From Bosea sp. ANAM02 (GTDB lineage: Bacteria > Pseudomonadota > Alphaproteobacteria > Rhizobiales > Beijerinckiaceae): a stretch of 64,000 nt of DNA. Below are positions 1 through 64,000 of this stretch, one piece after another (position 1 is the stretch's first letter; the number at the start of each line of letters is the position of its first letter). The notes beneath the pieces were generated by a model. The model had not been told where the DNA came from. It made no database searches and was given only the letters and a program-made list of their open reading frames with translations. The DNA lies in NCBI RefSeq assembly GCF_011764485.1, contig NZ_AP022849.1, positions 620,001 to 684,000 of the forward strand, read 5' to 3'. A program made the translations under genes and the position numbers.

Positions 1-287
1 GCGACTACAGCGACAGCTACCACAGCTTGAAGTTCATCCTCGGCAACGACGATATCGTCCCGTCAGCCTCGCTTGAGCCGCATGCAGGCGAGATGCGCCA
101 CATCCTCGCTGATCTGTCTCCAGACAACCGGCTGCGCATTCGTGATGCCATCGTCGATACGATCGACACGGTGATCGCGCAGTCTGAGCCTCTGGCGCCA
201 GGCGCTTCCGCAGAGGCGGTCATAACCCGTGAGGTGTTCCTCGCCTACGCCAAGCGGGCCGCCGGCGAGGAACCAAGGTCGGCTTAG
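1..287 (+). CDS. Hypothetical protein, 5' end outside window
   Basis: The frame is open from base 3 (first visible residues DYSDSYHSLKF) to a TAG at 285-287, giving 94 visible C-terminal residues. The real start lies left of the window; the TTG at 27 is only an internal candidate. The visible part is soluble, acidic and probably helical, with no motif I recognise. Its stop overlaps the stop of the convergent Nudix gene by 4 bases (TTAG at 284-287), an arrangement repeated elsewhere in the window. No function is proposed. Confidence 0.55.
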   Translation, partial: DYSDSYHSLKFILGNDDIVPSASLEPHAGEMRHILADLSPDNRLRIRDAIVDTIDTVIAQSEPLAPGASAEAVITREVFLAYAKRAAGEEPRSA

Positions 288-1249
288 AGCTGGAGGAGTT
301 CGCGGACTGCGAAGCCGTGGTCGAAAGCCATCTTTGCCGGCACGATCTCACTCTTCGGCAGCCATAGAACGGAGCGGGCGTCGGATCCCGCTTTCACCGG
401 CGGTCGTGGCCCCTTCAGCCGGTAGTGGTAGACCTGCGAGACAAAGCGTCCGCGAGGATCACGATCTGGCTCGTCGAAGACCGCGTTTCCGACGAGGAAC
501 TCGACCATCATCTCCGGGGTCATGGAAGCCTCCTCGCCCGCCTCCCGGAGGGAGGTCCGCCTTAGGCGCTCCCGTGGGTCCTGGAAGCCTCCAGGCAAGG
601 CCGGGAAGCCCTCGAAAGGGAAGCGATCTCGGACGATGCAGAGCACGTCGTCTTCGTGCTCGATGAGCGCATCCGCGGTGTTGAAGCTCGGCTCGTAGGG
701 CGCATTCGCCCACTCAGCGCGATACCGCGCCGCGGCCTGGTGCTCACCCAGCAGGTATCTGAAGCGGTCTGACCTACGCCAATCATCCAGGAAGGGGGCG
801 AGGAGCGGGGCTGGCGAGAGGTCGCCGAAGAGGTCGGCGGTCGAGCCTACGCTCTCCACGCGGCGCACCTCATCGAAGACGAAGTCCGGCAACCCCCGCG
901 CCTCGTCCATCGCGGCCTCGCTCGACCAGACGCCACGCGCTTCCGACGCTTTCACGCCTGCTGCATCAAGCGCTTCCTCCACACTACGCCGACGGGCTTC
1001 ATCGAGGTATGGGTCATCGTCGATCGCCTGAATCGCGACGACCCCTGCCGCGACTTCCTGGGGGAAGAGAAGCGTGAGCATCTCCTTCTGCACGTCGACG
1101 GTGAACGGCTGCAGGTGAGCCGAGATCGGCCGGTCGGCGCCATTCAGCAGGATGACCGTCCGATCGCTGCCTGCGATCACGTCCGCAAGATAGGCGGCAG
1201 CGATCGGATTCCAGAATGGAACGCGCTCGGCGATGACCGATACAACCAT
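284..1249 (-). CDS. NadM-Nudix family protein with degenerate NMN adenylyltransferase domain
   Basis: The 321-aa protein has the layout of bifunctional NMN adenylyltransferase/Nudix proteins: a nucleotidyltransferase-like half (about 1-160), the usual linker (YRAEW..APYEPSFNTADA, about 176-194) and a Nudix hydrolase domain. The Nudix box G-x5-E-x7-RE-x2-EE is at about 221-240 and looks complete apart from the final Gly, so hydrolysis of a nucleoside diphosphate derivative (in this family often ADP-ribose) is plausible. In the N-terminal half the catalytic HxGH motif is missing: the expected site reads PFWNPIA (11-17), although the downstream PFTVDVQKEM strand is kept. I infer that adenylyl transfer is lost here and supplied by the separate NMNAT two genes upstream. 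It is the last gene of the NAD operon; its ATG overlaps the nicotinamidase TGA by one base (TGATG). Confidence 0.8.
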   Translation of the reverse strand: MVVSVIAERVPFWNPIAAAYLADVIAGSDRTVILLNGADRPISAHLQPFTVDVQKEMLTLLFPQEVAAGVVAIQAIDDDPYLDEARRRSVEEALDAAGVKASEARGVWSSEAAMDEARGLPDFVFDEVRRVESVGSTADLFGDLSPAPLLAPFLDDWRRSDRFRYLLGEHQAAARYRAEWANAPYEPSFNTADALIEHEDDVLCIVRDRFPFEGFPALPGGFQDPRERLRRTSLREAGEEASMTPEMMVEFLVGNAVFDEPDRDPRGRFVSQVYHYRLKGPRPPVKAGSDARSVLWLPKSEIVPAKMAFDHGFAVRELLQL

Positions 1250-1965
1250 CAGAGCACCCGATCGGTGATGATGGCGCCCTGGTTCTGCATGATCAGGAGC
1301 CCCATCTGGTGGAAGAGATCTTGCGGGTGCGCCGAACTGGCGGGCAGGCCAAGCTCCACCGCGGTAGCGAGCGGCAGGTCATAGGTGGCACATGCCGGCT
1401 CGTGCACGATGATCTGGTCGACCTTGCCGATGAAGCCGCGTGTGCGCGCCGACAGAAGGCTGACAGCAGCTGTCAGAACACAGATGTCGGTGCAGATCCC
1501 GACCAGCACCAACGTATCGACGCCGGAGCTCTTCGCCCAGTCGAATACGATGTTGCTCCCATCCGGCCTGATGCCGCCGATGACTCCGTTGATGCATTCC
1601 TTGGGCATCACCAGCGTCTCGGGATCATTTTCCAGCCATTCGAGACGGCTGACGAGCATGTCATCGCCGGTGCCGACCAGACAGTGAGGCGGGTACGGCT
1701 TCTCGTCCTGCTCAGCTGTGTGGCTGTCCCGAAAGACCAGCTTCGGACCGATCCTGCGGGCGAGTAGATCGGTCTCCTCGATCATCCGCTCGATCTGCGG
1801 GTTCGGAACCGCCGGCGCCAGCGGGCCCCGGCCGGGCGTGCAGAAACCATGCACCTCGTCGACGACGATGAGACCGATCTTGCCGCGGCTGAGATCCAGA
1901 GCCGACATGACCAGAGGCGCCGTCCCCTCGATCGCCGTCATCATCGGGTTCGTAATCGCGTTCAT
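1249..1965 (-). CDS. pncA: Nicotinamidase (isochorismatase-like hydrolase)
   Basis: Cytoplasmic cysteine hydrolase converting nicotinamide to nicotinate, the entry step of the deamidating NAD salvage route. The 238-aa product shows the isochorismatase fold landmarks: VVDEVHGFC with catalytic Asp36, metal-ligand candidates Asp80/His82 and His94 in RDSHTAEQ...PYPPHCLVGT, Lys122 in MPKEC and nucleophile Cys162 in GICTDICVLTAA. The ATG at 1965 is preferred because a strong GGAGAAGGAG precedes it; an upstream alternative at 2022 would overlap the previous gene by 47 bases. It follows the adenylyltransferase gene by 10 bases and is followed by the Nudix gene with a one-base overlap, so it sits inside one operon. 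A related amidohydrolase substrate cannot be excluded, but the neighbours make nicotinamide by far the best choice. Confidence 0.88.
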   Translation of the reverse strand: MNAITNPMMTAIEGTAPLVMSALDLSRGKIGLIVVDEVHGFCTPGRGPLAPAVPNPQIERMIEETDLLARRIGPKLVFRDSHTAEQDEKPYPPHCLVGTGDDMLVSRLEWLENDPETLVMPKECINGVIGGIRPDGSNIVFDWAKSSGVDTLVLVGICTDICVLTAAVSLLSARTRGFIGKVDQIIVHEPACATYDLPLATAVELGLPASSAHPQDLFHQMGLLIMQNQGAIITDRVL

Positions 1966-1975
1966 CTCCTTCTCC

Positions 1976-2782
1976 TCAACAACGATCGCCGCGGCGCGAG
2001 CGCGCGTAGTCGCGCTTCTCATCGCGGTTCGAAAGCGGGCGCCACTTGCCGTCGTCCTTCAGCTCCAACACCTCGCCGTCGCGGCCCAGGCCATCGGCCT
2101 TGAAACGCGTTCCCACCGGCAGTTTGGATTCCGGGGGCGCCGTGCCTCGCAAGGCCTGCCGAAGATGCGGCGGATAATTCCACTCGATGAAGCTGTGCAG
2201 CCTCTCGGGGACATAGCGCCGCCACTCATCATCGCGCCTTTCGATCAGCGCCCTAATTTCCCGGCCCAGTGGCAGGCCTGATTTGTCGCGGTCGACGATA
2301 TGGATGCGCTTCCCGCTGTCGACGTCTTCGTAGACCGTGGCCAGCGCCGAGTCGAAGACCCGGCTGCTGTTGCCGTCGCCGAGACGCGCGAAGGCGGGCT
2401 CGTACCATTTCGCGTCGATCCGGCTACCGGAGAAATAGTCCGTGGGTGCCGGCAAACCCAGCCCGCGGATCTTGCCGAGGACATAGGCGCACCAGTCATC
2501 GTTATCGACAGAGGCATCGATGTCATCGAGCGGTATGAAGCGGAACCCAGCGGTGTTCTCCGGCGGCCCTCCGAAGATGGCCTCGATCATCGACATCCGC
2601 TCTTCAAACGTGAAGGGATGCCCTTCCTGACCCGACTTCTTGACGCTGCCGATGCCGACTAGGCACCGCTTCGCCGTCGCCCGCATTTGAAGAAGCAGCC
2701 TGAGATGGCCGTAGTGGAGGACCTGGCTGTCCACGACCGCCAGGCAGACCCGATCTTCGTTATTGATCTGCGCCATGGTCAC
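1976..2782 (-). CDS. nadM: Nicotinamide/nicotinate mononucleotide adenylyltransferase
   Basis: 268-aa nucleotidyltransferase expected to adenylylate NaMN (or NMN) to NaAD (or NAD). The class signature HxGH is intact as HYGH at residues 23-26, followed by [18 protein letters not shown] at about 45-62 as in NadM-type enzymes. A C-terminal substrate-site region ([21 protein letters not shown], in place of the usual IS.T.IR segment) lies near 171-192. A tail of about 60 residues rich in Arg and Lys extends beyond the usual domain. The ATG overlaps the pncB stop by 4 bases (2779-2782), so it is probably translationally coupled. This is the catalytically competent partner to the degenerate NMNAT domain of the Nudix protein. 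Gene symbol by similarity to the NadM type; phage NatV-like naming would also fit. Confidence 0.85.
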
Positions 2783-4095
2783 ACCCTGACGGCGGTTTCC
2801 GCCATCCCCTTTGTTCCGAAAATTGCCTTGTAGCGCTCGACCTCGTCGGCAGGTCCGGTGGCCTTCGCGAGATTGTCAGAGAGCTTCACGGCCGGGCGAC
2901 CGGCGGCCTCGATCACCTTGCACACCAGGGAGATCGGGTTCAGCCCGTCGCCGCCCGCCGGGGCGCAGCCGCGGAAATCATTGGTCAGATTTGTGCCCCA
3001 GCCATAGCTGACGCGCACACGCCCGGAGAAGTGCCTGAAACTTGCCTCGATCGAGTCGATGTCCATGCCGTCGGACAGGATCAGAAGCTTCTCGCGGGGA
3101 TCTTCTCCGCGCTCCTGCCACCATCGGATGAACTCGTGGCCGCCCTTGATCGGAGGCTTGGAATCAGGCCTGGCCCCGGTCCACTTCGCGACCCAGTCGG
3201 GCGCATCCCTCAGAAACGCTGTCGTCCCATAGGCATCGGGCAGCAGCACCAGAAGGTTGCCGGAATAGATCTTCGCCCAGTCGGTAAGGACCTGGTAGCG
3301 CGACTGACGCACCGCTTCTTCGTTTTCGCCAGCCATGGCGGCGTAGACCATAGCCAACTCGTGCGCGTTCGTGCCGATCGCCTCGGTCCCGGACTGCATT
3401 GCGATATGGACGTTGCTCGTGCCGACGAAGGATGACCCGAGGCCCTCGGCCAGCGCCTCACAGCACCAGCGCTGCCAGAGGTAACCGTGTCGGCGCCGGG
3501 TACCGAAGTCGCCGACCTTGAGCAATCCTTCGTTCTTGAGCGCCTTCAGCCGCTCGACCTTGTCCCAGAGCCGCGACTTGGCGCGGGCGTAGAGTACGTC
3601 GAGCTCGAAGCGCCCCATACCTTTCATCGCGTGGCGCGCGCGCAGCTCGTTGATGATCGAGAGCGCGGGAATCTCCCACATCGTCGTCTGCGACCAGCGG
3701 CCGGCGAATCGCAGCTCGAACTGCCCGTCGCGGCGCTCTAGCTGGTACTCCGGCAGCTGGAAGTCGGCGAGCCACTCCAGGAAATCCGGCGCGAAGATCT
3801 GCTTCACGCCGTAGAAGGTGTTGCCGGCAAGATAGATCAGCTCGCCCTTCGTGAAGCGTAGGGTCCGCGCATGATCGAGCTGCGCGCGCAGCTCCGCCTC
3901 GTCGATATCGTCAGCCAGACGCACGCTCTTCGATCGGTTGATCAGCCCGAACGTGACCGGCACGTCCCGATGCTGGCGCCAGATCATCTGCAGCATGAGC
4001 AGCTTGTAGAAGTCGGTGTCGAGGAGCGAACGAACCACCGGGTCGAGCTTGAAGCTGTGATTGTAGACCCGGGTCGCAAGATCGGTGTAGCTCAT
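2779..4095 (-). CDS. pncB: Nicotinate phosphoribosyltransferase
   Basis: 438-aa enzyme making nicotinate mononucleotide from nicotinate and PRPP, with ATP hydrolysis. Family landmarks in order: [11 protein letters not shown] near the N terminus, the [16 protein letters not shown] segment, the phosphate-binding [19 protein letters not shown], the TNAHEL motif with the conserved histidine, and the C-terminal SDGMDIDSI and [11 protein letters not shown] blocks that bind ribose phosphate. Length matches bacterial PncB (about 400-440 aa). It lies 7 bases after nadE and overlaps the next gene by 4 bases. Together with the flanking genes it completes nicotinamide, nicotinate, NaMN, NaAD, NAD. Confidence 0.93.
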
Positions 4096-4102
4096 TGCAT
4101 CC

Positions 4103-5770
4103 TCACATCTCGAAGGCGTTGACGATCGGCGCGCGGCGATCGCGGCCGAAGGCCCTCGGCCCGATCTTCAGGCCGGGCGCCGCCTGCCGGCGCTTGTATT
4201 CGGACTGCCGCACGAGCCGACCGACGAAGCGCGCGTGGTCGAGGGTGAGGAAGCGATCATCCGTTTCCCCCAGAACCGCCTTGGCGCGAACCAAGGCCGA
4301 GGCCGCGTCGAGATCTTCGTCGACGAGGCCGCGCAGCAGTTCGTCCAGGATGCGGTAGGGCCCGAGCTTCGCTTCATCGGTTTGGCCAGCGGCGAGCTCA
4401 GCGCTTGGCGGCTTGTTGATGATCGCCTCTGGGATCGGATCCAGCGGCCCCAGAACACCGTCGGGGCGCCGCTCGTTGCGCAGCTTGGCGAGGCTCCAGA
4501 CCTCCATCTTGTAGAGGTCCTTCAGCGGGTTGAAGCCGCCAGCCATGTCGCCATACAGGGTGGCGTAGCCGACGGCCCCTTCCGATTTGTTGCCGGTCGT
4601 GACGAGCATGTGCCCGTGCTCGTTCGAGAGCGCCATCAGGGCGATCATCCGAACGCGAGCCTGGATGTTCTCCTCGGTCACAGTCGGCTGCTCGCGGCCG
4701 TGAATGCCGAGCATCTTGCCGACAGCCTCGACCGGCCCCGCGATCGGCATCTCGACCAGTTCGATCCCGAGGAGCTCGCAGACCAGCTTGGCGTCGCCGA
4801 TATTCTCTCCAGAGGTGACCTTCGAGGGAAGGGTCACTGCCTTCACACGATCAGGTCCGAGTGCATCGACGGCCATAGTGCCGGCGAGGGCAGAGTCGAT
4901 TCCGCCGGACATCCCGATGATCACGCTCTTGAAGCCGCTCTTGTTGACATAATCGCGCAGCCCGAGAACGCAGGCGAGGTAGTCTGCGACCTCGTCATCG
5001 GGGTAGGGTTCCTGGTGCGGGAACTCGTCACCGAACGGGACCGAGATTGTCTCGATCGACTCCTTGAAGGCGGGCAACTGGGCCCGAACAAGCCCCTTGT
5101 CGTCGAGGACGAAGCTCGCGCCGTCGAAGACGAGTTCGTCCTGGCCGCCGACCGTGTTCAGGTAGACGAGGGGCAGCCCGGTCTCGCGAACCCTGGCCTT
5201 GGCATGAGCCATCCGCTGCTCGCGGTGCTTGCCACGAGTGTACGGGCTGCCGTTGATGAAGATCAGGACGTCGGCCAGTTCGCCAGCCAGATTCTGGGCC
5301 ACCGCGGGGTGCCACATTTCTTCGCAGATCCCGATACCAATGCGGACGCCGCGGAATTTAATGGGGGGGCGGAAATCGCCGCAGGCGAAGTTGCGGACTT
5401 CGTCGAAGACTCCCTCGTTTGGCCTATCCCGCTTGCGGGCGACCTTCTTGGAGCCGTCGGGGCCGATGAAGTAGGCGGCGTTGTAGGGAAGCGCCGGGCC
5501 CTCCTCGGGAGCACCCATGATGACGGCCGGGCCGCCGACGGCCACAACCGCCTCAGTGATCCGTGCGAGCTCACGCTCGGTTGCCGCAAGGAACGCCGGC
5601 CTGAGAACGTGGTCCTCGATCGGATAGCCAGTCAGGAAGCATTCCGGGAAGACGATGACATCCGCATCGGTGTGCTGCTTCAGCACCTCGATCGCGCGGT
5701 CGGCATTGTTGCGGAGATCACCGACGCGCGGATTCAGCTGCGCCAGCACAAGATTCAACTTGCGTGTCAT
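4103..5770 (-). CDS. nadE: Glutamine-dependent NAD(+) synthetase
   Basis: 555-aa two-domain enzyme amidating NaAD to NAD+ with ammonia from glutamine. The N-terminal nitrilase-like glutaminase domain (about 1-270) has the Glu-Lys-Cys set: Glu in [10 protein letters not shown] (about 43), Lys in [14 protein letters not shown], Cys in [10 protein letters not shown]. The C-terminal synthetase domain carries the P-loop pyrophosphatase motif GMSGGIDSA (about 290), then [12 protein letters not shown] and [13 protein letters not shown]. The ATG at 5770 is chosen over a GTG at 5788 because AGGATCGAG precedes it and homology begins there. It is the first gene of the five-gene NAD operon, so the operon promoter should lie in 5771-5963; I could not single it out. 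Confidence 0.94.
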
Positions 5771-5963
5771 TCTCGATCCTAGTCTCACCCGCGGAGCGGA
5801 TGGATTGGTGCGGCGTCGGTGTGACCCTCATGGATCCACCTCGGCGGCAATGAATATTCAACGCCTAGTACCCGAAACTGTCAACTGGCATAGCGATACG
5901 CCTCTGCGGTTGTTCCATGCGTGTGTCCCACGCATCGTGATCGAACAACCCCCGGAGAACCCA

Positions 5964-6263
5964 ATGGACTTCCAGAAAATCGAAAACGAACGCCGCGAGG
6001 CCGCCGACGCCGAGTTCGAAAACTACGATTTCGCGGAGTACGAACTCGACGACAAGAGCGGTTGGGAATACGTGACAGGCGCCGGGCCGGCCGAATGGAC
6101 GCGTCCGCTGTTCTTTGCCGACCCCGAGGATCCCGATGCGCCTTCAACGCCAGGCGTTTTCCGCGTGGTCTTCGCGCACAACTCGTCCGAGATCACCGAA
6201 GTGACGGCATCGATCAACGGCAACGATATCGGCCAACGCTCCCCTGGCCAGCCGACTCCGTGA
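5964..6263 (+). CDS. Small acidic hypothetical protein
   Basis: 99-aa acidic protein beginning MDFQKIENERREAADAEF, with the ATG placed 7-11 bases after a GGAG at 5953-5956. It contains a Phe/Tyr-rich acidic stretch and a middle block (FRVVFAHNSSEITEVTASING) that reads like a beta-rich domain. No catalytic motif, signal peptide or membrane segment. The frame can be extended upstream to 5655, but that part is antisense to nadE and has no ribosome site. It is divergent from the NAD operon and followed by a perfect 10-bp hairpin. Not recognised. Confidence 0.6.
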   Translation: MDFQKIENERREAADAEFENYDFAEYELDDKSGWEYVTGAGPAEWTRPLFFADPEDPDAPSTPGVFRVVFAHNSSEITEVTASINGNDIGQRSPGQPTP

Positions 6264-6278
6264 CCCCGTAACGAAAGA

Positions 6279-6302
6279 GCCGGCCATCGGGTGATGGCCG
6301 GC
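6279..6302 (+). terminator. Perfect hairpin after the 99-aa gene
   Basis: GCCGGCCATC (6279-6288) and GATGGCCGGC (6293-6302) form a 10-bp perfect stem with a GGGT loop, 15 bases after the stop of the small gene. There is no U-run, so termination is uncertain. It sits between convergent genes, consistent with a two-way barrier. Confidence 0.45.
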
Positions 6303-6420
6303 CAAGTCGAGGGGAACGAAACGGGCAAGGGGAGGAGCACCCGTCTCAAGGATTACCATCACGATTCTTTGGACGTCCCACAATCCATCCCACTATGGAT
6401 TCGGTGGATAGCCATAGCGC

Positions 6421-6825
6421 TCAAGGGCCGCCAGGACCGCGGACCAGCGCCTCGGCCAGGCGCTCCTCTCGACCAGCCTTGTAGGCCTTCTCGATGCGCG
6501 CGCAGATCCCCTCCAACACGAACAAGCGCGTGTCGGATCGAAGCTTGAATGCCTCGCGATAGACCTCCAGGCTTTTCGAGACTCGCTCCAGGTAGGGCAG
6601 GGCCGTCTCTGCCGCCTCACGCTCTTGCGCGGCATCGGCGCCTTCGTCCGCGATCAGGCTGTCCATCTCAGCCCACCCGGAGGCTTGGGCCAGCGTGACC
6701 AGACGCGTCCCTTCGGCGCGGCTGATGGGCTCGCATAGCTCGGCCATGATGTGGAGGCGCTCGAAATCGAGCATTTCAAGCCGCTCGTCCGCGATGGACC
6801 AGTGGCCGTGGTGACGTGGCAGCAT
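6421..6825 (-). CDS. Hypothetical helical protein
   Basis: 134-aa soluble protein, strongly helical with many Glu, Arg and Ala residues (EGADAAQEREAAETALPYLERVSKSLEVYREAF). No Cys pairs, signal peptide or membrane segment. A leaderless start cannot be excluded but the ATG at 6825 has GGGAAGGAG immediately upstream on the coding strand. It is divergent from the 347-aa gene at 6932. The 157-base gap towards 6263 holds a hairpin and one AAGGAT copy (6348-6353). Not recognised. Confidence 0.6.
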   Translation of the reverse strand: MLPRHHGHWSIADERLEMLDFERLHIMAELCEPISRAEGTRLVTLAQASGWAEMDSLIADEGADAAQEREAAETALPYLERVSKSLEVYREAFKLRSDTRLFVLEGICARIEKAYKAGREERLAEALVRGPGGP

Positions 6826-6931
6826 GTCGATCTCCTTCCCGCAGAGGCTACCCGTGGATGATGCAACCCGAAACCGGCTACCGGTTTGCTGACCTGGTCA
6901 GCCTGCGCTAAAACGCGCGGCGGTTAGTGAG

Positions 6932-7975
6932 GTGTGGTCAATGCTCGTCGACATGCTGCGGGAACAGCAGCTGGATTTCGTCTATGAGGATGGATACCCG
7001 GCCCAGGACGCCTTCGAACCCGTCAAGGCTCGTCTGGAAAAGGCTTTCATCTACGTTCTCGACAGCAATGCCATGGCGCTCGCGGCGAATGTCGCTCTCA
7101 GCAAGCCCTCATCTCTGCTGTCGGCGTTGCCTTTCGCCAAGCTTCCGTTCCCACGCGTCTTCATCGAATTCTCGAATGAGGACCTCAAGCGTTCAATGGC
7201 AGGCCTAGGCTCGACCAATGTCCGTCCGCCCCACACTGCGACGAAGCTCATTCGCAGCGGCTTCCTGATCGAAGACCAAGGCGACCACCTGCTCGTCGAC
7301 TACATCATGGCGCAACAATACGGGGACAAAACGGTTGTCGAGCTCTCGCCGGCACAAGGCGTGTTCGACCTAGCCGACGTCGAGCTACCCGATGGCAGCG
7401 CGCCCAATCCGTTCTCTTCCGAGCGTCCCGAGGCGATCAGCGGCAAGATGCAGGAACACCTGACCTTGATCGCGAAGAGCCCCCTCGAAGGCCGCTGCTA
7501 CCATAACCTGCAGGTGCGCTTCCGCTGGCGTCCGCATCCCGATCTCGCGCGGATGAGCTTGAGCCAGAAGAGGATGATGGGCTCCGACCAGGTCGAGGCG
7601 ATCCGGGAACGTCAGGCAATGGAGGCCCGTCGACTGTTCAACCTCGCGATCCTGCCGACGCTCATCCTCCTCAACTGCCGCAACGCGGTCGAAATCAACT
7701 CGGTGGCCGCCCCTGACAAGCTCAACAAGCAGCGCGCGAAAAAGAACAAGCCCCCGATCGGCGCCTATAACGAGATACGCATCAAGCTCAATGCAGCTCG
7801 CCAGCGAATGGCATCCCGAGCAGGCGCATCAGTTCGCGAAATGACCGCCGCCTACGTCACGGGCCACTTCAAGGTTCGCAAAAGTGGTATTTTCTGGTGG
7901 TCTCCTCACGTCCGCATGGGCACTTTGCCGCCGGACCTCTCAGCCCCTCCAAAGATTCGGAAAGTGACCGCCTGA
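6932..7975 (+). CDS. Hypothetical protein, phage/plasmid accessory type
   Basis: 347-aa soluble protein. The middle carries a conserved-looking hydrophobic block (RRLFNLAILPTLILLNC, about 232-248) and a basic stretch with KLNKQRAKKNK. The C terminus has a GHFKVRKSGIFWWSPHVRMG segment, a Trp-rich ending I associate in general terms with uncharacterised phage and plasmid proteins. No nuclease, ATPase or HTH motif was found. The start codon at 6932 is GTG or slightly downstream (a Met lies at 6941). It reads towards rpfF with an 87-base gap. The function is unknown; a resemblance to anti-CRISPR AcrVA2 was considered and not supported. Confidence 0.65.
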   Translation: MWSMLVDMLREQQLDFVYEDGYPAQDAFEPVKARLEKAFIYVLDSNAMALAANVALSKPSSLLSALPFAKLPFPRVFIEFSNEDLKRSMAGLGSTNVRPPHTATKLIRSGFLIEDQGDHLLVDYIMAQQYGDKTVVELSPAQGVFDLADVELPDGSAPNPFSSERPEAISGKMQEHLTLIAKSPLEGRCYHNLQVRFRWRPHPDLARMSLSQKRMMGSDQVEAIRERQAMEARRLFNLAILPTLILLNCRNAVEINSVAAPDKLNKQRAKKNKPPIGAYNEIRIKLNAARQRMASRAGASVREMTAAYVTGHFKVRKSGIFWWSPHVRMGTLPPDLSAPPKIRKVTA

Positions 7976-8062
7976 CCCGGTCCACGAAAGGACCCCGCTG
8001 TCAATTCTTGATGACGTGGGCCCGCGTGCTACTCCTCGATACCCTGCTTCGAGGAGAGATTC

Positions 8063-8950
8063 GTGGAATTCCGCGTCGACTATGAGACCAACCGGGCGGA
8101 GGACTTTCCGAACTGGTCCTTCAAGCTCATGACCTCCGGGTTCATCGAGGAGTCCAGGGCGCTCATCGTCCGCTGGCAGGCTGACAGCGTTCCGAGTTTC
8201 ACCCCCGGCATCATGAACGATCTCCTGTGCCTCGGCGACTCCGTCCGCGCGCTGTATGCGGCCGGCCTCGGCGAGCAACTCCGGTACGTCGTGATCGGCT
8301 CGTCCATCCCCGGAATGTTCAACATGGGCGGGGATCTCGGCTACTTCTCCGACGCTATCGCAAGCCAGGACCGAAAGGTCCTGTTCGATTACGCCCGATG
8401 GGCCATCAAGATCATCCATGATGTCTGGGATGGATTCGGCCATCCGGTCATCACCTTCGCCCTGGTGGAGGGAGATGCGCTCGGCGGCGGCTTTGAAGCA
8501 GCGCTCGCCCACAACTTTCTTCTGGCCGAGAAAGGGGTGCGTCTCGGGCTGCCGGAGATCACCTTCAACCTCTTTCCGGGCATGGGCGGCACTACCTTCC
8601 TGAGCCGCAGGCTGGGCTCGTCGGAGGCCGAGGAAATCCTGTTTCATGGTCGACCTTACACGGCCGAGGAGATGTTCGATCGCGGCGTCGTCGACTACCT
8701 CGCCGAGAGGGGGCAGGGCACGGCTAAACTGCTCGAAATCCTAGGTAATTCCGAGGCTTCAACCTCAATCTACCGGGCGCTTCTGAAGGACCGCGACGAT
8801 CGGCAGGAGCGATGGCAAGTCACCTATGACGAACTTCGTAGGGTGGTCGATATCTGGGCCGAAGGATGCTTCGGCGCGAGGGACGTCGACGTGCGCCACA
8901 TGCGAAGGATTGTTTCGACGCAGGTCAAGAAGCTCGCCGTCGATCCTTAG
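8063..8950 (+). CDS. rpfF: RpfF-like DSF synthase (crotonase superfamily)
   Basis: 295-aa crotonase-fold enzyme expected to make a diffusible signal factor (cis-2-unsaturated fatty acid) from acyl-ACP. The two glutamates that define RpfF are present with the expected 20-residue spacing: Glu145 in LGGGFEAAL and Glu165 in GLPEITFNLFPGMG. The oxyanion-hole region FNMGGDLGYF (86-95) is also conserved. Length matches RpfF (about 290). GTG start at 8063 with GAGGAGAG 5 bases upstream. The next gene, 70 bases on, is a GGDEF-EAL protein, which links signal synthesis to c-di-GMP as in Rpf systems. No RpfC-type sensor is visible in the window. A general enoyl-CoA hydratase is less likely given the RpfF-type FPGMG segment. 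Confidence 0.85.
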   Translation: MEFRVDYETNRAEDFPNWSFKLMTSGFIEESRALIVRWQADSVPSFTPGIMNDLLCLGDSVRALYAAGLGEQLRYVVIGSSIPGMFNMGGDLGYFSDAIASQDRKVLFDYARWAIKIIHDVWDGFGHPVITFALVEGDALGGGFEAALAHNFLLAEKGVRLGLPEITFNLFPGMGGTTFLSRRLGSSEAEEILFHGRPYTAEEMFDRGVVDYLAERGQGTAKLLEILGNSEASTSIYRALLKDRDDRQERWQVTYDELRRVVDIWAEGCFGARDVDVRHMRRIVSTQVKKLAVDP

Positions 8951-8963
8951 AATTTGAAACTCG

Positions 8964-8985
8964 ATCCTTTACTCTTTTGAAGGAA
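8964..8985. promoter_or_regulatory. ATCCTT/AAGGAA inverted pair before the GGDEF-EAL gene
   Basis: ATCCTT at 8964-8969 faces AAGGAA at 8980-8985 (10-base spacer), 36 bases before the start of the GGDEF-EAL gene. It is a variant of the pair seen in other promoter gaps of this window. Role inferred only; the AAGGAA is too far from the ATG to be its ribosome site. Confidence 0.3.
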
Positions 8986-9020
8986 TTTGTGCGACGAAGG
9001 ACTTCTACATGTGAGGTCCT

Positions 9021-11354
9021 ATGTCGGCGTTCAGTTTGAACCTGTTTGTCCGGGCCGCCCGTCGAGAGAAGCTCCCGCAGGCGGTCTATGCCCAGCTCGT
9101 CGATGCCCTGTACGGCACATATGCGAGCTTCGTCGCCGGGATGGTCTGCGGCAGCGCCGTCGGCCTGGTGTCCTGGCTCCGTTCAGGTGATCCCATCTTT
9201 CTTTGGGCAACCGCCGCGATCTTCGGAACCTGCGCGTTCCGGACGGTCATCTTGTTCTGGTACCGGTCGCAACCCCGGGGCGATGACATGCGCCTTCGTG
9301 AGATCGCGGCCTGGGAGCTCCGCTACGCCGCCGGGGCGTGGACCTTCATGCTCGCGCTCGGCGTCACCAGCGCCCTTGGCGTCTACGAAGGGAACGACCT
9401 GATCACGCTGCTCTACGGCAGCGTCGTGGCCGTCGGCTGCGCCGGCGCCATCGCCGGCCGCAACAGCGCGCGCCCATTGATCGTGAGCGGGCAGGTCCTG
9501 CTCTGCTGCGGTCCGCTCGCGATATCCTTGCTGAGCAGCGGCGAGCCCTATCTGCTCGGCGTGTCGGGCATGATCCTGTTGTTCTTCGCCGCGGTCTCCT
9601 CGACCACGAAAACCCTCTATGCAGGGCTGCGCAGGGCTCTCGTCCAGACGCAGGCCGTCCAGAAGCTCGCAGCGCTGCACAAGCGCGAGAAGACGCGCTT
9701 CGACGATGCGCTGAACACCATGAGGGGTGGGCTGTGCATGTTCGACGTCTCGGGCCGCGTCGTCGTCATCAATGCTGGCCTGCGCTGCTACTTCCCGACG
9801 ATCAAGCTTGCCAGCGGAGCGACCATCGGCGGCTTTGTGGAGGCGATCGGCGGAGCGACGCAGGCCAGCACCGAGGATCTCCGTCGCTTCGGCCTGGAGC
9901 TACGCGATCGGCTTGAAGGCGGCCGCCAGACCCCGGTCGAGCTTCTGACTGCCGATGGCAGCATCTTCGAGTTTCGCGTCTCCCTGCGTGCCGAAGGTGG
10001 TGCTGTGGTGGTGGTGGACGACATTTCCGAACGGCGCGCGGCCGAGCGCGAGATCAAGCACCTCGCTCACTTCTGTTCGCTGACGGGCCTGCCCAACCGC
10101 TTCCGTTTCCGCGATGAGATCCAGCGCGTGCTCTCGAACGCGAACAACGGCCTCAGCGGCGATGTCGCCGTCCTCTATGTCGACCTGGACGGCTTCAAGG
10201 AGATCAACGACAGCCTTGGCCATCCGATGGGCGACAAGCTGCTGATCGAGGTCGCCAAGCGACTGCACGAAGCCGCACATGGTGACATGGTGGCGCGCTT
10301 CGGCGGCGACGAGTTCGTTGTTCTGAAGACCAAGAGCGGAAGCTCACCGGAGCAGCTGGCGAAGCGTCTGATCGACGCCATCAGCGAGTCCTACGCGATC
10401 GACGGTCATCACCTCGTCGTAGGCGCCAGCATCGGCATCGCGTCCTGGCCCGGCGACGGCGAGACGGCCGACGACTTGATCCGCAGCGCAGACATGGCTC
10501 TCTACCATGCCAAGAACGCCGGACGCGGCCAGTATGCTCGCTTCGAGCCGCAGATGGACGCCGACGCGCAGCGCCGGCGAGAGATCGAAATGGACCTGCG
10601 GGTCGCCGTCGCGTCCGGAGCCTTCGAGCTTCACTATCAGCCCCTCGTGGATGCATCTAGCGGGCGCATACTCGCCTGCGAAGCTCTGCTCCGCTGGCGG
10701 CATCCGGATAAGGGCCTGATCTCCCCGGCTCAGTTCATCCCGATCGCCGAGGACACCGGCCTAATCGTAGCGATCGGCGACTGGGTTCTGGCCAAGGCCT
10801 GCAAGGATGCAATGAGCTGGCCTCAGGGCACGCGGGTGGCCGTCAACCTGTCGCCCATCCAGTTCAAGCGCGGTGACGTGGTCGGCGCCGTCCTCAGCGC
10901 GTTGCGGACCTCTGGCCTGCCGCCCGAGCGTCTGGAGTGCGAGATCACCGAGTCTCTGATGATGAGCGATACTCCGGCGACCCGTGAGGCTATATCCAGC
11001 CTCTGTGCGATGGGCGTGCGCTTGGCTCTGGACGATTTCGGGACCGGTCACAGCTCGCTCTCGCGGCTGCACGGCATCCCCTTCCACAAGCTCAAGATCG
11101 ACAAGTCCTTCGTCGACAAGCTTGGCCAAACGCCGGAGTCAATGGCAATCGTGAAGGCGATCGTTTCGCTGGCCCGCGAGCTCGGGAAGACGGTGGTCGC
11201 CGAGGGCGTCGAGACCCGCGTTCAAATGGATATCCTGCAGAAGCTCCATGTTACCGAGCTGCAGGGCTACTTCTTCTCGAAGCCGGTCCCGATCGCCGAT
11301 CTTCAAGCGAAGCTGGCCGAGCCCCGGGTGATCAAGCTCGGCCAAGCTGCCTGA
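9021..11354 (+). CDS. Membrane GGDEF-EAL protein (c-di-GMP turnover)
   Basis: 777-aa protein with several transmembrane segments in about 30-200, a PAS-like region (about 225-340, beginning RGGLCMFDVSGRVVVIN), a diguanylate cyclase domain with RFGGDEF near 427, and an EAL phosphodiesterase domain from about 525. The EAL domain keeps its catalytic and metal residues: EALLRW (about 553), NLSPIQF, EITESLMM, DDFGTGHSSL, KIDKSFV, VAEGVET and LQGYFFSKP. The inhibitory I-site Arg before GGDEF is not at the usual place (AHGD). It could make or break c-di-GMP; which dominates cannot be read from sequence. It lies just after rpfF, and a short hairpin (11351-11369) covers its stop and that of the convergent crotonase gene. 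Confidence 0.92.
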   Translation: MSAFSLNLFVRAARREKLPQAVYAQLVDALYGTYASFVAGMVCGSAVGLVSWLRSGDPIFLWATAAIFGTCAFRTVILFWYRSQPRGDDMRLREIAAWELRYAAGAWTFMLALGVTSALGVYEGNDLITLLYGSVVAVGCAGAIAGRNSARPLIVSGQVLLCCGPLAISLLSSGEPYLLGVSGMILLFFAAVSSTTKTLYAGLRRALVQTQAVQKLAALHKREKTRFDDALNTMRGGLCMFDVSGRVVVINAGLRCYFPTIKLASGATIGGFVEAIGGATQASTEDLRRFGLELRDRLEGGRQTPVELLTADGSIFEFRVSLRAEGGAVVVVDDISERRAAEREIKHLAHFCSLTGLPNRFRFRDEIQRVLSNANNGLSGDVAVLYVDLDGFKEINDSLGHPMGDKLLIEVAKRLHEAAHGDMVARFGGDEFVVLKTKSGSSPEQLAKRLIDAISESYAIDGHHLVVGASIGIASWPGDGETADDLIRSADMALYHAKNAGRGQYARFEPQMDADAQRRREIEMDLRVAVASGAFELHYQPLVDASSGRILACEALLRWRHPDKGLISPAQFIPIAEDTGLIVAIGDWVLAKACKDAMSWPQGTRVAVNLSPIQFKRGDVVGAVLSALRTSGLPPERLECEITESLMMSDTPATREAISSLCAMGVRLALDDFGTGHSSLSRLHGIPFHKLKIDKSFVDKLGQTPESMAIVKAIVSLARELGKTVVAEGVETRVQMDILQKLHVTELQGYFFSKPVPIADLQAKLAEPRVIKLGQAA

Positions 11355-11357
11355 CGC

Positions 11358-12065
11358 TTACTGCGTCAGCGCACTCCAGCGCACCGGGTTCACCACCCGC
11401 TGCGCCCGATAGATCAGATAGGCCGCGTTATGTTTGCGGCCTGTCATGTGCATCCAATGACGCGCCTTCGCCAGCGTATCGCCCGGCGCGTGAACCTCCG
11501 CTACGAGGCGCTCGCAAACGAGATCAGACGCGGCGTACGAGGAGCCACGCTCAATGAGTGCGACGGCCCGATCCTCACGCATTTTTCCCGCCAACAGCCT
11601 GCCAGCGACGCCATCAAGGCTCCGCGGCAGCGTAAAGCGAGCCGTGGACGAGGCGATGATCGCGTTGCTCGCCAGCGCGATTTCCAGATCCGATCCGGAC
11701 AGGTCGCCTCGCGCGACAGCAAGCGAGATCACCGGCGCGCGCAGGATCAGGTTCGCGTAGGCATAGAGGAGCTGGTCGAAATGGCTCGGACGCGCCGGTT
11801 CCTTGGCTCGCTCATGCGCCAGGTCGAAAACGATGTAGCGAAGCCGGCCGTCCCACACCCAGCCTTCTGCCTGCTCCATGGCGTCGAGCGCGGCAAGGCA
11901 GTCGGCGTCGTCGAAGCCGGCGAAGCCCTTGGCGATGATGAGCGCACCGGCCTCTTCATCGAAAAGGACCGTGGCTTTGCGCCCGGAAGCCACAGGAACG
12001 AGAGCCGGCTTACGCGTCCCGACGAAAGGACCGCGCTCGTTCATTCCTTCAAAGGCGTGGCTCAT
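11358..12065 (-). CDS. Crotonase-fold protein, RpfF-related, catalytic Glu replaced
   Basis: 235-aa crotonase-superfamily protein. The core GRLRYIVFDLAHER (73-86), ISLAVARGDLSGSDLEIAL (113-131) and ASSTARFTLPRSLDGVAG (138-155) aligns by eye with the RpfF segment of the gene at 8063. The first catalytic Glu is kept (Glu128), but the residue 20 positions later is Arg148 instead of Glu, and the FPGMG loop is gone. I infer a non-catalytic paralogue or one with changed chemistry, perhaps a partner or decoy of the DSF synthase. It lies convergent to the GGDEF-EAL gene, with stops three bases apart. Confidence 0.65.
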   Translation of the reverse strand: MSHAFEGMNERGPFVGTRKPALVPVASGRKATVLFDEEAGALIIAKGFAGFDDADCLAALDAMEQAEGWVWDGRLRYIVFDLAHERAKEPARPSHFDQLLYAYANLILRAPVISLAVARGDLSGSDLEIALASNAIIASSTARFTLPRSLDGVAGRLLAGKMREDRAVALIERGSSYAASDLVCERLVAEVHAPGDTLAKARHWMHMTGRKHNAAYLIYRAQRVVNPVRWSALTQ

Positions 12066-12215
12066 AACCGGTCTCTCCTGATCATTAAGGAAAGATTAAC
12101 CGGACTATCCAGAATCTGACAATGGCCAATCCTGCGAGTCCTTCATCCACGGCGCGCGCGCCCGCCCAGCTTGAACGTCGAGAGCGACCGCGTAGAGTAG
12201 TGGCCCTTCGGTTCG

Positions 12216-12719
12216 GTGGTGGTGCCTTTGATTGACGAAAACAGGCGGGGCAATGCCCGCGGTCGCATTTCCCGGATCCGTCAGGCCGATGCCGACCATC
12301 AGGTCGTTACCGTCGTCACACCCACATCGGATCGGCTTCGCCATCGCCGGCGTCCCTGCGAGGAATGTCCGTGGCGGAAGGACGCTCCCCGGGGCGCATT
12401 CCCGGCCGAGGCTTATCGCCATTCCGCCGACACCGCTCATGACATGTCGCAATCGCAATTCAGCTGCCACATGTCAGGGGCGGAAAAGGTCAGCACCTGC
12501 GCCGGCTTCCTGCTTCGTGGAGCGGACCACAACCTGGCGATCCGGATGGCCATGCGCGAAGGGCGCTTTGATCCCGCCGATGTGACGGATGATGGGATCG
12601 AGCTGTATGCGGGCTATCGCTCCATGGCGATCGCTAACGGTGTCGATCCAGCAGACGCGACCATTGCCGGCTGCCGCGGTGCTGACGAGATCCCGCATAG
12701 GAGAGAGCGCGATCTCTAG
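12216..12719 (+). CDS. DUF6283-like Cys-rich protein
   Basis: Up to 167 aa; the conserved part starts near residue 47 with CEECPWRKDAPRGAFPAEAY and continues with FSCHMSG and CAGFLLRGADHNLAIRMA. This Cys/His pattern (CxxCPWR...CH...C.G) matches the DUF6283 group, probable metal-binding proteins common on phages and plasmids. The true start is uncertain: GTG codons at 12216-12224 are the only obvious choices and the first 40 residues look non-conserved. The 150-base gap before it holds a TTAAGGAAAGATTAA stretch (12086-12100) but no clear promoter. Role unknown. Confidence 0.55.
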   Translation: MVVPLIDENRRGNARGRISRIRQADADHQVVTVVTPTSDRLRHRRRPCEECPWRKDAPRGAFPAEAYRHSADTAHDMSQSQFSCHMSGAEKVSTCAGFLLRGADHNLAIRMAMREGRFDPADVTDDGIELYAGYRSMAIANGVDPADATIAGCRGADEIPHRRERDL

Positions 12720-12779
12720 CTCCTACGGGCTGTCGTGGGTTTCACCGCCGCATGCCATGGTCCAGGCAGGAGACCGCAC

Positions 12780-13337
12780 ATGCATCGTTTCGCCACCATC
12801 ATCGAGAACGCCCCTGCGGGCCATACTGTGCTCGTCTGGGAAGAGGCCGAGGGCGGCGCCTGCAAAGTCGTCGAGCGCGGCGACGAGGCTCCTGGTGGCC
12901 TGGACGTCTATACCTTCGATGTGCAGACGACCTTCTCGCCTCGCGCCTCAGGCAACGCCGGCAAATATCCCGTCTCTGACGCCAAAGGCGCTCCGCTCTG
13001 GCCGGGGGCACGGATTCGTTTCCGCATCCCGACCCACTACATCAACACCGCTGGCGGCGAGGGCACCTTCAAAGCGGTCGACGCGTTCGGAGGCGCCTAT
13101 TTCGATTCTGACGAGCCTCTGAATGTCTACTCGCGCACGGGCTTCATCGAAGCGGTTCGCCGCGAGCAGACCGCCGCCGTGTCGGAATACCAGTATGAAG
13201 GGCCGCAGCGCGGCTTCCTGATGCTCGCGCGAAAGCTGGGCGACCGCCACGAGCACGGCCAGACCGATATCGGCATCGAGCTGACCAGCGACCCCCGCTC
13301 GGTCTGCTCACTCGTGCCGTCTGCGCCCCGACCCTGA
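12780..13337 (+). CDS. Hypothetical protein
   Basis: 185-aa soluble protein starting MHRFATIIENAPAG, with a GGAG 7-10 bases before the ATG at 12780; a frame extension to 12735 is not needed. The composition is balanced, beta-rich, with no signal peptide. A segment RIRFRIPTHYINTAGGEGTF is the most conserved-looking part, but no family is recognised. It is separated by 6 bases from the convergent gene at 13344. Confidence 0.6.
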   Translation: MHRFATIIENAPAGHTVLVWEEAEGGACKVVERGDEAPGGLDVYTFDVQTTFSPRASGNAGKYPVSDAKGAPLWPGARIRFRIPTHYINTAGGEGTFKAVDAFGGAYFDSDEPLNVYSRTGFIEAVRREQTAAVSEYQYEGPQRGFLMLARKLGDRHEHGQTDIGIELTSDPRSVCSLVPSAPRP

Positions 13338-13343
13338 GTGAAA

Positions 13344-14081
13344 TCAGGCGACCGACGCTCCTCGGAAGGCGTCTACCGGCACCTTGCCGTCGGGGAAGGC
13401 GATCGCGAAGGCGCTAGGCACTTCAATCGACAGCACCTGGAACCGGGAGTTGCTCTGGCTTGGGTCCGCGGTGAAGTGAACGAAGTCGCGCACGATGCCC
13501 TTGCTCGCTGCGACCAGGCTTATTTCCTCCGGACTGGGATCGCGCGAGAGCAGCAGATGCGTCGCGATCGTCTCGGCCCCCGCACGCCAGGCGATCGCCT
13601 TCCCGCTCTTGGTCGTTGAGATGGCGGGGATCAGGATCTCGCCAAGCCGAATGGGCGATTTCACAACCGGTGCGCGGGCGATGACCCGGCTTGTGGCAGC
13701 TCCCGCCGTGTTCTTCTCGATCACCTTCGCCTTTGCGGCGGCCTCGAAGGCCCCGATGACCTGGCCGACAGGCTTTCCGCTGGAGGGAGCCTCACAGCGA
13801 ATGACGAACTCGCCCAGGTCCGGCGACGACACCGTGCAAAACAAACTCCAATCGGAGGGGGCGAAGGCAACGGACGGAGCGTCTCCATTCAACGTCTGCA
13901 TAGCAATCTGCCGCGCCGTATAACGGACGTTCCCACTGCGCACGGAGGGCCCGAAGGCGGTGAGGCTGACCACGAGATATCCGGTGTCGCGCTCGATGAT
14001 GCCGACCGCGCCGACCGGCTCGCGCGACAGATGGTCGAGCAGTGCCTCAGCCGAACGATAGACCTCGATCTGTCGCATCAA
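13344..14081 (-). CDS. Hypothetical protein
   Basis: 245-aa soluble protein beginning MMRQIEVYRSAEALLDHLSR. The first 75 residues look like a small alpha/beta sensor-type fold (GAVGIIERDTGYLVVSLTAFG), but no motif confirms this. The middle is Ala/Lys-rich. It forms a probable operon with the 147-aa gene upstream (2-base gap). No recognised family. Confidence 0.55.
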   Translation of the reverse strand: MMRQIEVYRSAEALLDHLSREPVGAVGIIERDTGYLVVSLTAFGPSVRSGNVRYTARQIAMQTLNGDAPSVAFAPSDWSLFCTVSSPDLGEFVIRCEAPSSGKPVGQVIGAFEAAAKAKVIEKNTAGAATSRVIARAPVVKSPIRLGEILIPAISTTKSGKAIAWRAGAETIATHLLLSRDPSPEEISLVAASKGIVRDFVHFTADPSQSNSRFQVLSIEVPSAFAIAFPDGKVPVDAFRGASVA

Positions 14082-14083
14082 TA

Positions 14084-14527
14084 TCAGCTCCGGCGTTCCG
14101 CGGCGGCGGCGAGAGCCTCGAAGTACGTGAAGACTTCAGTACGGCTCAGATCGCTGAGCTCGTGCGGCTTCACCTGGCCCATCAAATGCTCGGTGTCCTC
14201 GATCGCGGCGCAGCTGCTGACGACCTGGGAAATGGTCTCCGTTCCACCGTCGCGCGAAGACTTGTGGAACGCCTTGAGCAGGAGCAGCACGCCGCGTGGG
14301 GCCTTCGCGTCCCGGTCGAGTAGGGCCTCCTCGTGACCCTTGATGAGCGCCTCGAGGCCCTTGTGCCATTGCATGCCGGCGAGCCGCATCGCGCCGAGCG
14401 CTCTATAGACAGTTGCCCGCTCGTTGTCCTTGACGAAGATGGTCGGCGGCGACACGACCGCAACGACGGAGGCGGGCGCCTCCACCAGACCGTCGAGATC
14501 TTCTCCGCCCATTCCTGCTTCGACCAT
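14084..14527 (-). CDS. Hypothetical helical protein
   Basis: 147-aa protein, helical from about residue 35 on (ATVYRALGAMRLAGMQWHKGLEALI), with the N terminus carrying a hydrophobic Val-rich strand. First gene of a two-gene operon with the 245-aa gene. An upstream region (14528-14640) contains a GTTCTT...AAGGAAC inverted stretch related to the repeated regulatory motif. No function recognised. Confidence 0.55.
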   Translation of the reverse strand: MVEAGMGGEDLDGLVEAPASVVAVVSPPTIFVKDNERATVYRALGAMRLAGMQWHKGLEALIKGHEEALLDRDAKAPRGVLLLLKAFHKSSRDGGTETISQVVSSCAAIEDTEHLMGQVKPHELSDLSRTEVFTYFEALAAAAERRS

Positions 14528-14640
14528 GGATTGTCCTCGATTTCCCGTGGATGATCACCAGCATCAAGGTGTCGGTCAACGGTTCTTGAATTACCAGTAA
14601 GGAACAACGGTGGATCGCCACCAACAAGGTCCTTCAATCG

Positions 14641-15291
14641 ATGCGATTCGTGATCCTTGCATTCGCAGTAGCAGCTCTCGGCGCGGCGCCCGCGCAGGCG
14701 AAGGGCGACCAGGAAGCCATCGCGACCGTCCGGTCGGCGCTCGATCGAGGGCACGGCCAGTCGTGCTCTCTCTCTGCCGAGCCGGTGGCACGGGGAGGCT
14801 ATTATCCCTGCCTGGATATCGGGCCCTATCGCTTCGTTGCCGAGTATGGCCGTATGCGCGGCTTCGTTCTGATCGAAGGTCAGCCACCGTTCCCCATCCT
14901 TCACGCCGAGTCAGGACAGGTCGAGTTCCTCGTCCGCGGGCCCTGGCAGGACGATCTCGCTGAACGGGTCTCAGCCTGGTGGGAGGACGAGGTTTCAGGT
15001 GGACGGGCCCGTCGCGAGGCCCAGGAACAAGGAACCAAACGTCAGAGCGATGCCGAAAAGGCTGTCAGGCGCTTCACCAACCCGTCGCCCGCGCCAATCT
15101 CGGAGCCTGCGGCGCCGCAGCAGTTCGTCCCGCCACCGGTTGGCGTTGTCGGCGCTCCGGCTCGCAGGCAGTCCTCGGCACCGTCAGCTCCTCTTCCAGG
15201 CGGACCTATCGCATTGCGCGACCTGCCAGGCGGCCCAGCTCAGCCACCATCCCGGCAGGATCTCGGTGGCGTGAGCGATCCCAGGTTCTAA
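14641..15291 (+). CDS. Secreted Pro-rich hypothetical protein
   Basis: 216-aa protein with a clear signal peptide (MRFVILAFAVAALGAAPAQA) cleaved after about residue 20. The mature part has one disulphide candidate pair (Cys in GQSCSLS and YYPCLDIG) in a small globular domain (20-125), then a low-complexity Pro/Ala/Gln tail. Probably periplasmic. It overlaps the stop of the convergent 475-aa gene by 4 bases (CTAA). It could be an accessory part of the conjugation apparatus, but nothing in the sequence shows this. Confidence 0.6.
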   Translation: MRFVILAFAVAALGAAPAQAKGDQEAIATVRSALDRGHGQSCSLSAEPVARGGYYPCLDIGPYRFVAEYGRMRGFVLIEGQPPFPILHAESGQVEFLVRGPWQDDLAERVSAWWEDEVSGGRARREAQEQGTKRQSDAEKAVRRFTNPSPAPISEPAAPQQFVPPPVGVVGAPARRQSSAPSAPLPGGPIALRDLPGGPAQPPSRQDLGGVSDPRF

Positions 15292-16715
15292 GGGGTCATA
15301 CCCGGCGCGGGGGATATGATGGCCTTGATCTCCTCGAAGTCAGAGGCGTCATTGGCAAGCACAGTGCGCGTGCCCTCGTCATCCAGCTCGACACGGAACG
15401 TCGATGACGTCGCGAGCGACTTTCCAGCTTCCCCGAAGACATAGGCATACTGACCGGCGCCGACCTGCTTGCGAAGGCACGGCCCGCTTGAGGATCCGAA
15501 CTGTTTGAAGCCGTCAACCTTCAACAGGTCGACCACGGGGCTCTTCACGACCGTCGACGACCCCAACGGCAATGCCTTGAGGATCTCGGAGCGTTCCTGG
15601 CTGGTTCTCTGTTGGACCAGCGTATAGGTCGCAGGCCTGGCCCGAGCGACAGCCGGGACGGCAGGGGCGTTCCGAGGCCGGGCAAGCCGCGGCGGGACGA
15701 CTGCCGGCCCGGCATCATGTTCCAGCTGCGGGCGGGCGGCCGCGATCTGTCGACGCTGCATCCCCGCCAACTCCTGAGGATGGTCGCGGTAGTACCGCAG
15801 TCCCCCGTGCCAGCGGTAAATGTAGGTCGAGTCGGCCGGCGCGCCCATCTCGACCAGTTCCTGCACGAGAAGGAAGGATTCCGTTTCCGTGCAGGCAACG
15901 ATCACGCGGGGTGTATAGTCCGGCATCACGGTCGCGAATGTGAGCTCGCGAGCATCGACCACACGTCCGCCGCCGGCCCCCAGCACCCACTCCGCGATCG
16001 CGTTGAGCTCCCATGCCTCGGAGGGGTAGCCCTGACCGTTGAGGTTCGCCATCACCTGGATCGAGCCGAGGGGATCGTGCCCCATCTGCGTCATGACAGC
16101 TTCATGCTCGGCAAAGCACGGGAACCGGCGGAAAACGCCGCGGCCTAGGCCTCGGATCTGGTTCTGGTAGTAGCGCGGAAGGTCGTAAACACGATGCCAA
16201 CGCGGCTGGGCAGGGGGCGCCTGCCAGTTCGGGTCGCGCGCGAACACGTTCCGCTGCTGAACTGCAGGCAGGTTTTCTGGCGGCCGCGGGGGAGGCGGAG
16301 GCAGCTCGTCGACGCCGGGACCGTCCCGTCGTAGGAGCTCGATCTGACGAGCCCTTTCGGCATGGACGGCAGCGAGGCGCCCCAGGTTCCCGCGCGGCAT
16401 TGCTGCCATCCGGGCCGCCTCTGCGTCTGAAATCTCGTCTTGGATTGGAGGGAGCTGATTGAGCAGCGCGGCGGCCCGGACGATAGCCTCCGGATCGAAA
16501 TCGACCTGTCCCAGCGCTCGGGCGGTTTCTTCGGCCGTCGCGTCTTCGCCAGGCGCCTGCGCGCCCTCTGGCGCCGGCGGATCAATCTGAACGTCCCTCT
16601 CGGGCTGTGGCGTGGCCGCGACTTCGCCCTTCGAGACGGCGATCTCGATGTCGAGCTCGACCTTGTCGGCAACAAGGTCCTCTGTCGGGAGCGGCTTCTT
16701 CTCGTTCTCGGGCAT
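15288..16715 (-). CDS. Large hypothetical protein with disordered N terminus
   Basis: 475-aa protein. Residues 1-165 are acidic, Pro/Ala-rich and probably disordered (a DELPPPPPRPPE stretch near 140). A globular region follows (about 170-310; WHRVYDLPRYYQNQIRGLG, FRRFPCFAEHEAVMTQMG, YTPRVIVACTETESFLLVQELVEMGAP). A second Pro/Arg linker leads to a C-terminal domain of about 100 residues with KSPVVDLLKVDGFKQFGSSSG. No signal peptide or membrane segment, so probably cytoplasmic. It is not assigned to any family. Confidence 0.6.
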   Translation of the reverse strand: MPENEKKPLPTEDLVADKVELDIEIAVSKGEVAATPQPERDVQIDPPAPEGAQAPGEDATAEETARALGQVDFDPEAIVRAAALLNQLPPIQDEISDAEAARMAAMPRGNLGRLAAVHAERARQIELLRRDGPGVDELPPPPPRPPENLPAVQQRNVFARDPNWQAPPAQPRWHRVYDLPRYYQNQIRGLGRGVFRRFPCFAEHEAVMTQMGHDPLGSIQVMANLNGQGYPSEAWELNAIAEWVLGAGGGRVVDARELTFATVMPDYTPRVIVACTETESFLLVQELVEMGAPADSTYIYRWHGGLRYYRDHPQELAGMQRRQIAAARPQLEHDAGPAVVPPRLARPRNAPAVPAVARARPATYTLVQQRTSQERSEILKALPLGSSTVVKSPVVDLLKVDGFKQFGSSSGPCLRKQVGAGQYAYVFGEAGKSLATSSTFRVELDDEGTRTVLANDASDFEEIKAIISPAPGMTP

Positions 16716-16851
16716 GTCTACCGTTCAAATCTCAGGTCTTTGGCGTGACGCCATGTTCTGCTCCGAACGCGAAAGCCGCAAGCAGCAGTCCGCGCTGGCG
16801 CCGCGGTGGGCCTCGTGTGAGAATCCGTGAAACTATCCTTGAGGTCACATC

Positions 16852-17202
16852 ATGCTTCGATTCGCAATCCTCGCCATCGCCGCCATCGCCTTGGGTGGCT
16901 GCGCCAACGATCGAGTCGTCGGCGGCGCACTGATCGGCGGCGGCGCCGGTGCCGTCGTCGGGGGCGTTGCTACGGGCAATGTCGGCGGCGCAGCGGCAGG
17001 CGCCGCGATCGGCGCGGTGGGCGGCGCCATCGTTGCTGACGCGACTGATCCTCGACCTGGCGTGAAATGCGTCCGGCCGGGATACGACTGGTACGGAAAC
17101 CCTGTCTGCTTTGCGGTCGCGGTACCAGCCGACTATCACCGCGGCGATTATGTCGTCTATTACCAGGACGGCGGCGTCGGGCGGCGCTTCTTCGGCTACT
17201 GA
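16852..17202 (+). CDS. Glycine-zipper lipoprotein
   Basis: 116-aa protein with a lipoprotein signal (MLRFAILAIAAIALGGC, lipobox LGGC with Cys17) followed by a glycine-zipper (GGALIGGGAGAVVGGV, GGAAAGAAIGAVGGAI; about 24-62) and a short Cys-containing C-terminal domain ending in an aromatic tail. This layout is typical of outer-membrane-associated glycine-zipper/17-kDa-like lipoproteins. It overlaps the 3' end of the convergent membrane gene by 7 bases. Confidence 0.8.
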   Translation: MLRFAILAIAAIALGGCANDRVVGGALIGGGAGAVVGGVATGNVGGAAAGAAIGAVGGAIVADATDPRPGVKCVRPGYDWYGNPVCFAVAVPADYHRGDYVVYYQDGGVGRRFFGY

Positions 17203-17651
17203 ACGGCCTTGAGGCGGGCGGCCATTTCGTCAACCCGCCGCAGTGCGCGGCGGGCATAGATCGCGGCAGACTGGCACGACAGCGCGGCGATGAGTGCGCC
17301 GATCGAGCCCGCAATCATGTGGTCTTGGGGCAGGGCGGTTGCGACGCTCCGCGTGGCCCCGGTCCCGGCGGCGCCCCCGATGACCACCGCTGCGAGGATC
17401 ACCGACAGCATCTGATCGCGCAGGAAAATCGCTGCGAGGGCCGGCAAGGTCATGCAGATGGGAACAAGGGCCGGGACGCGGCTCGCGACCTCCAGTAGCA
17501 GCGAGACCGCTTCTTCACTGTTCAGCCCAGCCGCGTGAAGCAGGAGGAAGCCCAGGAGCGCCGCGACGGCCGTCGGCACGACCATGCTGGCAACGGCAAC
17601 CTCAAGGATGCGTTCGCCCCAAACCGCTGCCCTTGCAAAACGCGCCTTCAC
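17196..17651 (-). CDS. Inner-membrane hypothetical protein
   Basis: 151-aa protein with three or four hydrophobic segments (about 14-42, 62-80, 81-100 and 112-130) and a charged C terminus ending in a helix (RRALRRVDEMAARLKAVQ). The GTG start at 17651 overlaps the stop of the preceding gene (GTGA), so the two are translationally coupled. A longer in-frame reading to 18008 exists, but its first half is an off-frame shadow of the preceding gene. It may belong to the conjugation apparatus, which is inference from the membrane location and distance of 6 kb to dotI. Confidence 0.6.
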   Translation of the reverse strand: MKARFARAAVWGERILEVAVASMVVPTAVAALLGFLLLHAAGLNSEEAVSLLLEVASRVPALVPICMTLPALAAIFLRDQMLSVILAAVVIGGAAGTGATRSVATALPQDHMIAGSIGALIAALSCQSAAIYARRALRRVDEMAARLKAVQ

Positions 17652-18001
17652 GGCAGGCCGCCGGCCTGCTGAACCATCGCGAGGATTCGCTGCCCGATCG
17701 GACGCAGGTGCTGGACGATGTCCTGATCTGTAATCATTCCCGTGTACCAGCCGGCTCCAACGCCGATCACCGCCAGCACTGCGAGCGAGACGGCTGCCTC
17801 GGCCGCACGGATAGCGAGCCCCAACGGAGCGAGCGTGACCTGGAAGCAGGTCAGAAGCACGCGCGGAGCGTCGAAATACCAGGGCTTTGCCCAAGAGCCG
17901 AGATCGCCAATCGCGGATGCCTCGCGCACTCGGTCGACCGTCTTCGCTGCCTGGACGCGCGGCGCGCGCGGTGCAGGGGCCTCTTTGCCAACGTCGCTCA
18001 T
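17648..18001 (-). CDS. Small membrane protein
   Basis: 117-aa protein starting MSDVGKEAPAPR, with a cytosolic basic N terminus (1-40), a WAKPWYFDAPRVLL amphipathic stretch and one or two hydrophobic segments (about 50-85, VSLAVLAVIGVGAGWYTG). The size and topology resemble small inner-membrane Icm proteins, but no sequence match can be shown. It overlaps the following membrane gene by 4 bases (GTGA). The gap to the divergent gene at 18088 is 86 bases. Confidence 0.6.
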   Translation of the reverse strand: MSDVGKEAPAPRAPRVQAAKTVDRVREASAIGDLGSWAKPWYFDAPRVLLTCFQVTLAPLGLAIRAAEAAVSLAVLAVIGVGAGWYTGMITDQDIVQHLRPIGQRILAMVQQAGGLP

Positions 18002-18087
18002 CAACCACTCAATCAACAAGGAATCATTCGAAGCTTGAAGGTTTGAAGAACATGGATGAAGAATCAAGACACCCCATGGAGTGAATC

Positions 18088-19131
18088 GTGCATAAGGTCC
18101 TTTCAGCGTTCCTCATTGCCAGCGGCATGACACTCGGAACCGCCGGTGCGTTGGCTGCAAACTGCACGCCGCCGGCCGAGCCGGAAGGGCAGGGCATCCG
18201 ATTCCTGCTCGGCATCCAGCCATCCGATGGCATCCTAGACGTCTGGTGCCGAATTCAGGCGGTCCCGGGGAATTATCGCGTCAACGTCCTCTTCCCTGCT
18301 CACAAGGCGCATCGTTCGTTCGAGGCCTCCTTCGACGGATCTCGCTCGCGCCCGAAGGAGGAGCTCGCAAACTTCATCCGATCGCTCCTTCCGACGAAGG
18401 ACGGCAAGATGACCGACGAGCAGGGGATGGCCTTCCCGGCGGTTCTCGGCACGAGTGTGCAGGCGCAAGCGCCAGAGGCTCCTGATGGCCAAGGCATCGG
18501 TGTCCCCAAGGCTCTCCCTGGCTCTGACGTCATCGCGCTCTGGGAGCCTGTCGTACTTCGTGTGCGGCCTCTCAAGATCGCGGACGCCGAGTTCACACTC
18601 CTCGTCACATTCCGGCCCAGCGCGGCACGCTTCCTGATGGGGCTCACGGGCTCGGCGGAGCGCTTCCAGGTGCAGGGCTACAAGTCGCGGGTTCTCGGCC
18701 CCGATGGCGTATCGGGGTGCCCGAAGCGCATCCCGAGCTGCGACAAGCTGCCGGAAGTCGTTTCCCTGGACACCGCTTGGATTGTGGATTCGGTCAAGCT
18801 CGAAGCCTCCGGAGGTGGCCTCTCAAGGGCGGCCGCGACCGTTCTTGGGCAGCTCGTTGAGGATAACCGCTCCTATGTCGGCTCCAACACGATGCAGCGA
18901 TTTTCGGCGCCCTACGGCGAAGGCGAGGTGAATGCTGATGATGGCGTCCGCGAAGTGCTCGCTCTGGCTACCGGAGATCTGCAGCGGGCGGCCGGCACGC
19001 AGACCATCGAGGTTCTCTGGCGCGAGCGGCGCAACAGCAAGGGCACCTACGCGACCAACCTGGCTGACTGGCTGAAGCAGGTTCGAGAGCAGCTGGTCTA
19101 CCAGTACGGCGCGAAGCAGGCGACACCATAG
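18088..19131 (+). CDS. Secreted hypothetical protein
   Basis: 347-aa protein with a signal peptide (about 1-23, ending LGTAGALAA) and four Cys residues suited to disulphides in the mature part (CTPP, VWCRI, GCPKRIPSCDK). The GTG start at 18088 is followed by a conventional hydrophobic core. Expected to be periplasmic. No enzyme motif. The convergent scpB gene ends 29 bases downstream. Confidence 0.6.
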   Translation: MHKVLSAFLIASGMTLGTAGALAANCTPPAEPEGQGIRFLLGIQPSDGILDVWCRIQAVPGNYRVNVLFPAHKAHRSFEASFDGSRSRPKEELANFIRSLLPTKDGKMTDEQGMAFPAVLGTSVQAQAPEAPDGQGIGVPKALPGSDVIALWEPVVLRVRPLKIADAEFTLLVTFRPSAARFLMGLTGSAERFQVQGYKSRVLGPDGVSGCPKRIPSCDKLPEVVSLDTAWIVDSVKLEASGGGLSRAAATVLGQLVEDNRSYVGSNTMQRFSAPYGEGEVNADDGVREVLALATGDLQRAAGTQTIEVLWRERRNSKGTYATNLADWLKQVREQLVYQYGAKQATP

Positions 19132-19160
19132 TCGACCCGACGCGACCCGCCACGAAGCCG

Positions 19161-19694
19161 CTATCGGTCCGAGAGATCGAGCGAGAAGGCTTCCTCGGGG
19201 GTCGGGAGATCCGAAAGCGACGAAAGGCCTGTGCGCTCCAGGAATTTCGCCGTCGTGGCATACGCGGCGGCAGCCCCCGTGCCGCGGCGCCGGCCAACGA
19301 CTTCGACGAGACCGGCATCGACAAGTGCGTCGAGTACAACGCGGCCCAGCTTCACACCCCGAACGGTCTCTATCTGCTTCAGTGTTACGGGCTGGTGCAT
19401 GGCGATCACCGCCAGGGTGGCGACAGCTTGCTCTGAGAGCCTACGGCCCGAGCCCAGTCGCGCCTCTGCAGGAAGCAGCTCGGCGCGCGCGCGCATCATA
19501 TAGCCGCCGCCCTCATGAACAACTTCGATACCACGCCCCTTCCAGAAGGCGCAGATGCGTTCGATTGCGCCTGCGACATCAGCGCCGGCGGGCATCATCT
19601 CTGAGAGACGTTCCGGCTTCAGAGGTCGCGAGGCTGCGAAGAGCGCGGCCTCGATGCGCTGATCGAGCGTGGCGAAGAGCGGCTCGATGGTCAT
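19161..19694 (-). CDS. scpB: Segregation and condensation protein B
   Basis: 177-aa winged-helix protein of the SMC-ScpAB condensin, which organises DNA for segregation. Signature blocks: a first winged helix with EAALFAASRPLKPERLSEMM (15-34), then the diagnostic LSEQAVATLAVIAMHQPVTLKQIETVRGV (about 85-112) and YATTAKFLERTGLSSLSDLP (about 145-165). Length is typical (170-230). The ATG overlaps the upstream gene by 4 bases (19691-19694). A plasmid-borne smc lies 9 kb away on the same strand, so a full plasmid condensin is likely, but a recognisable ScpA is missing. Confidence 0.88.
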   Translation of the reverse strand: MTIEPLFATLDQRIEAALFAASRPLKPERLSEMMPAGADVAGAIERICAFWKGRGIEVVHEGGGYMMRARAELLPAEARLGSGRRLSEQAVATLAVIAMHQPVTLKQIETVRGVKLGRVVLDALVDAGLVEVVGRRRGTGAAAAYATTAKFLERTGLSSLSDLPTPEEAFSLDLSDR

Positions 19695-20665
19695 GCGGCG
19701 TGTTCGGAGCCCCACTCGGCGCGGAGCGCTTCGGCGGCCTTCAGCGCACGAGGGACCGAGATATTGGCGGCCTTGTTGGCCTGGACCAGCTCGACGACGA
19801 CCTTCTCGTCGAGGTCGAGGCGCCCGCGGCTCAACTGCCGAAGCGCGATGATGACGATGTCCTTGCTCTGCGCCGCGACCGCGCGCTCGATCACCTGCTG
19901 GGCTTGATCGAGGACGGACATCAGCCCGGTGATCACATCGATGCTGCGGCTGATCTGAGCGTTCATCGCGAAATTGTAGGCGTTGGCGAGCGCCTTGGCC
20001 GCAGCCGACAGCGCCGAAGCCGTGGCCTTGGGGTCGATACCGGCCGCGTCGGACAGCTGGGTGATCGTCACATTGCTCATCACAAGGACCGACCAGATCT
20101 CGCGGAGGTAGAGGTCCGGAGTTCCCTCCGAGGTGATGGCGCCTTCGATCTCGCCGAGCAGCGGCACGAACCCCTTGAGCACCGCCTGATAATCGGCGCG
20201 GGAGACCCGCACCAGGCGGTGACGCCAATTCTCGTCCGCCTCCGGCAGAGCGTCGATGTCACGCTCGATGCCGCTGGCATGCTCGATCAAGGTCGCGATC
20301 CCGAACAACGCGGCCGGCATCGATCCGTGTTCCTCTTCGAGGGCACTGAGGAAGTCGTCCTCGGTCAGGAGCGAGAGATTGCCGCTCTTGTCGCTGAGAT
20401 CGATTGCGAGCCTTCGCGTCGCGGCCGTCAAGCCCTCAACAGCCTCAAGGGGTATCTTGAACTTGGCCGCTAGCGCGTCGGCGAAGATCCGTGCCGCCTC
20501 GACCACAGCCTGGATTCGGTCGAGGTGAGAGGCCTCGAAATGGCGGAGCGTCGGAATGCTAGCTGCCAGCTCGACATACTCGCTAACCGCTCCAGCCTGG
20601 GCCATCACGTTCATTGACACGTTCTCCAATCCATCTGCCACGCGGTGCGGCAGTTCGACTTTCAT
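19691..20665 (-). CDS. Unrecognised protein translationally coupled to ScpB
   Basis: 324-aa, almost entirely helical soluble protein in the position normally taken by scpA, its stop overlapping the scpB start (ATGA). I cannot see the ScpA N-terminal signature (FEGPLDLLL). The C-terminal region (IVIIALRQLSRGRLDLDEKVVVELV, about 276-300) has the general shape of a small winged helix, as the kleisin C terminus does, but this is weak. A start at 20665 is assumed; ATG codons at 20614 and 20605 are alternatives. Candidate functional replacement for the kleisin subunit, by position only. Confidence 0.55.
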   Translation of the reverse strand: MKVELPHRVADGLENVSMNVMAQAGAVSEYVELAASIPTLRHFEASHLDRIQAVVEAARIFADALAAKFKIPLEAVEGLTAATRRLAIDLSDKSGNLSLLTEDDFLSALEEEHGSMPAALFGIATLIEHASGIERDIDALPEADENWRHRLVRVSRADYQAVLKGFVPLLGEIEGAITSEGTPDLYLREIWSVLVMSNVTITQLSDAAGIDPKATASALSAAAKALANAYNFAMNAQISRSIDVITGLMSVLDQAQQVIERAVAAQSKDIVIIALRQLSRGRLDLDEKVVVELVQANKAANISVPRALKAAEALRAEWGSEHAA

Positions 20666-20728
20666 GGAATGAAGGTCCGGTCCTTGTCCACGCTCAAGAA
20701 CCCGCCATCCACCGACCTGATGCGCTGC

Positions 20729-21343
20729 TCAGGCGATAAGAGCGAAGACCTTGTTGGGACGAGAGCCGGCGTGCCAGCGCCAGATTCCAGTGTCGTGCTC
20801 CGTCCGAGAAACGCCTGGATCGAAGGGGGCGCCGATGTTGAGGCGAACCGATCTTTGCTCCATAGCGCTGCCGCTGAAGCCTCGCAGGTATTCAATCAGG
20901 CGGGAGAAAACCTCCTCGGGAAGATATATCGCGGCGCGTCCAGCCAAGTCCCAACCCGCGGCAATCTCCGAAAGCACCGCAATCGGCTTGCACGCTCCAT
21001 AGGCGCGAAACAGCGCATATCGCCCCCGAAGTTCGTCCTCGACGATGGAGAACCCCATCCAGCTGCCGATTTCCCAACCCCCATTGATGACAGCGAGGCG
21101 AACAACTGAATGCGAGATCGGCCGGAGGGATCCCGCCTCAAGGACAAGGCGAGCTCCACCTTCTTCGACCGAGATCAGGTCAATCCGCGGCGGCAGGGGG
21201 CTCGAATGGACGGTGCTGGTCGCCTCGCTTCGAAGCCGCGAACGACCGCTCAGAGCCGTCGGCATGGCCGTCGCCGCAGGCGCAACGACAGGCGAGCTAC
21301 GACGGAACGCGCTCGGCAGGAATCGATCGATTCGGTTCAACAT
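20729..21343 (-). CDS. Hypothetical protein
   Basis: 204-aa protein with a low-complexity basic/Ser-rich N terminus (1-50) and a globular part with many aromatic residues (INGGWEIGSWMGFSIVEDELRGRYALFRAYG, about 86-116). It has no signal peptide, and no motif is recognised. It lies at the left edge of the 535-base operator region and could itself be under its control, because the operators and the AAGGAT-N10-ATCCTT pair (21357-21378) lie directly upstream of its start. Confidence 0.55.
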   Translation of the reverse strand: MLNRIDRFLPSAFRRSSPVVAPAATAMPTALSGRSRLRSEATSTVHSSPLPPRIDLISVEEGGARLVLEAGSLRPISHSVVRLAVINGGWEIGSWMGFSIVEDELRGRYALFRAYGACKPIAVLSEIAAGWDLAGRAAIYLPEEVFSRLIEYLRGFSGSAMEQRSVRLNIGAPFDPGVSRTEHDTGIWRWHAGSRPNKVFALIA

Positions 21344-21356
21344 GGCCGTACTCGTT

Positions 21357-21378
21357 AAGGATTTTGCTTATGATCCTT
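21357..21378. promoter_or_regulatory. AAGGAT-N10-ATCCTT pair upstream of the 204-aa gene
   Basis: AAGGAT at 21357-21362 and ATCCTT at 21373-21378 form an inverted pair 14 bases upstream of the minus-strand gene start. The same arrangement and spacing occurs at 33847-33868. Role as a binding site is inferred. Confidence 0.35.
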
Positions 21379-21447
21379 TTTGAACACGAATTCCTCAATC
21401 CGCGGCTTTTCCTGATCCACCGCTTCATTCGAGTGCGCGAGATAGAC

Positions 21448-21866
21448 ATGCTCCCGATCGGGAACATCAGAGCCCAAACGCGTCGAAAAGCACCTCCCTG
21501 CTCCCGAGCGGGAGCATGGACACTCCCCTCCGGGCGCTTGATCGCGTTCGGTCGCGCCACAGTCACCACGCTCGCGGGAAGCGGCTCACCCCGCCCGGCA
21601 TGACCACCATGGCCTGGGGGACGATAGCGCTCGGCATTTCGAGCACCGACCCGATCGAGAAGGGGGCAAAAGCCTTCAACTCGATCACTATCGCCACGTC
21701 AATGCTCCCGCTCGGTAACATTTTGACCGACTCTCGCCCTCCGGCGGCCATATGTTACCGAGCGGGAACGCCGATTGAGATAAGCATTGTATTTGCCATG
21801 TTCCCGAGCGGTAACAAATGGGCTTGAAACTCGCTATGTCCCAGCCTATGTTACCGATCGGGAACA
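21448..21866. promoter_or_regulatory. Array of six palindromic operators upstream of hipBA
   Basis: Six near-identical palindromes with consensus TGTTMCCGAKCGGKAACA occupy the 535-base gap between 21343 and 21879: 21448-21467, 21499-21516, 21702-21721, 21753-21770, 21799-21816 and 21849-21866. Centres are 50 bases apart within pairs (50, 204, 50, 46, 50). The last site ends 12 bases before the hipB ATG and would cover its ribosome site. The HTH protein HipB is the obvious ligand, since HipB autoregulates hipBA through palindromic repeats in Escherichia coli, though with a different sequence. Short frames overlapping this gap on both strands have no ribosome site and are read as non-coding. 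The stretch 21520-21700 has no clear operator; at most a weak partial site near 21570. Confidence 0.85.
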
Positions 21867-21878
21867 CGGAACTTTATT

Positions 21879-22211
21879 ATGGACGATAACAGCGTCGAGC
21901 GGCGCGCCGCCGAGTGGTCAAAGACGTTCGGAGCGATGATCAAGGCCCGGCGGCGAGCTCAAGGGCTGCATCAGGAGCAGCTTGCTCTGGCCACCGGCGT
22001 TGGTCGGCGCTTTCTGAGCGAACTGGAGAGCGGCAAGAGCACGACGCAGCTCGGCAAGGCCCTGCTTGTCGCGGAGACGCTTGGCATGAGGCTTGATGCC
22101 CTGCTTGAGGGGCCGTCGCAGGCAGCCGCCCCTGGCCCCGATCTTCCCGAGCCCTGCGACGAACTCCCACTCGAAGAGGACGAAGATGGACCGGCTCCCC
22201 GTCCACTTTGA
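21879..22211 (+). CDS. hipB: HipB-like antitoxin (HTH XRE family)
   Basis: 110-aa DNA-binding antitoxin. The HTH_3 domain spans about 15-75 (IKARRRAQGLHQEQLALATG, FLSELESGKSTTQLGKAL). An acidic Pro-rich tail follows (80-110). It is expected to bind the six upstream palindromes, repress hipBA and neutralise HipA. The tail overlaps the hipA start by 26 bases, so the two are co-translated. Compared with other HipB proteins the size is normal. Confidence 0.88.
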   Translation: MDDNSVERRAAEWSKTFGAMIKARRRAQGLHQEQLALATGVGRRFLSELESGKSTTQLGKALLVAETLGMRLDALLEGPSQAAAPGPDLPEPCDELPLEEDEDGPAPRPL

Positions 22212-23496
22212 GCGACGCCTTGTCGGCACCATCGACGTAACCGAGCAGGGGCCTGGCTTTGCCTATGATCCAAGCTGGCTCAGCCTGCAGGGCGCCTTCC
22301 CGATCTCGGTGCTGATGCCACTTTCGGAAGCGAGGGTCGCGCCGCGCATCTTCCTGCCATGGGCTGCCAACCTGCTTCCTGAAAGCGAGCAGCTGCTGTC
22401 CGTCGGACATTTCCTCGGTATGGCTCCCACCGACGTCATGGGAATCCTCTCCCGGATCGGCCGCGATACTGCAGGCGCACTGTCCTTCGGCACGCCTGGC
22501 AACACCAGCACGGCCGGGTGGCGCCCTGTCGAGAGCGCCGAAGCGCTCGAACGCATCATAAACGAGCTGCCGAACAAGCCCTTCCTGCTCAGCGAGGACG
22601 GCGTGTCGATGTCGCTCGCTGGCGCCCAGACCAAGCTCGGCGTCTCAATCGACGACGCCGGGCACATCTGCGTCCCGGCCGATGGCTCTCCGTCCACGCA
22701 CATCCTGAAGCCCGACGCCCTGAAGCATATGTGGGGCAGTGTCCAGAACGAGGCGTACTGCCTAACATTGGCGAGGCTCGTTGGCCTGCCGACGGCGAAG
22801 GTGACCACCGGGCGCGCCGGCAGCCGCAGTTACCTGCTCGTCGAGCGCTACGACCGCATCAAGGGAAGCGAGGGGCGCTGGCGTCGGCGCCACCAGGAGG
22901 ATTTCTGCCAAGCCCTTGGCCGGCTCCCGAGCGCGAAGTACGAAAGCAATGATACCGGAACCCGTGGCCCGGGATTGGCCGAAATGTTCACCGTCACCCG
23001 GGAGAACATGCCGATCGCCGACGTCCTGCATCTGCTCGATGCCGTCGTGTTCAATGTGATCATCGGCAACACGGATGCGCACGCCAAGAACTTTTCACTG
23101 ACTCTATCGGCAAGCGGCGCACGCCTCGCTCCCGCCTACGACCTGATGAATGCTGACGTATGGGAGAACGTCAGCAAGAACCTCTCGCAGAAAATCGCGG
23201 GAAAGAACCGTGGTGAACACCTGCGCGGTCGGCACTGGCAGCGCTTTGCGAAGGATTGCGGACTGAACCCTGCTCAGGTGCTGAAGCGTGTCGAGTCGCT
23301 CTGTGAGGCCGTCCTGGCAAAGGCAGCCGAGGCCGAGCGCCTGGTGGAGGCAATGCCCGCCGGCGGGCATCCCCTGCTGCCTGCCGTTCGCTCCGCGGTC
23401 GAGGTCCACGCGCGCGCGCTCACACGCCAACTATCAGAGGTCGAGGAGACCGATGACCTCGACGCCGAGGCGTCGGTGTCCGCGCTGGCCCGCTGA
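22186..23496 (+). CDS. hipA: HipA-like serine/threonine kinase toxin
   Basis: 436-aa kinase toxin; known HipA proteins phosphorylate glutamyl-tRNA synthetase and cause growth arrest. The N-terminal HipA_N domain (MDRLPVHFERRLVGTIDV) is followed by the autophosphorylation loop region SMSLAGAQTKLGV (about 143-155), the LVERYDRI strand (about 220), the catalytic FNVIIGNTDAHAKNFSL (about 287-303) and the metal-binding LAPAYDLMNA. All key residues are present, so the toxin looks active. ATG at 22186 is chosen over an ORF start at 22093 because AGAGGA precedes it and homology starts there. Confidence 0.9.
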   Translation: MDRLPVHFERRLVGTIDVTEQGPGFAYDPSWLSLQGAFPISVLMPLSEARVAPRIFLPWAANLLPESEQLLSVGHFLGMAPTDVMGILSRIGRDTAGALSFGTPGNTSTAGWRPVESAEALERIINELPNKPFLLSEDGVSMSLAGAQTKLGVSIDDAGHICVPADGSPSTHILKPDALKHMWGSVQNEAYCLTLARLVGLPTAKVTTGRAGSRSYLLVERYDRIKGSEGRWRRRHQEDFCQALGRLPSAKYESNDTGTRGPGLAEMFTVTRENMPIADVLHLLDAVVFNVIIGNTDAHAKNFSLTLSASGARLAPAYDLMNADVWENVSKNLSQKIAGKNRGEHLRGRHWQRFAKDCGLNPAQVLKRVESLCEAVLAKAAEAERLVEAMPAGGHPLLPAVRSAVEVHARALTRQLSEVEETDDLDAEASVSALAR

Positions 23497-23575
23497 TCAG
23501 GCCCGCGCGGCGACCGCCGGGTCAGCGTATTAACCCTGGCGTGACTATGACTTATTGCCGTGCATCTCAAGTAAA

Positions 23576-24211
23576 TCAACGCGCGATGATCTGTCTAATC
23601 TGGGCGCCATAGTAATTCACGTAGGATGGGACGCGAATTAGCGTCACCGTGGCGATTAAATCTTGTGAAGTTCGCTGCTTAGAAGACTGATATGTTACAA
23701 GTATCGGTACTTCAATTGTCCACGACCATCTTATATTACCGTAAGCATCATTCAGCAACCCCTGAGACAGGATACGTGCCGGACCGCTAGGCGCCGCCGT
23801 CGTGACATACTTGTTCTCGACGACAGCGACGAAATTTCCCGATTCCCGGAGGGCTCGCTGATAGCCGTCCCAGCCGATCGGGGTCATGAGCCGCTGGGCA
23901 GACTGAAACTGACGCCGGTAGTTCGCGAAGTCGAAGGTGTAGACGCGCGTCACCGCATCCATCGTCCACTTCAGAACATCCTCGTCGCTCGCGTGTCGCT
24001 GATCGAGCGGGATGACCGGGAGAAGCTTCCCCGATGGCTCCGTCATCAGATATCGATACTCGTCCTCGCGCGTAAGAATGGACCAGGTTCCGAGCAGCGA
24101 CAGCCCCGTAAGCGCGACCATGACAACGATCATGCGCAGGAGATATTGGATTCGCGTGCGGCGGTAGTTGTCGCGCAAAAGGATTGTGGCGACGATTTTC
24201 TCTGCGTCCAT
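23576..24211 (-). CDS. dotI: DotI/IcmL-like type IVB conjugation protein
   Basis: 211-aa inner-membrane protein of type IVB secretion/conjugation systems (DotI/IcmL in Legionella, TraM in R64). One transmembrane segment (about 23-46) is preceded by the cytosolic ILLRDNYRRTRIQYLLR stretch and followed by a periplasmic domain with the family pattern: VYTFDFANYRRQFQSAQRLMT, then GWDGYQRALRESGNF, and IRWSWTIEVPILVTYQ. Start at ATG 24211; an extension to 24262 is less likely. Divergent from the icmD-like gene; the shared 178-base gap contains the ATCCTT/AAGGAT motif. Other core components such as DotG, DotH and DotA are not in the window. Confidence 0.82.
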   Translation of the reverse strand: MDAEKIVATILLRDNYRRTRIQYLLRMIVVMVALTGLSLLGTWSILTREDEYRYLMTEPSGKLLPVIPLDQRHASDEDVLKWTMDAVTRVYTFDFANYRRQFQSAQRLMTPIGWDGYQRALRESGNFVAVVENKYVTTAAPSGPARILSQGLLNDAYGNIRWSWTIEVPILVTYQSSKQRTSQDLIATVTLIRVPSYVNYYGAQIRQIIAR

Positions 24212-24276
24212 GACGACTCCGATCGACGCCGGTAGCTTCCCATTGAAAGTGAAGAAGCGCAATCAATGGAATTTCG

Positions 24277-24315
24277 AAGGATTGCCCTACAGCGATCCTT
24301 GTGAGTCCCAAGGAT
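24277..24315. promoter_or_regulatory. AAGGAT, ATCCTT-N9-AAGGAT cluster between dotI and icmD-like genes
   Basis: AAGGAT at 24277-24282, ATCCTT at 24295-24300 and AAGGAT at 24310-24315. The last two form an inverted pair with a 9-base spacer, as at 41065-41085 and 43445-43465. It lies 66-75 bases from both divergent starts. Binding site or promoter role is inferred. Confidence 0.4.
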
Positions 24316-24389
24316 CGGCCTTACACTGCTCGCGCCGCAATGCTATGTGGCGAATCCATCCTGATCCATGAGGATCGAAAGGGACGCAG

Positions 24390-24773
24390 ATGAAGACCTT
24401 CGAGAAGATTCGGGCTCTGCCCTATCTCGCGCTGGCCGTCGTCACGGTTCACCTGATGAGCGCAGCTCCAGCTCTCGCTCAGCAGTCGACCACGATCGGC
24501 GATGCGGCGCAGACCTGGACCCGCCAGCTGACCAACGTCGGTAAGTTCCTGGTCGCCGGTTGCTTCCTCGTCGGCATCGGCTTTGCCGGTGTTGGACTGA
24601 TGAAGCTCAAGGAAGCCGCCGCCGAGCAGGGCCGTGGCCAGACCAAGTATTCGGACGGCCTGTGGCGCATCGCCGTCGGCGCCGGCCTCGCCGCGCTGCC
24701 CGCGGTCGTCAACATGACCTCGAACTCCACCGGTCTCGGCGGCGTCTCGATCACGAACGCCTCGGGCTTCTGA
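24390..24773 (+). CDS. IcmD/DotP-like membrane protein
   Basis: 127-aa protein with a signal peptide (about 1-30, ending APALAQ) and two transmembrane segments separated by a charged loop (VGKFLVAGCFLVGIGFAGVGLMKLKEAAAEQ, about 50-80; LWRIAVGAGLAALPAVV, about 88-104). This GFxxxGxxKLK pattern and the size match IcmD/DotP of type IVB systems (TraR in R64), pilin-like or membrane-core subunits. ATG at 24390. Followed after 36 bases by a larger related gene. Assignment is by pattern, not alignment. Confidence 0.65.
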   Translation: MKTFEKIRALPYLALAVVTVHLMSAAPALAQQSTTIGDAAQTWTRQLTNVGKFLVAGCFLVGIGFAGVGLMKLKEAAAEQGRGQTKYSDGLWRIAVGAGLAALPAVVNMTSNSTGLGGVSITNASGF

Positions 24774-24809
24774 GCCCGAGCTGTCTCAAGCGTCCCCGGG
24801 AGGTCGGCG

Positions 24810-25850
24810 ATGCAGCATCGTCAAGTTTACGAGCCCGCATTCGTCGCCCTCCTGGCGCTTCTGATCTCGTCCCCGGCCTGGGCACAGGCTGGTGGAACAG
24901 CCAACACCCTCGGACAGAGTACATTCGACGCTCTGCGCGATCTGATCGGCCCGATCATGATCGCGATCTCCTTCACGGCCTTCCTTGCCGGCCTCTATCT
25001 GGTCGGGAAGGGCATTCTGAAGCTGAAGGAGGCTGCCAACTCCCGTGACGGGAGCTACGGCGCCGCGGCGACGAGCCTGATCGCAGGAACTCTGCTGATC
25101 GCTCTGCCGGAGGCTGCCGGAATGGGCATGACCTCGCTGCTTGGTGCGAACGGCATCTTCGGATCCGGAGATCTCCGGGCGGCCCGCATCCTCGATGCTA
25201 CCTCCGATGGTGGCGGCGCGGCGAGCCAGCTGAGCCAGCGCATCCTCAGCATGGTCCAGATCAAGGGCGTGGATAACTGCATCACCTCCGCAGACCCGGT
25301 TCCTTGCCTCGCCAAGAACGTCGCCAACAACGTCGTTCCCGTCGGCGTTCTCGCGGTCTTCGCGTTTGTCTTCCTGGCCGGGCTGGTCCAGCTCGCCGGC
25401 GCAATCGGGGAGCTCGCCCGTCACGAACAGAACCGCGGATCGATTCCACCGGGCTGGTGGATGAAGGTCTTCACCGCCGTCCTGATGATGAACGGCCCGT
25501 TCCTGTTGCGCGCCGCGACGCAGTCAATCACCGGACAGACCGGGGCGATCGGCGGCAGCGGATTGATGGAGGGTGCCTCAATCCTGCGCTACTCGAACGT
25601 GGGCGGAATATTCACGCAATACGAGAGCGTTATAGGGCATATCTTTACGATCTTGACGCTTTTTGGCGCCATCGCCTTCGTCCGCGGGCTGTTCCTCATG
25701 AAGTCGGCCGCCGAAGGTCGTTCGAATTCAACACTCGGCCATGGCATCACGTTCCTCGTCGCGGGTGTGCTTCTGGCCAACAGCAAGGTCTCGACCTGCA
25801 TCATCATGAACACGATGATGGGCAGCGGCTTCGGCTTCTGCAGCGCCTGA
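24810..25850 (+). CDS. IcmC/DotE-like membrane protein with repeated unit
   Basis: 346-aa protein with a signal peptide (1-25) and about six hydrophobic segments. Two halves resemble each other and the neighbouring IcmD-like protein: IMIAISFTAFLAGLYLVGKGILKLKEA (about 49-75) with a downstream SLIAGTLLIALPEA, and HIFTILTLFGAIAFVRGLFLMKSAAEG (about 275-301) with ITFLVAGVLLANSKV. Between them lies another TM pair (VPVGVLAVFAFVFLAGLVQL). Standard IcmC/DotE is about 200 aa, so this looks like a duplication or fusion of two IcmC/IcmD-type units. Cys pairs are present in the middle loop. Convergent with the gene at 25854 (three-base gap). Confidence 0.6.
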   Translation: MQHRQVYEPAFVALLALLISSPAWAQAGGTANTLGQSTFDALRDLIGPIMIAISFTAFLAGLYLVGKGILKLKEAANSRDGSYGAAATSLIAGTLLIALPEAAGMGMTSLLGANGIFGSGDLRAARILDATSDGGGAASQLSQRILSMVQIKGVDNCITSADPVPCLAKNVANNVVPVGVLAVFAFVFLAGLVQLAGAIGELARHEQNRGSIPPGWWMKVFTAVLMMNGPFLLRAATQSITGQTGAIGGSGLMEGASILRYSNVGGIFTQYESVIGHIFTILTLFGAIAFVRGLFLMKSAAEGRSNSTLGHGITFLVAGVLLANSKVSTCIIMNTMMGSGFGFCSA

Positions 25851-25853
25851 TCG

Positions 25854-26258
25854 CTATCTGTCAGGATCCGCGACGGAGACGATCCGTCGCCACGCTCGGC
25901 CGAGCACGCTGATCATCGCGACCGCGTTCGTCAGGTTGTCGACATCGCAGGCCGCGACGGTTCCCATGGAACGTCCTCTCCAAGGCGCAATCTTGACCTG
26001 GAGACTGTTGTCCTCCCAGCTCAGCTGCAAGTCGAGGGTTGAACGCGATGGCACCGAGCAGCGAACCGACACCCCGTCGACCATGACGTAGATCGGACCT
26101 CTATCGCGCACGAGACCGTGCATCTCCCTGGGAATGTGCTGGACAACGTCCTCCAGGGCTTCACCAATAGCGGCGCGCTGACGTGCGGCATCCACCGAAG
26201 TCCCGAAGACGGCCGCAAAGGCGTCGTCCAGCAGAACCTCAGTGGTCAGCCGTGCCAT
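25854..26258 (-). CDS. Hypothetical protein
   Basis: 134-aa soluble protein with a helical N terminus and a beta-rich centre (GPIYVMVDGVSVRCSVPS, LDLQLSWEDNSLQVKIAPW). No signal peptide. The ATG at 26258 follows the upstream gene (stop at 26261) by only 2 bases, so the two form an operon. The gene ends close to the conjugation genes but on the opposite strand. No family recognised. Confidence 0.55.
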   Translation of the reverse strand: MARLTTEVLLDDAFAAVFGTSVDAARQRAAIGEALEDVVQHIPREMHGLVRDRGPIYVMVDGVSVRCSVPSRSTLDLQLSWEDNSLQVKIAPWRGRSMGTVAACDVDNLTNAVAMISVLGRAWRRIVSVADPDR

Positions 26259-26260
26259 GG

Positions 26261-26920
26261 TCAGGCCGCGTCGGTGAAGCTTCGCAGATCGAGGACGGAA
26301 GCGACATTAGCCTGGTGATCCCCAGTCTGCTCGCATTCCATCTCGTCGATCACATCCAATCCCGCCTCCTGGATCGCTACGGCAAGGACCGCAGCGGCCG
26401 TCGGGCGGCGGATCACACCAGCGAAGGGATAGGTCACATCCACCGCCCAGTGGTCGCCGGCGGCGTCGCTCTCCACCTTCGAGGGAGTACCGGCGGTCAT
26501 TCCCGAGGCGGCCGCCGTCTCGTGAAGCACGCGCGCAACGTCGTCCGGCGACGTTCCCGCAGTTGCCACGTAGCCGGCGAAGCCCGACAGCCTGGAGATC
26601 ACCTGGTACCCAAGCGCGGCCAGTATCGATTCGACCGGCACGCGGCCCGGCCGCGAGAACTCGTTCCCGCAGGGCAGCTTCACGAGGAGCCTGACTGGCG
26701 CCGGGCCGAACGCGGCTCGCCCGAGGAGGACTAGAGCATCCTCGAGGCCAGCAGCCATTGCTGCCAGGGGCGCATCGCCAGCGGGCCCGACTGGGCCGGT
26801 CACATGCCACGCCGTCCGTTCGCCCGTCACGAGGGCGAGCCTGAACCGCCCGCGCACTCCGCGAGCCGTCAGAAGGCCGTCCTCATCGAGGACAATGATG
26901 GAATCGAAGACGTGGGTCAT
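26261..26920 (-). CDS. Hypothetical protein
   Basis: 219-aa soluble protein starting MTHVFDSIIVLDEDGLLTARG. Alternating hydrophobic strands and Gly/Ala-rich loops suggest an alpha/beta fold (PVRLLVKLPCGNEFSRPGRVPVESILAALG, about 75-104), but no nucleotide-binding loop is visible. First gene of a two-gene operon. The upstream 170 bases to 27091 contain the terminator of the DnaA-like gene; no promoter could be assigned. Confidence 0.55.
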   Translation of the reverse strand: MTHVFDSIIVLDEDGLLTARGVRGRFRLALVTGERTAWHVTGPVGPAGDAPLAAMAAGLEDALVLLGRAAFGPAPVRLLVKLPCGNEFSRPGRVPVESILAALGYQVISRLSGFAGYVATAGTSPDDVARVLHETAAASGMTAGTPSKVESDAAGDHWAVDVTYPFAGVIRRPTAAAVLAVAIQEAGLDVIDEMECEQTGDHQANVASVLDLRSFTDAA

Positions 26921-27030
26921 GGGGTAGGCCGATCGCTAGTCACAACGGATAGATCGGGCCATTCGACCGGAGGGTCAATTAGCTGGAGGAACGCTGACCG
27001 CCAGAACGGTGGATGAGCAGACCCCCAACG

Positions 27031-27060
27031 GAAAAGAGCGGGAAGCCAGGCTTCCCGCTC
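27031..27060 (-). terminator. Intrinsic terminator of the DnaA-like gene
   Basis: On the minus strand, GAGCGGGAAGCC pairs perfectly with GGCTTCCCGCTC (27036-27060, 12-bp stem) and is followed by TTTT (27032-27035). It begins 31 bases after the stop of the DnaA-like gene. This is the clearest rho-independent terminator in the window. Confidence 0.8.
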
Positions 27061-27090
27061 TCGGTCGACGAATTTGGTGGAAATGACCGG

Positions 27091-27867
27091 TCAGGCCTGA
27101 AGTTCGACGGCGTCGGAGGCATCCGACTCCAGACCGGAAGCCGCCGGCGTGACGGTCGATGTGGCGAATTCCTGGGTGATCTTGTCGACGGCGGCGCGCA
27201 GATCGGCATCGCCTTCGAGAAGGGTCTTGATCTTGCGGATGGCATGGATGGCGGTGGTGTGATCACGACCTCCGAAGCGACGGCCGATCTCGCCGGTCGA
27301 CTTTTCGAGGAGGGAGCGCGAGAGGTACATCGCGACCTGCCGCGGCATGATCAGCTTGAGCGCGCGGCTCTCGGAGATGATGTCGGTGCGCGAGACACCG
27401 TAGTGACGTCCGACGATCGACTGAAGGACGGCGACGGTCCGGGGCTGCGGGCCTTCCGGGGCCGGCGGCGGAACATAGTCCGGCTTCTGGACCTCGGCGA
27501 AGACGGAGACGGGAGCGCGGCGCTTGGCGGTGGCGCTGAGATCGACGATCGGTGCCTTGGGGGGCTGGTTCATCCCGCCGCGAACGACGACACCGACGGA
27601 AACCACATCTTCACGCTGCTCGCGCAGGCACTCGGTGATAATGCCGATGTAATTCGTCAGAACGTGGTGGGCGAGGAACTTGGTCGATGTCGACAGGGCG
27701 ACAATGCCGCCGTTGAACGATTCGAAGGAGAGCTGGCGGAGGAAGTGGGCATAGATCTGAGCGCCAGCGCGCTGCTCGATCGCCTTCGTGGCCAGGCGCC
27801 ACGCAACATCCATGGGGACCTGCGAGGCAGCAGGAGCGGAGCACTGAACCGAAGACTGAACCAACAT
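27091..27867 (-). CDS. DnaA-like protein with domains I and IV but no AAA+ ATPase
   Basis: 258-aa protein with two parts of the replication initiator DnaA. Residues 20-85 resemble domain I (AWRLATKAIEQRAGAQIYAH, FLRQLSFESFNGGIVALS), the part that contacts DnaB helicase. Residues 143-230 are domain IV with SIVGRHYGVSRTDIISE and the DnaA-box-binding signature GRDHTTAIHA (200-209). The about 230-residue AAA+ domain III is absent and replaced by a Pro-rich linker (95-142). It could bind DnaA boxes without ATP control, as a plasmid initiator helper, a competitor of host DnaA or a transcription factor. Start at 27867 is preferred over 27927, which would add 20 residues with no homology. An ATCCTT-N8-AAGGAT pair lies 77 bases upstream. 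Confidence 0.8.
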   Translation of the reverse strand: MLVQSSVQCSAPAASQVPMDVAWRLATKAIEQRAGAQIYAHFLRQLSFESFNGGIVALSTSTKFLAHHVLTNYIGIITECLREQREDVVSVGVVVRGGMNQPPKAPIVDLSATAKRRAPVSVFAEVQKPDYVPPPAPEGPQPRTVAVLQSIVGRHYGVSRTDIISESRALKLIMPRQVAMYLSRSLLEKSTGEIGRRFGGRDHTTAIHAIRKIKTLLEGDADLRAAVDKITQEFATSTVTPAASGLESDASDAVELQA

Positions 27868-27943
27868 GACGAACCACCAAAACGTTGACCGTGAAAGCAC
27901 CAAACCATGCCGGTCCTTGGGCGTCAACAGGATTGCGCATTTA

Positions 27944-27963
27944 ATCCTTAACAGCGCAAGGAT
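27944..27963. promoter_or_regulatory. ATCCTT-N8-AAGGAT pair upstream of the DnaA-like gene
   Basis: ATCCTT at 27944-27949 and AAGGAT at 27958-27963 form an inverted pair. Further single copies (GTCCTT near 27985 and TTCCTT near 28004) follow in the same gap. It sits 77 bases upstream of the DnaA-like start. A regulatory role is inferred. Confidence 0.35.
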
Positions 27964-28008
27964 CGTTGCTGAGAAGCCACAACAGTCCTTACGCGAGCCA
28001 GTTATTCC

Positions 28009-28314
28009 TTATCGCGCGAGCGGCACGGCCGTTCTCATCAGGGAGTCGAAGGACACCATCGCCGGCGCGAGATAACAGAAGCCAATCCCCAACGCGAAAA
28101 TGGGCAACCCGATGAGGAAATAGGCTGCAATCTTGCCCAGAAGCGTCGCATTTTCCAGGCTCGCCGCGGTTGCCCCCGCAATTCCCGAAGCGAGCACCCC
28201 CGCCAGAAGTAGCCCGATCGGCGGAACACCCAGCACGGCCTCCGGCACGGAAGCGAGCAGAACCAGGGTACGATCAAGGAATGATTCGAGCGCATTCATG
28301 GATTGAAGGTTCAT
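28009..28314 (-). CDS. Small membrane protein downstream of smc
   Basis: 101-aa protein with two or three hydrophobic segments (about 15-28, 32-50 and 60-84). ATG at 28314 lies 4 bases after the smc stop with GAAGGA at the proper distance, so it is part of the dsbA-like/smc transcript. A later ATG at 28299 is possible. No family recognised; a membrane anchor role near the condensin would be speculation. Confidence 0.6.
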   Translation of the reverse strand: MNLQSMNALESFLDRTLVLLASVPEAVLGVPPIGLLLAGVLASGIAGATAASLENATLLGKIAAYFLIGLPIFALGIGFCYLAPAMVSFDSLMRTAVPLAR

Positions 28315-28318
28315 TCCT

Positions 28319-31300
28319 TTATTCCTTCGCGAATTCGACAGCTCGGTCGAGATCGACGCGGGTCACGCTCGATACGCCCCGTTCTGCCATCGTCACCCCG
28401 TACAGGCGGTTCATTCGCGCCATCGTAAGCGGCCGGTGCGTGACAACGAGGAAGCGTGTCGCGTCGTTTTGCGCCATCTGCTCGATGAGGCGGCAGAGCC
28501 GGTCCGTGTTGGCGTCATCGAGCGGGGCATCGACCTCATCGAGGACGCAGATTGGTGCCGGGTTAGACAGGAACGCCGCGAAAACCAGCGCCATAGCCGT
28601 CAGAGCTTGCTCACCGCCGGAGAGCAACGACAGGACCTGCAGGCGCTTGCCCGGGGGCGAAGCGAGGATCTCCAGGCCAGCAGAGAGGATGTCTTCCGAT
28701 CCCACCAGCTTGAGCTGCGCCTCGCCGCCGCCGAACAGGCGAACGAAGAGCTCGCCAAAATGGCGATCGATCAACTGGAAGGCCGCCTGGAGCCGTACCC
28801 GCGCCTCATTCTCGATCTCAGTGATCTGCTCGCGCAGCTTGCCGATCGTGTCCCGCAGCTCCGAGCGCGCGCGCTCCATGTCGCCCAGGCGCTTCTCCTG
28901 ATCTGCCAGCTCCTGTTCCGCCAGGAAGTTCACCGCGCCAAGCGAGTCGCGCTCACGTTCGCGCCGTGCGAGCGCCTGCTCCGCAGCGGTCTTTGCCGCC
29001 GGCATGTCCATCGGCCAGTCCGGGCGAGGGGCGATCGTTTCGAGAGCGTCGACCTCAATTTCGAACCGCTCCTTCACCTGGTCGGCAACAACACGGCAGG
29101 TGGCTACCGCCTGCTCGATCACCGCCAGGTCCCGAGCGCGCGCCTCGCGCAGCTGGGCGAGCTTCCCCTCGGAGGCCCTGAGTTCGTTGTCCGCCTGCTC
29201 GCGGAGCCGCTCTGCCTCGTCCTGCCTGGCAATGGCCTGGTCGAGCTCTTCACGCCGCGCAGCAACCTCGGCCCGGGCGGTCTCAACAACCTCGGCAGGG
29301 CTTTCGGGACGCTGCGCGGCATCTTCGAGAATGCGTTCGGCTTCCTCGGCCCGGGCGGTTAACTGGGAGCGATTCTCAGTTGCTTCGCCCAGACGTCTGC
29401 GCCAATCGGCTTCTTGCGAGATGATGGCGCGGAACCGCTGCTCGCGGAACGCGTGCGCCGCACGGAGCTTCTCGAATTGCGCTCGCGTTGCCTGCTCCTC
29501 GCGCCGGGCGGCGTCGAGTTTTCGGCGAGCTTCCTCCAAGCGGCGCGAGGCCTCGTCATCTGCGGGGATCTCGGCTACCGCCTGGTTCGAGGCGAGGAGC
29601 TGCTCCGAGGCGTCCGCGCGCTCCTGGCGGGCGCGGGCGACTTCGCTTTCGATGATCACGACACGGCTCTTGCGCTGCTCTGCGAGCTTGGCGCGCACAG
29701 CGAGGGCCTCCCGCAAGCGGACGAGATCGTCGAACAGTTGGCGCGACATTCTCCGGGCCTGGTCAGCAAGGGCGCGCGAACGCTCCAGCTTCTCGAATGC
29801 GGCCTTCTTCTCGGCGTGAGCAACGTCGAGCTCGGAGGCGATCACATCCGCCTGCGAGCGCAGCTCGCGCAGACGGTTTGCCCGCTTGAGGCTTTCCGAC
29901 CCTGCACTCGCTCGTCCACGGCCGCGCAGACCATCCCACCGCGCGAAGGCTCCGCTTGGGGAGACCAGTATCTCGCCGGCGGACAGCATGTGCGCCCGCC
30001 CGAACACATCGTCGTCGCTCTCGCAAATCTCGACATGTGCCAACGCGGTTCGGAGCTCGGCCACGCCGCTCACCTGATCAGCGAGACCACCAGAGCGATC
30101 GCCAGCGACACCTTCCCACCAGGTCTGCTCGCTCGGGTCCGTTCCTGCATCCAGGCCATCGCCAAGCGCCGAGGCGATGGCCATCTCCATGCCAGCGGGA
30201 ACGGTCAGGCGCCCGGACACGGGGTCTTCAGATGGCGAGTTGCTGCCGACTGCCTCCAGACCCTTGATCTCGGCCGCTACCGTCGTTGCCTTGCCATTCA
30301 GGGCGCGCAGCCGCGCATCCGCTTCGGCTTCATGGTCCTTGGCCTGTACCAGCGCCGCCTCGCATTCGACGAGTGCGGCCTCGGCTTCCCGGGCCGCGAC
30401 CTCCGCCGTTTCGACGGCCTCGGCGATCGCAGCGTCCTCGGCATCTTCGGACAGGTCGCCCCGCGCGGCCTGAAGCTTCAGTTCCGCGTCCGAAAGCCGA
30501 CGCTCGACCACTTCGAGCCGACGCGCGGCCTCATCACGCTGCCGAATTGCAGCGGCGCGGGTTGCCTGCCGGGTCGCGGCCTCGGCGGCGAGATCGGAAA
30601 CTTCGGTCTCGACCAAGCGGGCGAAGTCCTGCGCCGCTTCTGTCGCGTTCGAAGCCTGCTCGATTGCTTCCGGTGCCTCTGCGGATTCGACAGCCAGTTC
30701 CTCGCGCTCGGAGGACAGGGCCTCAACGGTCCGCGAGGCTTCAGCCATCTGGTCGTCGACGCGCTTGCGATCGACTGCGATCTCCATGACCCGTCGCCGA
30801 GCGTCCTGTAGCTCCTGAACAAGGCGCGCGGCTTCGTTCTCGATCCCTTCGAGCCGAGCAGCGGAGCGCGCAAACGCGGTCTCGGCGAGCGCGCGCGCGT
30901 CGCGCGCCGGGCTCACCTTCGAAAGGGCTTCGTCGCGGCTACGCTCGCTGGCCCGCACGCCGAGGATAGCCCCTTCGACGCGCTGGTCAGCTTCCGCATG
31001 ATTTGCCCGGGCCAGGCTCTCGGCCCGCTCCGCATCCATGACCCGAAGATGCATCAGGTGGGCCGCGGAATCTCGAACCAGTCCATCGATCTCCCGCCGG
31101 CGCTGGACCTGGCGCGCCTGACGACGAAGCGACGCCACGAGCTCGTTCGATTGAACCAGCGCGTCATCGGCGCGGGCGAGGTTCGCTTCCGTCTGATTGA
31201 GACGCAGATCCGCTTCATGGCGGCGCGACGACAGGCCGGACACGCCGGCAGCCTCTTCGAGGACGATGCGACGGTCGGACGGTTTGTCCTGGATCAGCTT

Positions 31301-31852
31301 GTTGACCCGGCCCTGGCTGACGATCGCCGGCGAGGTAGCGCCTGCGGCGTTATCCGCGAAAAGGATCTGCACGTCCTTCTGGCGTGCTGGCTTTCCATTG
31401 ACGCGATAGCTCGTGCCCTGGCCACGGTCGATCCGTCGGGAGACCTCCAGCCGGTCGGTTTCGTTGAACTCGGGCGTTGCCGTGCGGCCGGCATTATCGA
31501 GGCTCAGCACCACCTCAGCGACGGAGCGCGCACTGCGGCGCTCACTGCCAGCGAAGATGACGTCATCCATGCCGTCGCCGCGCATGTTGCGCGCAGAACG
31601 CTCGCCGAGCGCCCAGCGGAGCGCTTCGAGCAGATTGGATTTCCCGCACCCGTTGGGACCAACGACGCCCGTGATCCCGGTTTCGATCGGCAGATCCACG
31701 CGGTCGGCAAAGCTTTTGAAGCCGTCGATCCGGAGACCTTCGAATTTCAGCGGCCGACGCTGCGCGCTCGACACGCGCGGGGTTTCGGCCGACGGCGTGG
31801 CCGTCGGCTCCCCCTGCGTTGCCGCTTCGTGGACCGCGAGATCGTCGTTCAT
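28319..31852 (-). CDS. smc: Chromosome segregation protein SMC
   Basis: 1177-aa SMC ATPase that compacts and segregates DNA. The head is built from Walker A GPNGCGKSN (65-73) and, near the C terminus, the ABC signature LLSGGEQALTAMALVFA and Walker B PICVLDEVDAPLDDAN. Two long coiled coils flank a hinge (about 500-650, with TVPAGMEMAIASALGDGLDA). All catalytic elements look intact. An extra N-terminal segment of about 35 residues precedes the usual start (LKFEGLRIDGFKSFAD). The ATG overlaps the dsbA-like stop by 4 bases; the dsbA-like/smc order is that of many alphaproteobacterial chromosomes, so the pair may descend from a chromosomal copy. scpB lies 9 kb away. Confidence 0.95.
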   Translation of the reverse strand: MNDDLAVHEAATQGEPTATPSAETPRVSSAQRRPLKFEGLRIDGFKSFADRVDLPIETGITGVVGPNGCGKSNLLEALRWALGERSARNMRGDGMDDVIFAGSERRSARSVAEVVLSLDNAGRTATPEFNETDRLEVSRRIDRGQGTSYRVNGKPARQKDVQILFADNAAGATSPAIVSQGRVNKLIQDKPSDRRIVLEEAAGVSGLSSRRHEADLRLNQTEANLARADDALVQSNELVASLRRQARQVQRRREIDGLVRDSAAHLMHLRVMDAERAESLARANHAEADQRVEGAILGVRASERSRDEALSKVSPARDARALAETAFARSAARLEGIENEAARLVQELQDARRRVMEIAVDRKRVDDQMAEASRTVEALSSEREELAVESAEAPEAIEQASNATEAAQDFARLVETEVSDLAAEAATRQATRAAAIRQRDEAARRLEVVERRLSDAELKLQAARGDLSEDAEDAAIAEAVETAEVAAREAEAALVECEAALVQAKDHEAEADARLRALNGKATTVAAEIKGLEAVGSNSPSEDPVSGRLTVPAGMEMAIASALGDGLDAGTDPSEQTWWEGVAGDRSGGLADQVSGVAELRTALAHVEICESDDDVFGRAHMLSAGEILVSPSGAFARWDGLRGRGRASAGSESLKRANRLRELRSQADVIASELDVAHAEKKAAFEKLERSRALADQARRMSRQLFDDLVRLREALAVRAKLAEQRKSRVVIIESEVARARQERADASEQLLASNQAVAEIPADDEASRRLEEARRKLDAARREEQATRAQFEKLRAAHAFREQRFRAIISQEADWRRRLGEATENRSQLTARAEEAERILEDAAQRPESPAEVVETARAEVAARREELDQAIARQDEAERLREQADNELRASEGKLAQLREARARDLAVIEQAVATCRVVADQVKERFEIEVDALETIAPRPDWPMDMPAAKTAAEQALARRERERDSLGAVNFLAEQELADQEKRLGDMERARSELRDTIGKLREQITEIENEARVRLQAAFQLIDRHFGELFVRLFGGGEAQLKLVGSEDILSAGLEILASPPGKRLQVLSLLSGGEQALTAMALVFAAFLSNPAPICVLDEVDAPLDDANTDRLCRLIEQMAQNDATRFLVVTHRPLTMARMNRLYGVTMAERGVSSVTRVDLDRAVEFAKE

Positions 31853-32634
31853 TTGCTGGCGTTTGCCGCCCGGGCCTTGTCGATGGCGGCCTGCAGACGA
31901 GGCGCCGGCACCGCGCCGCGGAAGAGACCGTCACGGCCGGCCCCGACGATCATCGTGAACGGGGTGCCATTGATCTTGGCGCGATGCGTCAGCTCCAGTG
32001 CGGTCGAAATGTGCTCGTCGAGCTCCTGGCGCACCAGCCCGCTGGCGAGCTCGGACTTCAGAACCATCACAGCTTCGGATCCGAGCACCGTCCCGACGAT
32101 CCGGTCGACGCTGTCGGTGGACAGGTTGGTCTTCTCGGCCATCAGCGCCTTGTCGAAGTCGGCGTAGCGACCCTCATGACGCCGCCAGACGAGGGATGCC
32201 ATCCGGGCGGCATATTCCGAGCTCGGCGAAAGGAACGGGACGTAGCGACGGATCACCCTGAGGTCCGGATTGTCCGCGATGACCTTGTGCATGTCGGGCT
32301 CCATGCGGCGACAGAACACGCAGTTCGCATCGATCACCTCGATCAGCACGATCTTGCCCGACTTCGAGCCGAGGATTGGGGTCCATTTGCCCGGATCCGA
32401 AAGCTCGCTCGCCAGCTTGAGAACGACGTCGTCAGCCTGCTTGGCCTCCGCATCCTTCTGCCGCTCGACGTAGCTGTTGATTGCCTTGAGTACGATCTCG
32501 GGGTTGTTTTCGATCCATCGGGTCATCGCCTTGTCGAACTCCGGCCCCTCGAACGGGCCGGCCTTCGCCACCGGCGAGAGCGCCAGCGCCCCAAGAACGG
32601 TTGCGGCCATCAGACCAAGAAGCGACGCGCGCAT
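31849..32634 (-). CDS. DsbA-family thiol:disulphide oxidoreductase, secreted
   Basis: 261-aa thioredoxin-fold protein with a signal peptide (1-25, ending PVAKA), a helical dimerisation-type N-terminal stretch (30-85) and a DsbA/DsbG/ScsC-like catalytic domain. The active site is Cys105-Val-Phe-Cys108 in DANCVFCRRM and the cis-Pro loop is INGTPFTMIVG (about 223-233). Expected in the periplasm, where it would form or isomerise disulphides, for example in the Cys-containing secreted proteins encoded between 14 and 19 kb. Its stop overlaps the smc start by 4 bases. Confidence 0.85.
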   Translation of the reverse strand: MRASLLGLMAATVLGALALSPVAKAGPFEGPEFDKAMTRWIENNPEIVLKAINSYVERQKDAEAKQADDVVLKLASELSDPGKWTPILGSKSGKIVLIEVIDANCVFCRRMEPDMHKVIADNPDLRVIRRYVPFLSPSSEYAARMASLVWRRHEGRYADFDKALMAEKTNLSTDSVDRIVGTVLGSEAVMVLKSELASGLVRQELDEHISTALELTHRAKINGTPFTMIVGAGRDGLFRGAVPAPRLQAAIDKARAANASK

Positions 32635-32733
32635 GGCAACTCCTGAACTTCGCTCCCATCGAAAAGACGGCAGAGCTGTGAATGGGACAATGAGGGGTCG
32701 CGCGAGGCCGGCAAGGGCAGTCTCGCGGGGTGG

Positions 32734-33765
32734 TCAGGCGAAATGCTTGGAGAGCTTCAGGCCCTGGCCCTGATAATTGGAGCCGAGATCCTGGCCGTAG
32801 AGCCGGTCCGGACGCTGTGCCATGGGCTCATAGACGAGCGTCGCGACACGCTGCCCGTGCTCGACCAGGAAGGGCACATCGTGGGAACGGACTTCCAGAA
32901 CAACCCGAGACCCCGCTCCGCCGGCTTCTGCGAGTCCAAACCCGCAATCCAAGTACCCGGCGTAGTGGGACCGAAGTTCCCCAACGGCCGGATCATAGGC
33001 AACCATCTCAGCCGCCTCTGCCTCCCCGACCACAACCGCCTCGGCGGACATGAGGATGTAGAATTCGTCCGGATCGAGGACGAGCTCGCGCCTGCCGGCG
33101 ATCGCGGTGATCGGCTCCCAGAACTCCGAGATGGGATGTCCGCCGATCTTGGCGAGGTCGACCAGCCCGGCATGGCGCCGTGCGCGGTAGCCGATGACAC
33201 CGCCGTCCTTGCCGGCAGGATCGAGATCGATGGTGACGGGAACGGTGCGGATAGGCGCAACCGGCTTGACCGAAGCCTCCCGGAAGCGAATCTGCGCGAG
33301 GCGCGCACCAGCCTGGGCGAGAACGGCGAAGGACCGAGGCACCACCTCGGCATAGAGGGGTCCGCAATAGCCCGCCGGCACATCGTCGAATGTCTCGCCG
33401 TTGTCGGTGATGACGCGCACGAAGATATCGAGACGTCCTGATGAACTCTTTGGATTGGCGCGTGCGCTCACGCCCTTCGGCAGAGTCAGCCGCTCCATCA
33501 GGGGGATGATGTGGACGCAGTTGCGCTCCAGAACCGTCGGCTTCGTGAGATCGACCTCATGGGTGGCCAAGCGCGCGACGCGATCGGCAACGGTATTGCC
33601 AGGCCCTGGAAGGAAGCTCGCTGGCAGCCGATAGGCCCGGGCGCCCAACCTCAAATCAAGGCTCGCCGGCTGAACCTGGTCGTGATCCAGCGGCAAGTCC
33701 AAGGAGATCACCCCCTCGGCAATCGCTGACGAAATTCTCTGCGAAGCCCAAATCGCGGCCGACAT
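32734..33765 (-). CDS. dcd: 2'-deoxycytidine 5'-triphosphate deaminase
   Basis: 343-aa deaminase of dCTP to dUTP, of the long alphaproteobacterial type in which two dUTPase-fold units are in tandem. First unit: QPASLDLRLGARAYRLPASFLPG, LTLPKGVSARANPKSSSGRLDIFVR and VPAGYCGPLYAEVVPRSFAVL. Second unit: YRARRHAGLVDL, AGYLDCGFG and VLEVRSHDVPFLVEHGQRVATL. ATG at 33765. It supplies dUTP/dTTP precursors and joins adk and ndk as nucleotide-metabolism genes on this element. The gap to the divergent methyltransferase carries an AAGGAT/ATCCTT pair. Confidence 0.9.
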   Translation of the reverse strand: MSAAIWASQRISSAIAEGVISLDLPLDHDQVQPASLDLRLGARAYRLPASFLPGPGNTVADRVARLATHEVDLTKPTVLERNCVHIIPLMERLTLPKGVSARANPKSSSGRLDIFVRVITDNGETFDDVPAGYCGPLYAEVVPRSFAVLAQAGARLAQIRFREASVKPVAPIRTVPVTIDLDPAGKDGGVIGYRARRHAGLVDLAKIGGHPISEFWEPITAIAGRRELVLDPDEFYILMSAEAVVVGEAEAAEMVAYDPAVGELRSHYAGYLDCGFGLAEAGGAGSRVVLEVRSHDVPFLVEHGQRVATLVYEPMAQRPDRLYGQDLGSNYQGQGLKLSKHFA

Positions 33766-33846
33766 CTCGTACTCCTAACGGGCGGGATGCCTGTGCAAAT
33801 CTCCGCGCATGTTGGAACGACGATGGAGGCCATCCACGGGCAAATC

Positions 33847-33868
33847 AAGGATAGAGAATTCAATCCTT
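33847..33868. promoter_or_regulatory. AAGGAT-N10-ATCCTT pair between dcd and the DNA methyltransferase
   Basis: AAGGAT at 33847-33852 and ATCCTT at 33863-33868, 82 bases from the dcd start and 54 bases from the methyltransferase start. Same geometry as 21357-21378. ATCCTTGATACTATCC could alternatively act as a promoter -35/-10 region reading towards the methyltransferase. Confidence 0.4.
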
Positions 33869-33921
33869 GATACTATCCACCGAACTGCCACCGATAGCAG
33901 AACCCTCCTGCGGCCAGTCGC

Positions 33922-34764
33922 GTGGATTCAAGAACCGTGGAACACCTCATTCAGCAGCCGGATGTCCGCATCCTTCCCCCACCGGCCAACTTCAGGCCGG
34001 TTTCGCCTTCCGACGTCTCGATCATCCATGGCGACTGCCGCACCGCGCTTGCTGGCGTGGAACCCGGGTCCGTCGATCTGGTCATTGCCGATCCGCCCTA
34101 CGGCATCACCAAGCTCGAATGGGACCGCGACGTCAAAGGCTGGATCAAGGCAATGATCCCCCTGATGTCGCCGACGGCGTCGCTCTGGTGTTTCGGCTCC
34201 CTCAAGTTCTTCATGCTGCGCGGCAGTGAATTCAAAGGCCTCACGCTCATGCAGGAGGTCGTTTGGGAGAAGCACAACGGATCGGGGCCACCTCAACCCG
34301 GACGCTTCAATCGCGTCCACGAGCTCGTTGTCCAGTTCCGTCTCGACGGCACGCCGGCCGAGCAGGTGACCGCCAACAATCCGCTGACATTCGACGCGGT
34401 CGCCCGAAAGGTGAAGCGCAAGAAGAGCCCCACGCACATGGGGGCATTCAAGGAATCGACCTACGAGAGCGTCGATGGAGGGCCGCGACGCGCTCGCAGC
34501 GTTCTGCAGTTCCGCTCCATGCACAACATGGCCAAGCATCCGACGCAGAAGCCCGATGACCTCGTGCGCATGCTGATCGAGACTTCCTCGAACCCAGGCG
34601 ATCTCGTGCTGGACCCCTTCGGCGGGTCGGGCACAACGGCTGTGGCCGCCCTGAAGACCGGGAGGAGAGCGATCACGGCTGAGAAGCTTCCCGAATTCGT
34701 CGATCTCATCCGAGCCCGCGTCGAGAGCGAGGCGCTTTCCCAACCGGAGTTCGTCTTCGGTTGA
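33922..34764 (+). CDS. DNA (N4/N6) methyltransferase, beta class
   Basis: 280-aa S-adenosylmethionine-dependent DNA methyltransferase. Motif IV IADPPYGITKLEWDRD (about 54-69) comes first, then the target recognition region (about 100-200, basic KVKRKKSPTHMG), then AKHPTQKPDDLVRMLIE and motif I LVLDPFGGSGTTAV (about 229-242). This order defines the beta class. No restriction enzyme is adjacent, so it is an orphan modifier; specificity cannot be read. It is shorter than CcrM (about 358 aa) and lacks the CcrM C-terminal extension. GTG start at 33922; the TTG of the ATP-grasp gene overlaps its stop. Confidence 0.88.
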   Translation: MDSRTVEHLIQQPDVRILPPPANFRPVSPSDVSIIHGDCRTALAGVEPGSVDLVIADPPYGITKLEWDRDVKGWIKAMIPLMSPTASLWCFGSLKFFMLRGSEFKGLTLMQEVVWEKHNGSGPPQPGRFNRVHELVVQFRLDGTPAEQVTANNPLTFDAVARKVKRKKSPTHMGAFKESTYESVDGGPRRARSVLQFRSMHNMAKHPTQKPDDLVRMLIETSSNPGDLVLDPFGGSGTTAVAALKTGRRAITAEKLPEFVDLIRARVESEALSQPEFVFG

Positions 34765-35903
34765 GCCGTGCGCAGGTCGTATTTCGCCCGCTATTCGAGG
34801 ATCTGGCCTTTGTCGGGCGCTGCCCTGACGGAGCGAATGCTGCTGTTCGTGCGCGGCACGAGGATCTCCTGGCCCGATGGGCGAGGGCGCTCGATATCCC
34901 GGCCTGTGAGCTCCAAGCCAAAGCGGACCCGGAAGACTGGTCGGAAAACGCCGTGGTGCTGCTGGCGGCGCTTGACGCCGGGCTCTGTGTGCACATCCTT
35001 GCGCCAAACCGTCTCCATGAGCCGCTTCAAGTGGTCAGGAGCTTCGGACCTGACGCATTCGACCCCGACGCCCCTACTATTTTCCTCGGCGCGCCGCTGA
35101 AGCACGACAGCATCTTTCCAAATCCGCTTCTTGAACAGGCGCCAGCGCTCAACATCATCTGGCCGCGGAATGGCAAGCTCGGCGCCGGCGAACGATATTG
35201 GGCAAGCGCCGTACTTCGGTCCGCCTTGAACCGTCAAAATCAGACGTCATCAGGCGACCCCGGCGGTCCAGGCGGCTACGTCGAAGCCACCAGGCGCGTG
35301 CTGGCGAGCACGAAACGCCCGCTGATGGCCAAGATCATCTTCCAGGCGAAATACATGCCGCCGACGCGCCTTCCGCTGCCGGTAGGCCGGGAGCCTACGG
35401 ATTCGGAAATCCAGAGCGCGTACATCACGGCATTCGAGTATTGCTTGCTGGACTGCGAAGCCCGGCGCGAGGCTTTCCTCATCCAGGAGGAGCTGCGCTT
35501 CATCCATGAGTATCGTGTCATCATCGTCGACGGAGAGCCCGTCGCCGGCGCCGGCACCGTGGAGTGGCTCAGCCCCTGCTGGCACGACCCCGCTGACGGT
35601 CCCTTCGACCCGCAGGTCGAACACTGCCGCGGCGATCGGGACCTGGTGCGGGATAGCGATCTTGTTGCCCAGTATGTCGCAACGGCGCGACGGCTTTGCC
35701 GCGAACTCGATGCAGAGGAAGGCGGTGGCCGCTTCCGCAACTGCACGATGGATTTTGCGGTGAACGCTGACGACGGCAGCATCTGCCTTATCGAGACCAA
35801 CTCGCTGGACCGCGTCGGAATCTATGCGATGGACTATGCGCCAGTTTTGAGTGCCCTCCTGCGCTCGGTTAGCGCTGAGACACTTCTGACTTTCACTGCG
35901 TGA
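34761..35903 (+). CDS. ATP-grasp domain protein
   Basis: 380-aa protein whose C-terminal half is an ATP-grasp fold as in the DUF4343-like group: AFLIQEELRFIHEYRVIIVDGEPVAGAGTVEW (about 235-266), then FRNCTMDFAVNADDGSICLIETNSLDRVGIYAMD (about 330-363), where the acidic/Asn residues bind Mg-ATP. It would ligate a carboxylate to an amine or thiol; the substrate is unknown. The TTG start overlaps the methyltransferase stop (TTGA), which links the two genes in expression. A modification of a peptide or of DNA-linked chemistry are both open. Confidence 0.75.
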   Translation: MSRAQVVFRPLFEDLAFVGRCPDGANAAVRARHEDLLARWARALDIPACELQAKADPEDWSENAVVLLAALDAGLCVHILAPNRLHEPLQVVRSFGPDAFDPDAPTIFLGAPLKHDSIFPNPLLEQAPALNIIWPRNGKLGAGERYWASAVLRSALNRQNQTSSGDPGGPGGYVEATRRVLASTKRPLMAKIIFQAKYMPPTRLPLPVGREPTDSEIQSAYITAFEYCLLDCEARREAFLIQEELRFIHEYRVIIVDGEPVAGAGTVEWLSPCWHDPADGPFDPQVEHCRGDRDLVRDSDLVAQYVATARRLCRELDAEEGGGRFRNCTMDFAVNADDGSICLIETNSLDRVGIYAMDYAPVLSALLRSVSAETLLTFTA

Positions 35904-35940
35904 TGGGATTGTCGGTGAAATCCTTCTGGGGAATTCACCT

Positions 35941-37167
35941 ATGGACCTAAAGACCGACCTCACGGAACGCAATCGAGAAGCCCGCAGCGAAATCGAAGCA
36001 GGGCATCACGATCAGATCGCGCCTGAGGCGCTGCTGCGGCGCACCGCTGCGCGGATCGTCGCCGCGAGCTCCCCGACAACGGCCACCCTGGTGAAGTTCC
36101 ATGGCGCGCCCGGCACCGGCGGCGCTCTGCAAGAGCGCGCAGCTTACGCCACGGAGCGTCTGGTGAGCGTGGCTTCAGCCGCGATCGCTGATGCCGCGCT
36201 GGCGGCGCCTGTGCCCGTTCCCCCGAAGTCCCTCATCGCGGCCCTCGCCAAGGAACCGATCGCTGCGACCTCAGACCGAAGCATCGCCGGCCTTGCTCGG
36301 CATATCGACAGCCAGGCTGCGCGCGCCGCGCGCGCCGCGGTTGCGGGAATGATCGCCTCGATCCGCGCTCGCCGGCAGAAGCTCGCACCGCTGGCCAAGT
36401 TCGTCACAAACGGGGCCAAGGTGATCACCTTCGGCGGTCCTCGAGGCTCAGCGCCTGCGCAGATGTCTCTCGTTCGCAGCCTCGTCACGTTGGGTGTGAT
36501 CAGCAGCTTCAGCGTCACGCTTATCCCCAACGAGGTGGTCGCCGGAGAACGGTCCCGCCGCATGCTGGCGATCATCGGCGGCATGGCGGCCGGCGCTGGC
36601 GCCCCGCAGGTCTATCAGCGGCTTCGAAACAACAACGGCTATGGGATGCAGCCGAACTACCAGAACCAGGGCTACGGCGGTGTCCAGCCGAACTATCGCA
36701 CCCCCGGCTACGGCTATCAGGATTATCGCCCAGCGCCAGTCTATGATCATCCGCGTCGCGACTATCGCGAGCGTCGCCCGTACTTCCAGCCCAACTCCTA
36801 CGCCGCCCGTCCCATCCCCATGTCGGACGAGATGACGATCGCCGCCAAGGCGGTCATCGCGGCCGAGGTGAACAGCATCACCCAGGCCGACGCGATGATC
36901 GACCAGGCGATCCGCCAGGGCATGAGCTGCATGAGCCAGATGGGCTACGGCGGCAATTGCGTCGTGCGCACCGGCAGCGTGACCATGGACTTCGCTCGCG
37001 GCCGCTTCGTTGCCGCCCCTCTCGGACGCGTCGTCGCTCGTGAGGAGAATGGGATCTACAGCGCCGACGACATGGTGATGAGGCAGGTCTGGAACCGCGC
37101 CAAGGCGCTCAAGGCCCAGGAAGACAGCTACCGCTATGGCGCCGGCGGGTACGGCCCGCGCTTCTGA
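35941..37167 (+). CDS. Hypothetical protein with Tyr/Gln/Pro-rich segment
   Basis: 408-aa protein. Residues 1-165 are Ala-rich and helical with two basic stretches; a hydrophobic segment lies at about 178-196 (SLVRSLVTLGVISSFSVTLI). Residues about 222-280 are low complexity with repeats of QPNYQNQGYGG/QPNYRTPGYG type. A C-terminal domain (about 290-395) contains Cys residues in GMSCMSQMGYGGNCVV and a SADDMVMRQVWNRAKAL helix. Possibly a membrane-anchored protein with an exposed adhesive or prion-like region; function unknown. It starts 37 bases after the ATP-grasp gene and ends in a strong terminator. Confidence 0.65.
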   Translation: MDLKTDLTERNREARSEIEAGHHDQIAPEALLRRTAARIVAASSPTTATLVKFHGAPGTGGALQERAAYATERLVSVASAAIADAALAAPVPVPPKSLIAALAKEPIAATSDRSIAGLARHIDSQAARAARAAVAGMIASIRARRQKLAPLAKFVTNGAKVITFGGPRGSAPAQMSLVRSLVTLGVISSFSVTLIPNEVVAGERSRRMLAIIGGMAAGAGAPQVYQRLRNNNGYGMQPNYQNQGYGGVQPNYRTPGYGYQDYRPAPVYDHPRRDYRERRPYFQPNSYAARPIPMSDEMTIAAKAVIAAEVNSITQADAMIDQAIRQGMSCMSQMGYGGNCVVRTGSVTMDFARGRFVAAPLGRVVAREENGIYSADDMVMRQVWNRAKALKAQEDSYRYGAGGYGPRF

Positions 37168-37188
37168 GCAACGATCGCATACGCCCGA

Positions 37189-37236
37189 AAGGGCCGGTAC
37201 ACCTCATCTGAGATGGGGCGTGCCGGCCCTTCTGTT
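37189..37236 (+). terminator. Intrinsic terminator after the 408-aa gene
   Basis: AAGGGCCGGTAC (37189-37200) pairs with GTGCCGGCCCTT (37220-37231) with one mismatch; the stem is followed by CTGTTTT. It lies 21 bases after the stop and separates the gene from the convergent family gene ending at 37243. Confidence 0.75.
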
Positions 37237-37242
37237 TTCAGA

Positions 37243-38313
37243 TCAAGCCGAGAGGGTGGCGAGTGGATCGCTTGCAAGATCCGCGATCAGGTTCAGATCC
37301 TGGGCGCGCGCGATCCGCTCGGAGGCGACGATCGCGAATTCCTGTGAGCTGGCGCCGCGAGGCCAATCCTGGTCGCCGAACTGAGCGTAAGCGGTTCGAT
37401 AAGCCTCAAAGCATGCTCCGGCCCGACCCACCGCTTCCGCCGTGGGCGATAGGCTGTCGACCTCTTGGCACGCCCTTTTGAGCTCGACGAAAGCGACCAG
37501 GAGCTCGAAGGGTGTTTTGCCCAACTCGCTTGGCGCGATTGCGTATTCGATATCAACCATCGCCCGGTGGATGCTTCCGGCTACCGGATCGTCGAGAGCG
37601 TTCTCGTCATGGATGATGACGCGGCCTTCGCCGAGCCGCACGTCCGTGTTCGGCCAAAACGTGTGCGCCGGGAGATCCTTGCTCACAAGCAGGCTTTCCG
37701 CGAAGGCAACGGCCGCTTCCGACTGATCCCCGCGGAAATATCCGAAGCTCGGGCTGTCGCGATCCGGCATCGCAAGCTCCACCGAGCTGATTGCGTTGGA
37801 CAGGATGTTCGAGCGAGGGTTCAAGCACCAGACCGGCGCCGGCGCGCGCATATGCACGACGCCCCCAATCACGAGGACCGCGTCCATCATCTCGCGAACC
37901 GCCCCTGCGATCGCATGCTCGCGATTCGATTGGAAGACGGTCGCTCCGGGTGGGATCCCAGCGTTGAGAAAAGTGATCAGCCGCCCGGTTCGCCCCTTCA
38001 GGGGGTAATCGATCCAGGATCCACGCGCTTGCCTGTTTTCGGCCTTTTCCTTCGCCAGATGGAACTCGCTGGCACGGATCGGCAGGTCGTCACCGTCGAA
38101 CATCGGTCGATAAAGTCGCCCGTCGACGACGCGCCAGTCGCAATCGTGGGGAGGCAGCGTCCGGCCCCGCATACTGATGGCAATGGGGGCATCATCGATC
38201 GTGCGGACCGCGATCGGCACCACTTCGCGGTACTCCACGTCCTCCTGGTCGCGCTTGCGAGGAAGTTTCACCCGAGCAAGATAGGGCACATCGAATTCGA
38301 GGATCGTCGTCAT
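37243..38313 (-). CDS. LxxL-tail paralogue family, copy 1
   Basis: 356-aa soluble protein of the seven-member family found only in 37-56 kb of this window. Shared landmarks: N-terminal TIDDAPIAI (about 39-47), central DAVLVIGGVVHMRAPAPVW (about 140-158; family pattern hydrophobic-DG-x5-7-P), a helical C-terminal third, and the last residues DPLATLSA, a family-wide acidic-L-x-x-L tail. No signal peptide, membrane segment or catalytic motif. It overlaps copy 2 by 4 bases (38310-38313, ATGA), so the two are made together and may form a complex. I do not recognise the family. Confidence 0.7.
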   Translation of the reverse strand: MTTILEFDVPYLARVKLPRKRDQEDVEYREVVPIAVRTIDDAPIAISMRGRTLPPHDCDWRVVDGRLYRPMFDGDDLPIRASEFHLAKEKAENRQARGSWIDYPLKGRTGRLITFLNAGIPPGATVFQSNREHAIAGAVREMMDAVLVIGGVVHMRAPAPVWCLNPRSNILSNAISSVELAMPDRDSPSFGYFRGDQSEAAVAFAESLLVSKDLPAHTFWPNTDVRLGEGRVIIHDENALDDPVAGSIHRAMVDIEYAIAPSELGKTPFELLVAFVELKRACQEVDSLSPTAEAVGRAGACFEAYRTAYAQFGDQDWPRGASSQEFAIVASERIARAQDLNLIADLASDPLATLSA

Positions 38314-39341
38314 AGCTGCAGCATATCGAGGTCGTTAGGGGGAGCGGGCGCGAGCACCTGCACGATCTGGGCGGCCCGGCGCGCGGCAAAGCCAGCATGA
38401 GCTGCCATTGTGCGATCCATGCGACGCTGAATGATGGTCGGGTCAGCTGGCGGCATGAAGGCCTCCATGCGATCGAGCACATGGGCAAGGGCGAGCGCCT
38501 TATCGTTGCCGTTGGGCTCCTGACCGAGCCGGCGGATTTCAGCCCAGCCGCTGATGACCTCGAAGGGCAGTTTCTCGAATCCCGGCAAATCGGCCAACAT
38601 CACGTCGCCGACGAGGCCCTTGCAAACTGCCGCCTGGAAATCCGAAATCTCATCAAAGGCAAGGCAACGGTCAGAGATGACCTCGACATTCCCGACCTGG
38701 CTCATGCGATTGCCACGCAGGTATTGTCCCGCAAGCTCCTCGGCTGCTTCCATATTGCTGAGGCGAAACGCGTAGGTATGGGATGACTTCTCAGCGCATG
38801 CCGGCGCGGTGGAAGGCCAGACGCCTGGGACCCGAAAATCGACGGTGACCACCGGCTCTCGCGCAAGCCTCCACGGCATGCCGTCGAGCAGCACCAGGTT
38901 CTCCGCCTGAAGCTTCGCGCGAGTGACCGCTTCGCCCTCCGTGCTGCTGACAACACGCGCCGATTTTAGCTGGAGGTAATCGATCCCGGAGAAGTTCGAG
39001 TCCTGCCAGTACTGAACGTGGCACGACCGGTAGGACGCTTCCTCGAAGGGATTGCTGGAGAAGGTGGTACCGTGCGGGCCGACTAGTTCAAGGAAGCGCT
39101 CGAAATCGACCAGTTCACCGTTCTCGCCCACCACGCGCTCAAAGAGCCGGTCGCCGACCTCACGGTACTCTATGACCTTATCCATGATCGTCTCGATCCG
39201 GATCGCCAGGGGCGCTTCGCTAAGCGACATCTCCTCGACCTTGACCGGCATGCCGCGGCGAACCCGCACAGTGCGCTCTGCGCGGCCCTTTGGAGGCACA
39301 TGTGTGACCTCGTAGCCGATCTGTGGCCAGAAGACTTTCAC
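38310..39341 (-). CDS. LxxL-tail paralogue family, copy 2
   Basis: 343-aa member. Family motifs: LSEAPLAI (about 40-47), NLVLLDGMPWRLAREPVV (about 171-188), tail NDLDMLQL. N-terminal third is basic (PPKGRAERTVRVRRG). It is the upstream partner of copy 1 with a 4-base overlap and lies 3 bases after the 198-aa gene, so at least three genes share a transcript. Divergence from copy 1 is large (only motifs align by eye), pointing to old duplication. Function unknown. Confidence 0.7.
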   Translation of the reverse strand: MKVFWPQIGYEVTHVPPKGRAERTVRVRRGMPVKVEEMSLSEAPLAIRIETIMDKVIEYREVGDRLFERVVGENGELVDFERFLELVGPHGTTFSSNPFEEASYRSCHVQYWQDSNFSGIDYLQLKSARVVSSTEGEAVTRAKLQAENLVLLDGMPWRLAREPVVTVDFRVPGVWPSTAPACAEKSSHTYAFRLSNMEAAEELAGQYLRGNRMSQVGNVEVISDRCLAFDEISDFQAAVCKGLVGDVMLADLPGFEKLPFEVISGWAEIRRLGQEPNGNDKALALAHVLDRMEAFMPPADPTIIQRRMDRTMAAHAGFAARRAAQIVQVLAPAPPNDLDMLQL

Positions 39342-39344
39342 GGC

Positions 39345-39941
39345 TCAGCGCGGCCTGGGAGATGGCGCAGGCTGTTCGCCAATCACGACCGACCAGCCGC
39401 GCATCGCGATCTCGTCACCGGCGATGAAGGTGCCGGCGGATACAGAGTGGATCGAGAACTCGCCCTTGATGCTCTTGGCGAGGCTCTCGCAGACATCGTC
39501 GCTGTCCATCGCGAGCGGACCGACGAACAGCCCCTTCGATCCATCCGCCGTCGTGACGAACCAGGCGGCGACCTCGCTCAGCAGATCCGGATCAGCCTCG
39601 AATTCCGCTGGCGAGATGACTTTGCCAGGAGGAGCGGTGCCCTCGATCGCGCCAGTCGCGAAGACCGTGCCGTCGAAGCTCATCGCCTGGTCGTGCTTGC
39701 CCATCGGAGCTTTTGCGAGGCAGACGCCGCCGAGCAGGACATGTTCGATGGAGGTGTAGCGGGAGCCCGAAAGGAAGCGGTTCTCGATATCGAGCCAGAC
39801 CTCGTCTTCGAGGTTGTGGGCGCCAACGCCGATCTTCGTAGGTAGACCTTCGCCGCGAAGGATGACGACGCCCACGCGCCGCGCGCGGATCGTGCCCGCA
39901 GCCTCAAGGGTTTCACCAACACCATCGACATTGAGTCGCAT
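39345..39941 (-). CDS. Hypothetical protein in the family operon
   Basis: 198-aa soluble protein with a beta-rich pattern (GVVILRGEGLPTKIGVGAHN, DEVWLDIENRFLSGS, MRGWSVVIGEQ). It is not a member of the LxxL-tail family but is co-transcribed with copies 1 and 2 (3-base gap). It has no recognised motif. It may be a partner of the two downstream products. Confidence 0.55.
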   Translation of the reverse strand: MRLNVDGVGETLEAAGTIRARRVGVVILRGEGLPTKIGVGAHNLEDEVWLDIENRFLSGSRYTSIEHVLLGGVCLAKAPMGKHDQAMSFDGTVFATGAIEGTAPPGKVISPAEFEADPDLLSEVAAWFVTTADGSKGLFVGPLAMDSDDVCESLAKSIKGEFSIHSVSAGTFIAGDEIAMRGWSVVIGEQPAPSPRPR

Positions 39942-39971
39942 CTGTCACTCCCACTTCCGGTGAGTGCTTAT

Positions 39972-40283
39972 CTAGCCCGCGGCGACGAAAGCCAAAATCG
40001 GGTCGGACCTGCCCTGGCGAAGACGGAAGATGACCGGGACGGAAAGCTTGGCGGCGAGCGCCGCCAAGGCAGCAACCTTTGTCTGGGCCACATCCCATGG
40101 CAGCCAGGTCAGTTCGACCTCGCCGATGATACGGCAGAGGGTGACCAGCGATCCCGCGTCGATAGGATCGCGGGTGAAGGCAATTTCGAGCAGTTCGCGG
40201 AGCGCGGCAGTTTCGCTGCCGCGCATTTGCATGATCAGAGCGTAGGGGCGCGGTTTGGCGAGATTTCGAACCGGTGCCCTCAT
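39972..40283 (-). CDS. Small hypothetical protein
   Basis: 103-aa protein with a basic N terminus, helix (AALRELLEIAFTRDP) and a hydrophobic C-terminal strand pattern. It lies between gcrA (7 bases upstream) and the family operon (30-base gap). No function recognised. Its position suggests one long minus-strand transcript from gcrA to 37243. Confidence 0.5.
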   Translation of the reverse strand: MRAPVRNLAKPRPYALIMQMRGSETAALRELLEIAFTRDPIDAGSLVTLCRIIGEVELTWLPWDVAQTKVAALAALAAKLSVPVIFRLRQGRSDPILAFVAAG

Positions 40284-40290
40284 GGAACGA

Positions 40291-40935
40291 TCAGGCAGAG
40301 AGGCGGTCGTCGTCGGTGCGCTCGCGCTGCATGGCGACCGGGCGCTGGCTGCCGGGCTTGTAGGCGAGGCGGCGATGGCCTTCGCAATACGAACCGGGGT
40401 TCTCGTGGCGCATGTTGCAGAAGCGGAAGGTGGGGCTCATCGGATCGCCAACAGGCCACTTGCAGGGCTTGCCCTCGACGGAGCGATCGGAGAGCGAATT
40501 GATGGCTTCAGCGCCGAACCACTCGGTGTCCGGCATCACGATCTTGACCGGCGGAAGTTCGACACGCGCGATGACCGGGCGCGGCGGAGGAGCGGGGAGC
40601 GCGACGGTTGTTCCGTCGGACGCTTTCGATGCCTTCTGGTAAAGAACGTTGATCGAAGCCGGCCTTGCGGCCCTTTCGGTCTTCTCGCGCTTCGGCCGAA
40701 CCGGCTTCGGCTGGCCGGCGGTCGCTGCGCGCTCCTCTTTCGTCTTGACCGGGCTTGGGATACGGGCGCCGCCCTTATAGGCCAGATTGAGACGATTGAC
40801 CTTGCCGATGATGGAATTCTTGGTGAGTGACGATCCGTGCCGCAGATTGAGGATCTCGGCGCAGGCCGTTGTGGACTTGCGATCGTTGACCCACAGCGTG
40901 TGCAGATCGTCGATCATCGCTTGCGTCCAGCTCAT
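40291..40935 (-). CDS. gcrA: GcrA-like cell cycle regulator
   Basis: 214-aa regulator of the GcrA family, which in Caulobacter binds RNA polymerase sigma70 and promoters carrying methylated GANTC. The N-terminal DNA-binding domain is clear (MSWTQAMIDDLHTLW and NSIIGKVNRLNL, 1-50); a Pro/Lys-rich linker follows. The C-terminal sigma-interaction domain has the family pattern GKPCKWPVGDPMSPTFRFC and YCEGHRRLAYKPG (about 155-195). It is first in a minus-strand run that continues into the LxxL-tail family genes. Two DNA methyltransferases lie on the same element, but neither is clearly a CcrM type. Confidence 0.9.
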   Translation of the reverse strand: MSWTQAMIDDLHTLWVNDRKSTTACAEILNLRHGSSLTKNSIIGKVNRLNLAYKGGARIPSPVKTKEERAATAGQPKPVRPKREKTERAARPASINVLYQKASKASDGTTVALPAPPPRPVIARVELPPVKIVMPDTEWFGAEAINSLSDRSVEGKPCKWPVGDPMSPTFRFCNMRHENPGSYCEGHRRLAYKPGSQRPVAMQRERTDDDRLSA

Positions 40936-41064
40936 AAACCCGCTCCTGACTGATACCGACCGCGCCCGCGGTCATGGAATGACGATTCAGTCCTACGAAC
41001 GGTCCTTGAAAGTGTCGAGCGCGAATCATCGATCCATGCAGACTTCCGTGGATAGCCATCGACG

Positions 41065-41085
41065 ATCCTTGATCGCTCTAAGGAT
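41065..41085. promoter_or_regulatory. ATCCTT-N9-AAGGAT pair between gcrA and the TrpF-like gene
   Basis: ATCCTT at 41065-41070 and AAGGAT at 41080-41085 form an inverted pair with the 9-base spacer also seen at 24295-24315 and 43445-43465. A further CCTTGAAAG (41003-41011) lies nearer to gcrA. Function inferred. Confidence 0.4.
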
Positions 41086-41127
41086 TGGCTCTTTTATCCA
41101 ATGATGACACCAGCGCGAGGCATCTCA

Positions 41128-41775
41128 GTGACCGCCATCAAGCCCGACTTCATTACCTTCACCGGCGCCGACGATGGCACCAGGACGGAAGAGCTCCTGG
41201 CCTTCGCGGGTCGCCACCCCAAGACGGAATTCGGCATCCTCTTCTCAGCCTCCCGTGCGGGAACGTCGCGCTACCCAACGCTCTCCTGGATCCGCGATGT
41301 TCCGAGGAGCCTGCGGCTCGCCGCCCACGTCTGCGGCAGCTGGGCAGCCACCCTGGCGGAGCGCGGCGAACAGGCGGAGGTCGAAGCGCTGATCGGCGGG
41401 TTCCAGCGGGTTCAGATCAACGTTGGCCGGGCACCTCAGGATCTAGGCCCTCTTGTCAGCTTCGCTGCGAGGCTCGGGGTCGATGTCATCTTGCAGAGCA
41501 GGGACGGAAATGCGTTCCCTGCCGAGAATAGGATCTCATGGCTTTTCGATGCGTCCGGCGGCGCCGGCATCGTGCCTTCGTCATGGCCCCATCATCATGA
41601 GGACCGACTGGTCGGCTATGCGGGAGGTCTCGGCCCGTCGAACGTTGCTCAGGTCGTCGCCGACCTCGACGCGACCGGCGCGTACTGGATCGACATGGAG
41701 AGCCGCGTCCGCAACGCGGACGACGCTTTCGACCTCCGCCTCTGCGACCAGGTTTCTCGCGCCGTCGGCCTCTAG
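41128..41775 (+). CDS. TrpF-like beta/alpha-barrel protein
   Basis: About 215-aa (GTG at 41128 with GAGG 9 bases upstream; ATG at 41101 also possible) single-domain TIM barrel resembling phosphoribosylanthranilate isomerase-like proteins. Visible landmarks: KTEFGILFSASRAGTSRYPTLSW near the N terminus, VQINVG, DVILQSR, and the phosphate-binding end LVGYAGGLGPSNVAQVVADL with ATGAYWIDMESRVR. The typical TrpF Cys/Asp pair is not obvious, so the substrate is uncertain. No tryptophan genes are nearby, which argues against a biosynthetic role. Confidence 0.65.
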   Translation: MTAIKPDFITFTGADDGTRTEELLAFAGRHPKTEFGILFSASRAGTSRYPTLSWIRDVPRSLRLAAHVCGSWAATLAERGEQAEVEALIGGFQRVQINVGRAPQDLGPLVSFAARLGVDVILQSRDGNAFPAENRISWLFDASGGAGIVPSSWPHHHEDRLVGYAGGLGPSNVAQVVADLDATGAYWIDMESRVRNADDAFDLRLCDQVSRAVGL

Positions 41776-41783
41776 AGGCGATC

Positions 41784-43400
41784 TCAGACGGTCGCGCGCA
41801 GGCCTTGCTCGCCGCGCGACCGCTCCGAGGAGGGAGACCTCCTGGTCGTCATTCCCCGGCGACGCTCCTTGGCTTCCCGCTTGAGATCCGGCGCTTCGCC
41901 CGAAGGCCACGCCACCAGCTTCTCGGTTCCGAGGGTGGAGCCGACACCCTTGAGGTAGGCAACGAGATCCACGGACATCGTGCCGAGACGCTCGATGCCC
42001 GCCTCCGAAACCCGAAACGCTTCGCCTTCCCGCGGGGACTGTGCATCGCGCACCGAAGGGACGGAGCGAGCCAGATCGAGGTGAGCTTCGATCAGCTCCT
42101 CATTCCCGTGAACCGGCATGGCAAAGCGCGGGCGGATGGCGCGATAGAGATCCATCAGTTCGTCGCGATGACCATGGCCGGAAGCGTGGATTGGGAGCCC
42201 GCTATTGGCATCCAGTACGTTCACGCCCTTGGCGCGAAGCGTATCCAGCATCATCCGAACGGTCGCCTCGTTGCCCGGGATCGCCCGAGCCGAGTGGACA
42301 ACCGTGTCGCCCGCCTCGATGCGGAACGGACCGGAATTCGAGAACGCCCCCAACTCCAGCTCCGTCGTCAGGCGTCGAAGAGCCGACCGCTCCTCCGCTT
42401 GCGTGCCGGTGCAAACCACCGCCATCTTCCGCTTCGGGATCCCGTGATGGAGCCGACGAGCGTCGATCAGGGGAGGGGTATTCGGCTGCAGGACGCCGGT
42501 GGCGCAGGCCGTCTCGAAATTGCGCTGGATCGAGAATCCGGACGACGCCAGGGAGCGGCCGCTGCGGCGGGCAGCGCCGCGAATGCCTTCGATCCGGGCG
42601 ACATTCGAAGCGAACGTGGAGACGTAAACCCTACCGGTGGCAGAGCGCATGACATCGGTCAGGCCATCCATCACCTCGCCCTCCGAGCGGGAGCGTCCGG
42701 AACGATGCGCATTCGTGCTGTCGGCCAAGAAGGCGAGCACACCGGCCCGGCCAACACGCTCCAGGCTGCCGAAGTCGGTCGGCGCGCCGATGACCGGCCT
42801 GCTATCGACCTTCACGTCGCTGGCGTGGATGATCCGCCCGGCCTTGCAGGCGAGCAGGATCGCCATGGTCTGCGGAGCAGAGTGGGTCACGCGGATCGGA
42901 GTGATGTCGAACTGCCCGATCCGCGTGGTGCGCTTCGGGTGAAGCTCCCGCATTGGGTGGGACCGACCATATTCGCGAAGGCGGTTCTGCACCGTCTCGA
43001 TGGTGTACTTCGTCCCCCAGATCGGGACACGGGAGAGGCGAGGCCAGGCCTCACTGAAGGCAAGGAGAGGGGCGATCCCGCCAACATGATCCTCGTGGGC
43101 GTGAGTGAGGATGATGGCGTCAAGGCGATTGATGATGTCGCCGAAGCTGCGGGGGTCGGGGAAGATTGATTCGACCCTGGCTTCATGGCGCTCCGCGAAC
43201 TCGGCCGCGAAATCGTCGTCTGCGCCGGGGAATGTCGCGCCCAGGTCGATCAGGACCCATCGGCCCTTGGTGCCTACAGCGTAGCAGTTCATGCCGACGC
43301 GGTTCGTTCCGCCGAGCGGAAGGATCGTGATCGCGCTGTCGGACGGGATCGGCGCCCGCTCCAGAAAGGGGAGCGCCTGCGAAATTGGATTGGATGTCAA
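41784..43400 (-). CDS. rnj: Ribonuclease J-like metallo-beta-lactamase RNase
   Basis: 538-aa RNase of the beta-CASP metallo-beta-lactamase superfamily, which in alphaproteobacteria matures rRNA and mRNA 5' ends. Motif 2 is TILTHAHEDHVGG (in the ORF, AIILTHAHEDHVGG, about 94-107); further metal ligands in THSAP, DVKVD and LADSTNA. Beta-CASP elements: STFASNVARIEGI, AVVCTGTQAEERSALRRL, and IPGNEATVR; then HASGHGHRDELMDLYRAIRP with PVHGNEE. Length matches RNase J (about 550). Whether it replaces or competes with the host copy is unknown. Confidence 0.88.
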   Translation of the reverse strand: MTSNPISQALPFLERAPIPSDSAITILPLGGTNRVGMNCYAVGTKGRWVLIDLGATFPGADDDFAAEFAERHEARVESIFPDPRSFGDIINRLDAIILTHAHEDHVGGIAPLLAFSEAWPRLSRVPIWGTKYTIETVQNRLREYGRSHPMRELHPKRTTRIGQFDITPIRVTHSAPQTMAILLACKAGRIIHASDVKVDSRPVIGAPTDFGSLERVGRAGVLAFLADSTNAHRSGRSRSEGEVMDGLTDVMRSATGRVYVSTFASNVARIEGIRGAARRSGRSLASSGFSIQRNFETACATGVLQPNTPPLIDARRLHHGIPKRKMAVVCTGTQAEERSALRRLTTELELGAFSNSGPFRIEAGDTVVHSARAIPGNEATVRMMLDTLRAKGVNVLDANSGLPIHASGHGHRDELMDLYRAIRPRFAMPVHGNEELIEAHLDLARSVPSVRDAQSPREGEAFRVSEAGIERLGTMSVDLVAYLKGVGSTLGTEKLVAWPSGEAPDLKREAKERRRGMTTRRSPSSERSRGEQGLRATV

Positions 43401-43444
43401 ACGGACCTACTGTCTGTCGTTACGATTCAAAAAAGTGATACCCA

Positions 43445-43486
43445 TTCCTTCACACCATGAAGGATTGATCCGAAAGTTAGAAGGAT
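43445..43486. promoter_or_regulatory. TTCCTT-N9-AAGGAT pair plus AAGGAT upstream of RNase J
   Basis: TTCCTT at 43445-43450 and AAGGAT at 43460-43465 form an inverted pair with a 9-base spacer, 45 bases upstream of the RNase J start. A further AAGGAT is at 43481-43486. The divergent 115-aa gene starts 80-100 bases away. Function inferred. Confidence 0.4.
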
Positions 43487-43565
43487 CGTTCGAAGGCTTC
43501 TGGTGGATGGGGGCTTTGTGAGTTGCGTCCGAGAACGCCACTCTGCATGCAAGGAGAGTGGATCA

Positions 43566-43913
43566 ATGACCGAAAAGCCCCAGAGCTCTGCAGCGGCCGC
43601 GTTGGCGGCATTCTTCAAGGACAGCGACGCTGTTCTGGATTTCGTCAACTCGGAATGCGTCGGGGAATTTCCCTGGGCGATCGCGCAAGGCGCCGATCAG
43701 CTCGTCATCAGCGATGCAGATCGCTCGACATTCGTGCTTATCCGCCCGGAAGCAGGCGGTTTCAAGGCGGAACGCTTCCGCGACCCGCTCTGCATGGTGG
43801 ATGCGGAGATGGTGCCTGACCAGGTCATCATCGAGCGGGCGGATTCGGTCGACGAGGCCTTTTCGGCAGCTAAGGTCGAGCTCGGTCTGTCGTCGGCTGC
43901 GCTGAAAGCCTGA
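43566..43913 (+). CDS. Small hypothetical protein heading the family operon
   Basis: 115-aa acidic protein (MTEKPQSSAAAALAAFFKDSD) with AAGGAGAG 8-15 bases before the ATG at 43566. A frame extension to 43503 has no ribosome site. A compact alpha/beta pattern (DQLVISDADRSTFVLIRPEAGGFKAERFRD). Only 2 bases separate it from copy 3 of the LxxL-tail family, so it heads a four-gene operon. No family recognised. Confidence 0.6.
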   Translation: MTEKPQSSAAAALAAFFKDSDAVLDFVNSECVGEFPWAIAQGADQLVISDADRSTFVLIRPEAGGFKAERFRDPLCMVDAEMVPDQVIIERADSVDEAFSAAKVELGLSSAALKA

Positions 43914-43915
43914 CC

Positions 43916-44998
43916 ATGAAGACGCGCAATGTTACCGTGCGATCGGTTTTCCCGCTGACGATCCAGAAGAAGCGCTCGCGCGCGCGTCAGACCATCGGCC
44001 TGCATCGCGACTTCTCGATCGCTGTTCGAGATCTGACTGGCGACGAAGCACCTGTCGCCATGCACCGCGTCGTCGAGCCGCGCGTCTGGAAAAATCCATC
44101 GGTCACCATTCGCGCTGTGAACGGAATGCCCTTTGGCTTGATTGGCGGCCGCCACCTCGACGATCACCATCTTCACAACCTGAGCATTGGGGATCCGAGC
44201 GGCCTGTCGCTTCTGGGAAACATCACAGATCCAGAGCGCACGCCGAAGGACACCTACGAGACGATGCCCTTCGACATCGACAAGGTCTTCTATGACGGGG
44301 AAGACGACCATCTTCGTCGCATCGAGAAAGGCTTCGAGGCCCTCGCTTTCATCGATGGCAAGCTCCACAAAACGACGCCGCTTCCGAGCTACATGGTCAC
44401 TGTGGGCAACAAGACCGAAGTCTCCCTCGACAACGAGGCCGGGCGCCACATGAACTGGCGGACGGCTTATCGTGGCCTGAACTTCAACGCTGACCAGTTC
44501 GACACTGCCGTGAAGCTGGCGGCCGAAATCGCATCCGTGACGCCGGGAGACAAGCGCCCTGGAGTAGAAGCGACGGGAGACTGGGAGATCCTCGATCTCG
44601 CTCTGATCGAGGCCGCGCGTCTGCCGGAGCTGCTGATCAACGCTCGCGCAGCCGTCAATCTGGCGCTCGACGCCGCGAAGACGTCACTCACCCTGCTTCC
44701 CCCAGCGGCCTTCGTAAAGCTCGGCGAGCTCGCCGCCTGCAAAACCGAAATCACGGCTCCAGAGCGGACCCGCGCATTGGCCGGTGTCGAGCGCGCCCGA
44801 AGCCTGATCCACGAGCTTCAGGAGGCTGAATTCGGGGTCTCCCGTCATCATTCCTCGACACGCGCGCACCTGCGCCGCTGGACGGCCGTTAGCCTCCTCT
44901 CCATCGACGCCTGTGAGCCGCCGGCTATGGTGCCCGAGGAGATCGAGTCCGACCCGGATTACGACAGGGCTGTCGAAGAACTCGCAATGCTGAGGTGA
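43916..44998 (+). CDS. LxxL-tail paralogue family, copy 3
   Basis: 360-aa member. N terminus is basic (SVFPLTIQKKRSRARQT) and followed by TGDEAPVAM (about 41-49). Central FEALAFIDGKLHKTTPLPSY (about 141-160). A helical C-terminal third with LLINARAAVNLALDAAKTSL (about 240-259) resembles the VVNARNLLYELKVAFD of copy 4. Ends VEELAMLR, the family tail. Starts 2 bases after the 115-aa gene and is followed after 3 bases by copy 4, forming an operon. Unknown function. Confidence 0.7.
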   Translation: MKTRNVTVRSVFPLTIQKKRSRARQTIGLHRDFSIAVRDLTGDEAPVAMHRVVEPRVWKNPSVTIRAVNGMPFGLIGGRHLDDHHLHNLSIGDPSGLSLLGNITDPERTPKDTYETMPFDIDKVFYDGEDDHLRRIEKGFEALAFIDGKLHKTTPLPSYMVTVGNKTEVSLDNEAGRHMNWRTAYRGLNFNADQFDTAVKLAAEIASVTPGDKRPGVEATGDWEILDLALIEAARLPELLINARAAVNLALDAAKTSLTLLPPAAFVKLGELAACKTEITAPERTRALAGVERARSLIHELQEAEFGVSRHHSSTRAHLRRWTAVSLLSIDACEPPAMVPEEIESDPDYDRAVEELAMLR

Positions 44999-45001
44999 GA
45001 T

Positions 45002-45976
45002 GTGCTCGCCCATGCCTCCATCCCGCTCAACGTGACCTACGTCCCGTATCGAGCGAGAAACCCGCAGACGATCTCAACCCTGGCGTCAGCACCTCTGATG
45101 CTGCGCGAGTTCTCGTCTGAGGAGGCGCCGGTCGCGGTCACCATGGAGCACCATCGGCGACCAGGCCTGAAGTATGTTCGCCGTCTCCGGGGGACATCGC
45201 TCTTCGCTCCGGTCGCCGCGAAGGCGGGCATCCCTCCACTCAGCGCATCCGATCTGAAGGCGCGCCTGGCCGATCCAGCCTGGGTCGCCCGCTTTCTCCA
45301 GTGGGAACACAAGGAAGGCGATTCCACGCTGCCAGCCAAGCTTAGGCGCGTCATCGACGACGGAAGCGAGCACCTGCGCTCGGCGACGGCGGCGCTCTCT
45401 CGGATCTTGATCATCGACGGTTTCGCCTACAGGCCTGCCCTCGAACCCGCTTTCGTCATCAGGAGCTTCCTGGGCACCTGGTCGGCCGACACAGCCGCAC
45501 CGCTGCAGCGGCGAAACGCCTCAGTTGGAGTTCATTTCAGCATCCGGCGCTCCGGCGCGTGCCTTGAGGCGCTTCGGGAGATGGCCCTGGCCAAGGGCGA
45601 GGTTCACAACGAACAAATGCCTCCGGTCGAGTTTCTAGCGGATCCATGCTGGCCCATGTTCCCCGAGGCGGTGGTCAACGCGAGGAACCTTCTCTACGAG
45701 CTGAAGGTCGCCTTCGACAGGTACACCGCCGATTACGTTATGGGGCTGGAAAACTTCGCAGAATCCACGGCGATCGAGCGCAAGCTTCAGAGTGCACTTT
45801 CCTCCGATGCTGGTGAGGATCTCCCCGCCGAGGCGATTTCGCTCGCCGAATCGGTGCTCCGCGACAACCCGGCGCTCGACGGTTCAAAGATAACCCCGCT
45901 CATCAAATCAGTTTCTGACAGCGTCGACTTCGTCACTCACGACGAAGCGCCCGAACTCGCGGATCTTGCTCCATGA
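45002..45976 (+). CDS. LxxL-tail paralogue family, copy 4
   Basis: 324-aa member (shortest). N terminus LNVTYVPYRARNPQT resembles copies 5 and 6 (GYRYPVTYVARGGRT, GAAYRAKRARNPQH). Family motifs SSEEAPVAV (about 39-47) and RILIIDGFAYRPALEPAF (about 135-152). Tail APELADLAP. GTG start at 45002, four bases after the copy 3 stop; its stop overlaps the start of copy 5 (ATGA, 45973-45976). Function unknown. Confidence 0.7.
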   Translation: MLAHASIPLNVTYVPYRARNPQTISTLASAPLMLREFSSEEAPVAVTMEHHRRPGLKYVRRLRGTSLFAPVAAKAGIPPLSASDLKARLADPAWVARFLQWEHKEGDSTLPAKLRRVIDDGSEHLRSATAALSRILIIDGFAYRPALEPAFVIRSFLGTWSADTAAPLQRRNASVGVHFSIRRSGACLEALREMALAKGEVHNEQMPPVEFLADPCWPMFPEAVVNARNLLYELKVAFDRYTADYVMGLENFAESTAIERKLQSALSSDAGEDLPAEAISLAESVLRDNPALDGSKITPLIKSVSDSVDFVTHDEAPELADLAP

Positions 45977-47013
45977 CCAAGCGAACGGTTGCCATCGGCT
46001 ATCGCTATCCCGTGACCTACGTGGCTCGGGGCGGCCGAACCGCGAAGACGGCGCTGATCAACAGCACCTTCGACATGGAGATCCCTTGGCTCTCCAAAGA
46101 GGATGCTCCCATCGCGCTCACGATTCATGACAAGGGAGGGCACTCGATGACGCGAAGGGCGTTTAAGGGGCACTGCTATCACAGCCCCTTCATGGTGGAT
46201 CGTCTCCACGGTCCTGACCTGGTCAACTCGCTACGCCTGCCCGCGACGACCCACACCATCCTTCAGTACATGCTGCCGAACTCGGTCTATCACTGGCTGG
46301 GTGACGGCAACGCATTCGATGTCCTTCCGCTTGAGACGGCCCGGGTCCTCTCGGACCGCCAACAGGAGGTCGAGGCCGCTGTGCGCAGGGCGTTCGCGAA
46401 AGTCGCGATCATCGATGAGCGGGTCCACGTTCGGCGCCGCCAACCCATGATCGCCGTGACGCTCGCCAACACCAAGAGCGGGTCTCGCAAGCTCTACGCG
46501 TCCACCAGGATCGAAATGCGAAATACGGGTGATCGGGCGATCGAATTCCAGTTTCGCCCAGAGCGCCTGGAGGATGCTCGCCGGTTCTACAAGGCTTGGG
46601 CAAAGGGCGAAATCTACGACGATCTCACGGTCACCGGCGTCGACCGCGATACGGATTTGCTGCCGCCGGCCTCAGAGGCCCTCGTAAATACCGAGGCGGC
46701 CGCCAACCGGATGCTCACGCTCCTTTCGAACTTCATCGGCCACTTCCCCGACGATGGCTATCAGCTGCTCGCGCGCGTTGGGCGGGCGCATAACCTCGCG
46801 GTGAACGACGACTCGTCCAGCATCCCGCTGCTTTTGTCCGCTATGGACGACCTTGAGGCCTCGAAGTGCTTCTCGGACGACATGTTCTGGGCGCGCACCG
46901 AATTGGAATTCTGGATGCCGATTTTCCGAGACGCAGTCACGAACTCGATCGATTATCCAGAGCTCGCTTTCGGCCGATCAGACGACCCGGATCTCGCTCT
47001 CCTCACGCCTTGA
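45973..47013 (+). CDS. LxxL-tail paralogue family, copy 5
   Basis: 346-aa member, last gene of the 43566-47013 operon. Motifs SKEDAPIAL (about 41-49), VAIIDERVHVRRRQPMI (about 145-161) and tail DPDLALLTP. C-terminal third holds LVNTEAAANRMLTLLSNFIGH, as in copies 3 and 4. It runs 11 bases into the 3' end of the convergent broken adk gene. No catalytic motif. Function unknown. Confidence 0.7.
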   Translation: MTKRTVAIGYRYPVTYVARGGRTAKTALINSTFDMEIPWLSKEDAPIALTIHDKGGHSMTRRAFKGHCYHSPFMVDRLHGPDLVNSLRLPATTHTILQYMLPNSVYHWLGDGNAFDVLPLETARVLSDRQQEVEAAVRRAFAKVAIIDERVHVRRRQPMIAVTLANTKSGSRKLYASTRIEMRNTGDRAIEFQFRPERLEDARRFYKAWAKGEIYDDLTVTGVDRDTDLLPPASEALVNTEAAANRMLTLLSNFIGHFPDDGYQLLARVGRAHNLAVNDDSSSIPLLLSAMDDLEASKCFSDDMFWARTELEFWMPIFRDAVTNSIDYPELAFGRSDDPDLALLTP

Positions 47014-47414
47014 TGCGGGCCACCACGGCGGTGCTGATGGCCTCATGAACATCCGCCGCCGGCATCATGCCGTCGACGTTGATGAGGAGCCCGCGGGCGG
47101 CGAAGAACGCGCCAACGGGCTCCGTCAGCTCGCGCCAGATGCGCAGCCGGTCGACAACCACATCTGGATCGTCATCAGCCCTCTTGGCCTCACCGGCGGC
47201 AATCGCCGCGCCTGCCCGAGCAGCGACACGCCGGACGACTTCCGCCTCGTCCACGTCGATTTGAACGACCGCGTCGAGAGGACGAGACACCTCGCTAAGA
47301 ATGTCCAGGCACAGCTCGGCCTGCGCCAAATTCCTTGGGAAACCGTCTAGAATGAAGCCTTCGCCCGGGTGCTTGGCGAGCCAGTCCCGGACGATTTTCC
47401 CGCTGAGCTCGTCG

Positions 47415-47423
47415 CTAACAAAG
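47415..47423. repeat. 9-bp direct repeat, left copy of target duplication
   Basis: CTAACAAAG at 47415-47423, repeated at 48795-48803. One copy belongs to the adk sequence. Exact duplication flanking the insertion, confirmed by restoration of the adk frame. Confidence 0.85.
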
Positions 47424-47429
47424 GGCTAT

Positions 47430-47460
47430 CCGGCATCCGAGGTTGATCCTCGGATGCCGG
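47430..47460. repeat. Terminal inverted repeat with hairpin, tnpB 3' end
   Basis: CCGGCATCCGAGG (47430-47442) and CCTCGGATGCCGG (47448-47460) form a perfect stem with loop TTGAT. The first 19 bases match the other element end exactly as an inverted repeat. On the tnpB strand this lies directly after the tnpB stop, where the guide RNA scaffold of TnpB systems ends, so the hairpin may be part of that RNA. Confidence 0.8.
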
Positions 47461-47479
47461 CTTACGGGAACCTTGGCAG

Positions 47480-48703
47480 CTAGGCTGCCTTGGCGACCGC
47501 GGTTCCGAGACGACGCTCGGGCTGATGCCCCACGTTCACGTCTCCGGGCGGCTTAGCCCGCCCGTGGGCGGCAAGCGCCCGGTTCAAAATGTTGATCGCC
47601 GCGTTGTGGTCGCGGTGCAGGTCAGCACCGCAACTGCAAACGTGACGTCGCTCGGAAAGCGCCTTCTCCACGATCGTCCCGCAGGAGGAGCACTCCAGTG
47701 AGGTGCGACGGGGATCGACCCTGACAACCATCCCACCGGCCCTTTCAGCCTTGTAGGTCAGCATCTGGATCAGACGCGCGGGAGCTGCATCCAGCAGTTC
47801 CCGGTTCAGGCCGGCCTTCTGCTGGACATTTGTGCCAGGCTCGTCCGCGGTTCCCCGCGCTGACCTGGTCATGTTTCTCAGCTTCAGGTCCTCCACCGCG
47901 ATGAAGGCGTAGCGCATCGCCAGCCCGGCCGACACCTCGTGGAGGTGAGAAGTCCTGGCCTGCTGGATCCGAAGCTGGGCGGCCGCCAAGCGCTCCCGCA
48001 CCTTGCGTCTGCGCTTCGAGCCGCGTTTGCAGCGGGCGAGCGCGCGCTGGGCGCGACGGAGCTCCTTCTCGCGCCGCGATCGCGGTCGGATGTTCTCGAC
48101 TTGGCTGCCGTCGCTCAGCGTCGCGAGATGCTCGATGCCAACATCAAGGCCCACCGCACTGTCGGGCGCCGCGTGAGCCTCGGCGGCTGGGACGTCGACG
48201 GCCATGGTGATGCACCAATGCCGGCCTCGCCTGGTGAAGGCGCAGGACTTGATCGACGAGCCTTCCGGGATCTGACGATGCAGGTTGAGACGGAGCCCAC
48301 CAACGATCGGCTTCAGCAACAGCCTGTCCGAGAACAGCCTGATGCCCTTCCACTCGTCAAACCCGAAGCTATTCCACCTAGACCTGGGCTTGAAACGCGG
48401 AAAACCAGGGCTCTGCCCGCGCTTCACCCGAGCGAAGAAGCCAGCCATGGCGTCATCGAGCCGGGCGAGCGACCAGCGCGAGAGCGAGACGGGCATCGAG
48501 GCATAGGTCTCATCGCAGCTTCTGATCTGGGTCAGGGACTTGTTCTGGTCGATCTTCGAGATCGATTTTCCAGCCTTACGCCAGGCCTCAATGCGCTCCT
48601 GCAGCGCTGCGTTGTAGAGCTGCCGCTGTGCCTCAAGCAGCCGATCGAGAGCTGCGTATTGCGCCCTCGTCGGCTTCAATTTGTAGCGGTAGGTCAGCAG
48701 CAT
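47480..48703 (-). CDS. tnpB: TnpB-like RNA-guided nuclease (OrfB)
   Basis: 407-aa TnpB of the IS200/IS605 type (407-414 aa depending on start; ATG 48703 chosen, TTG 48724 possible). RuvC residues are intact: Asp in VGLDVGIEHLATL, Glu in FIAVEDLKLRN, Asp in LHRDHNAAINIL. The zinc ribbon ECSSCG...CSCG precedes the last RuvC motif. The N-terminal HTH_OrfB region (YRYKLKPTRAQYAALDRLL) and basic bridge helix (PRSRREKELRRAQRALARC) are present. All catalytic residues kept, so it is likely an active nuclease guided by an RNA from the element end. It is the only gene of the element that splits adk. Confidence 0.92.
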   Translation of the reverse strand: MLLTYRYKLKPTRAQYAALDRLLEAQRQLYNAALQERIEAWRKAGKSISKIDQNKSLTQIRSCDETYASMPVSLSRWSLARLDDAMAGFFARVKRGQSPGFPRFKPRSRWNSFGFDEWKGIRLFSDRLLLKPIVGGLRLNLHRQIPEGSSIKSCAFTRRGRHWCITMAVDVPAAEAHAAPDSAVGLDVGIEHLATLSDGSQVENIRPRSRREKELRRAQRALARCKRGSKRRRKVRERLAAAQLRIQQARTSHLHEVSAGLAMRYAFIAVEDLKLRNMTRSARGTADEPGTNVQQKAGLNRELLDAAPARLIQMLTYKAERAGGMVVRVDPRRTSLECSSCGTIVEKALSERRHVCSCGADLHRDHNAAINILNRALAAHGRAKPPGDVNVGHQPERRLGTAVAKAA

Positions 48704-48770
48704 CAGGCCCGCGACGTTCCTCAAACGTTCCTGTCGAAGACAGCCTGGTTCCGGGCTTCGGTCAAGAGCC

Positions 48771-48789
48771 GATCAACCTCGGATGCCGG
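48771..48789. repeat. 19-bp terminal inverted repeat, tnpB 5' end
   Basis: GATCAACCTCGGATGCCGG, the exact inverse of 47430-47448, located 5 bases inside the right copy of the 9-bp direct repeat. Confidence 0.8.
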
Positions 48790-48794
48790 AGTGC

Positions 48795-48803
48795 CTAACA
48801 AAG
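48795..48803. repeat. 9-bp direct repeat, right copy of target duplication
   Basis: CTAACAAAG at 48795-48803, identical to 47415-47423; marks the other boundary of the insertion in adk. Confidence 0.85.
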
Positions 48804-49011
48804 CCACCGCCTTCGATCCTACCCCGAACCTCGCGACCCAGGTCGGTATCGGTAGCAGCCATCGCTCTCAGCATCGCTCCGGTGGAGAGGTGCGCGGCTC
48901 CGAGGCGCTTCGACAAAAGCGAAGCCTGAGTCCCCTTACCAGCGCCCGGAGGGCCGAGGAATGCAAGGCGTGCGACACGCATCGGAAGTCGATTCCTGGA
49001 TTAAAGATCCG

Positions 49012-49051
49012 TTCCTTGAGCAAGGCCGTGGATCCGCGCATCGTCAAGGAT
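49012..49051. promoter_or_regulatory. TTCCTT and AAGGAT copies between adk and dam-like gene
   Basis: TTCCTT at 49012-49017 and AAGGAT at 49046-49051 lie in the divergent gap between adk (start 48982) and the Dam-like gene (start 49115). Spacing differs from the 9-base pairs. GTGGATCC between them is also recurrent near other starts. Role inferred. Confidence 0.3.
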
Positions 49052-49114
49052 TGTTTTTAGTTTCGTCCAGCGCTTCCATGATCGCCTCAACGAACACCTC
49101 CCGAGGAGATCGAT

Positions 49115-50011
49115 TTGCTTCACATCGAGCCACCGACAGCCGGGCCCCGGCGCCCGGTCATGCGCTGGCTCGGCGGCAAGTGGGTGCTCGCTCCGCGCAT
49201 CATTGCCAAGTTCCCGCCCCACCGCATCTACACCGAGCCGTTTTGCGGCGCCGCAAGCGTCCTGATGCGGAAGCCGCGGTCCTATGCCGAGGTCATCAAC
49301 GACGTCGACAGCGACGTCTGCAACCTCTTCAGCGTGCTCCGGGATGAGACGGAATCGAAGCGGCTGATCGAGCTTCTCCACCTGACACCATTCGCCCGGG
49401 AAGAGTTCGAGCTCGCTTACGAGCCGGCGGAGGAACGCATTGAGCAGGTGCGTCGGATGGTCGTCCGCTCCTATCTCGGCTTCGGTTCCGAAAGTGCCAA
49501 CGTCGAGGCCAGGACCGGCTTTCGTGCCAACTCAAATCGCTCGGGAACGACGCCGGCCCATGACTGGGCCAACTACCCGGAGGCCTTGCCGGCAATCGTC
49601 GAGCGCCTCAGGGGCGTCATCATCGAGAATAGGCCGGCCGTCTCGATCCTGCGCGCGCATGATAGCGAGGAGACCCTCCACTATCTCGATCCACCGTACA
49701 TGCCGGAGACCCGATCACCAAAGTCTCGGAAGGGTTCCGGCGGCTACCATCGCTATCGCCATGAGATGGAAGTCGGCGACCACGAGGAGCTTCTCGACGC
49801 AATCCTCGAACTAAAGGGGATGATCGTGATCTCCGGATACGCGTCCGCGCTTTACGACGGGAGGCTCGGCGGCTGGGAGCGCTTCGAGATGGATGCTCTG
49901 GCCGATGGAGCGCGTCCCCGCAAAGAAGTTCTGTGGTTGTCGCCGAGCGCTTCCAATGCGGCCCGCCGCCATGCAGCGGGCCCACTCTTCAATCTGGAGG
50001 CTGTCGCCTAG
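49115..50011 (+). CDS. dam: D12-class DNA adenine methyltransferase (Dam-like)
   Basis: 298-aa SAM-dependent N6-adenine methyltransferase of the D12 (Dam) class. N-terminal MRWLGGKWVLAPRIIAKFP (about 16-34) and EPFCGAASVLMRKP form the SAM site; the catalytic motif is LHYLDPPYMPETR (about 188-200). TTG start at 49115 with GAGGAG 6 bases upstream. GATC specificity is plausible by class but not shown. It is an orphan, without a restriction partner. Its stop overlaps the convergent gene stop (CTAG, 50008-50011). Confidence 0.88.
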   Translation: MLHIEPPTAGPRRPVMRWLGGKWVLAPRIIAKFPPHRIYTEPFCGAASVLMRKPRSYAEVINDVDSDVCNLFSVLRDETESKRLIELLHLTPFAREEFELAYEPAEERIEQVRRMVVRSYLGFGSESANVEARTGFRANSNRSGTTPAHDWANYPEALPAIVERLRGVIIENRPAVSILRAHDSEETLHYLDPPYMPETRSPKSRKGSGGYHRYRHEMEVGDHEELLDAILELKGMIVISGYASALYDGRLGGWERFEMDALADGARPRKEVLWLSPSASNAARRHAAGPLFNLEAVA

Positions 50012-50874
50012 CGCATGGCGAAGGCGACAGCCTCGCCCTCTAGGTCCACCGCTCGTCTGGGTTCCGCCATCCGCGGTGCAACCGCCAGAACCGCCGGCTC
50101 GACCTCCGACTCCATGAATGCAGCCATAAAGGGCGGCAGCTGACCGCCGACCAGACCACGGCGCAGTTCCTGCAGCGAACGAACGGTCTGCTCGAACGCC
50201 GTCGGCTCGATGGCCTTGTCATCCAGCGCGCGCGAGAGATGCTCGACAATGGCGTCGAACCGCTTCTCCGCCGTCTCGTTCAAGCGCGCCCCCGACTGCC
50301 GCTGGCGAAGCTGCGCCTGGCCATAGGCGGCCATCAGCCCCTCGCCGGGGGTGAGGAGGCCAGGCACCATGCGCAGAAGGCTGAGCACCTGCTCGTCGAA
50401 CGTCTTCTGAGCGCGTGGTGAGGGGCCGTTCGAGATCTCGGCACGGCGGGCGCCGAGCAGGGTATCTCCGAGATCGCTGCCATGCAGCTCGACCCGGCCG
50501 GCGCCGATTGTCAGAGGAGCGATCGTGATGCCGTCGAGGTCCCGTGAAATCGTGACAGGAACGGTTTCGATGGTCCGCGTGCCTTCGTGGTCATGGACCG
50601 GCCAGCGGGCCTGCAAGAGGATGCCCATGCCTGTCGCGCGCTGATGGACGATCCCGAGGATTTCTTCGGCAACGAAGGGCTCGGCCTGCGGAGCCAGCGT
50701 CTGCACGGCGCCATCGGCGGTTCGCCGCCAGAGACGATCCCTCCCGTCGATCGGGCCCGAGCCATAGCTGGCTCCATCGAGCCCCTCGGCAACTCTGAGG
50801 GGGCCATGCTCACCCTGGACAGTTCGGAATTCGAGCTTTGCCATATCGGCGAATGCGGGCGACAGGTTCGACAT
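50008..50874 (-). CDS. Hypothetical protein
   Basis: 288-aa soluble protein. The N-terminal half is beta-rich (KLEFRTVQGEHGPLRVAEG, VPVTISRDLDGITIAPLTIGAGRVELHG), the C-terminal half is helical (KTFDEQVLSLLRMVPGLL, FEQTVRSLQELRRGL). It lacks the EAPxA motif and L-x-x-L tail, so it is not counted in the paralogue family although it lies next to copy 6 (57-base gap). No function recognised. Confidence 0.55.
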   Translation of the reverse strand: MSNLSPAFADMAKLEFRTVQGEHGPLRVAEGLDGASYGSGPIDGRDRLWRRTADGAVQTLAPQAEPFVAEEILGIVHQRATGMGILLQARWPVHDHEGTRTIETVPVTISRDLDGITIAPLTIGAGRVELHGSDLGDTLLGARRAEISNGPSPRAQKTFDEQVLSLLRMVPGLLTPGEGLMAAYGQAQLRQRQSGARLNETAEKRFDAIVEHLSRALDDKAIEPTAFEQTVRSLQELRRGLVGGQLPPFMAAFMESEVEPAVLAVAPRMAEPRRAVDLEGEAVAFAMR

Positions 50875-50931
50875 AGGGCACCTTCCTCTTCAGAAGGGAG
50901 CCTTCGCCGCGGCGACGAAAGGCACAACAAC

Positions 50932-51939
50932 TCAAAGCGACAGCGCGTCGAGCTCCGGGTCGCTCGCTGCCGCGATGCGCGGACGGAAGTCCAGGAGGTT
51001 CAGATCGAACGCTCGATTGAATGTCAGCGTCGCGAGCTCGAACTCGGGGAGATGGATTGCGATCTCTCCGAATTGGGCTCGCAGGACCGCTGGATCGAAT
51101 TCATTGGGATCGAAGGCGTCCACCACCTCGCGATATGCGAGCCATGCACGCAGGGCCGGCTTGGTGAGCCATAATCCGGAACTGGTCGGGACAAAGCGGA
51201 CGCAGCTGAGGGTCGAGCGGATCAGCCCGAGTGTCATGTCCGTCTTCAGGTAGTCCGGAATCGCGTTGATCACGCGCAGATTTTCGAGCTCCTCCGAGAC
51301 ACTGACGCGCCCGTTTGGCTTCAGGCTCTCGGCCATGGCCCGAGCAGCCCCCAAATCCGTCAGCATCATGGGGATCACGGCGCCGCCGCGATCGCCCTGA
51401 TTGCGGGGAATATGGTTCATGTGGATCGAGACATTGGAGAGCGACGTCCGACCAACATTGAAGATCGGCGCTCCTTCCACGCAGACCAGCTGCCCGGCGA
51501 CGACGGCAACGTTTTCCCGCACATGTTTCAGCGCGGACGCACGCGCGCTGTCGCGCGTTGTCTCAACCCATTCGACATCCGGCTTATCCGCCTGAAACTG
51601 GGTAAGCGTGGGTGCCTTCAAGCGGCCGAAGAGGCTCGCCGATGGCTTCTCCAGACCTAGGATGTATCCGGGATCCGCAAACTCGACTTGGCCAGTTCGC
51701 TTCATATGCGGCTGGGCCCAAAGCTTCCCCGCCACTCCATGCAAGATGAGCTCGCTGAACTCCGGCCGGCGATACTGGGCATATTGAATGTGGAGCGCGC
51801 CCGGATCATCGAATCCCACGAAGCTTGGAAGATCGATCTCTTCGATCTCCGCGACTTCGACGTGCTGCGGGTTGCGCGCCCGCTTCGCGCGATATGCGGC
51901 CCCATAGACGTATCTGATGAAGGTCTTCACGCCAGTCAT
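50932..51939 (-). CDS. LxxL-tail paralogue family, copy 6
   Basis: 335-aa member. N terminus YGAAYRAKRARNPQHVEV matches copy 4 (YRARNPQT) and the DDPGALHI stretch takes the place of the EAPxA motif. Central NVAVVAGQLVCVEGAPIF (about 157-174). Tail DPELDALSL. Its start overlaps the stop of a small upstream frame by 4 bases (51936-51939). Function unknown. Confidence 0.68.
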   Translation of the reverse strand: MTGVKTFIRYVYGAAYRAKRARNPQHVEVAEIEEIDLPSFVGFDDPGALHIQYAQYRRPEFSELILHGVAGKLWAQPHMKRTGQVEFADPGYILGLEKPSASLFGRLKAPTLTQFQADKPDVEWVETTRDSARASALKHVRENVAVVAGQLVCVEGAPIFNVGRTSLSNVSIHMNHIPRNQGDRGGAVIPMMLTDLGAARAMAESLKPNGRVSVSEELENLRVINAIPDYLKTDMTLGLIRSTLSCVRFVPTSSGLWLTKPALRAWLAYREVVDAFDPNEFDPAVLRAQFGEIAIHLPEFELATLTFNRAFDLNLLDFRPRIAAASDPELDALSL

Positions 51940-52070
51940 CCATCGTTGCTCGTGAGCTCAGAAAAGCCGCCGCTTCCGAAAGTCGCAAATCCGTCGATCG
52001 TGACCTCAAGGCCTTTCGCAGACGAACAGTCAATCCACACGCAAGGCGCGCCCGAAACAAGAAAAAGCAT
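51936..52070 (-). CDS. Possible short leader gene upstream of copy 6
   Basis: A 44-aa frame (MLFLVSGAPCVWIDC) whose stop overlaps the copy 6 start (ATGA). It can be extended to 52154 (72 aa), but then it would overlap the ndk start. Without a ribosome site, a coding role is only suggested by the overlap. It may be a leader or a chance frame. Confidence 0.25.
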   Translation of the reverse strand: MLFLVSGAPCVWIDCSSAKGLEVTIDGFATFGSGGFSELTSNDG

Positions 52071-52122
52071 GCGCCGAACATGAATCGCGATATCATTCCT
52101 TGTAAATTCGGAGAATCGAGCT

Positions 52123-52542
52123 TTGTCGACTGAGCGCACCTTCGCCATGATCAAGCCGGACGCTACGCGCCGGCACCTCGTTGGCCAGATCCTGGAAATG
52201 GCCGGCGCAGCGGGACTTCATGTTCGCGCGATGAAGCGACTGAGGCTCGACGATCAGGACGCCTCGCTCATGTATGCCGAGCACGAAGGGAAGTCATGGC
52301 TTCCCGAACAGATCGCCTACATGACGTCGGGAGCCGTCGTCGCGATCGTTTTCGAGGGCCAGGACGCCATCACCCGCTGGCGGGCGCTGATGGGACCCAC
52401 CGATCACACGAAGGCGCCGGCCGGCACGATCCGGAACAAGTTCGCGATCTCCTATCGCGAGAACAGCGTCCACGGCTCGGACTCGCCGGAAGCAGCGAAC
52501 CGCGAGATCCCGCTCTTCTTCGCCAGCTCCGAGATCGCGTGA
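52123..52542 (+). CDS. ndk: Nucleoside diphosphate kinase
   Basis: 139-aa enzyme transferring phosphate from NTP to NDP via a phosphohistidine. Conserved ERTFAMIKPDAT (with Lys11) at the start, GPTDHTKAPAGTIR (91-104) and the active-site NSVHGSDSPEAA with His117. Length normal (about 140). TTG start at 52123; a TTCCTT copy lies 22 bases upstream. With adk and dcd it forms the nucleotide-metabolism set of the element. The following gene starts 13 bases later. Confidence 0.93.
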   Translation: MSTERTFAMIKPDATRRHLVGQILEMAGAAGLHVRAMKRLRLDDQDASLMYAEHEGKSWLPEQIAYMTSGAVVAIVFEGQDAITRWRALMGPTDHTKAPAGTIRNKFAISYRENSVHGSDSPEAANREIPLFFASSEIA

Positions 52543-52555
52543 GCCCCACTAGCCG

Positions 52556-53323
52556 ATGCAAGATGCCTTGACCATTCTGACCGACCCCGCCGACAACTGG
52601 CCGTGGCTCCTCGCGCTCATCCTCGTGGTGTCGGCTGGCGGCTCTCTCGTTATCATCCTCTCTGCCAAGTTCGCGATGCAGGGCATGGCGAAGGAGGCAG
52701 CACGCGCGATCACCCAGCTGACGAAGGCGCCTGTCGCTACCGAATCCAAGCCGAGCATCATCACGGTCGGCGAAGGGCTCTCGCGCTGGCGACCTGGAGC
52801 CTTCACGATGCTCCTCCAGCGTCGTGAAGCTGCAGCCGATATCGACAGCGCCTACAGCGCCGGCGAAGAGGCAATCGAACGCCTCTCCCTTCATCTCGTC
52901 GATCACCTTGGAGAAGTCGGGCTGGCCGAGGCCGATATCACCGGCAAGACCTCCGCGTCCGACGTGGCAGATGGCGGTTGCGCAGCGACGGTCGAAGTTC
53001 AGGTTGCGCTGATGGATCCGTCCCTTCAGCCGAAGATCGCTCAGCTCGCGTTGGCCATCGGTTTCACCGAGAACCGCCGTGGCCAACGTGAGGAAGTCAC
53101 GCTCGACGACGCCCACGAACGCGCTGGTCGGCTCGCGTTTGACGAAGCCACCATCAACATGCGCGCTGCGGCCGCGAGCCTCTCGCGCGCCGAGAAGGTC
53201 AGTTTCGAGGAAATGGCGCTCGTCGACGTCAAGATCGAGAGCGTCGCGTCACTGCCCGGTGAAGATATCCGCAAGCGAGCGACGCTCGGTTGGCGTTCGA
53301 CGGCACCAGCGACGGCGGCCTGA
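52556..53323 (+). CDS. Membrane-anchored hypothetical protein
   Basis: 255-aa protein with one N-terminal transmembrane segment (about 15-38, WPWLLALILVVSAGGSLVIIL) and a long cytosolic or periplasmic part with helices (ERLSLHLVDHLGEVGLAEADI) and a repeated amphipathic pattern. ATG at 52556, 13 bases after ndk, probably the same transcript. The next gene, an OmpA-domain protein, follows after 61 bases; the two could be envelope partners. No family recognised. Confidence 0.6.
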   Translation: MQDALTILTDPADNWPWLLALILVVSAGGSLVIILSAKFAMQGMAKEAARAITQLTKAPVATESKPSIITVGEGLSRWRPGAFTMLLQRREAAADIDSAYSAGEEAIERLSLHLVDHLGEVGLAEADITGKTSASDVADGGCAATVEVQVALMDPSLQPKIAQLALAIGFTENRRGQREEVTLDDAHERAGRLAFDEATINMRAAAASLSRAEKVSFEEMALVDVKIESVASLPGEDIRKRATLGWRSTAPATAA

Positions 53324-53384
53324 CCATCCGATCTTGTCTTCTCCGGGCGATCAGACCAGGCTCTGGGCCCAAGTCGGATTCCGC

Positions 53385-54896
53385 ATGAGACCTTTGATTG
53401 CCGCTGCTAGCTTGCTGGCATTGAGCTCTGCCCAAGTCGTTGCGCAGACGGCCGTTCCTGCGTGGCAACTGCCGCTGCGCGGCCGGGAACAGCCGCAAGC
53501 GACGCCTGCTGATCCTGCCCCGCCTCCTGTAGCACCAGCAGCTCCCTCCGCTCCAGTCGCTCGGCCTCCAGCGCCTCAGGTCGCCCCGCCATCGGCGCCG
53601 ATCCAGACCGCTCCGGCCCCGGCACCTCGACAGCCGCCTCCGGGACTCAATTGGCAGGGGGGACCAGGGACTGTCATCGTCACACCGCCGGCCGCTCCCG
53701 TCCATGTCGCGCCCCAGCCAATGCCTGAGGCACCGCGTGTGTCGCCGCAAACGCAGGTTCCACGGGTCTCCCCGCAAAGCGTGGTGCCCCGGGTGTCCCC
53801 GCAGCCAGATTACGTCGCGCCGGCGCCGCCGCAGCAGCAGCAGCCATCTCCGGGCCTGAACTGGTATCCAGTGCCGAACCAAGCGCAGCGATGGGTGCCT
53901 GCGCCTGCACAGACCGCCCCCGAGCCGGCCCCGATCCCGGCGCCGCGCGTGCCTCGTCAGATGAATCCGGCTCCGGCCGGCGGAACGAGCGTCTTCATGC
54001 CCGGCGCTGGCGTTCGCCGGATTGAGGATGTTCGAGCGCGACGCCAGCGGTTCGAGGAAGCCGGTACGACCATCATCCGCGAGCCGGGCCGTGTGATCAC
54101 GCAAGAGCGCGGCCAAACCTTCCTCCGCCATGACGAGAATGCTCGCTTCGCGCGGTTCGGCGCGCCTATCTCCCAGGAAAGACGGGGAGGCGAGATCTGG
54201 ACAACTTGGGCCCGCCCTGGCGGAGGGCAGCTCGTCTCGGTCACGGATCTCGATGGACGTCTGCTGCGCAGGATCCGCCGCCCCGCCGGTGGCGGCGAAC
54301 ACGTTATCGTCGACAACGGGTGGCGCCGTCCGCGCCATGGAGTTCGCCCCGTCATCGTGATCCTGCCGCCGATCGAGATGCTCAATCCGGGAGAGCTGAC
54401 CATCCTCAACGATGGCCACGAGGCTGAGACTTTCAGCTCGACTTGGTCGCTTGGTCCAGTTGTGCCACTTGACCAAGTCTACGAACTCGATCAGGTCCGC
54501 TTCAGCCCGAGCCTGCGGTCGAGGATGCGCGCGGTCGAGCTGGGTGGCATAAGCTTCGACACCGGCAGTTGGGCGCTCGACCAGGCCGATCTCAACGCAC
54601 TTTCCCTCGTCGCCTCTGCGATTCAGAGCGTGCTCGGAGCAAGTCCCAACGAGATCTTCCTCGTCGAAGGCCATACGGGAAGAGGCGGCAATGAGATCGA
54701 CAACCTCTCGCTGTCCGACCGGCGAGCGGAAGCCATTGCGGAGGTGCTCACTCAGATGGGCATCCCGCCCGAGAACCTCGTGGTCCAGGGCTATGGAGAT
54801 ACGGTCCCACGGGACGAGGGTCGCAGTCGTTCAGCGCGCGACGACGATCGAATCCTCATCCGCCGGATCACCCCGCTGCTAGCCCCTGCCAGCTGA
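53385..54896 (+). CDS. OmpA-domain envelope protein with Pro-rich linker
   Basis: 503-aa protein. Signal peptide (1-20, SLLALSSAQVVAQ), then a long Pro/Ala/Gln-rich linker (25-190) with repeats of the PRVSPQ type, a rhizobial-type middle domain (about 200-300, EAGTTIIREPGRVITQERGQ, RRIRRPAGGGEHVIVDNG) and a C-terminal OmpA peptidoglycan-binding domain (about 380-500: DTGSWALDQADLNAL, VEGHTGRGGNEIDNLSLSDRRA, VVQGYGDTVP). Expected to bridge outer membrane and peptidoglycan. In type IVB systems an OmpA-like lipoprotein (DotK/IcmN) has this role, so a link to conjugation is possible. ATG at 53385; a longer frame to 53079 is antisense-overlapping noise. Confidence 0.85.
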   Translation: MRPLIAAASLLALSSAQVVAQTAVPAWQLPLRGREQPQATPADPAPPPVAPAAPSAPVARPPAPQVAPPSAPIQTAPAPAPRQPPPGLNWQGGPGTVIVTPPAAPVHVAPQPMPEAPRVSPQTQVPRVSPQSVVPRVSPQPDYVAPAPPQQQQPSPGLNWYPVPNQAQRWVPAPAQTAPEPAPIPAPRVPRQMNPAPAGGTSVFMPGAGVRRIEDVRARRQRFEEAGTTIIREPGRVITQERGQTFLRHDENARFARFGAPISQERRGGEIWTTWARPGGGQLVSVTDLDGRLLRRIRRPAGGGEHVIVDNGWRRPRHGVRPVIVILPPIEMLNPGELTILNDGHEAETFSSTWSLGPVVPLDQVYELDQVRFSPSLRSRMRAVELGGISFDTGSWALDQADLNALSLVASAIQSVLGASPNEIFLVEGHTGRGGNEIDNLSLSDRRAEAIAEVLTQMGIPPENLVVQGYGDTVPRDEGRSRSARDDDRILIRRITPLLAPAS

Positions 54897-54898
54897 CT

Positions 54899-55945
54899 TC
54901 AAAGCTTCAGCTCGCTGAGCTCCGGCGCCTCGATACCAGCACCCATCGCTGCCGTGGACGCCTCCAGGTCTGCAAAAGGCGCTGAAAACCATTCCGAGTC
55001 GTAATGGTAGGGTAGCTTCGCTTTCATCTGCATCGCCGCCTCGACCGCCGCGGCAACGTCGATCTTCTCCGGATGCAGCGACTGCATCATGGAACCGAAC
55101 CCTACGATCATGGGAACCGTAATCTCGTCGAGATCGATATAGCCGATCCTGCTGCTCATCCAATCGACTAGGTGCTTGACCACGGAAAAGCGCGGATCGT
55201 CTCGGCAATCGCGAGAAGCCACGATCTCTCCTTCGATCGCAACGTCTAGCTTTTCCCTGCCGAGTTTCTGTCGCGCCTCATGCGTTGCGGCGAGCAGCTC
55301 CGCATAGGCAAGCGCACCAGCGATATCGTCCGCTCGGAAGGCAGCGTGCTGAGCGACGAAGTGATGCTCAGGGATCGCGGCTTGAACCACGATCCGCGGC
55401 GGTCCGAAGGTGTAGCGAACCATCCACACCGGCTCGCGAGCAGGAACAAGAACTGCGCCGTTTAACTCGCGGAGCCGGGTCGCCATCGCTTGTAAACTCG
55501 CCACCTGCAGCGCACGATCGTCGTCGAGAAATCCCTGAAACTCCCGACCGTGGAGCGTTCGGAAACCAGGCACAGCGTCCTTGCGCCTCAACGCGGTCCC
55601 GGCCGTGCGAGATCTGCGGCTTTGTCGGGCAGCGACTTTCATGGCCTGGAAGTGATCCGGCGGCCATTCCCCGCTGAACAGGCTCGCGCCCGCCAGCGAA
55701 AGCCCATCGTCACCGGGGCTGCCATCCTTGCAAAGGGGAGCACGCATAAGACGGCCGTCGATATCGAAGAACTCGATGCGCTCGCCGTGACAGATTGCGG
55801 TAAAAGCCGGCTCAGGCTTGGTATCGATCACGGCAATGCGGACCGGCTCTGAATCGGTGACGAAGCCCGTCTGGATGTGACGGTTCTTTCGCTCGCGAAA
55901 GCGCGCTTCGTAGATCAGATCCATCCAGCGAATGACGTCGGCCAT
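54899..55945 (-). CDS. LxxL-tail paralogue family, copy 7
   Basis: 348-aa member, most divergent copy. N terminus RWMDLIYEARFRERKNRHIQT parallels copies 4-6; KPEPAFTAI takes the EAPxA position (about 43-51). Central ELNGAVLVPAREPVWM. Tail APELSELKL. Start at 55945 is preferred over 55990 because GGAGAGG precedes it. Convergent with the OmpA-domain gene (2-base gap). Function unknown. Confidence 0.66.
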   Translation of the reverse strand: MADVIRWMDLIYEARFRERKNRHIQTGFVTDSEPVRIAVIDTKPEPAFTAICHGERIEFFDIDGRLMRAPLCKDGSPGDDGLSLAGASLFSGEWPPDHFQAMKVAARQSRRSRTAGTALRRKDAVPGFRTLHGREFQGFLDDDRALQVASLQAMATRLRELNGAVLVPAREPVWMVRYTFGPPRIVVQAAIPEHHFVAQHAAFRADDIAGALAYAELLAATHEARQKLGREKLDVAIEGEIVASRDCRDDPRFSVVKHLVDWMSSRIGYIDLDEITVPMIVGFGSMMQSLHPEKIDVAAAVEAAMQMKAKLPYHYDSEWFSAPFADLEASTAAMGAGIEAPELSELKL

Positions 55946-56001
55946 GTCCGCAACCTCTCCTGTCCCGCAGGTTAAGGCGCGATATCGCAAGAGACGAGCG
56001 G

Positions 56002-56718
56002 CTAGGCGGCCTTATCGAGCGGCAGGAAGGGCAGGAGAGCTGCTTGCGCACCGGGGACGAGTGAGAACCCTTTCATCAGGCACCCCCCTACGACGGGGTC
56101 GCTCGCTCGGGCGGCAGAGAGCAGGATCGGGCTTGCGGCCGGTGCGCGCCCAAAGATGATCGATGCAAAGGTCGGCGATTGCGACGCAGCCTTCTCGATT
56201 GCGAGCTTTGGCGACCGGAATGAGGCGCATGCTTCAAGAACCGCCGACCAGGCGAACTCAGGCCCAAAGTCGATGGCGCTGCGAGTAGCGAGACGAAGCG
56301 CCGCAGGCGACGGCCGCGAGCCGACCGCCCAGCCCGCTCCAAGGCCCAAGCGCGCAGCAGAGGCCATGAGAGCCGGCGCTGCGTAGTCCGACGGCCAGAG
56401 GCACGCCTCAAGCCTCTCCACGGCCCTGTGGGGCCGCCCAGCGCAGTGATCCACGAGTGTGGCCACGAGAACGCGCAGGGGCGTGTTCATCATTTCCCCA
56501 CGCAGGGTCGCTTTTCTCGCGGCGAGGCGGGCGAGATGGACGGAGTCGCTGAGCTCGTCCGCAAGAACGGCTCGAAGTGCGATAACGTCGGGATGATGAG
56601 GCGACGCATTTTCCGCGTGTTCGACCAGCGCGTTCCTTCGGCTGTCACTCGGACACCAGAGGGCCGCGAGGACTTGCTCGATTGCGTGGCGATCGCCGTC
56701 CGAAACAGACTGCTCCAT
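56002..56718 (-). CDS. Hypothetical protein with helical repeats
   Basis: 238-aa soluble protein made almost entirely of short helices with Ala/Leu-rich pattern (LARLAARKATLRGEMMN, VLEACASFRSPKLAIEKAA), reminiscent of HEAT/TPR-type repeats, but no clear repeat unit can be defined. ATG at 56718 chosen; 56733 also possible. It lies 56 bases upstream of copy 7. No family recognised. Confidence 0.5.
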   Translation of the reverse strand: MEQSVSDGDRHAIEQVLAALWCPSDSRRNALVEHAENASPHHPDVIALRAVLADELSDSVHLARLAARKATLRGEMMNTPLRVLVATLVDHCAGRPHRAVERLEACLWPSDYAAPALMASAARLGLGAGWAVGSRPSPAALRLATRSAIDFGPEFAWSAVLEACASFRSPKLAIEKAASQSPTFASIIFGRAPAASPILLSAARASDPVVGGCLMKGFSLVPGAQAALLPFLPLDKAA

Positions 56719-56816
56719 CATAGGCAGGAGCATGCCGCCAAACTCTTAAGGTTCAATTGAGTCCACAGCTGGATTCGTACGTATCCGCAGAAAACGAAGG
56801 TTTGCGGACGCTTTCC

Positions 56817-57047
56817 TTAGCTCATCGAAAAGTGGTTCGTCCGGAATTCCGGAAAGCGATCACGCACGCTGGCGCACCATTGTGCCTTTGTCGGCACCTC
56901 GGAAGGGTCCTTGACCTCGGCGCAGGTCAGACAGACGGCAACGTCCTTCGGTGCGTACCAATGGGCGGTCGGACGAAAGCAGAAACAGCAGTGCTCCCTG
57001 ACGCGACCAGGGGCGTTATCCGGATCAGGTGCGAGCTCGATAGCCAT
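56817..57047 (-). CDS. Small Cys-rich, probable zinc-binding protein
   Basis: 76-aa protein with CCFCF (about 20-24) and CLTCAE (about 39-44), giving two CxxC-type pairs 16-20 residues apart, a pattern of treble-clef or zinc-ribbon domains. Hydrophobic and aromatic residues surround them (RPTAHWYAPKDVAV). Nine bases after the 182-aa gene and on the same strand, so probably in one operon starting at 57825. Function unknown; DNA or protein binding are both possible. Confidence 0.6.
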   Translation of the reverse strand: MAIELAPDPDNAPGRVREHCCFCFRPTAHWYAPKDVAVCLTCAEVKDPSEVPTKAQWCASVRDRFPEFRTNHFSMS

Positions 57048-57056
57048 GGCTCACTT

Positions 57057-57605
57057 TCACATGCGGAGCACGGGCGCGAAAGAGGCGAGATCCACCTCCC
57101 TTCCATTAAGGATCACGCGCTCGAAGAGCGGCCCATCGATGAAGGGCGGATTCGGCTCCTGAGTGGAGCGCTGCCGCCGCGCGCCGGACGCCATCCGAGC
57201 CACGTTTTCCATGCGGACGTGACGGGCTCGATCGCCCCGAGCAAGCAGAACAGCGACCGGCATTTCGGCGTCATTGGTTATGCTCCGGACGCAAAGCGCC
57301 CTGTGCCGGCCCTCGTGAGACCGGATCCGAACCTCCTCATCCTCCAGGTTGATCGCCAGAAAAGGCATTCCGATCGGTTCGCCGGCGCGAAGCTTCGCCT
57401 CCATGCCGTTGAATTCGAGCTTCAGGGGAGGGCAGAGGTCGAGATAGACCGACGGCCGCATCATCACGACAAAGCCCATATGAGCGATGTTCGCGACATC
57501 CGGGACCGCACCCAGTCCGGTCCGCTGATGGTAGATCACGCCGTTGTGCGAAAAATGCCCCAGACTTTTCGGCGATAGCGCCGGGAGATCCCGGAAGTCC
57601 GCCAT
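57057..57605 (-). CDS. Hypothetical protein
   Basis: 182-aa soluble protein. A middle block with KLRAGEPIGMPFLAINLEDEEVRIRSHEGRHRALCVRSITNDAEMPVAVLLARG (positions about 71-124) resembles in outline the ParB/sulfiredoxin-like core with an EGRHRAL motif (GHH/EGxxR type), as seen in ParB-like nucleases and related enzymes. This suggests a phosphotransfer or nuclease relative, but only this block supports it. One base before it is the stop of the 72-aa gene; an operon with its neighbours is likely. Confidence 0.55.
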   Translation of the reverse strand: MADFRDLPALSPKSLGHFSHNGVIYHQRTGLGAVPDVANIAHMGFVVMMRPSVYLDLCPPLKLEFNGMEAKLRAGEPIGMPFLAINLEDEEVRIRSHEGRHRALCVRSITNDAEMPVAVLLARGDRARHVRMENVARMASGARRQRSTQEPNPPFIDGPLFERVILNGREVDLASFAPVLRM

Positions 57606-57606
57606 C

Positions 57607-57825
57607 TCAGGCGGCCCGACCGAAGTGGCAGGCGAGCTCGAAGGGGACGGTGGTCGGACGAGTGATGATGACCGGTACCTCGTCCGCCGACCGACAACTG
57701 CGCATGATCTCGGCGAACACCTCGCGCTCGTCGCTACGGCGCGCGGTCATCGAATGGCGCCTGCCACCCTGGTCCTGCCACTCAACGGCGACCGCCGCGA
57801 TCTTGATAATCCGATGGCTCTGCAT
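57607..57825 (-). CDS. Small hypothetical protein
   Basis: 72-aa basic protein (MQSHRIIKIAAVAVEWQDQ) with two short strands and a helix. First gene of the 57825-56817 operon. The divergent gap 57826-57987 holds three copies of the ATCCTT/AAGGAT motif. No function recognised. Confidence 0.5.
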   Translation of the reverse strand: MQSHRIIKIAAVAVEWQDQGGRRHSMTARRSDEREVFAEIMRSCRSADEVPVIITRPTTVPFELACHFGRAA

Positions 57826-57882
57826 TTCAGCAGCCTCTTCTTCAACAACTGCTCACCCATCACAAGGAGCGCAGCACGATGC

Positions 57883-57928
57883 AAGGATCTAGAGGGAATC
57901 AATCCTTGGTCATCCACCAGCAATCCTT
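57883..57928. promoter_or_regulatory. AAGGAT and two ATCCTT copies between divergent genes
   Basis: AAGGAT at 57883-57888, ATCCTT at 57902-57907 and 57923-57928. The two ATCCTTG copies are 21 bases apart, two helical turns. Both divergent genes start about 60 bases away. Binding or promoter role inferred. Confidence 0.4.
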
Positions 57929-57987
57929 GATAATCGTCCCCGCAAAGGCGAAACTCCTGACCGTGATGCAGCGCAAGGAATTTCGCC

Positions 57988-58365
57988 GTGCCCATGCCGA
58001 CCTACCGCAACCTTCACGGCACGATCTTCTTCGGGAAGGAAGGGGAATTTCGGCACGTCTGCGACGAAGGGCAAATGCTCAGCCTGGTCTTCGACAGTGA
58101 GAACGGAACCGTTCACAAGCACGGTCACGCCGAGCGCGTGAGAGCCTGGCTTGATGCGACGCAGGCCAAACTGCGGGCGAACGGTGATTTCGGAGAGCTG
58201 ATGGCAAACAACCTGGAGATCGCCAGCTTTCCCGCTTGCGACGCCACCATCAAGGTGCTCAATGAGCTTGTGATCGATCAGACACCGGCTCTGCCCCGCC
58301 TGCTCGAAGCCCTTGCTGGAGCGAGCGCCGAAGCTCCCGCTTCAAAGGTTCTCCCCCGCCTTTGA
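57988..58365 (+). CDS. Hypothetical protein
   Basis: 125-aa soluble protein starting at GTG 57988 (or ATG 57994) with a beta-rich N terminus (GTIFFGKEGEFRHVCDEGQMLSLVFD) and a helical C terminus. No motif. It is followed after 15 bases by the phosphoesterase gene, with which it shares a transcript. Confidence 0.55.
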   Translation: MPMPTYRNLHGTIFFGKEGEFRHVCDEGQMLSLVFDSENGTVHKHGHAERVRAWLDATQAKLRANGDFGELMANNLEIASFPACDATIKVLNELVIDQTPALPRLLEALAGASAEAPASKVLPRL

Positions 58366-58380
58366 TCCACGCAGGTCGAA

Positions 58381-59148
58381 TTGAAACTCTGGATCCTGTC
58401 CGACCTTCACCTTGAATCGGTGCCGTTCCCGGGTGCCTTCCGCCCAACGCCGCCAGATTTCGACGTGCTGGTCTCTGCAGGCGATATCTGGTCTGGCGAT
58501 CCGAAGCGTGGCTTCGAGACATTGCGAAAGCTCGCCGGCAACAAGCCTGTTGCGACCGTCCTCGGCAATCACGAGTATTTCAAGGGTGAGGTCGAGAGCA
58601 CGATCGCCTCGGCGAGGAAGCTCGCCAAGGCTGCTGGGGTCAATCTGCTCGAAGGCAATGCGGTCGATATTCGAGGCGTTCGCTTCGTCGGTTGCACGCT
58701 CTGGACCGACTACACGCTTGGCGGCGATCTCAACCTGGACGCCCCGACCGGCGAGGCGATCAGCGTCAGCGCCGGCGGCGCCCAACGGCCGCTCCGGATC
58801 AGCGAAGTGCAAGTGCTGCACCGTCGGGCGCGGGAACGCCTTTCCACCCTGCTTGAAGTGGATGGGAACGATCCCATCGTCGTGGTGACACACCACGCAC
58901 CGCACCCGGCCTGCCTGAGACCCGCAGAGCTGGGAACCTGGGTCGGGGGAAACTGCGCATCGGATCTGTCTGAGCTGACGGATGCCGGCCGCGCAGCGCT
59001 CTGGATCTTCGGTCACATTCACCGAAATACCGACGAACGACGCCCTGGCGGTACGCGCCTCCTGTCGAACCCAGCCGGCGCTCGCTTCTCGAACCAGGCA
59101 TTCGATGAGCACCTGGTCGTCGATTTGGATCGAAAAGAGACCGCTTAG
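58381..59148 (+). CDS. Calcineurin-like metallophosphoesterase
   Basis: 255-aa phosphoesterase with all dimetal motifs: DLHLE (8-12), GDIW (about 34), GNHEY (about 61-65), THHAPH (about 165-170) and GHIHRN (about 218-223). This set is that of small bacterial calcineurin-like enzymes acting on phosphodiesters or nucleotides; the substrate is unknown. TTG start at 58381 gives the exact family N terminus (MKLWILSDLHLE). The stop overlaps the convergent small gene (TTAG, 59145-59148). Confidence 0.88.
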   Translation: MKLWILSDLHLESVPFPGAFRPTPPDFDVLVSAGDIWSGDPKRGFETLRKLAGNKPVATVLGNHEYFKGEVESTIASARKLAKAAGVNLLEGNAVDIRGVRFVGCTLWTDYTLGGDLNLDAPTGEAISVSAGGAQRPLRISEVQVLHRRARERLSTLLEVDGNDPIVVVTHHAPHPACLRPAELGTWVGGNCASDLSELTDAGRAALWIFGHIHRNTDERRPGGTRLLSNPAGARFSNQAFDEHLVVDLDRKETA

Positions 59149-59366
59149 GGCGTCATCGACCGCGAGGGCTGCGAGGCGAGATGGTCCAGCGCTTCGGAAA
59201 GCGCCGTCGCCTCGTCACACCTTCCGATCAGCAGGCCCTCTCCGGGCTCACTGAACAAGACGACGTCCGGCGGACCCATAAGGACCCAGTCGCCATCCCC
59301 ATCTTGCTCCAGGGAATAACCCTCGGGAAGAGCCGTCTGCTGTTCGGATTTGGATTCGATGCTCAT
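59145..59366 (-). CDS. Small hypothetical protein
   Basis: 73-aa acidic protein (MSIESKSEQQTALPEGYSLE) with ATG at 59366 and a core QDGDGDWVLMGPPDVVLFSEPG. The frame can be extended upstream to 59477, but that part overlaps the next gene. Stops shared with the phosphoesterase gene. No function recognised. Confidence 0.55.
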   Translation of the reverse strand: MSIESKSEQQTALPEGYSLEQDGDGDWVLMGPPDVVLFSEPGEGLLIGRCDEATALSEALDHLASQPSRSMTP

Positions 59367-59398
59367 CGATCGCTCGCTTCGTGGCAATGTAGACAGGC

Positions 59399-60301
59399 TC
59401 AAGGAGCGGGGCCCGTCGGCGCCGGCGAGAAGTGCTCTGCCCGCTCGATCGCCTTCGTGGCTGTTTGCCTGATCCAACCGCGGTCGATCCAGTTCCCCTC
59501 TGAAGCGAGCTTCTCTTCAATCGCGGTCAGGCCGGCGCGGAGCGCGACGTTGCGGTTGAACTCGATGAGCACAGCGTCGCGATCTTGATCGCTGATGACG
59601 TCGTCACCTGCGATGGCATAGTTGACCAGCTGCTTCAGGAGGGACGAGGAGGTCGCGTGGCGATCGAAGCCCCCTTCGACGGCTAGAAGCGCCAGGTCCT
59701 CAAGACTGGTCCCTCGATGGTCGTTGGCGACCTTCTCGATCTCCTCCAGAGCCTCGCGATGAACTGAGTTCGCCTTGCTGAGCTCCTCGACAAGGGAGCC
59801 GAAGGCGAAGGCAGAAAGGTCGACACCGATCTCGCTTGCGACGTCCCGAGCCCGCCGCTGCACGCTCCGAGCGTCGTCATCGGGCTTGAACCCTGCGAAG
59901 AAGGCGGAAACCGCCTCGAGGCCGGGGACCGCCGAAGGGCCAAAATGAAGATCGCCGCGGGATGGCGCATTCGACAGGGTATCGGACGCCATCTGCTGGA
60001 GAGTGCGCAGGGCCGTCCCGGCGGGCATCTTGGAGAGATCGGCAGCTGCCATCGCGCGGATCGCTCCCTGGTAATAGTTCAGCGCGACGCGATCGATCTC
60101 GACTTGCATCTCGGCCATTCGCTGCGCCGACGCGCCGGCGGAAACCTCGACCGGTCGAACAGTGTCCATCGTTTCCGCGCGGGCGATCGACATGCCGGTA
60201 ACCACAAGCCCGCACACCAGGGCGCCGGGCAGGACGCCACGAGCCACCACGTCCTTTAGGCTGCCGATTTGTCTGACGAGATCACCGAAGCGGGATGTCA
60301 T
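59399..60301 (-). CDS. Envelope-associated hypothetical protein
   Basis: 300-aa protein with an N-terminal hydrophobic segment (about 23-42, GVLPGALVCGLVVTGMSIARA), probably an uncleaved anchor or signal peptide. The rest is helical (EMQVEIDRVALNYYQGAIRAM, FGSLVEELSKANSVHREALEEIEKV). GGAGG lies 5 bases before ATG 60301. It could be a periplasmic part of the conjugation apparatus, but there is no direct evidence. No family recognised. Confidence 0.6.
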   Translation of the reverse strand: MTSRFGDLVRQIGSLKDVVARGVLPGALVCGLVVTGMSIARAETMDTVRPVEVSAGASAQRMAEMQVEIDRVALNYYQGAIRAMAAADLSKMPAGTALRTLQQMASDTLSNAPSRGDLHFGPSAVPGLEAVSAFFAGFKPDDDARSVQRRARDVASEIGVDLSAFAFGSLVEELSKANSVHREALEEIEKVANDHRGTSLEDLALLAVEGGFDRHATSSSLLKQLVNYAIAGDDVISDQDRDAVLIEFNRNVALRAGLTAIEEKLASEGNWIDRGWIRQTATKAIERAEHFSPAPTGPAP

Positions 60302-60352
60302 GGATGCCTCCTGAAACTGACTTGGAACCGTAGCGAGTCGGCTCGAAAGCAA

Positions 60353-60643
60353 CTAACGGCCACCAAGGGACCGCTGGATGTCTCGTACCGTCGACTGGGT
60401 CAGCCTGCCGGAGCTCGCCGTCACGACCGCCTTGATCCGTTCACGCGCGGACCGCTCTGCTGCGTTCGAAGCCGCTTCCTCGATCCGTTGATCGAGCGCG
60501 ATGACGAACTGGGCATACCCTTCCGGATCGGAGCGCCCCGCGATCTCCATCGTGTCGAGAAAGTCATCGGCCTCGGTGGGTGTTACCCCCTCTTGGCTGA
60601 CCAGGTGATGCTTGTGACGCTCGCGATTGGACTGAACTGACAT
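60353..60643 (-). CDS. Small hypothetical protein
   Basis: 96-aa basic, helical protein (ATG at 60643, MSVQSNRERHKHHLVSQEG); a longer frame to 60784 overlaps the neighbour. ATCCTT at 60727-60732 lies about 84 bases upstream. No motif. Confidence 0.5.
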   Translation of the reverse strand: MSVQSNRERHKHHLVSQEGVTPTEADDFLDTMEIAGRSDPEGYAQFVIALDQRIEEAASNAAERSARERIKAVVTASSGRLTQSTVRDIQRSLGGR

Positions 60644-60731
60644 CGTCGATGGCCGCGCGGTTTGGATTCGATGCGAACAGGATTGCCTGAATGCTTCGAA
60701 GGGTCGAGGCCCGAACGTGTGCATCAATCCT

Positions 60732-61157
60732 TCATAGACCGAGCGAGGCGGCAGCCGGTCTGCGATTGGGCCAGACCTCTTCAAGAGGTACGACCTCGAT
60801 CTCCTGCCAGACTTCGTGAACGTCGCGCATCGGTGTCAACAGTGGGTGTGGCGAGGCAGGGTCGAACTGGCGCGCGGTCAGGTCGATGGCCTGGCCCTCC
60901 ACCTCGACGACATAGTGGATCCACCACGACGGCTTGCCGAGCTTCAGCCAGCGCGGATCCGCATCGGGAAATCCCTTCGACGCCTGGGCGAGACGAAGCA
61001 CCCTGAATTCGACGCCGGCGCGCTCAAGTTGCGCTCCCAGCGCCGCAGTCACCTGCTTGCATTTGCTGAATGCACCGCGTGGCGTCGCGAGCCCGCGGTG
61101 GGCACGGAGCACCGCCTCAATCGCGGCCTGAACACGATCAACAGGAGGCGTCATCAC
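60732..61157 (-). CDS. Cys-His-Asp hydrolase-like protein
   Basis: 141-aa protein with a possible papain/transglutaminase-like triad: Cys in FSKCKQVTAALGAQL (about 33), His in SWWIHYVVEVEGQAIDLTARQFDP (about 80) and Asp 12 residues later. The order Cys-His-Asp and the HY(V)VEV...IDLTARQF pattern are typical of small phage and plasmid NlpC/P60 or transglutaminase-like proteins. The ATG overlaps the HD-GYP stop by 4 bases (61154-61157), so it is translationally coupled. Substrate unknown. Confidence 0.6.
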   Translation of the reverse strand: MMTPPVDRVQAAIEAVLRAHRGLATPRGAFSKCKQVTAALGAQLERAGVEFRVLRLAQASKGFPDADPRWLKLGKPSWWIHYVVEVEGQAIDLTARQFDPASPHPLLTPMRDVHEVWQEIEVVPLEEVWPNRRPAAASLGL

Positions 61158-61927
61158 GGCCTCAGGCTTGGCGCCGCGTCCGCGACGTCAGGGAGTTCGT
61201 GCGTGGCCACATCCCGCTGCGCATAGACCTGATCCAGCCCCGGCTCGGTCGCAACGAAAGCCTCGATCTCAGCGCGCTCCGGCGCCGTCGCCGCGAAATC
61301 GGGGTCAGCAAGCCGAAGCTTGGCGAACAGGCGGAGGAAGTTGGGGTCGAACTGAGCGCGCCCGAGCCCACTTCGTGACGGCCGGATCATCGCACAGATG
61401 ATTTTCCCTTCCGGCTCGCCCGGCTTGTAGACCCGGCGAGAGCATAGAGCATCGTGAACGTCCGCGATTTGAACGATCCTGGCTGCAGCTGGAATCGCAT
61501 CTCCCTGCAACCCCTCATAGCCCTTGCCGTCGAAGCTCTCATGGTGAAAGCGCGCGACGAGCGTGAAGACGGCCGGCAGATCGGGGATCCCACGCAGGGC
61601 GAGGAAGCCATAGTGCGCATGCCTGCGCATCTCGGCGCGCTCGATATCGGTCAGGATGCCGGGCTTGTTGAGGATGGAAGTCCCAACATCCAGTTTTCCG
61701 AGATCGTGCATCAGGCATGCGGCGCCCAGTTCGAACACATCACGCTGCGAGAACCCGACCTGGCGCGCGATCGCCATTGCGCTCCTGGCAACGCGCCGGG
61801 AATGCCCGGTGAGATCGCTATTGGGAAACACCGCGTCGAAGCCGACGATCTTCGCCCAGGCGCTTTCGATCGCCGGGAGGAAGGCTTCGTCGTCGTCTAT
61901 CAGGTCGCGCGGGTTCAGAAGGCTCAT
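61154..61927 (-). CDS. HD-GYP domain c-di-GMP phosphodiesterase
   Basis: 257-aa protein. HD-GYP signature: GHSRRVARSAMAIA (about 41-54), CLMHDLGKLDVGTSILNKPG (about 71-90), RFHHESFDGKGYEGLQGDAIP (about 126-146) and IVQIADVHDALCSRRVYKPGE (about 151-171). The GYP residues read GYE, but HHE and DGxGY, and the metal-binding HD, are intact. Such proteins degrade c-di-GMP; RpfG in the DSF system is of this type but has a receiver domain, absent here. With the rpfF and GGDEF-EAL genes it completes a signalling theme. The stop overlaps the next gene start. Confidence 0.85.
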   Translation of the reverse strand: MSLLNPRDLIDDDEAFLPAIESAWAKIVGFDAVFPNSDLTGHSRRVARSAMAIARQVGFSQRDVFELGAACLMHDLGKLDVGTSILNKPGILTDIERAEMRRHAHYGFLALRGIPDLPAVFTLVARFHHESFDGKGYEGLQGDAIPAAARIVQIADVHDALCSRRVYKPGEPEGKIICAMIRPSRSGLGRAQFDPNFLRLFAKLRLADPDFAATAPERAEIEAFVATEPGLDQVYAQRDVATHELPDVADAAPSLRP

Positions 61928-62065
61928 GGGTGCTCAGTCTCAAGCCAACTCTCCCGGCAGGGCATGAAAGCAACAAGGACCGCGATCGAAAATCTTGCTG
62001 GATCCGGAAAACCATAGGATCGTCTACCTGAACCCTTTGATCGATCGAATCTCTGCGACGGCGGA

Positions 62066-63022
62066 ATGAAAGCTGATCTCGTCGACCTGAACTTCTCGGA
62101 CCTCTATCTGCGCCTCGATAAGGACGGGCAGGCGATCTACCGGATCGGGCCCAACAACGAGGGCAAGTCGGGTCTGGCCGCTGTGCCGGATGGCCATGAC
62201 AGCGATCTCGCAGCGGTCCGGAACGCGATCAATGACGACGGGACGAACTCCGGCACGGTCACGTACGACGAGATGAGGCTTCGCTTCGTGCGAATGCCCA
62301 CCGTCGAGGATCAGGTTTGGGCGGCAATTCGTCGTATCCCTTTGTCACCCCCGACGCTCGACGAGCTTGGGCTGCATCCCGACGCGGTGACGATGATGCG
62401 CGGCTTCGCGGCCAGGCGAGGACTCGTGCTTGTTGGCGGCGCGACGGGCGCGGGAAAGACGACCACAGTTTTCGGGGCGCTCCACGACTATCTGAAGATC
62501 CGCGGAGGCGTCGCCATCACCCTGGAGGATCCGCCTGAGCTCCTGCTGCAGGGACCGGTCGGTGCCGGCATCTGCTTCCAGATGGGCATCTCGGAAACCT
62601 ACACTTGGCAGATGGCGGTGATGGCCGCTCTCAGATCACGGCCGCGCTACATCCTGATCGGCGAGATCCGAACACCCGAGGCAGCGCAGCAGGCTCTGAT
62701 TGCGTCGCAGAGCGGCCACCTCGTCCTCACCACAGCTCACGGCGGATCCGTCGAGGAGGCTGTCGAGACGATCATTGGCTTGGCGGAGGTCAGGCTCGGT
62801 GAACAGGCGGCGCGCCGCCTGATGGCCGGGAACCTGCTCGCCGCTATCCACCAGTGGATGGGGCACTATGGCCCAAACCTGGAGGTGGTTCAGACCAAGT
62901 CTGGCGGGACGCGCGCCCAGGATCCCGTGCGCTCCGGGATCATCGATAATCGCCCCGACGTGCTGCGTCAGAATCTCGTCAAGTTCACTGCGCCGCCGCC
63001 GAGAGCAGCGGCAGCTGAATAA
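62066..63022 (+). CDS. dotB: DotB-like secretion/conjugation ATPase
   Basis: 318-aa PilT/VirB11-type ATPase resembling DotB of type IVB systems (TraJ in R64). Walker A GGATGAGKTTTVFGAL (about 124-139), Asp box LEDPPELLLQGP (about 155-166), Walker B region ALRSRPRYILIGEIRTPEAA (about 188-207) and His box SGHLVLTTAHGGSVEEA. N-terminal domain (1-115) short, as in DotB. Energises substrate loading or core assembly. Start ATG 62066. It lies 38 kb from the dotI/icmD/icmC-like genes. A PilT role is less likely as no pilus genes are present. Confidence 0.82.
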   Translation: MKADLVDLNFSDLYLRLDKDGQAIYRIGPNNEGKSGLAAVPDGHDSDLAAVRNAINDDGTNSGTVTYDEMRLRFVRMPTVEDQVWAAIRRIPLSPPTLDELGLHPDAVTMMRGFAARRGLVLVGGATGAGKTTTVFGALHDYLKIRGGVAITLEDPPELLLQGPVGAGICFQMGISETYTWQMAVMAALRSRPRYILIGEIRTPEAAQQALIASQSGHLVLTTAHGGSVEEAVETIIGLAEVRLGEQAARRLMAGNLLAAIHQWMGHYGPNLEVVQTKSGGTRAQDPVRSGIIDNRPDVLRQNLVKFTAPPPRAAAAE

Positions 63023-64000
63023 CCTTGGCGCTGCGCAGCGGCATCGCCGGGATGTCCTCGGGCTCGCCCGAGTTCAGCTGACGCATCGAAGCCATCTGTC
63101 CGATCTGGCGAAGAGCACCGAGATCGTTTCGGGCGACTTCGATCAGCCGGTTCATGGACTCGTTGAGACGCGCGACACTCCGCTCGCTATCGGCGAGCTT
63201 CTGACGCAGCACCGCGTTGTCGTCCTGGCTCGCGCGAAGCAGACCCTCCTGATCGTCGAACCGCTTCTGAATCTGGACAGCGAGGTCGCGCCGGCGCTCG
63301 GCGTGTGCGGCGTTATTGGCTTCCAGCTCCTGCTGGTGGCGCGCCTCCGCTGCTGCGAGAGCATCACGGCCGCCGATCAGCGTGGCTTCGAGCTCCGACG
63401 TCAGCGAACTGACCTGCTGCTCATGCGCCTGCACAAGGGCAGCTCGGTCCGCTCGGGCAACCTCGATGACGCGTGCGAGCTCGGCTTCCAGGGTCGCGAC
63501 GCGATCGGCAAAGTTCGCTGCGGTCTCGGAGCGAACCTGCTCGGTCACCGCGACGAGGCTCTGCCGCTCGGTCTCGTGGCCCTCGATGAGTGCGGACCGC
63601 TCCGCCTCGAAGGCCGAGATCAACCCGCGCTTGTCTGCTTCCGCGCGTTCCAGCAGCGCGTTCTGGGCTGCAGAGGACTCCTGCTGAACGCGAAGCACCT
63701 CCGCGTCGCAACGGTTGCGCTCGGCTTCGAGCTCGTCTCGGACCTTCTTCATCAGGCCGGCGAAGCGCTCCTGCAGGCCCTTCAGCTCGTCGCTATGGAC
63801 GCTGCCGAGACGACGAACCTCGTCCGCGTGGAGCTGATTGAGGCGCTCGGTCAGAGCCGCGATCTGCTCATTGTGCTGGGTATGGATCGTCGTCAGGTGG
63901 CGACGGGCATCGTGCCCTTCCACCTTTGCCATCATCAGGTCCTTCTCCAGCTCGACGATCCGCTCACTCTTGGTCTGGATGGTCGCTTCGAGCTGCTGGA
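62985..64000 (-). CDS. Long coiled-coil protein, 5' end outside window
   Basis: The frame is open through the right edge; about 338 residues are visible and the start lies beyond 64000 (an internal Met codon is at 63935). The protein is a near continuous coiled coil rich in Glu, Ala, Arg and Gln (SDELKGLQERFAGLMKKVRD, LEAELARVIEVARADRAALV), then a short tail ending KVIQLPLLSAAAQ. No membrane or ATPase motif is visible. Its 3' end overlaps the convergent dotB-like gene by 38 bases. A structural or partitioning role is possible but not shown. Confidence 0.65.
   Translation of the reverse strand, partial: QQLEATIQTKSERIVELEKDLMMAKVEGHDARRHLTTIHTQHNEQIAALTERLNQLHADEVRRLGSVHSDELKGLQERFAGLMKKVRDELEAERNRCDAEVLRVQQESSAAQNALLERAEADKRGLISAFEAERSALIEGHETERQSLVAVTEQVRSETAANFADRVATLEAELARVIEVARADRAALVQAHEQQVSSLTSELEATLIGGRDALAAAEARHQQELEANNAAHAERRRDLAVQIQKRFDDQEGLLRASQDDNAVLRQKLADSERSVARLNESMNRLIEVARNDLGALRQIGQMASMRQLNSGEPEDIPAMPLRSAKVIQLPLLSAAAQ

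Follow-up and report, generated by a model that had tools for sequence, protein, structure and literature searches.

A candidate undescribed multi-paralogue protein family of giant conjugative plasmids of Alphaproteobacteria

Encapsulin cargo proteins with their cargo-loading peptides and SSB proteins with their acidic tails are built on one plan, in which a body is joined through a linker to a short conserved C-terminal peptide that docks on one hub. Together with the Avd-type four-helix bundle of diversity-generating retroelements, they are counted among the closest known systems to the genes described here. The Dot/Icm (type IVB) effectors of Legionella also come into the comparison, and one report describes an E-block in only some of the known effectors (PMC11602083). 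Seven genes of Bosea sp. ANAM02, whose products have a C-terminal LxxL ending in common, belong to a large set of paralogues, apparently undescribed, that is carried by giant conjugative plasmids of Alphaproteobacteria. The ANAM02 assembly comprises two contigs (5.65 Mb), and the 64,000-nucleotide stretch that was analysed (the window) lies within its 692,187-bp replicon (G000:C2). The features are as follows, where RAC05 stands for plasmid pBSY19_1 of Bosea sp. RAC05 (G009, family-bearing contig C1).

28319-34764: syntenic flank with SMC-type ATPase, DsbA-like thioredoxin, dCTP deaminase and DNA methylase; reciprocal best hits in RAC05 at 597484-604746
37243-38313, minus strand: family copy 1, 356 aa, last eight residues DPLATLSA at 37246-37269
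38310-39341, minus strand: family copy 2, 343 aa, tail NDLDMLQL at 38313-38336
40291-43400, minus strand: syntenic flank with GcrA-type regulator (40291-40935) and RNase J (41784-43400), near family copies, also in RAC05
43916-44998, plus strand: family copy 3, 360 aa, tail VEELAMLR at 44972-44995
45002-45976, plus strand: family copy 4, 324 aa, tail PELADLAP at 45950-45973
45973-47013, plus strand: family copy 5, 346 aa, tail PDLALLTP at 46987-47010
50932-51939, minus strand: family copy 6, 335 aa, tail PELDALSL at 50935-50958
54899-55945, minus strand: family copy 7, 348 aa counted from the ATG, tail PELSELKL at 54902-54925

Paralogues on Bosea replicons

The seven reading frames listed in the initial annotation are all present where it placed them, and the operons are indeed tight, because copies 1 and 2 and copies 4 and 5 overlap by only 4 bp and copies 3 and 4 are separated by only 3 bp. 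The frame of copy 7 is open from a TTG at 55990, and its G024 orthologue starts (MADVIRW) at the place of the ATG at 55945. The annotation had also proposed that the seven are paralogues and named a profile search as a check. An iterated profile search started from each window copy alone, against a database of 8,978 ORFs and their reversed decoys, regains the other six copies every time together with 92-96 of the 99 Bosea members and 0 decoys, which places the homology beyond chance. The "seven-copy" count is too low, while the family itself is real: iterated profile searches of six-frame ORFs find 34 paralogues on the ANAM02 replicon, so that the window holds seven of 34 on 692 kb, and a further 34 on the RAC05 plasmid and 31 on G024:C2 (covered except for its last 1.8 kb), giving the 99-member set from three replicons. 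Against the ANAM02 genome, a profile of the seven matches 33 places at E <= 1, 32 on this replicon (C2) and one on the other contig (C1, E 0.8). On these replicons, roughly one in every twenty genes is a family member (34 members; 703 annotated RAC05 plasmid features). Seven of 67 Bosea genomes match at E <= 1e-6, three with a large set (at least 32, at least 32 and 30 matches, with no more than 32 candidates scored) and four with one partial match. As lower bounds, with up to five candidates scored per genome, samples of the order (397 genomes) and the class (385) yield only ANAM02 among the matches listed, and copy 1 scanned against genome contigs and viral contigs gives no match.

The surroundings are conserved as well. 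Both here and in RAC05, copies 1 and 2 lie near the GcrA gene and copies 3-5 sit between RNase J and a DNA adenine methylase, and all these flanking genes are reciprocal best hits. Orthologues of copies 1, 2, 3 and 7 are found in RAC05 at 593107-594189 (36.7% identity), 591974-593110 (30.1%), 582353-583432 (26.2%) and 569265-570371 (25.4%); copies 4 and 6 have G024 orthologues (82.1% and 91.3%), and copy 4 is without a RAC05 partner in a quick tree of the 99 Bosea members. The same tree contains at least 20 clean one-to-one-to-one triples, with one copy per replicon. Between the ANAM02 replicon and RAC05, the median identity of family pairs is 30.5% (26 pairs) compared to 49.2% for 396 non-overlapping other pairs, of which about 4% are as low as the family median. 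Between the ANAM02 replicon and G024, the median dN/dS is 0.138 for 30 family pairs, all below 0.25, and 0.085 for other pairs (340 used of 343). Judging from these sequence comparisons, the family genes are retained, fast-drifting and under purifying selection, and an uncharacterised family is kept largely copy by copy in Bosea across great divergence. The copies are scattered over 18 clusters round the ANAM02 replicon, and many 4-bp overlaps occur within the operons.

The RAC05 gene table, which covers all but 450,001-460,000 and is incomplete by its own description, lists an I-type/type IVB transfer system and the plasmid's own dnaE, dnaQ, primase/polymerase and ligase, gyrase A and B, topoisomerase 3, RecA, RuvA and RuvB, as well as ribonucleotide reductase, thymidylate synthase, three sigma-70 factors, ScpA and ScpB, and CRISPR-Cas. 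Gene names that would point to phage virions (capsid, portal, terminase) do not occur in this incomplete table.

Protein body and distribution

The initial annotation described an N-terminal APxA-type motif, a central DG...P block and a helical C-terminal third. The alignment (at most 96 rows) keeps the first two family-wide, with A45-P46-x-A48 at 62/77/68%, D148-G149 at 61/75% and P158 at 94%, and the third is modelled as helices 235-333 in a confident AlphaFold2 model of copy 5 (pLDDT 87.8, pTM 0.84), whose C-terminal tail has low confidence (block means 68 and 56). Conservation is strongest mainly at P, G, A, F and L positions and also at R22 and R62, and no obvious catalytic set is seen among the conserved residues of this alignment. 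Neither PDB nor BFVD gives the copy 5 model a fold match at E <= 0.001, and searches of Pfam (a copy without the PF27633 model), PHROGs, NCBIfam, PDB and BFVD return no convincing family match.

R22 is an arginine in 91% of rows and a lysine in a further 5%, and R20 is conserved in 56%; in the model, both are placed at the turn between two 17-residue strands. A basic tip on such a long beta-hairpin would also suit nucleic-acid binding. The family could then consist of nucleic-acid-binding or nucleoid/segregation proteins of a self-contained giant replicon, in which DNA or RNA is touched by the tip while factors for replication or segregation are brought in by the tail, much as by that of SSB, and the neighbouring DNA methylases, SMC ATPase and RNase J fit this view. 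However, the proteins are mildly acidic (median pI 5.8), no DNA-binding protein matches the fold at E <= 0.001, and more than 30 non-redundant copies would be excessive for such a task, so that we consider this explanation improbable.

The annotation's statement that no such family is known stands in that the family is unnamed in the libraries searched, but copy 1 and some relatives bear the accession PF27633.1. A public protein identical to copy 1 (P0001) carries this label. It is precomputed for P0001-P0005 and for 28 of 33 AM1-type proteins, and is absent from P0006-P0011 and the other five; because of these attachments PF27633.1, known here by accession only, appears to be this family. Among the titles and abstracts returned by the literature searches, none is about the family.

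With the plasmid primase/polymerase as a query, eight of 72,556 plasmid records match, which led to other giant plasmids, and 0 of 50,697 phage records. Six of these giant plasmids and a Microvirga plasmid were each searched whole with the Bosea profile. The 1.26-Mb megaplasmid of Methylorubrum extorquens AM1 gives 30 matches (weakest E 0.011); in the regions around them 30 members can be told apart by their stops, some lying in two tandem arrays and others dispersed, and relatives of the thioredoxin and SMC ATPase (window 28319-32634) end about 1.1 kb before array 2. Three matches are found on R. leguminosarum pRlX5, and one, with an in-frame stop, on Microvirga pMVF16-1. Over their whole length, two Acetobacter plasmids and the Rhodovastum plasmid give 0 matches, and the Acidiphilium plasmid gives only two, at E 0.03 and 6.9, neither convincing. 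In a tree, the AM1 members mostly group apart from those of Bosea (9 label changes compared to 26 in shuffles). Public protein searches with six AM1 queries and one R. leguminosarum query, which scored only the approximately 8,000 candidates with most words in common, return at least 33 proteins, 28 of them labelled PF27633.1; one is from Methylobacterium hispanicum, on a contig with ten family ORFs in a row. AM1 is a tractable model organism, which makes the family testable at once. Two reports describe selected megaplasmid deletions in AM1 and plasmid genes that are for the most part unknown, and give no coordinates from which a loss of the arrays could be read (PMC3349727, PMC2680597).

DotH is found on the three Bosea replicons, AM1, pRlX5, both Acetobacter plasmids and the Acidiphilium plasmid, and is not found on pMVF16-1 or the Rhodovastum plasmid. 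Given DotH on plasmids without a convincing family match and the patchy distribution, the family is a speciality of part of the giant-plasmid group and is not required for transfer or replication. The same data bear on the suggestion that the type IVB (I-type) transfer system of the plasmid itself exports the proteins, with the tail as a signal, and that they enter recipients in the course of conjugation, for example to disarm defences. DotH is present on each of the five replicons tested that carry open family members (the three of Bosea, AM1 and pRlX5), and the single copy on pMVF16-1, where DotH is not found, has an in-frame stop. This co-occurrence is not discriminating, because three DotH-bearing giant plasmids (two Acetobacter and Acidiphilium) are without a convincing family match.

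The C-terminal tail and its lineages

The common C-terminal LxxL ending noted in the initial annotation is confirmed: L..L followed by one or two final residues is present in 7/7 window copies compared to 44 of the 2,849 other ORFs of the replicon. Allowing one to three final residues, it occurs in 56 of the 99 members on the three Bosea replicons (20/34 in ANAM02, 18/34 in RAC05 and 18/31 in G024) and in 175 of 8,879 other ORFs, a set that includes spurious frames. When the last 20 residues of each member are shuffled (500 rounds), the tail arises in 7.1 of the 99 on average and in at most 21. A looser pattern, an acid and then L/I/M x x L/I/F/M near the C-terminal end, is found in 26/34, 23/34 and 24/31 members, leaving 8/34, 11/34 and 7/31 tail-less, and the two tail leucines are conserved in 80% and 75% (of the 92 and 91 rows with a letter). 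Among the 26 ANAM02/RAC05 family pairs, the tail is present in both partners in 16, in one in four and in neither in six, one of which has a G[VF]RP ending on both sides; the corresponding numbers for the 396 non-family pairs are 4, 22 and 370 (Fisher 6e-19). At least three D/E in the last 12 residues are found in 16/34, 19/34 and 15/31 Bosea members compared to 8-9% of other ORFs. In Bosea the acidic LxxL tail is a genuine, inherited feature that few other plasmid genes possess.

The AM1 copies end differently. Only one of the 30 has LxxL, whereas G-x-[RK]-P endings occur in 10/30 compared to 13 of 782 other ORFs, and GP[RK]P in 8/30 compared to 3/782, with 22 copies lacking the latter. A P[DE][LF] motif lies in the last 24 residues of 10/30 AM1 members and 12/782 other ORFs, and is enriched in Bosea too. 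Of the AM1-type public relatives, 19/33 end in [GA]P[RK]P after a variable linker. The annotation had named homologues on other plasmids without the tail as a refuting result, and for LxxL this is what AM1 shows; its proposal of a fixed C-terminal peptide still holds in modified form, because 10 of the AM1 copies have another ending in common. Since the AM1 members mostly form their own clades, this common ending may partly be inheritance. With its varied linker and lineage-specific ending, the tail behaves, as far as sequences tell, like a short docking motif.

The tail data also bear on the type IVB explanation. In its favour, the Bosea tails are acidic, and a looser block (at least four D/E at positions -18 to -10) is mildly enriched, at 3/34, 2/34 and 3/31 compared to 1-2% (p 0.022, 0.089 and 0.0095). 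However, an E-block of at least three E at the same positions is found in only 1/34, 0/34 and 1/31 Bosea members and in 1/30 of AM1, AM1 tails are not acidic (2/30), and the Legionella T4bSS signals have no detectable sequence homology in common, unlike the family tail (PMC11602083). A general export signal would be expected on unrelated cargo too, and the rarity of the tail in other plasmid genes (both partners in 4/396 pairs compared to 16/26) may speak against such a signal; the near absence of LxxL in AM1, where some copies have another ending in common, speaks against a general secretion signal. Of the uses proposed in the annotation, a docking, delivery or assembly tag, a selected C-terminal peptide is retained, with docking or assembly still the best reading, whereas the type IVB secretion signal is not supported; we regard the proteins as unlikely substrates of that system.

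A signal for regulated degradation by a host or plasmid protease would also be short and C-terminal, with low model confidence and a variable linker before it. Because the tail is largely confined to one family and the different AM1 ending would be left unexplained, this is very improbable, and the tail is not known to match any degron.

The family members could instead build a heteromeric shell, filament or scaffold by themselves, with each tail docking into the next subunit. The one-to-one retention of at least 20 paralogues, the tight operons with many 4-bp overlaps, the near confinement of the tail to the family and the lack of an obvious catalytic set agree with such a structure, but the spread of copies over 18 clusters, the different expansion of the AM1 set and the absence of a fold match at E <= 0.001 in PDB or BFVD do not, and it seems an improbable arrangement.

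Candidate docking adaptors and known systems

Our leading, still tentative, reading is that the proteins are non-enzymatic, non-redundant adaptor or assembly subunits whose lineage-specific C-terminal peptide docks on a common partner. Each protein would be built from a folded body, in which a helical bundle accompanies two alpha/beta parts, followed by a variable linker and the short peptide. The bodies would be recognition or assembly units without catalysis, each with a different job, and the tails of most copies would bind one common, probably plasmid-encoded partner. That the bodies drift (median identity 30.5%) while the two tail leucines are kept (80% and 75%) suggests docking. When the interface changed in a lineage, the tails may have changed along with it, to acidic LxxL in Bosea and to GP[RK]P in many AM1-type copies. 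Copies without the tail might act in heteromers through tail-bearing ones encoded alongside. Clusters contain a tail-bearing gene in 18/18 cases in ANAM02 and in 17/18 each in RAC05 and G024; the 18/18 result is weak because the tail is present in roughly three out of four copies, and by chance alone the eight tail-less ANAM02 genes would include no singleton with a probability of about 0.09.

A more specific and more doubtful version of the adaptor reading is a plug-in system on giant, largely self-sufficient conjugative plasmids, in which more than 30 fast-diverging, non-redundant recognition bodies would carry one lineage-specific C-terminal plug for the same hub, and plug and socket would change in step from lineage to lineage; the plug would be LxxL in Bosea and, equally conjecturally, of the GPRP type in Methylobacterium/Methylorubrum. 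If the tails dock on one partner, its discovery would account for a good part of the dark genes in one group of giant conjugative plasmids, and the family would show clearly how a docking peptide can be rewritten in a large set of paralogues.

Compared to the Dot/Icm effectors of Legionella, the family is similar in its partly acidic, hydrophobic C-terminal end and in having a type IVB system on the same replicon, but it differs in being one fold present more than 30 times with a similar peptide, without an E-block and with a tail that is rare elsewhere. The likeness to encapsulin cargo and SSB tails would lie in the body, the linker and the short conserved C-terminal peptide, whereas the body of the family resembles no match found; no gene named encapsulin appears in the RAC05 table (incomplete, and without 450,001-460,000). 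No family, fold or system matched in the searches, although Pfam appears to have an accession for these proteins, and the principle of docking through a C-terminal peptide is itself familiar.

Genes shared with the RAC05 plasmid

Some genes of the window have counterparts in Bosea sp. RAC05, whose plasmid pBSY19_1 also carries the family.

Window 34761-35903: R2K-clade ATP-grasp protein, adjoining a DNA methylase gene
Window 47480-48724: TnpB-type RNA-guided nuclease gene

The reciprocal best hits of the ATP-grasp protein and the DNA methylase are adjacent to each other in RAC05. Megablast of window 37000-57000 gave the TnpB-type gene as the sole RAC05 match (77.8% identity), and the RAC05 TnpB-type gene (63309-64532, after 62201-63253) likewise directly adjoins a family pair.

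Arrays, single copies and partial matches

Tandem arrays of the family occur on the Methylorubrum extorquens AM1 megaplasmid, where an SMC-like ATPase lies about 1.1 kb upstream of one array. A lone copy is found on the 1.4-Mb plasmid of Microvirga sp. VF16, on which a search for DotH, of the type IVB transfer system, found none. Four further Bosea genomes (G815, G033, G014, and G004) hold one partial family match apiece; these may be remnants of a giant plasmid that was lost or became integrated.

NC_012811.1 432-443 kb and 1226-1243 kb: two tandem arrays
NZ_CP069355.1 783338-784360: lone copy with an in-frame stop
G815:C12:57969-58607: partial match
G033:C2:5038615-5039346: partial match
G014:C1:3114433-3115125: partial match, in-frame TGA
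G004:C16:66334-67020: partial match

Gene content of the RAC05 plasmid

The 0.7-Mb pBSY19_1 (NZ_CP016463.1) carries a conjugation system, together with a large number of its own genes for replication and nucleotide supply; its gene table includes dnaE, gyrAB, ribonucleotide reductase, thymidylate synthase, ligA, recA, and sigma factors. It also carries CRISPR-Cas genes.

NZ_CP016463.1 86800-95432 and 258648-264215: type I-E CRISPR-Cas locus, and another cluster containing Cas6/RAMP-like genes

No virion genes are named among the entries of this table, which is incomplete by its own description and was covered for all but 450,001-460,000. Giant phages likewise carry their own replication and nucleotide-supply genes.
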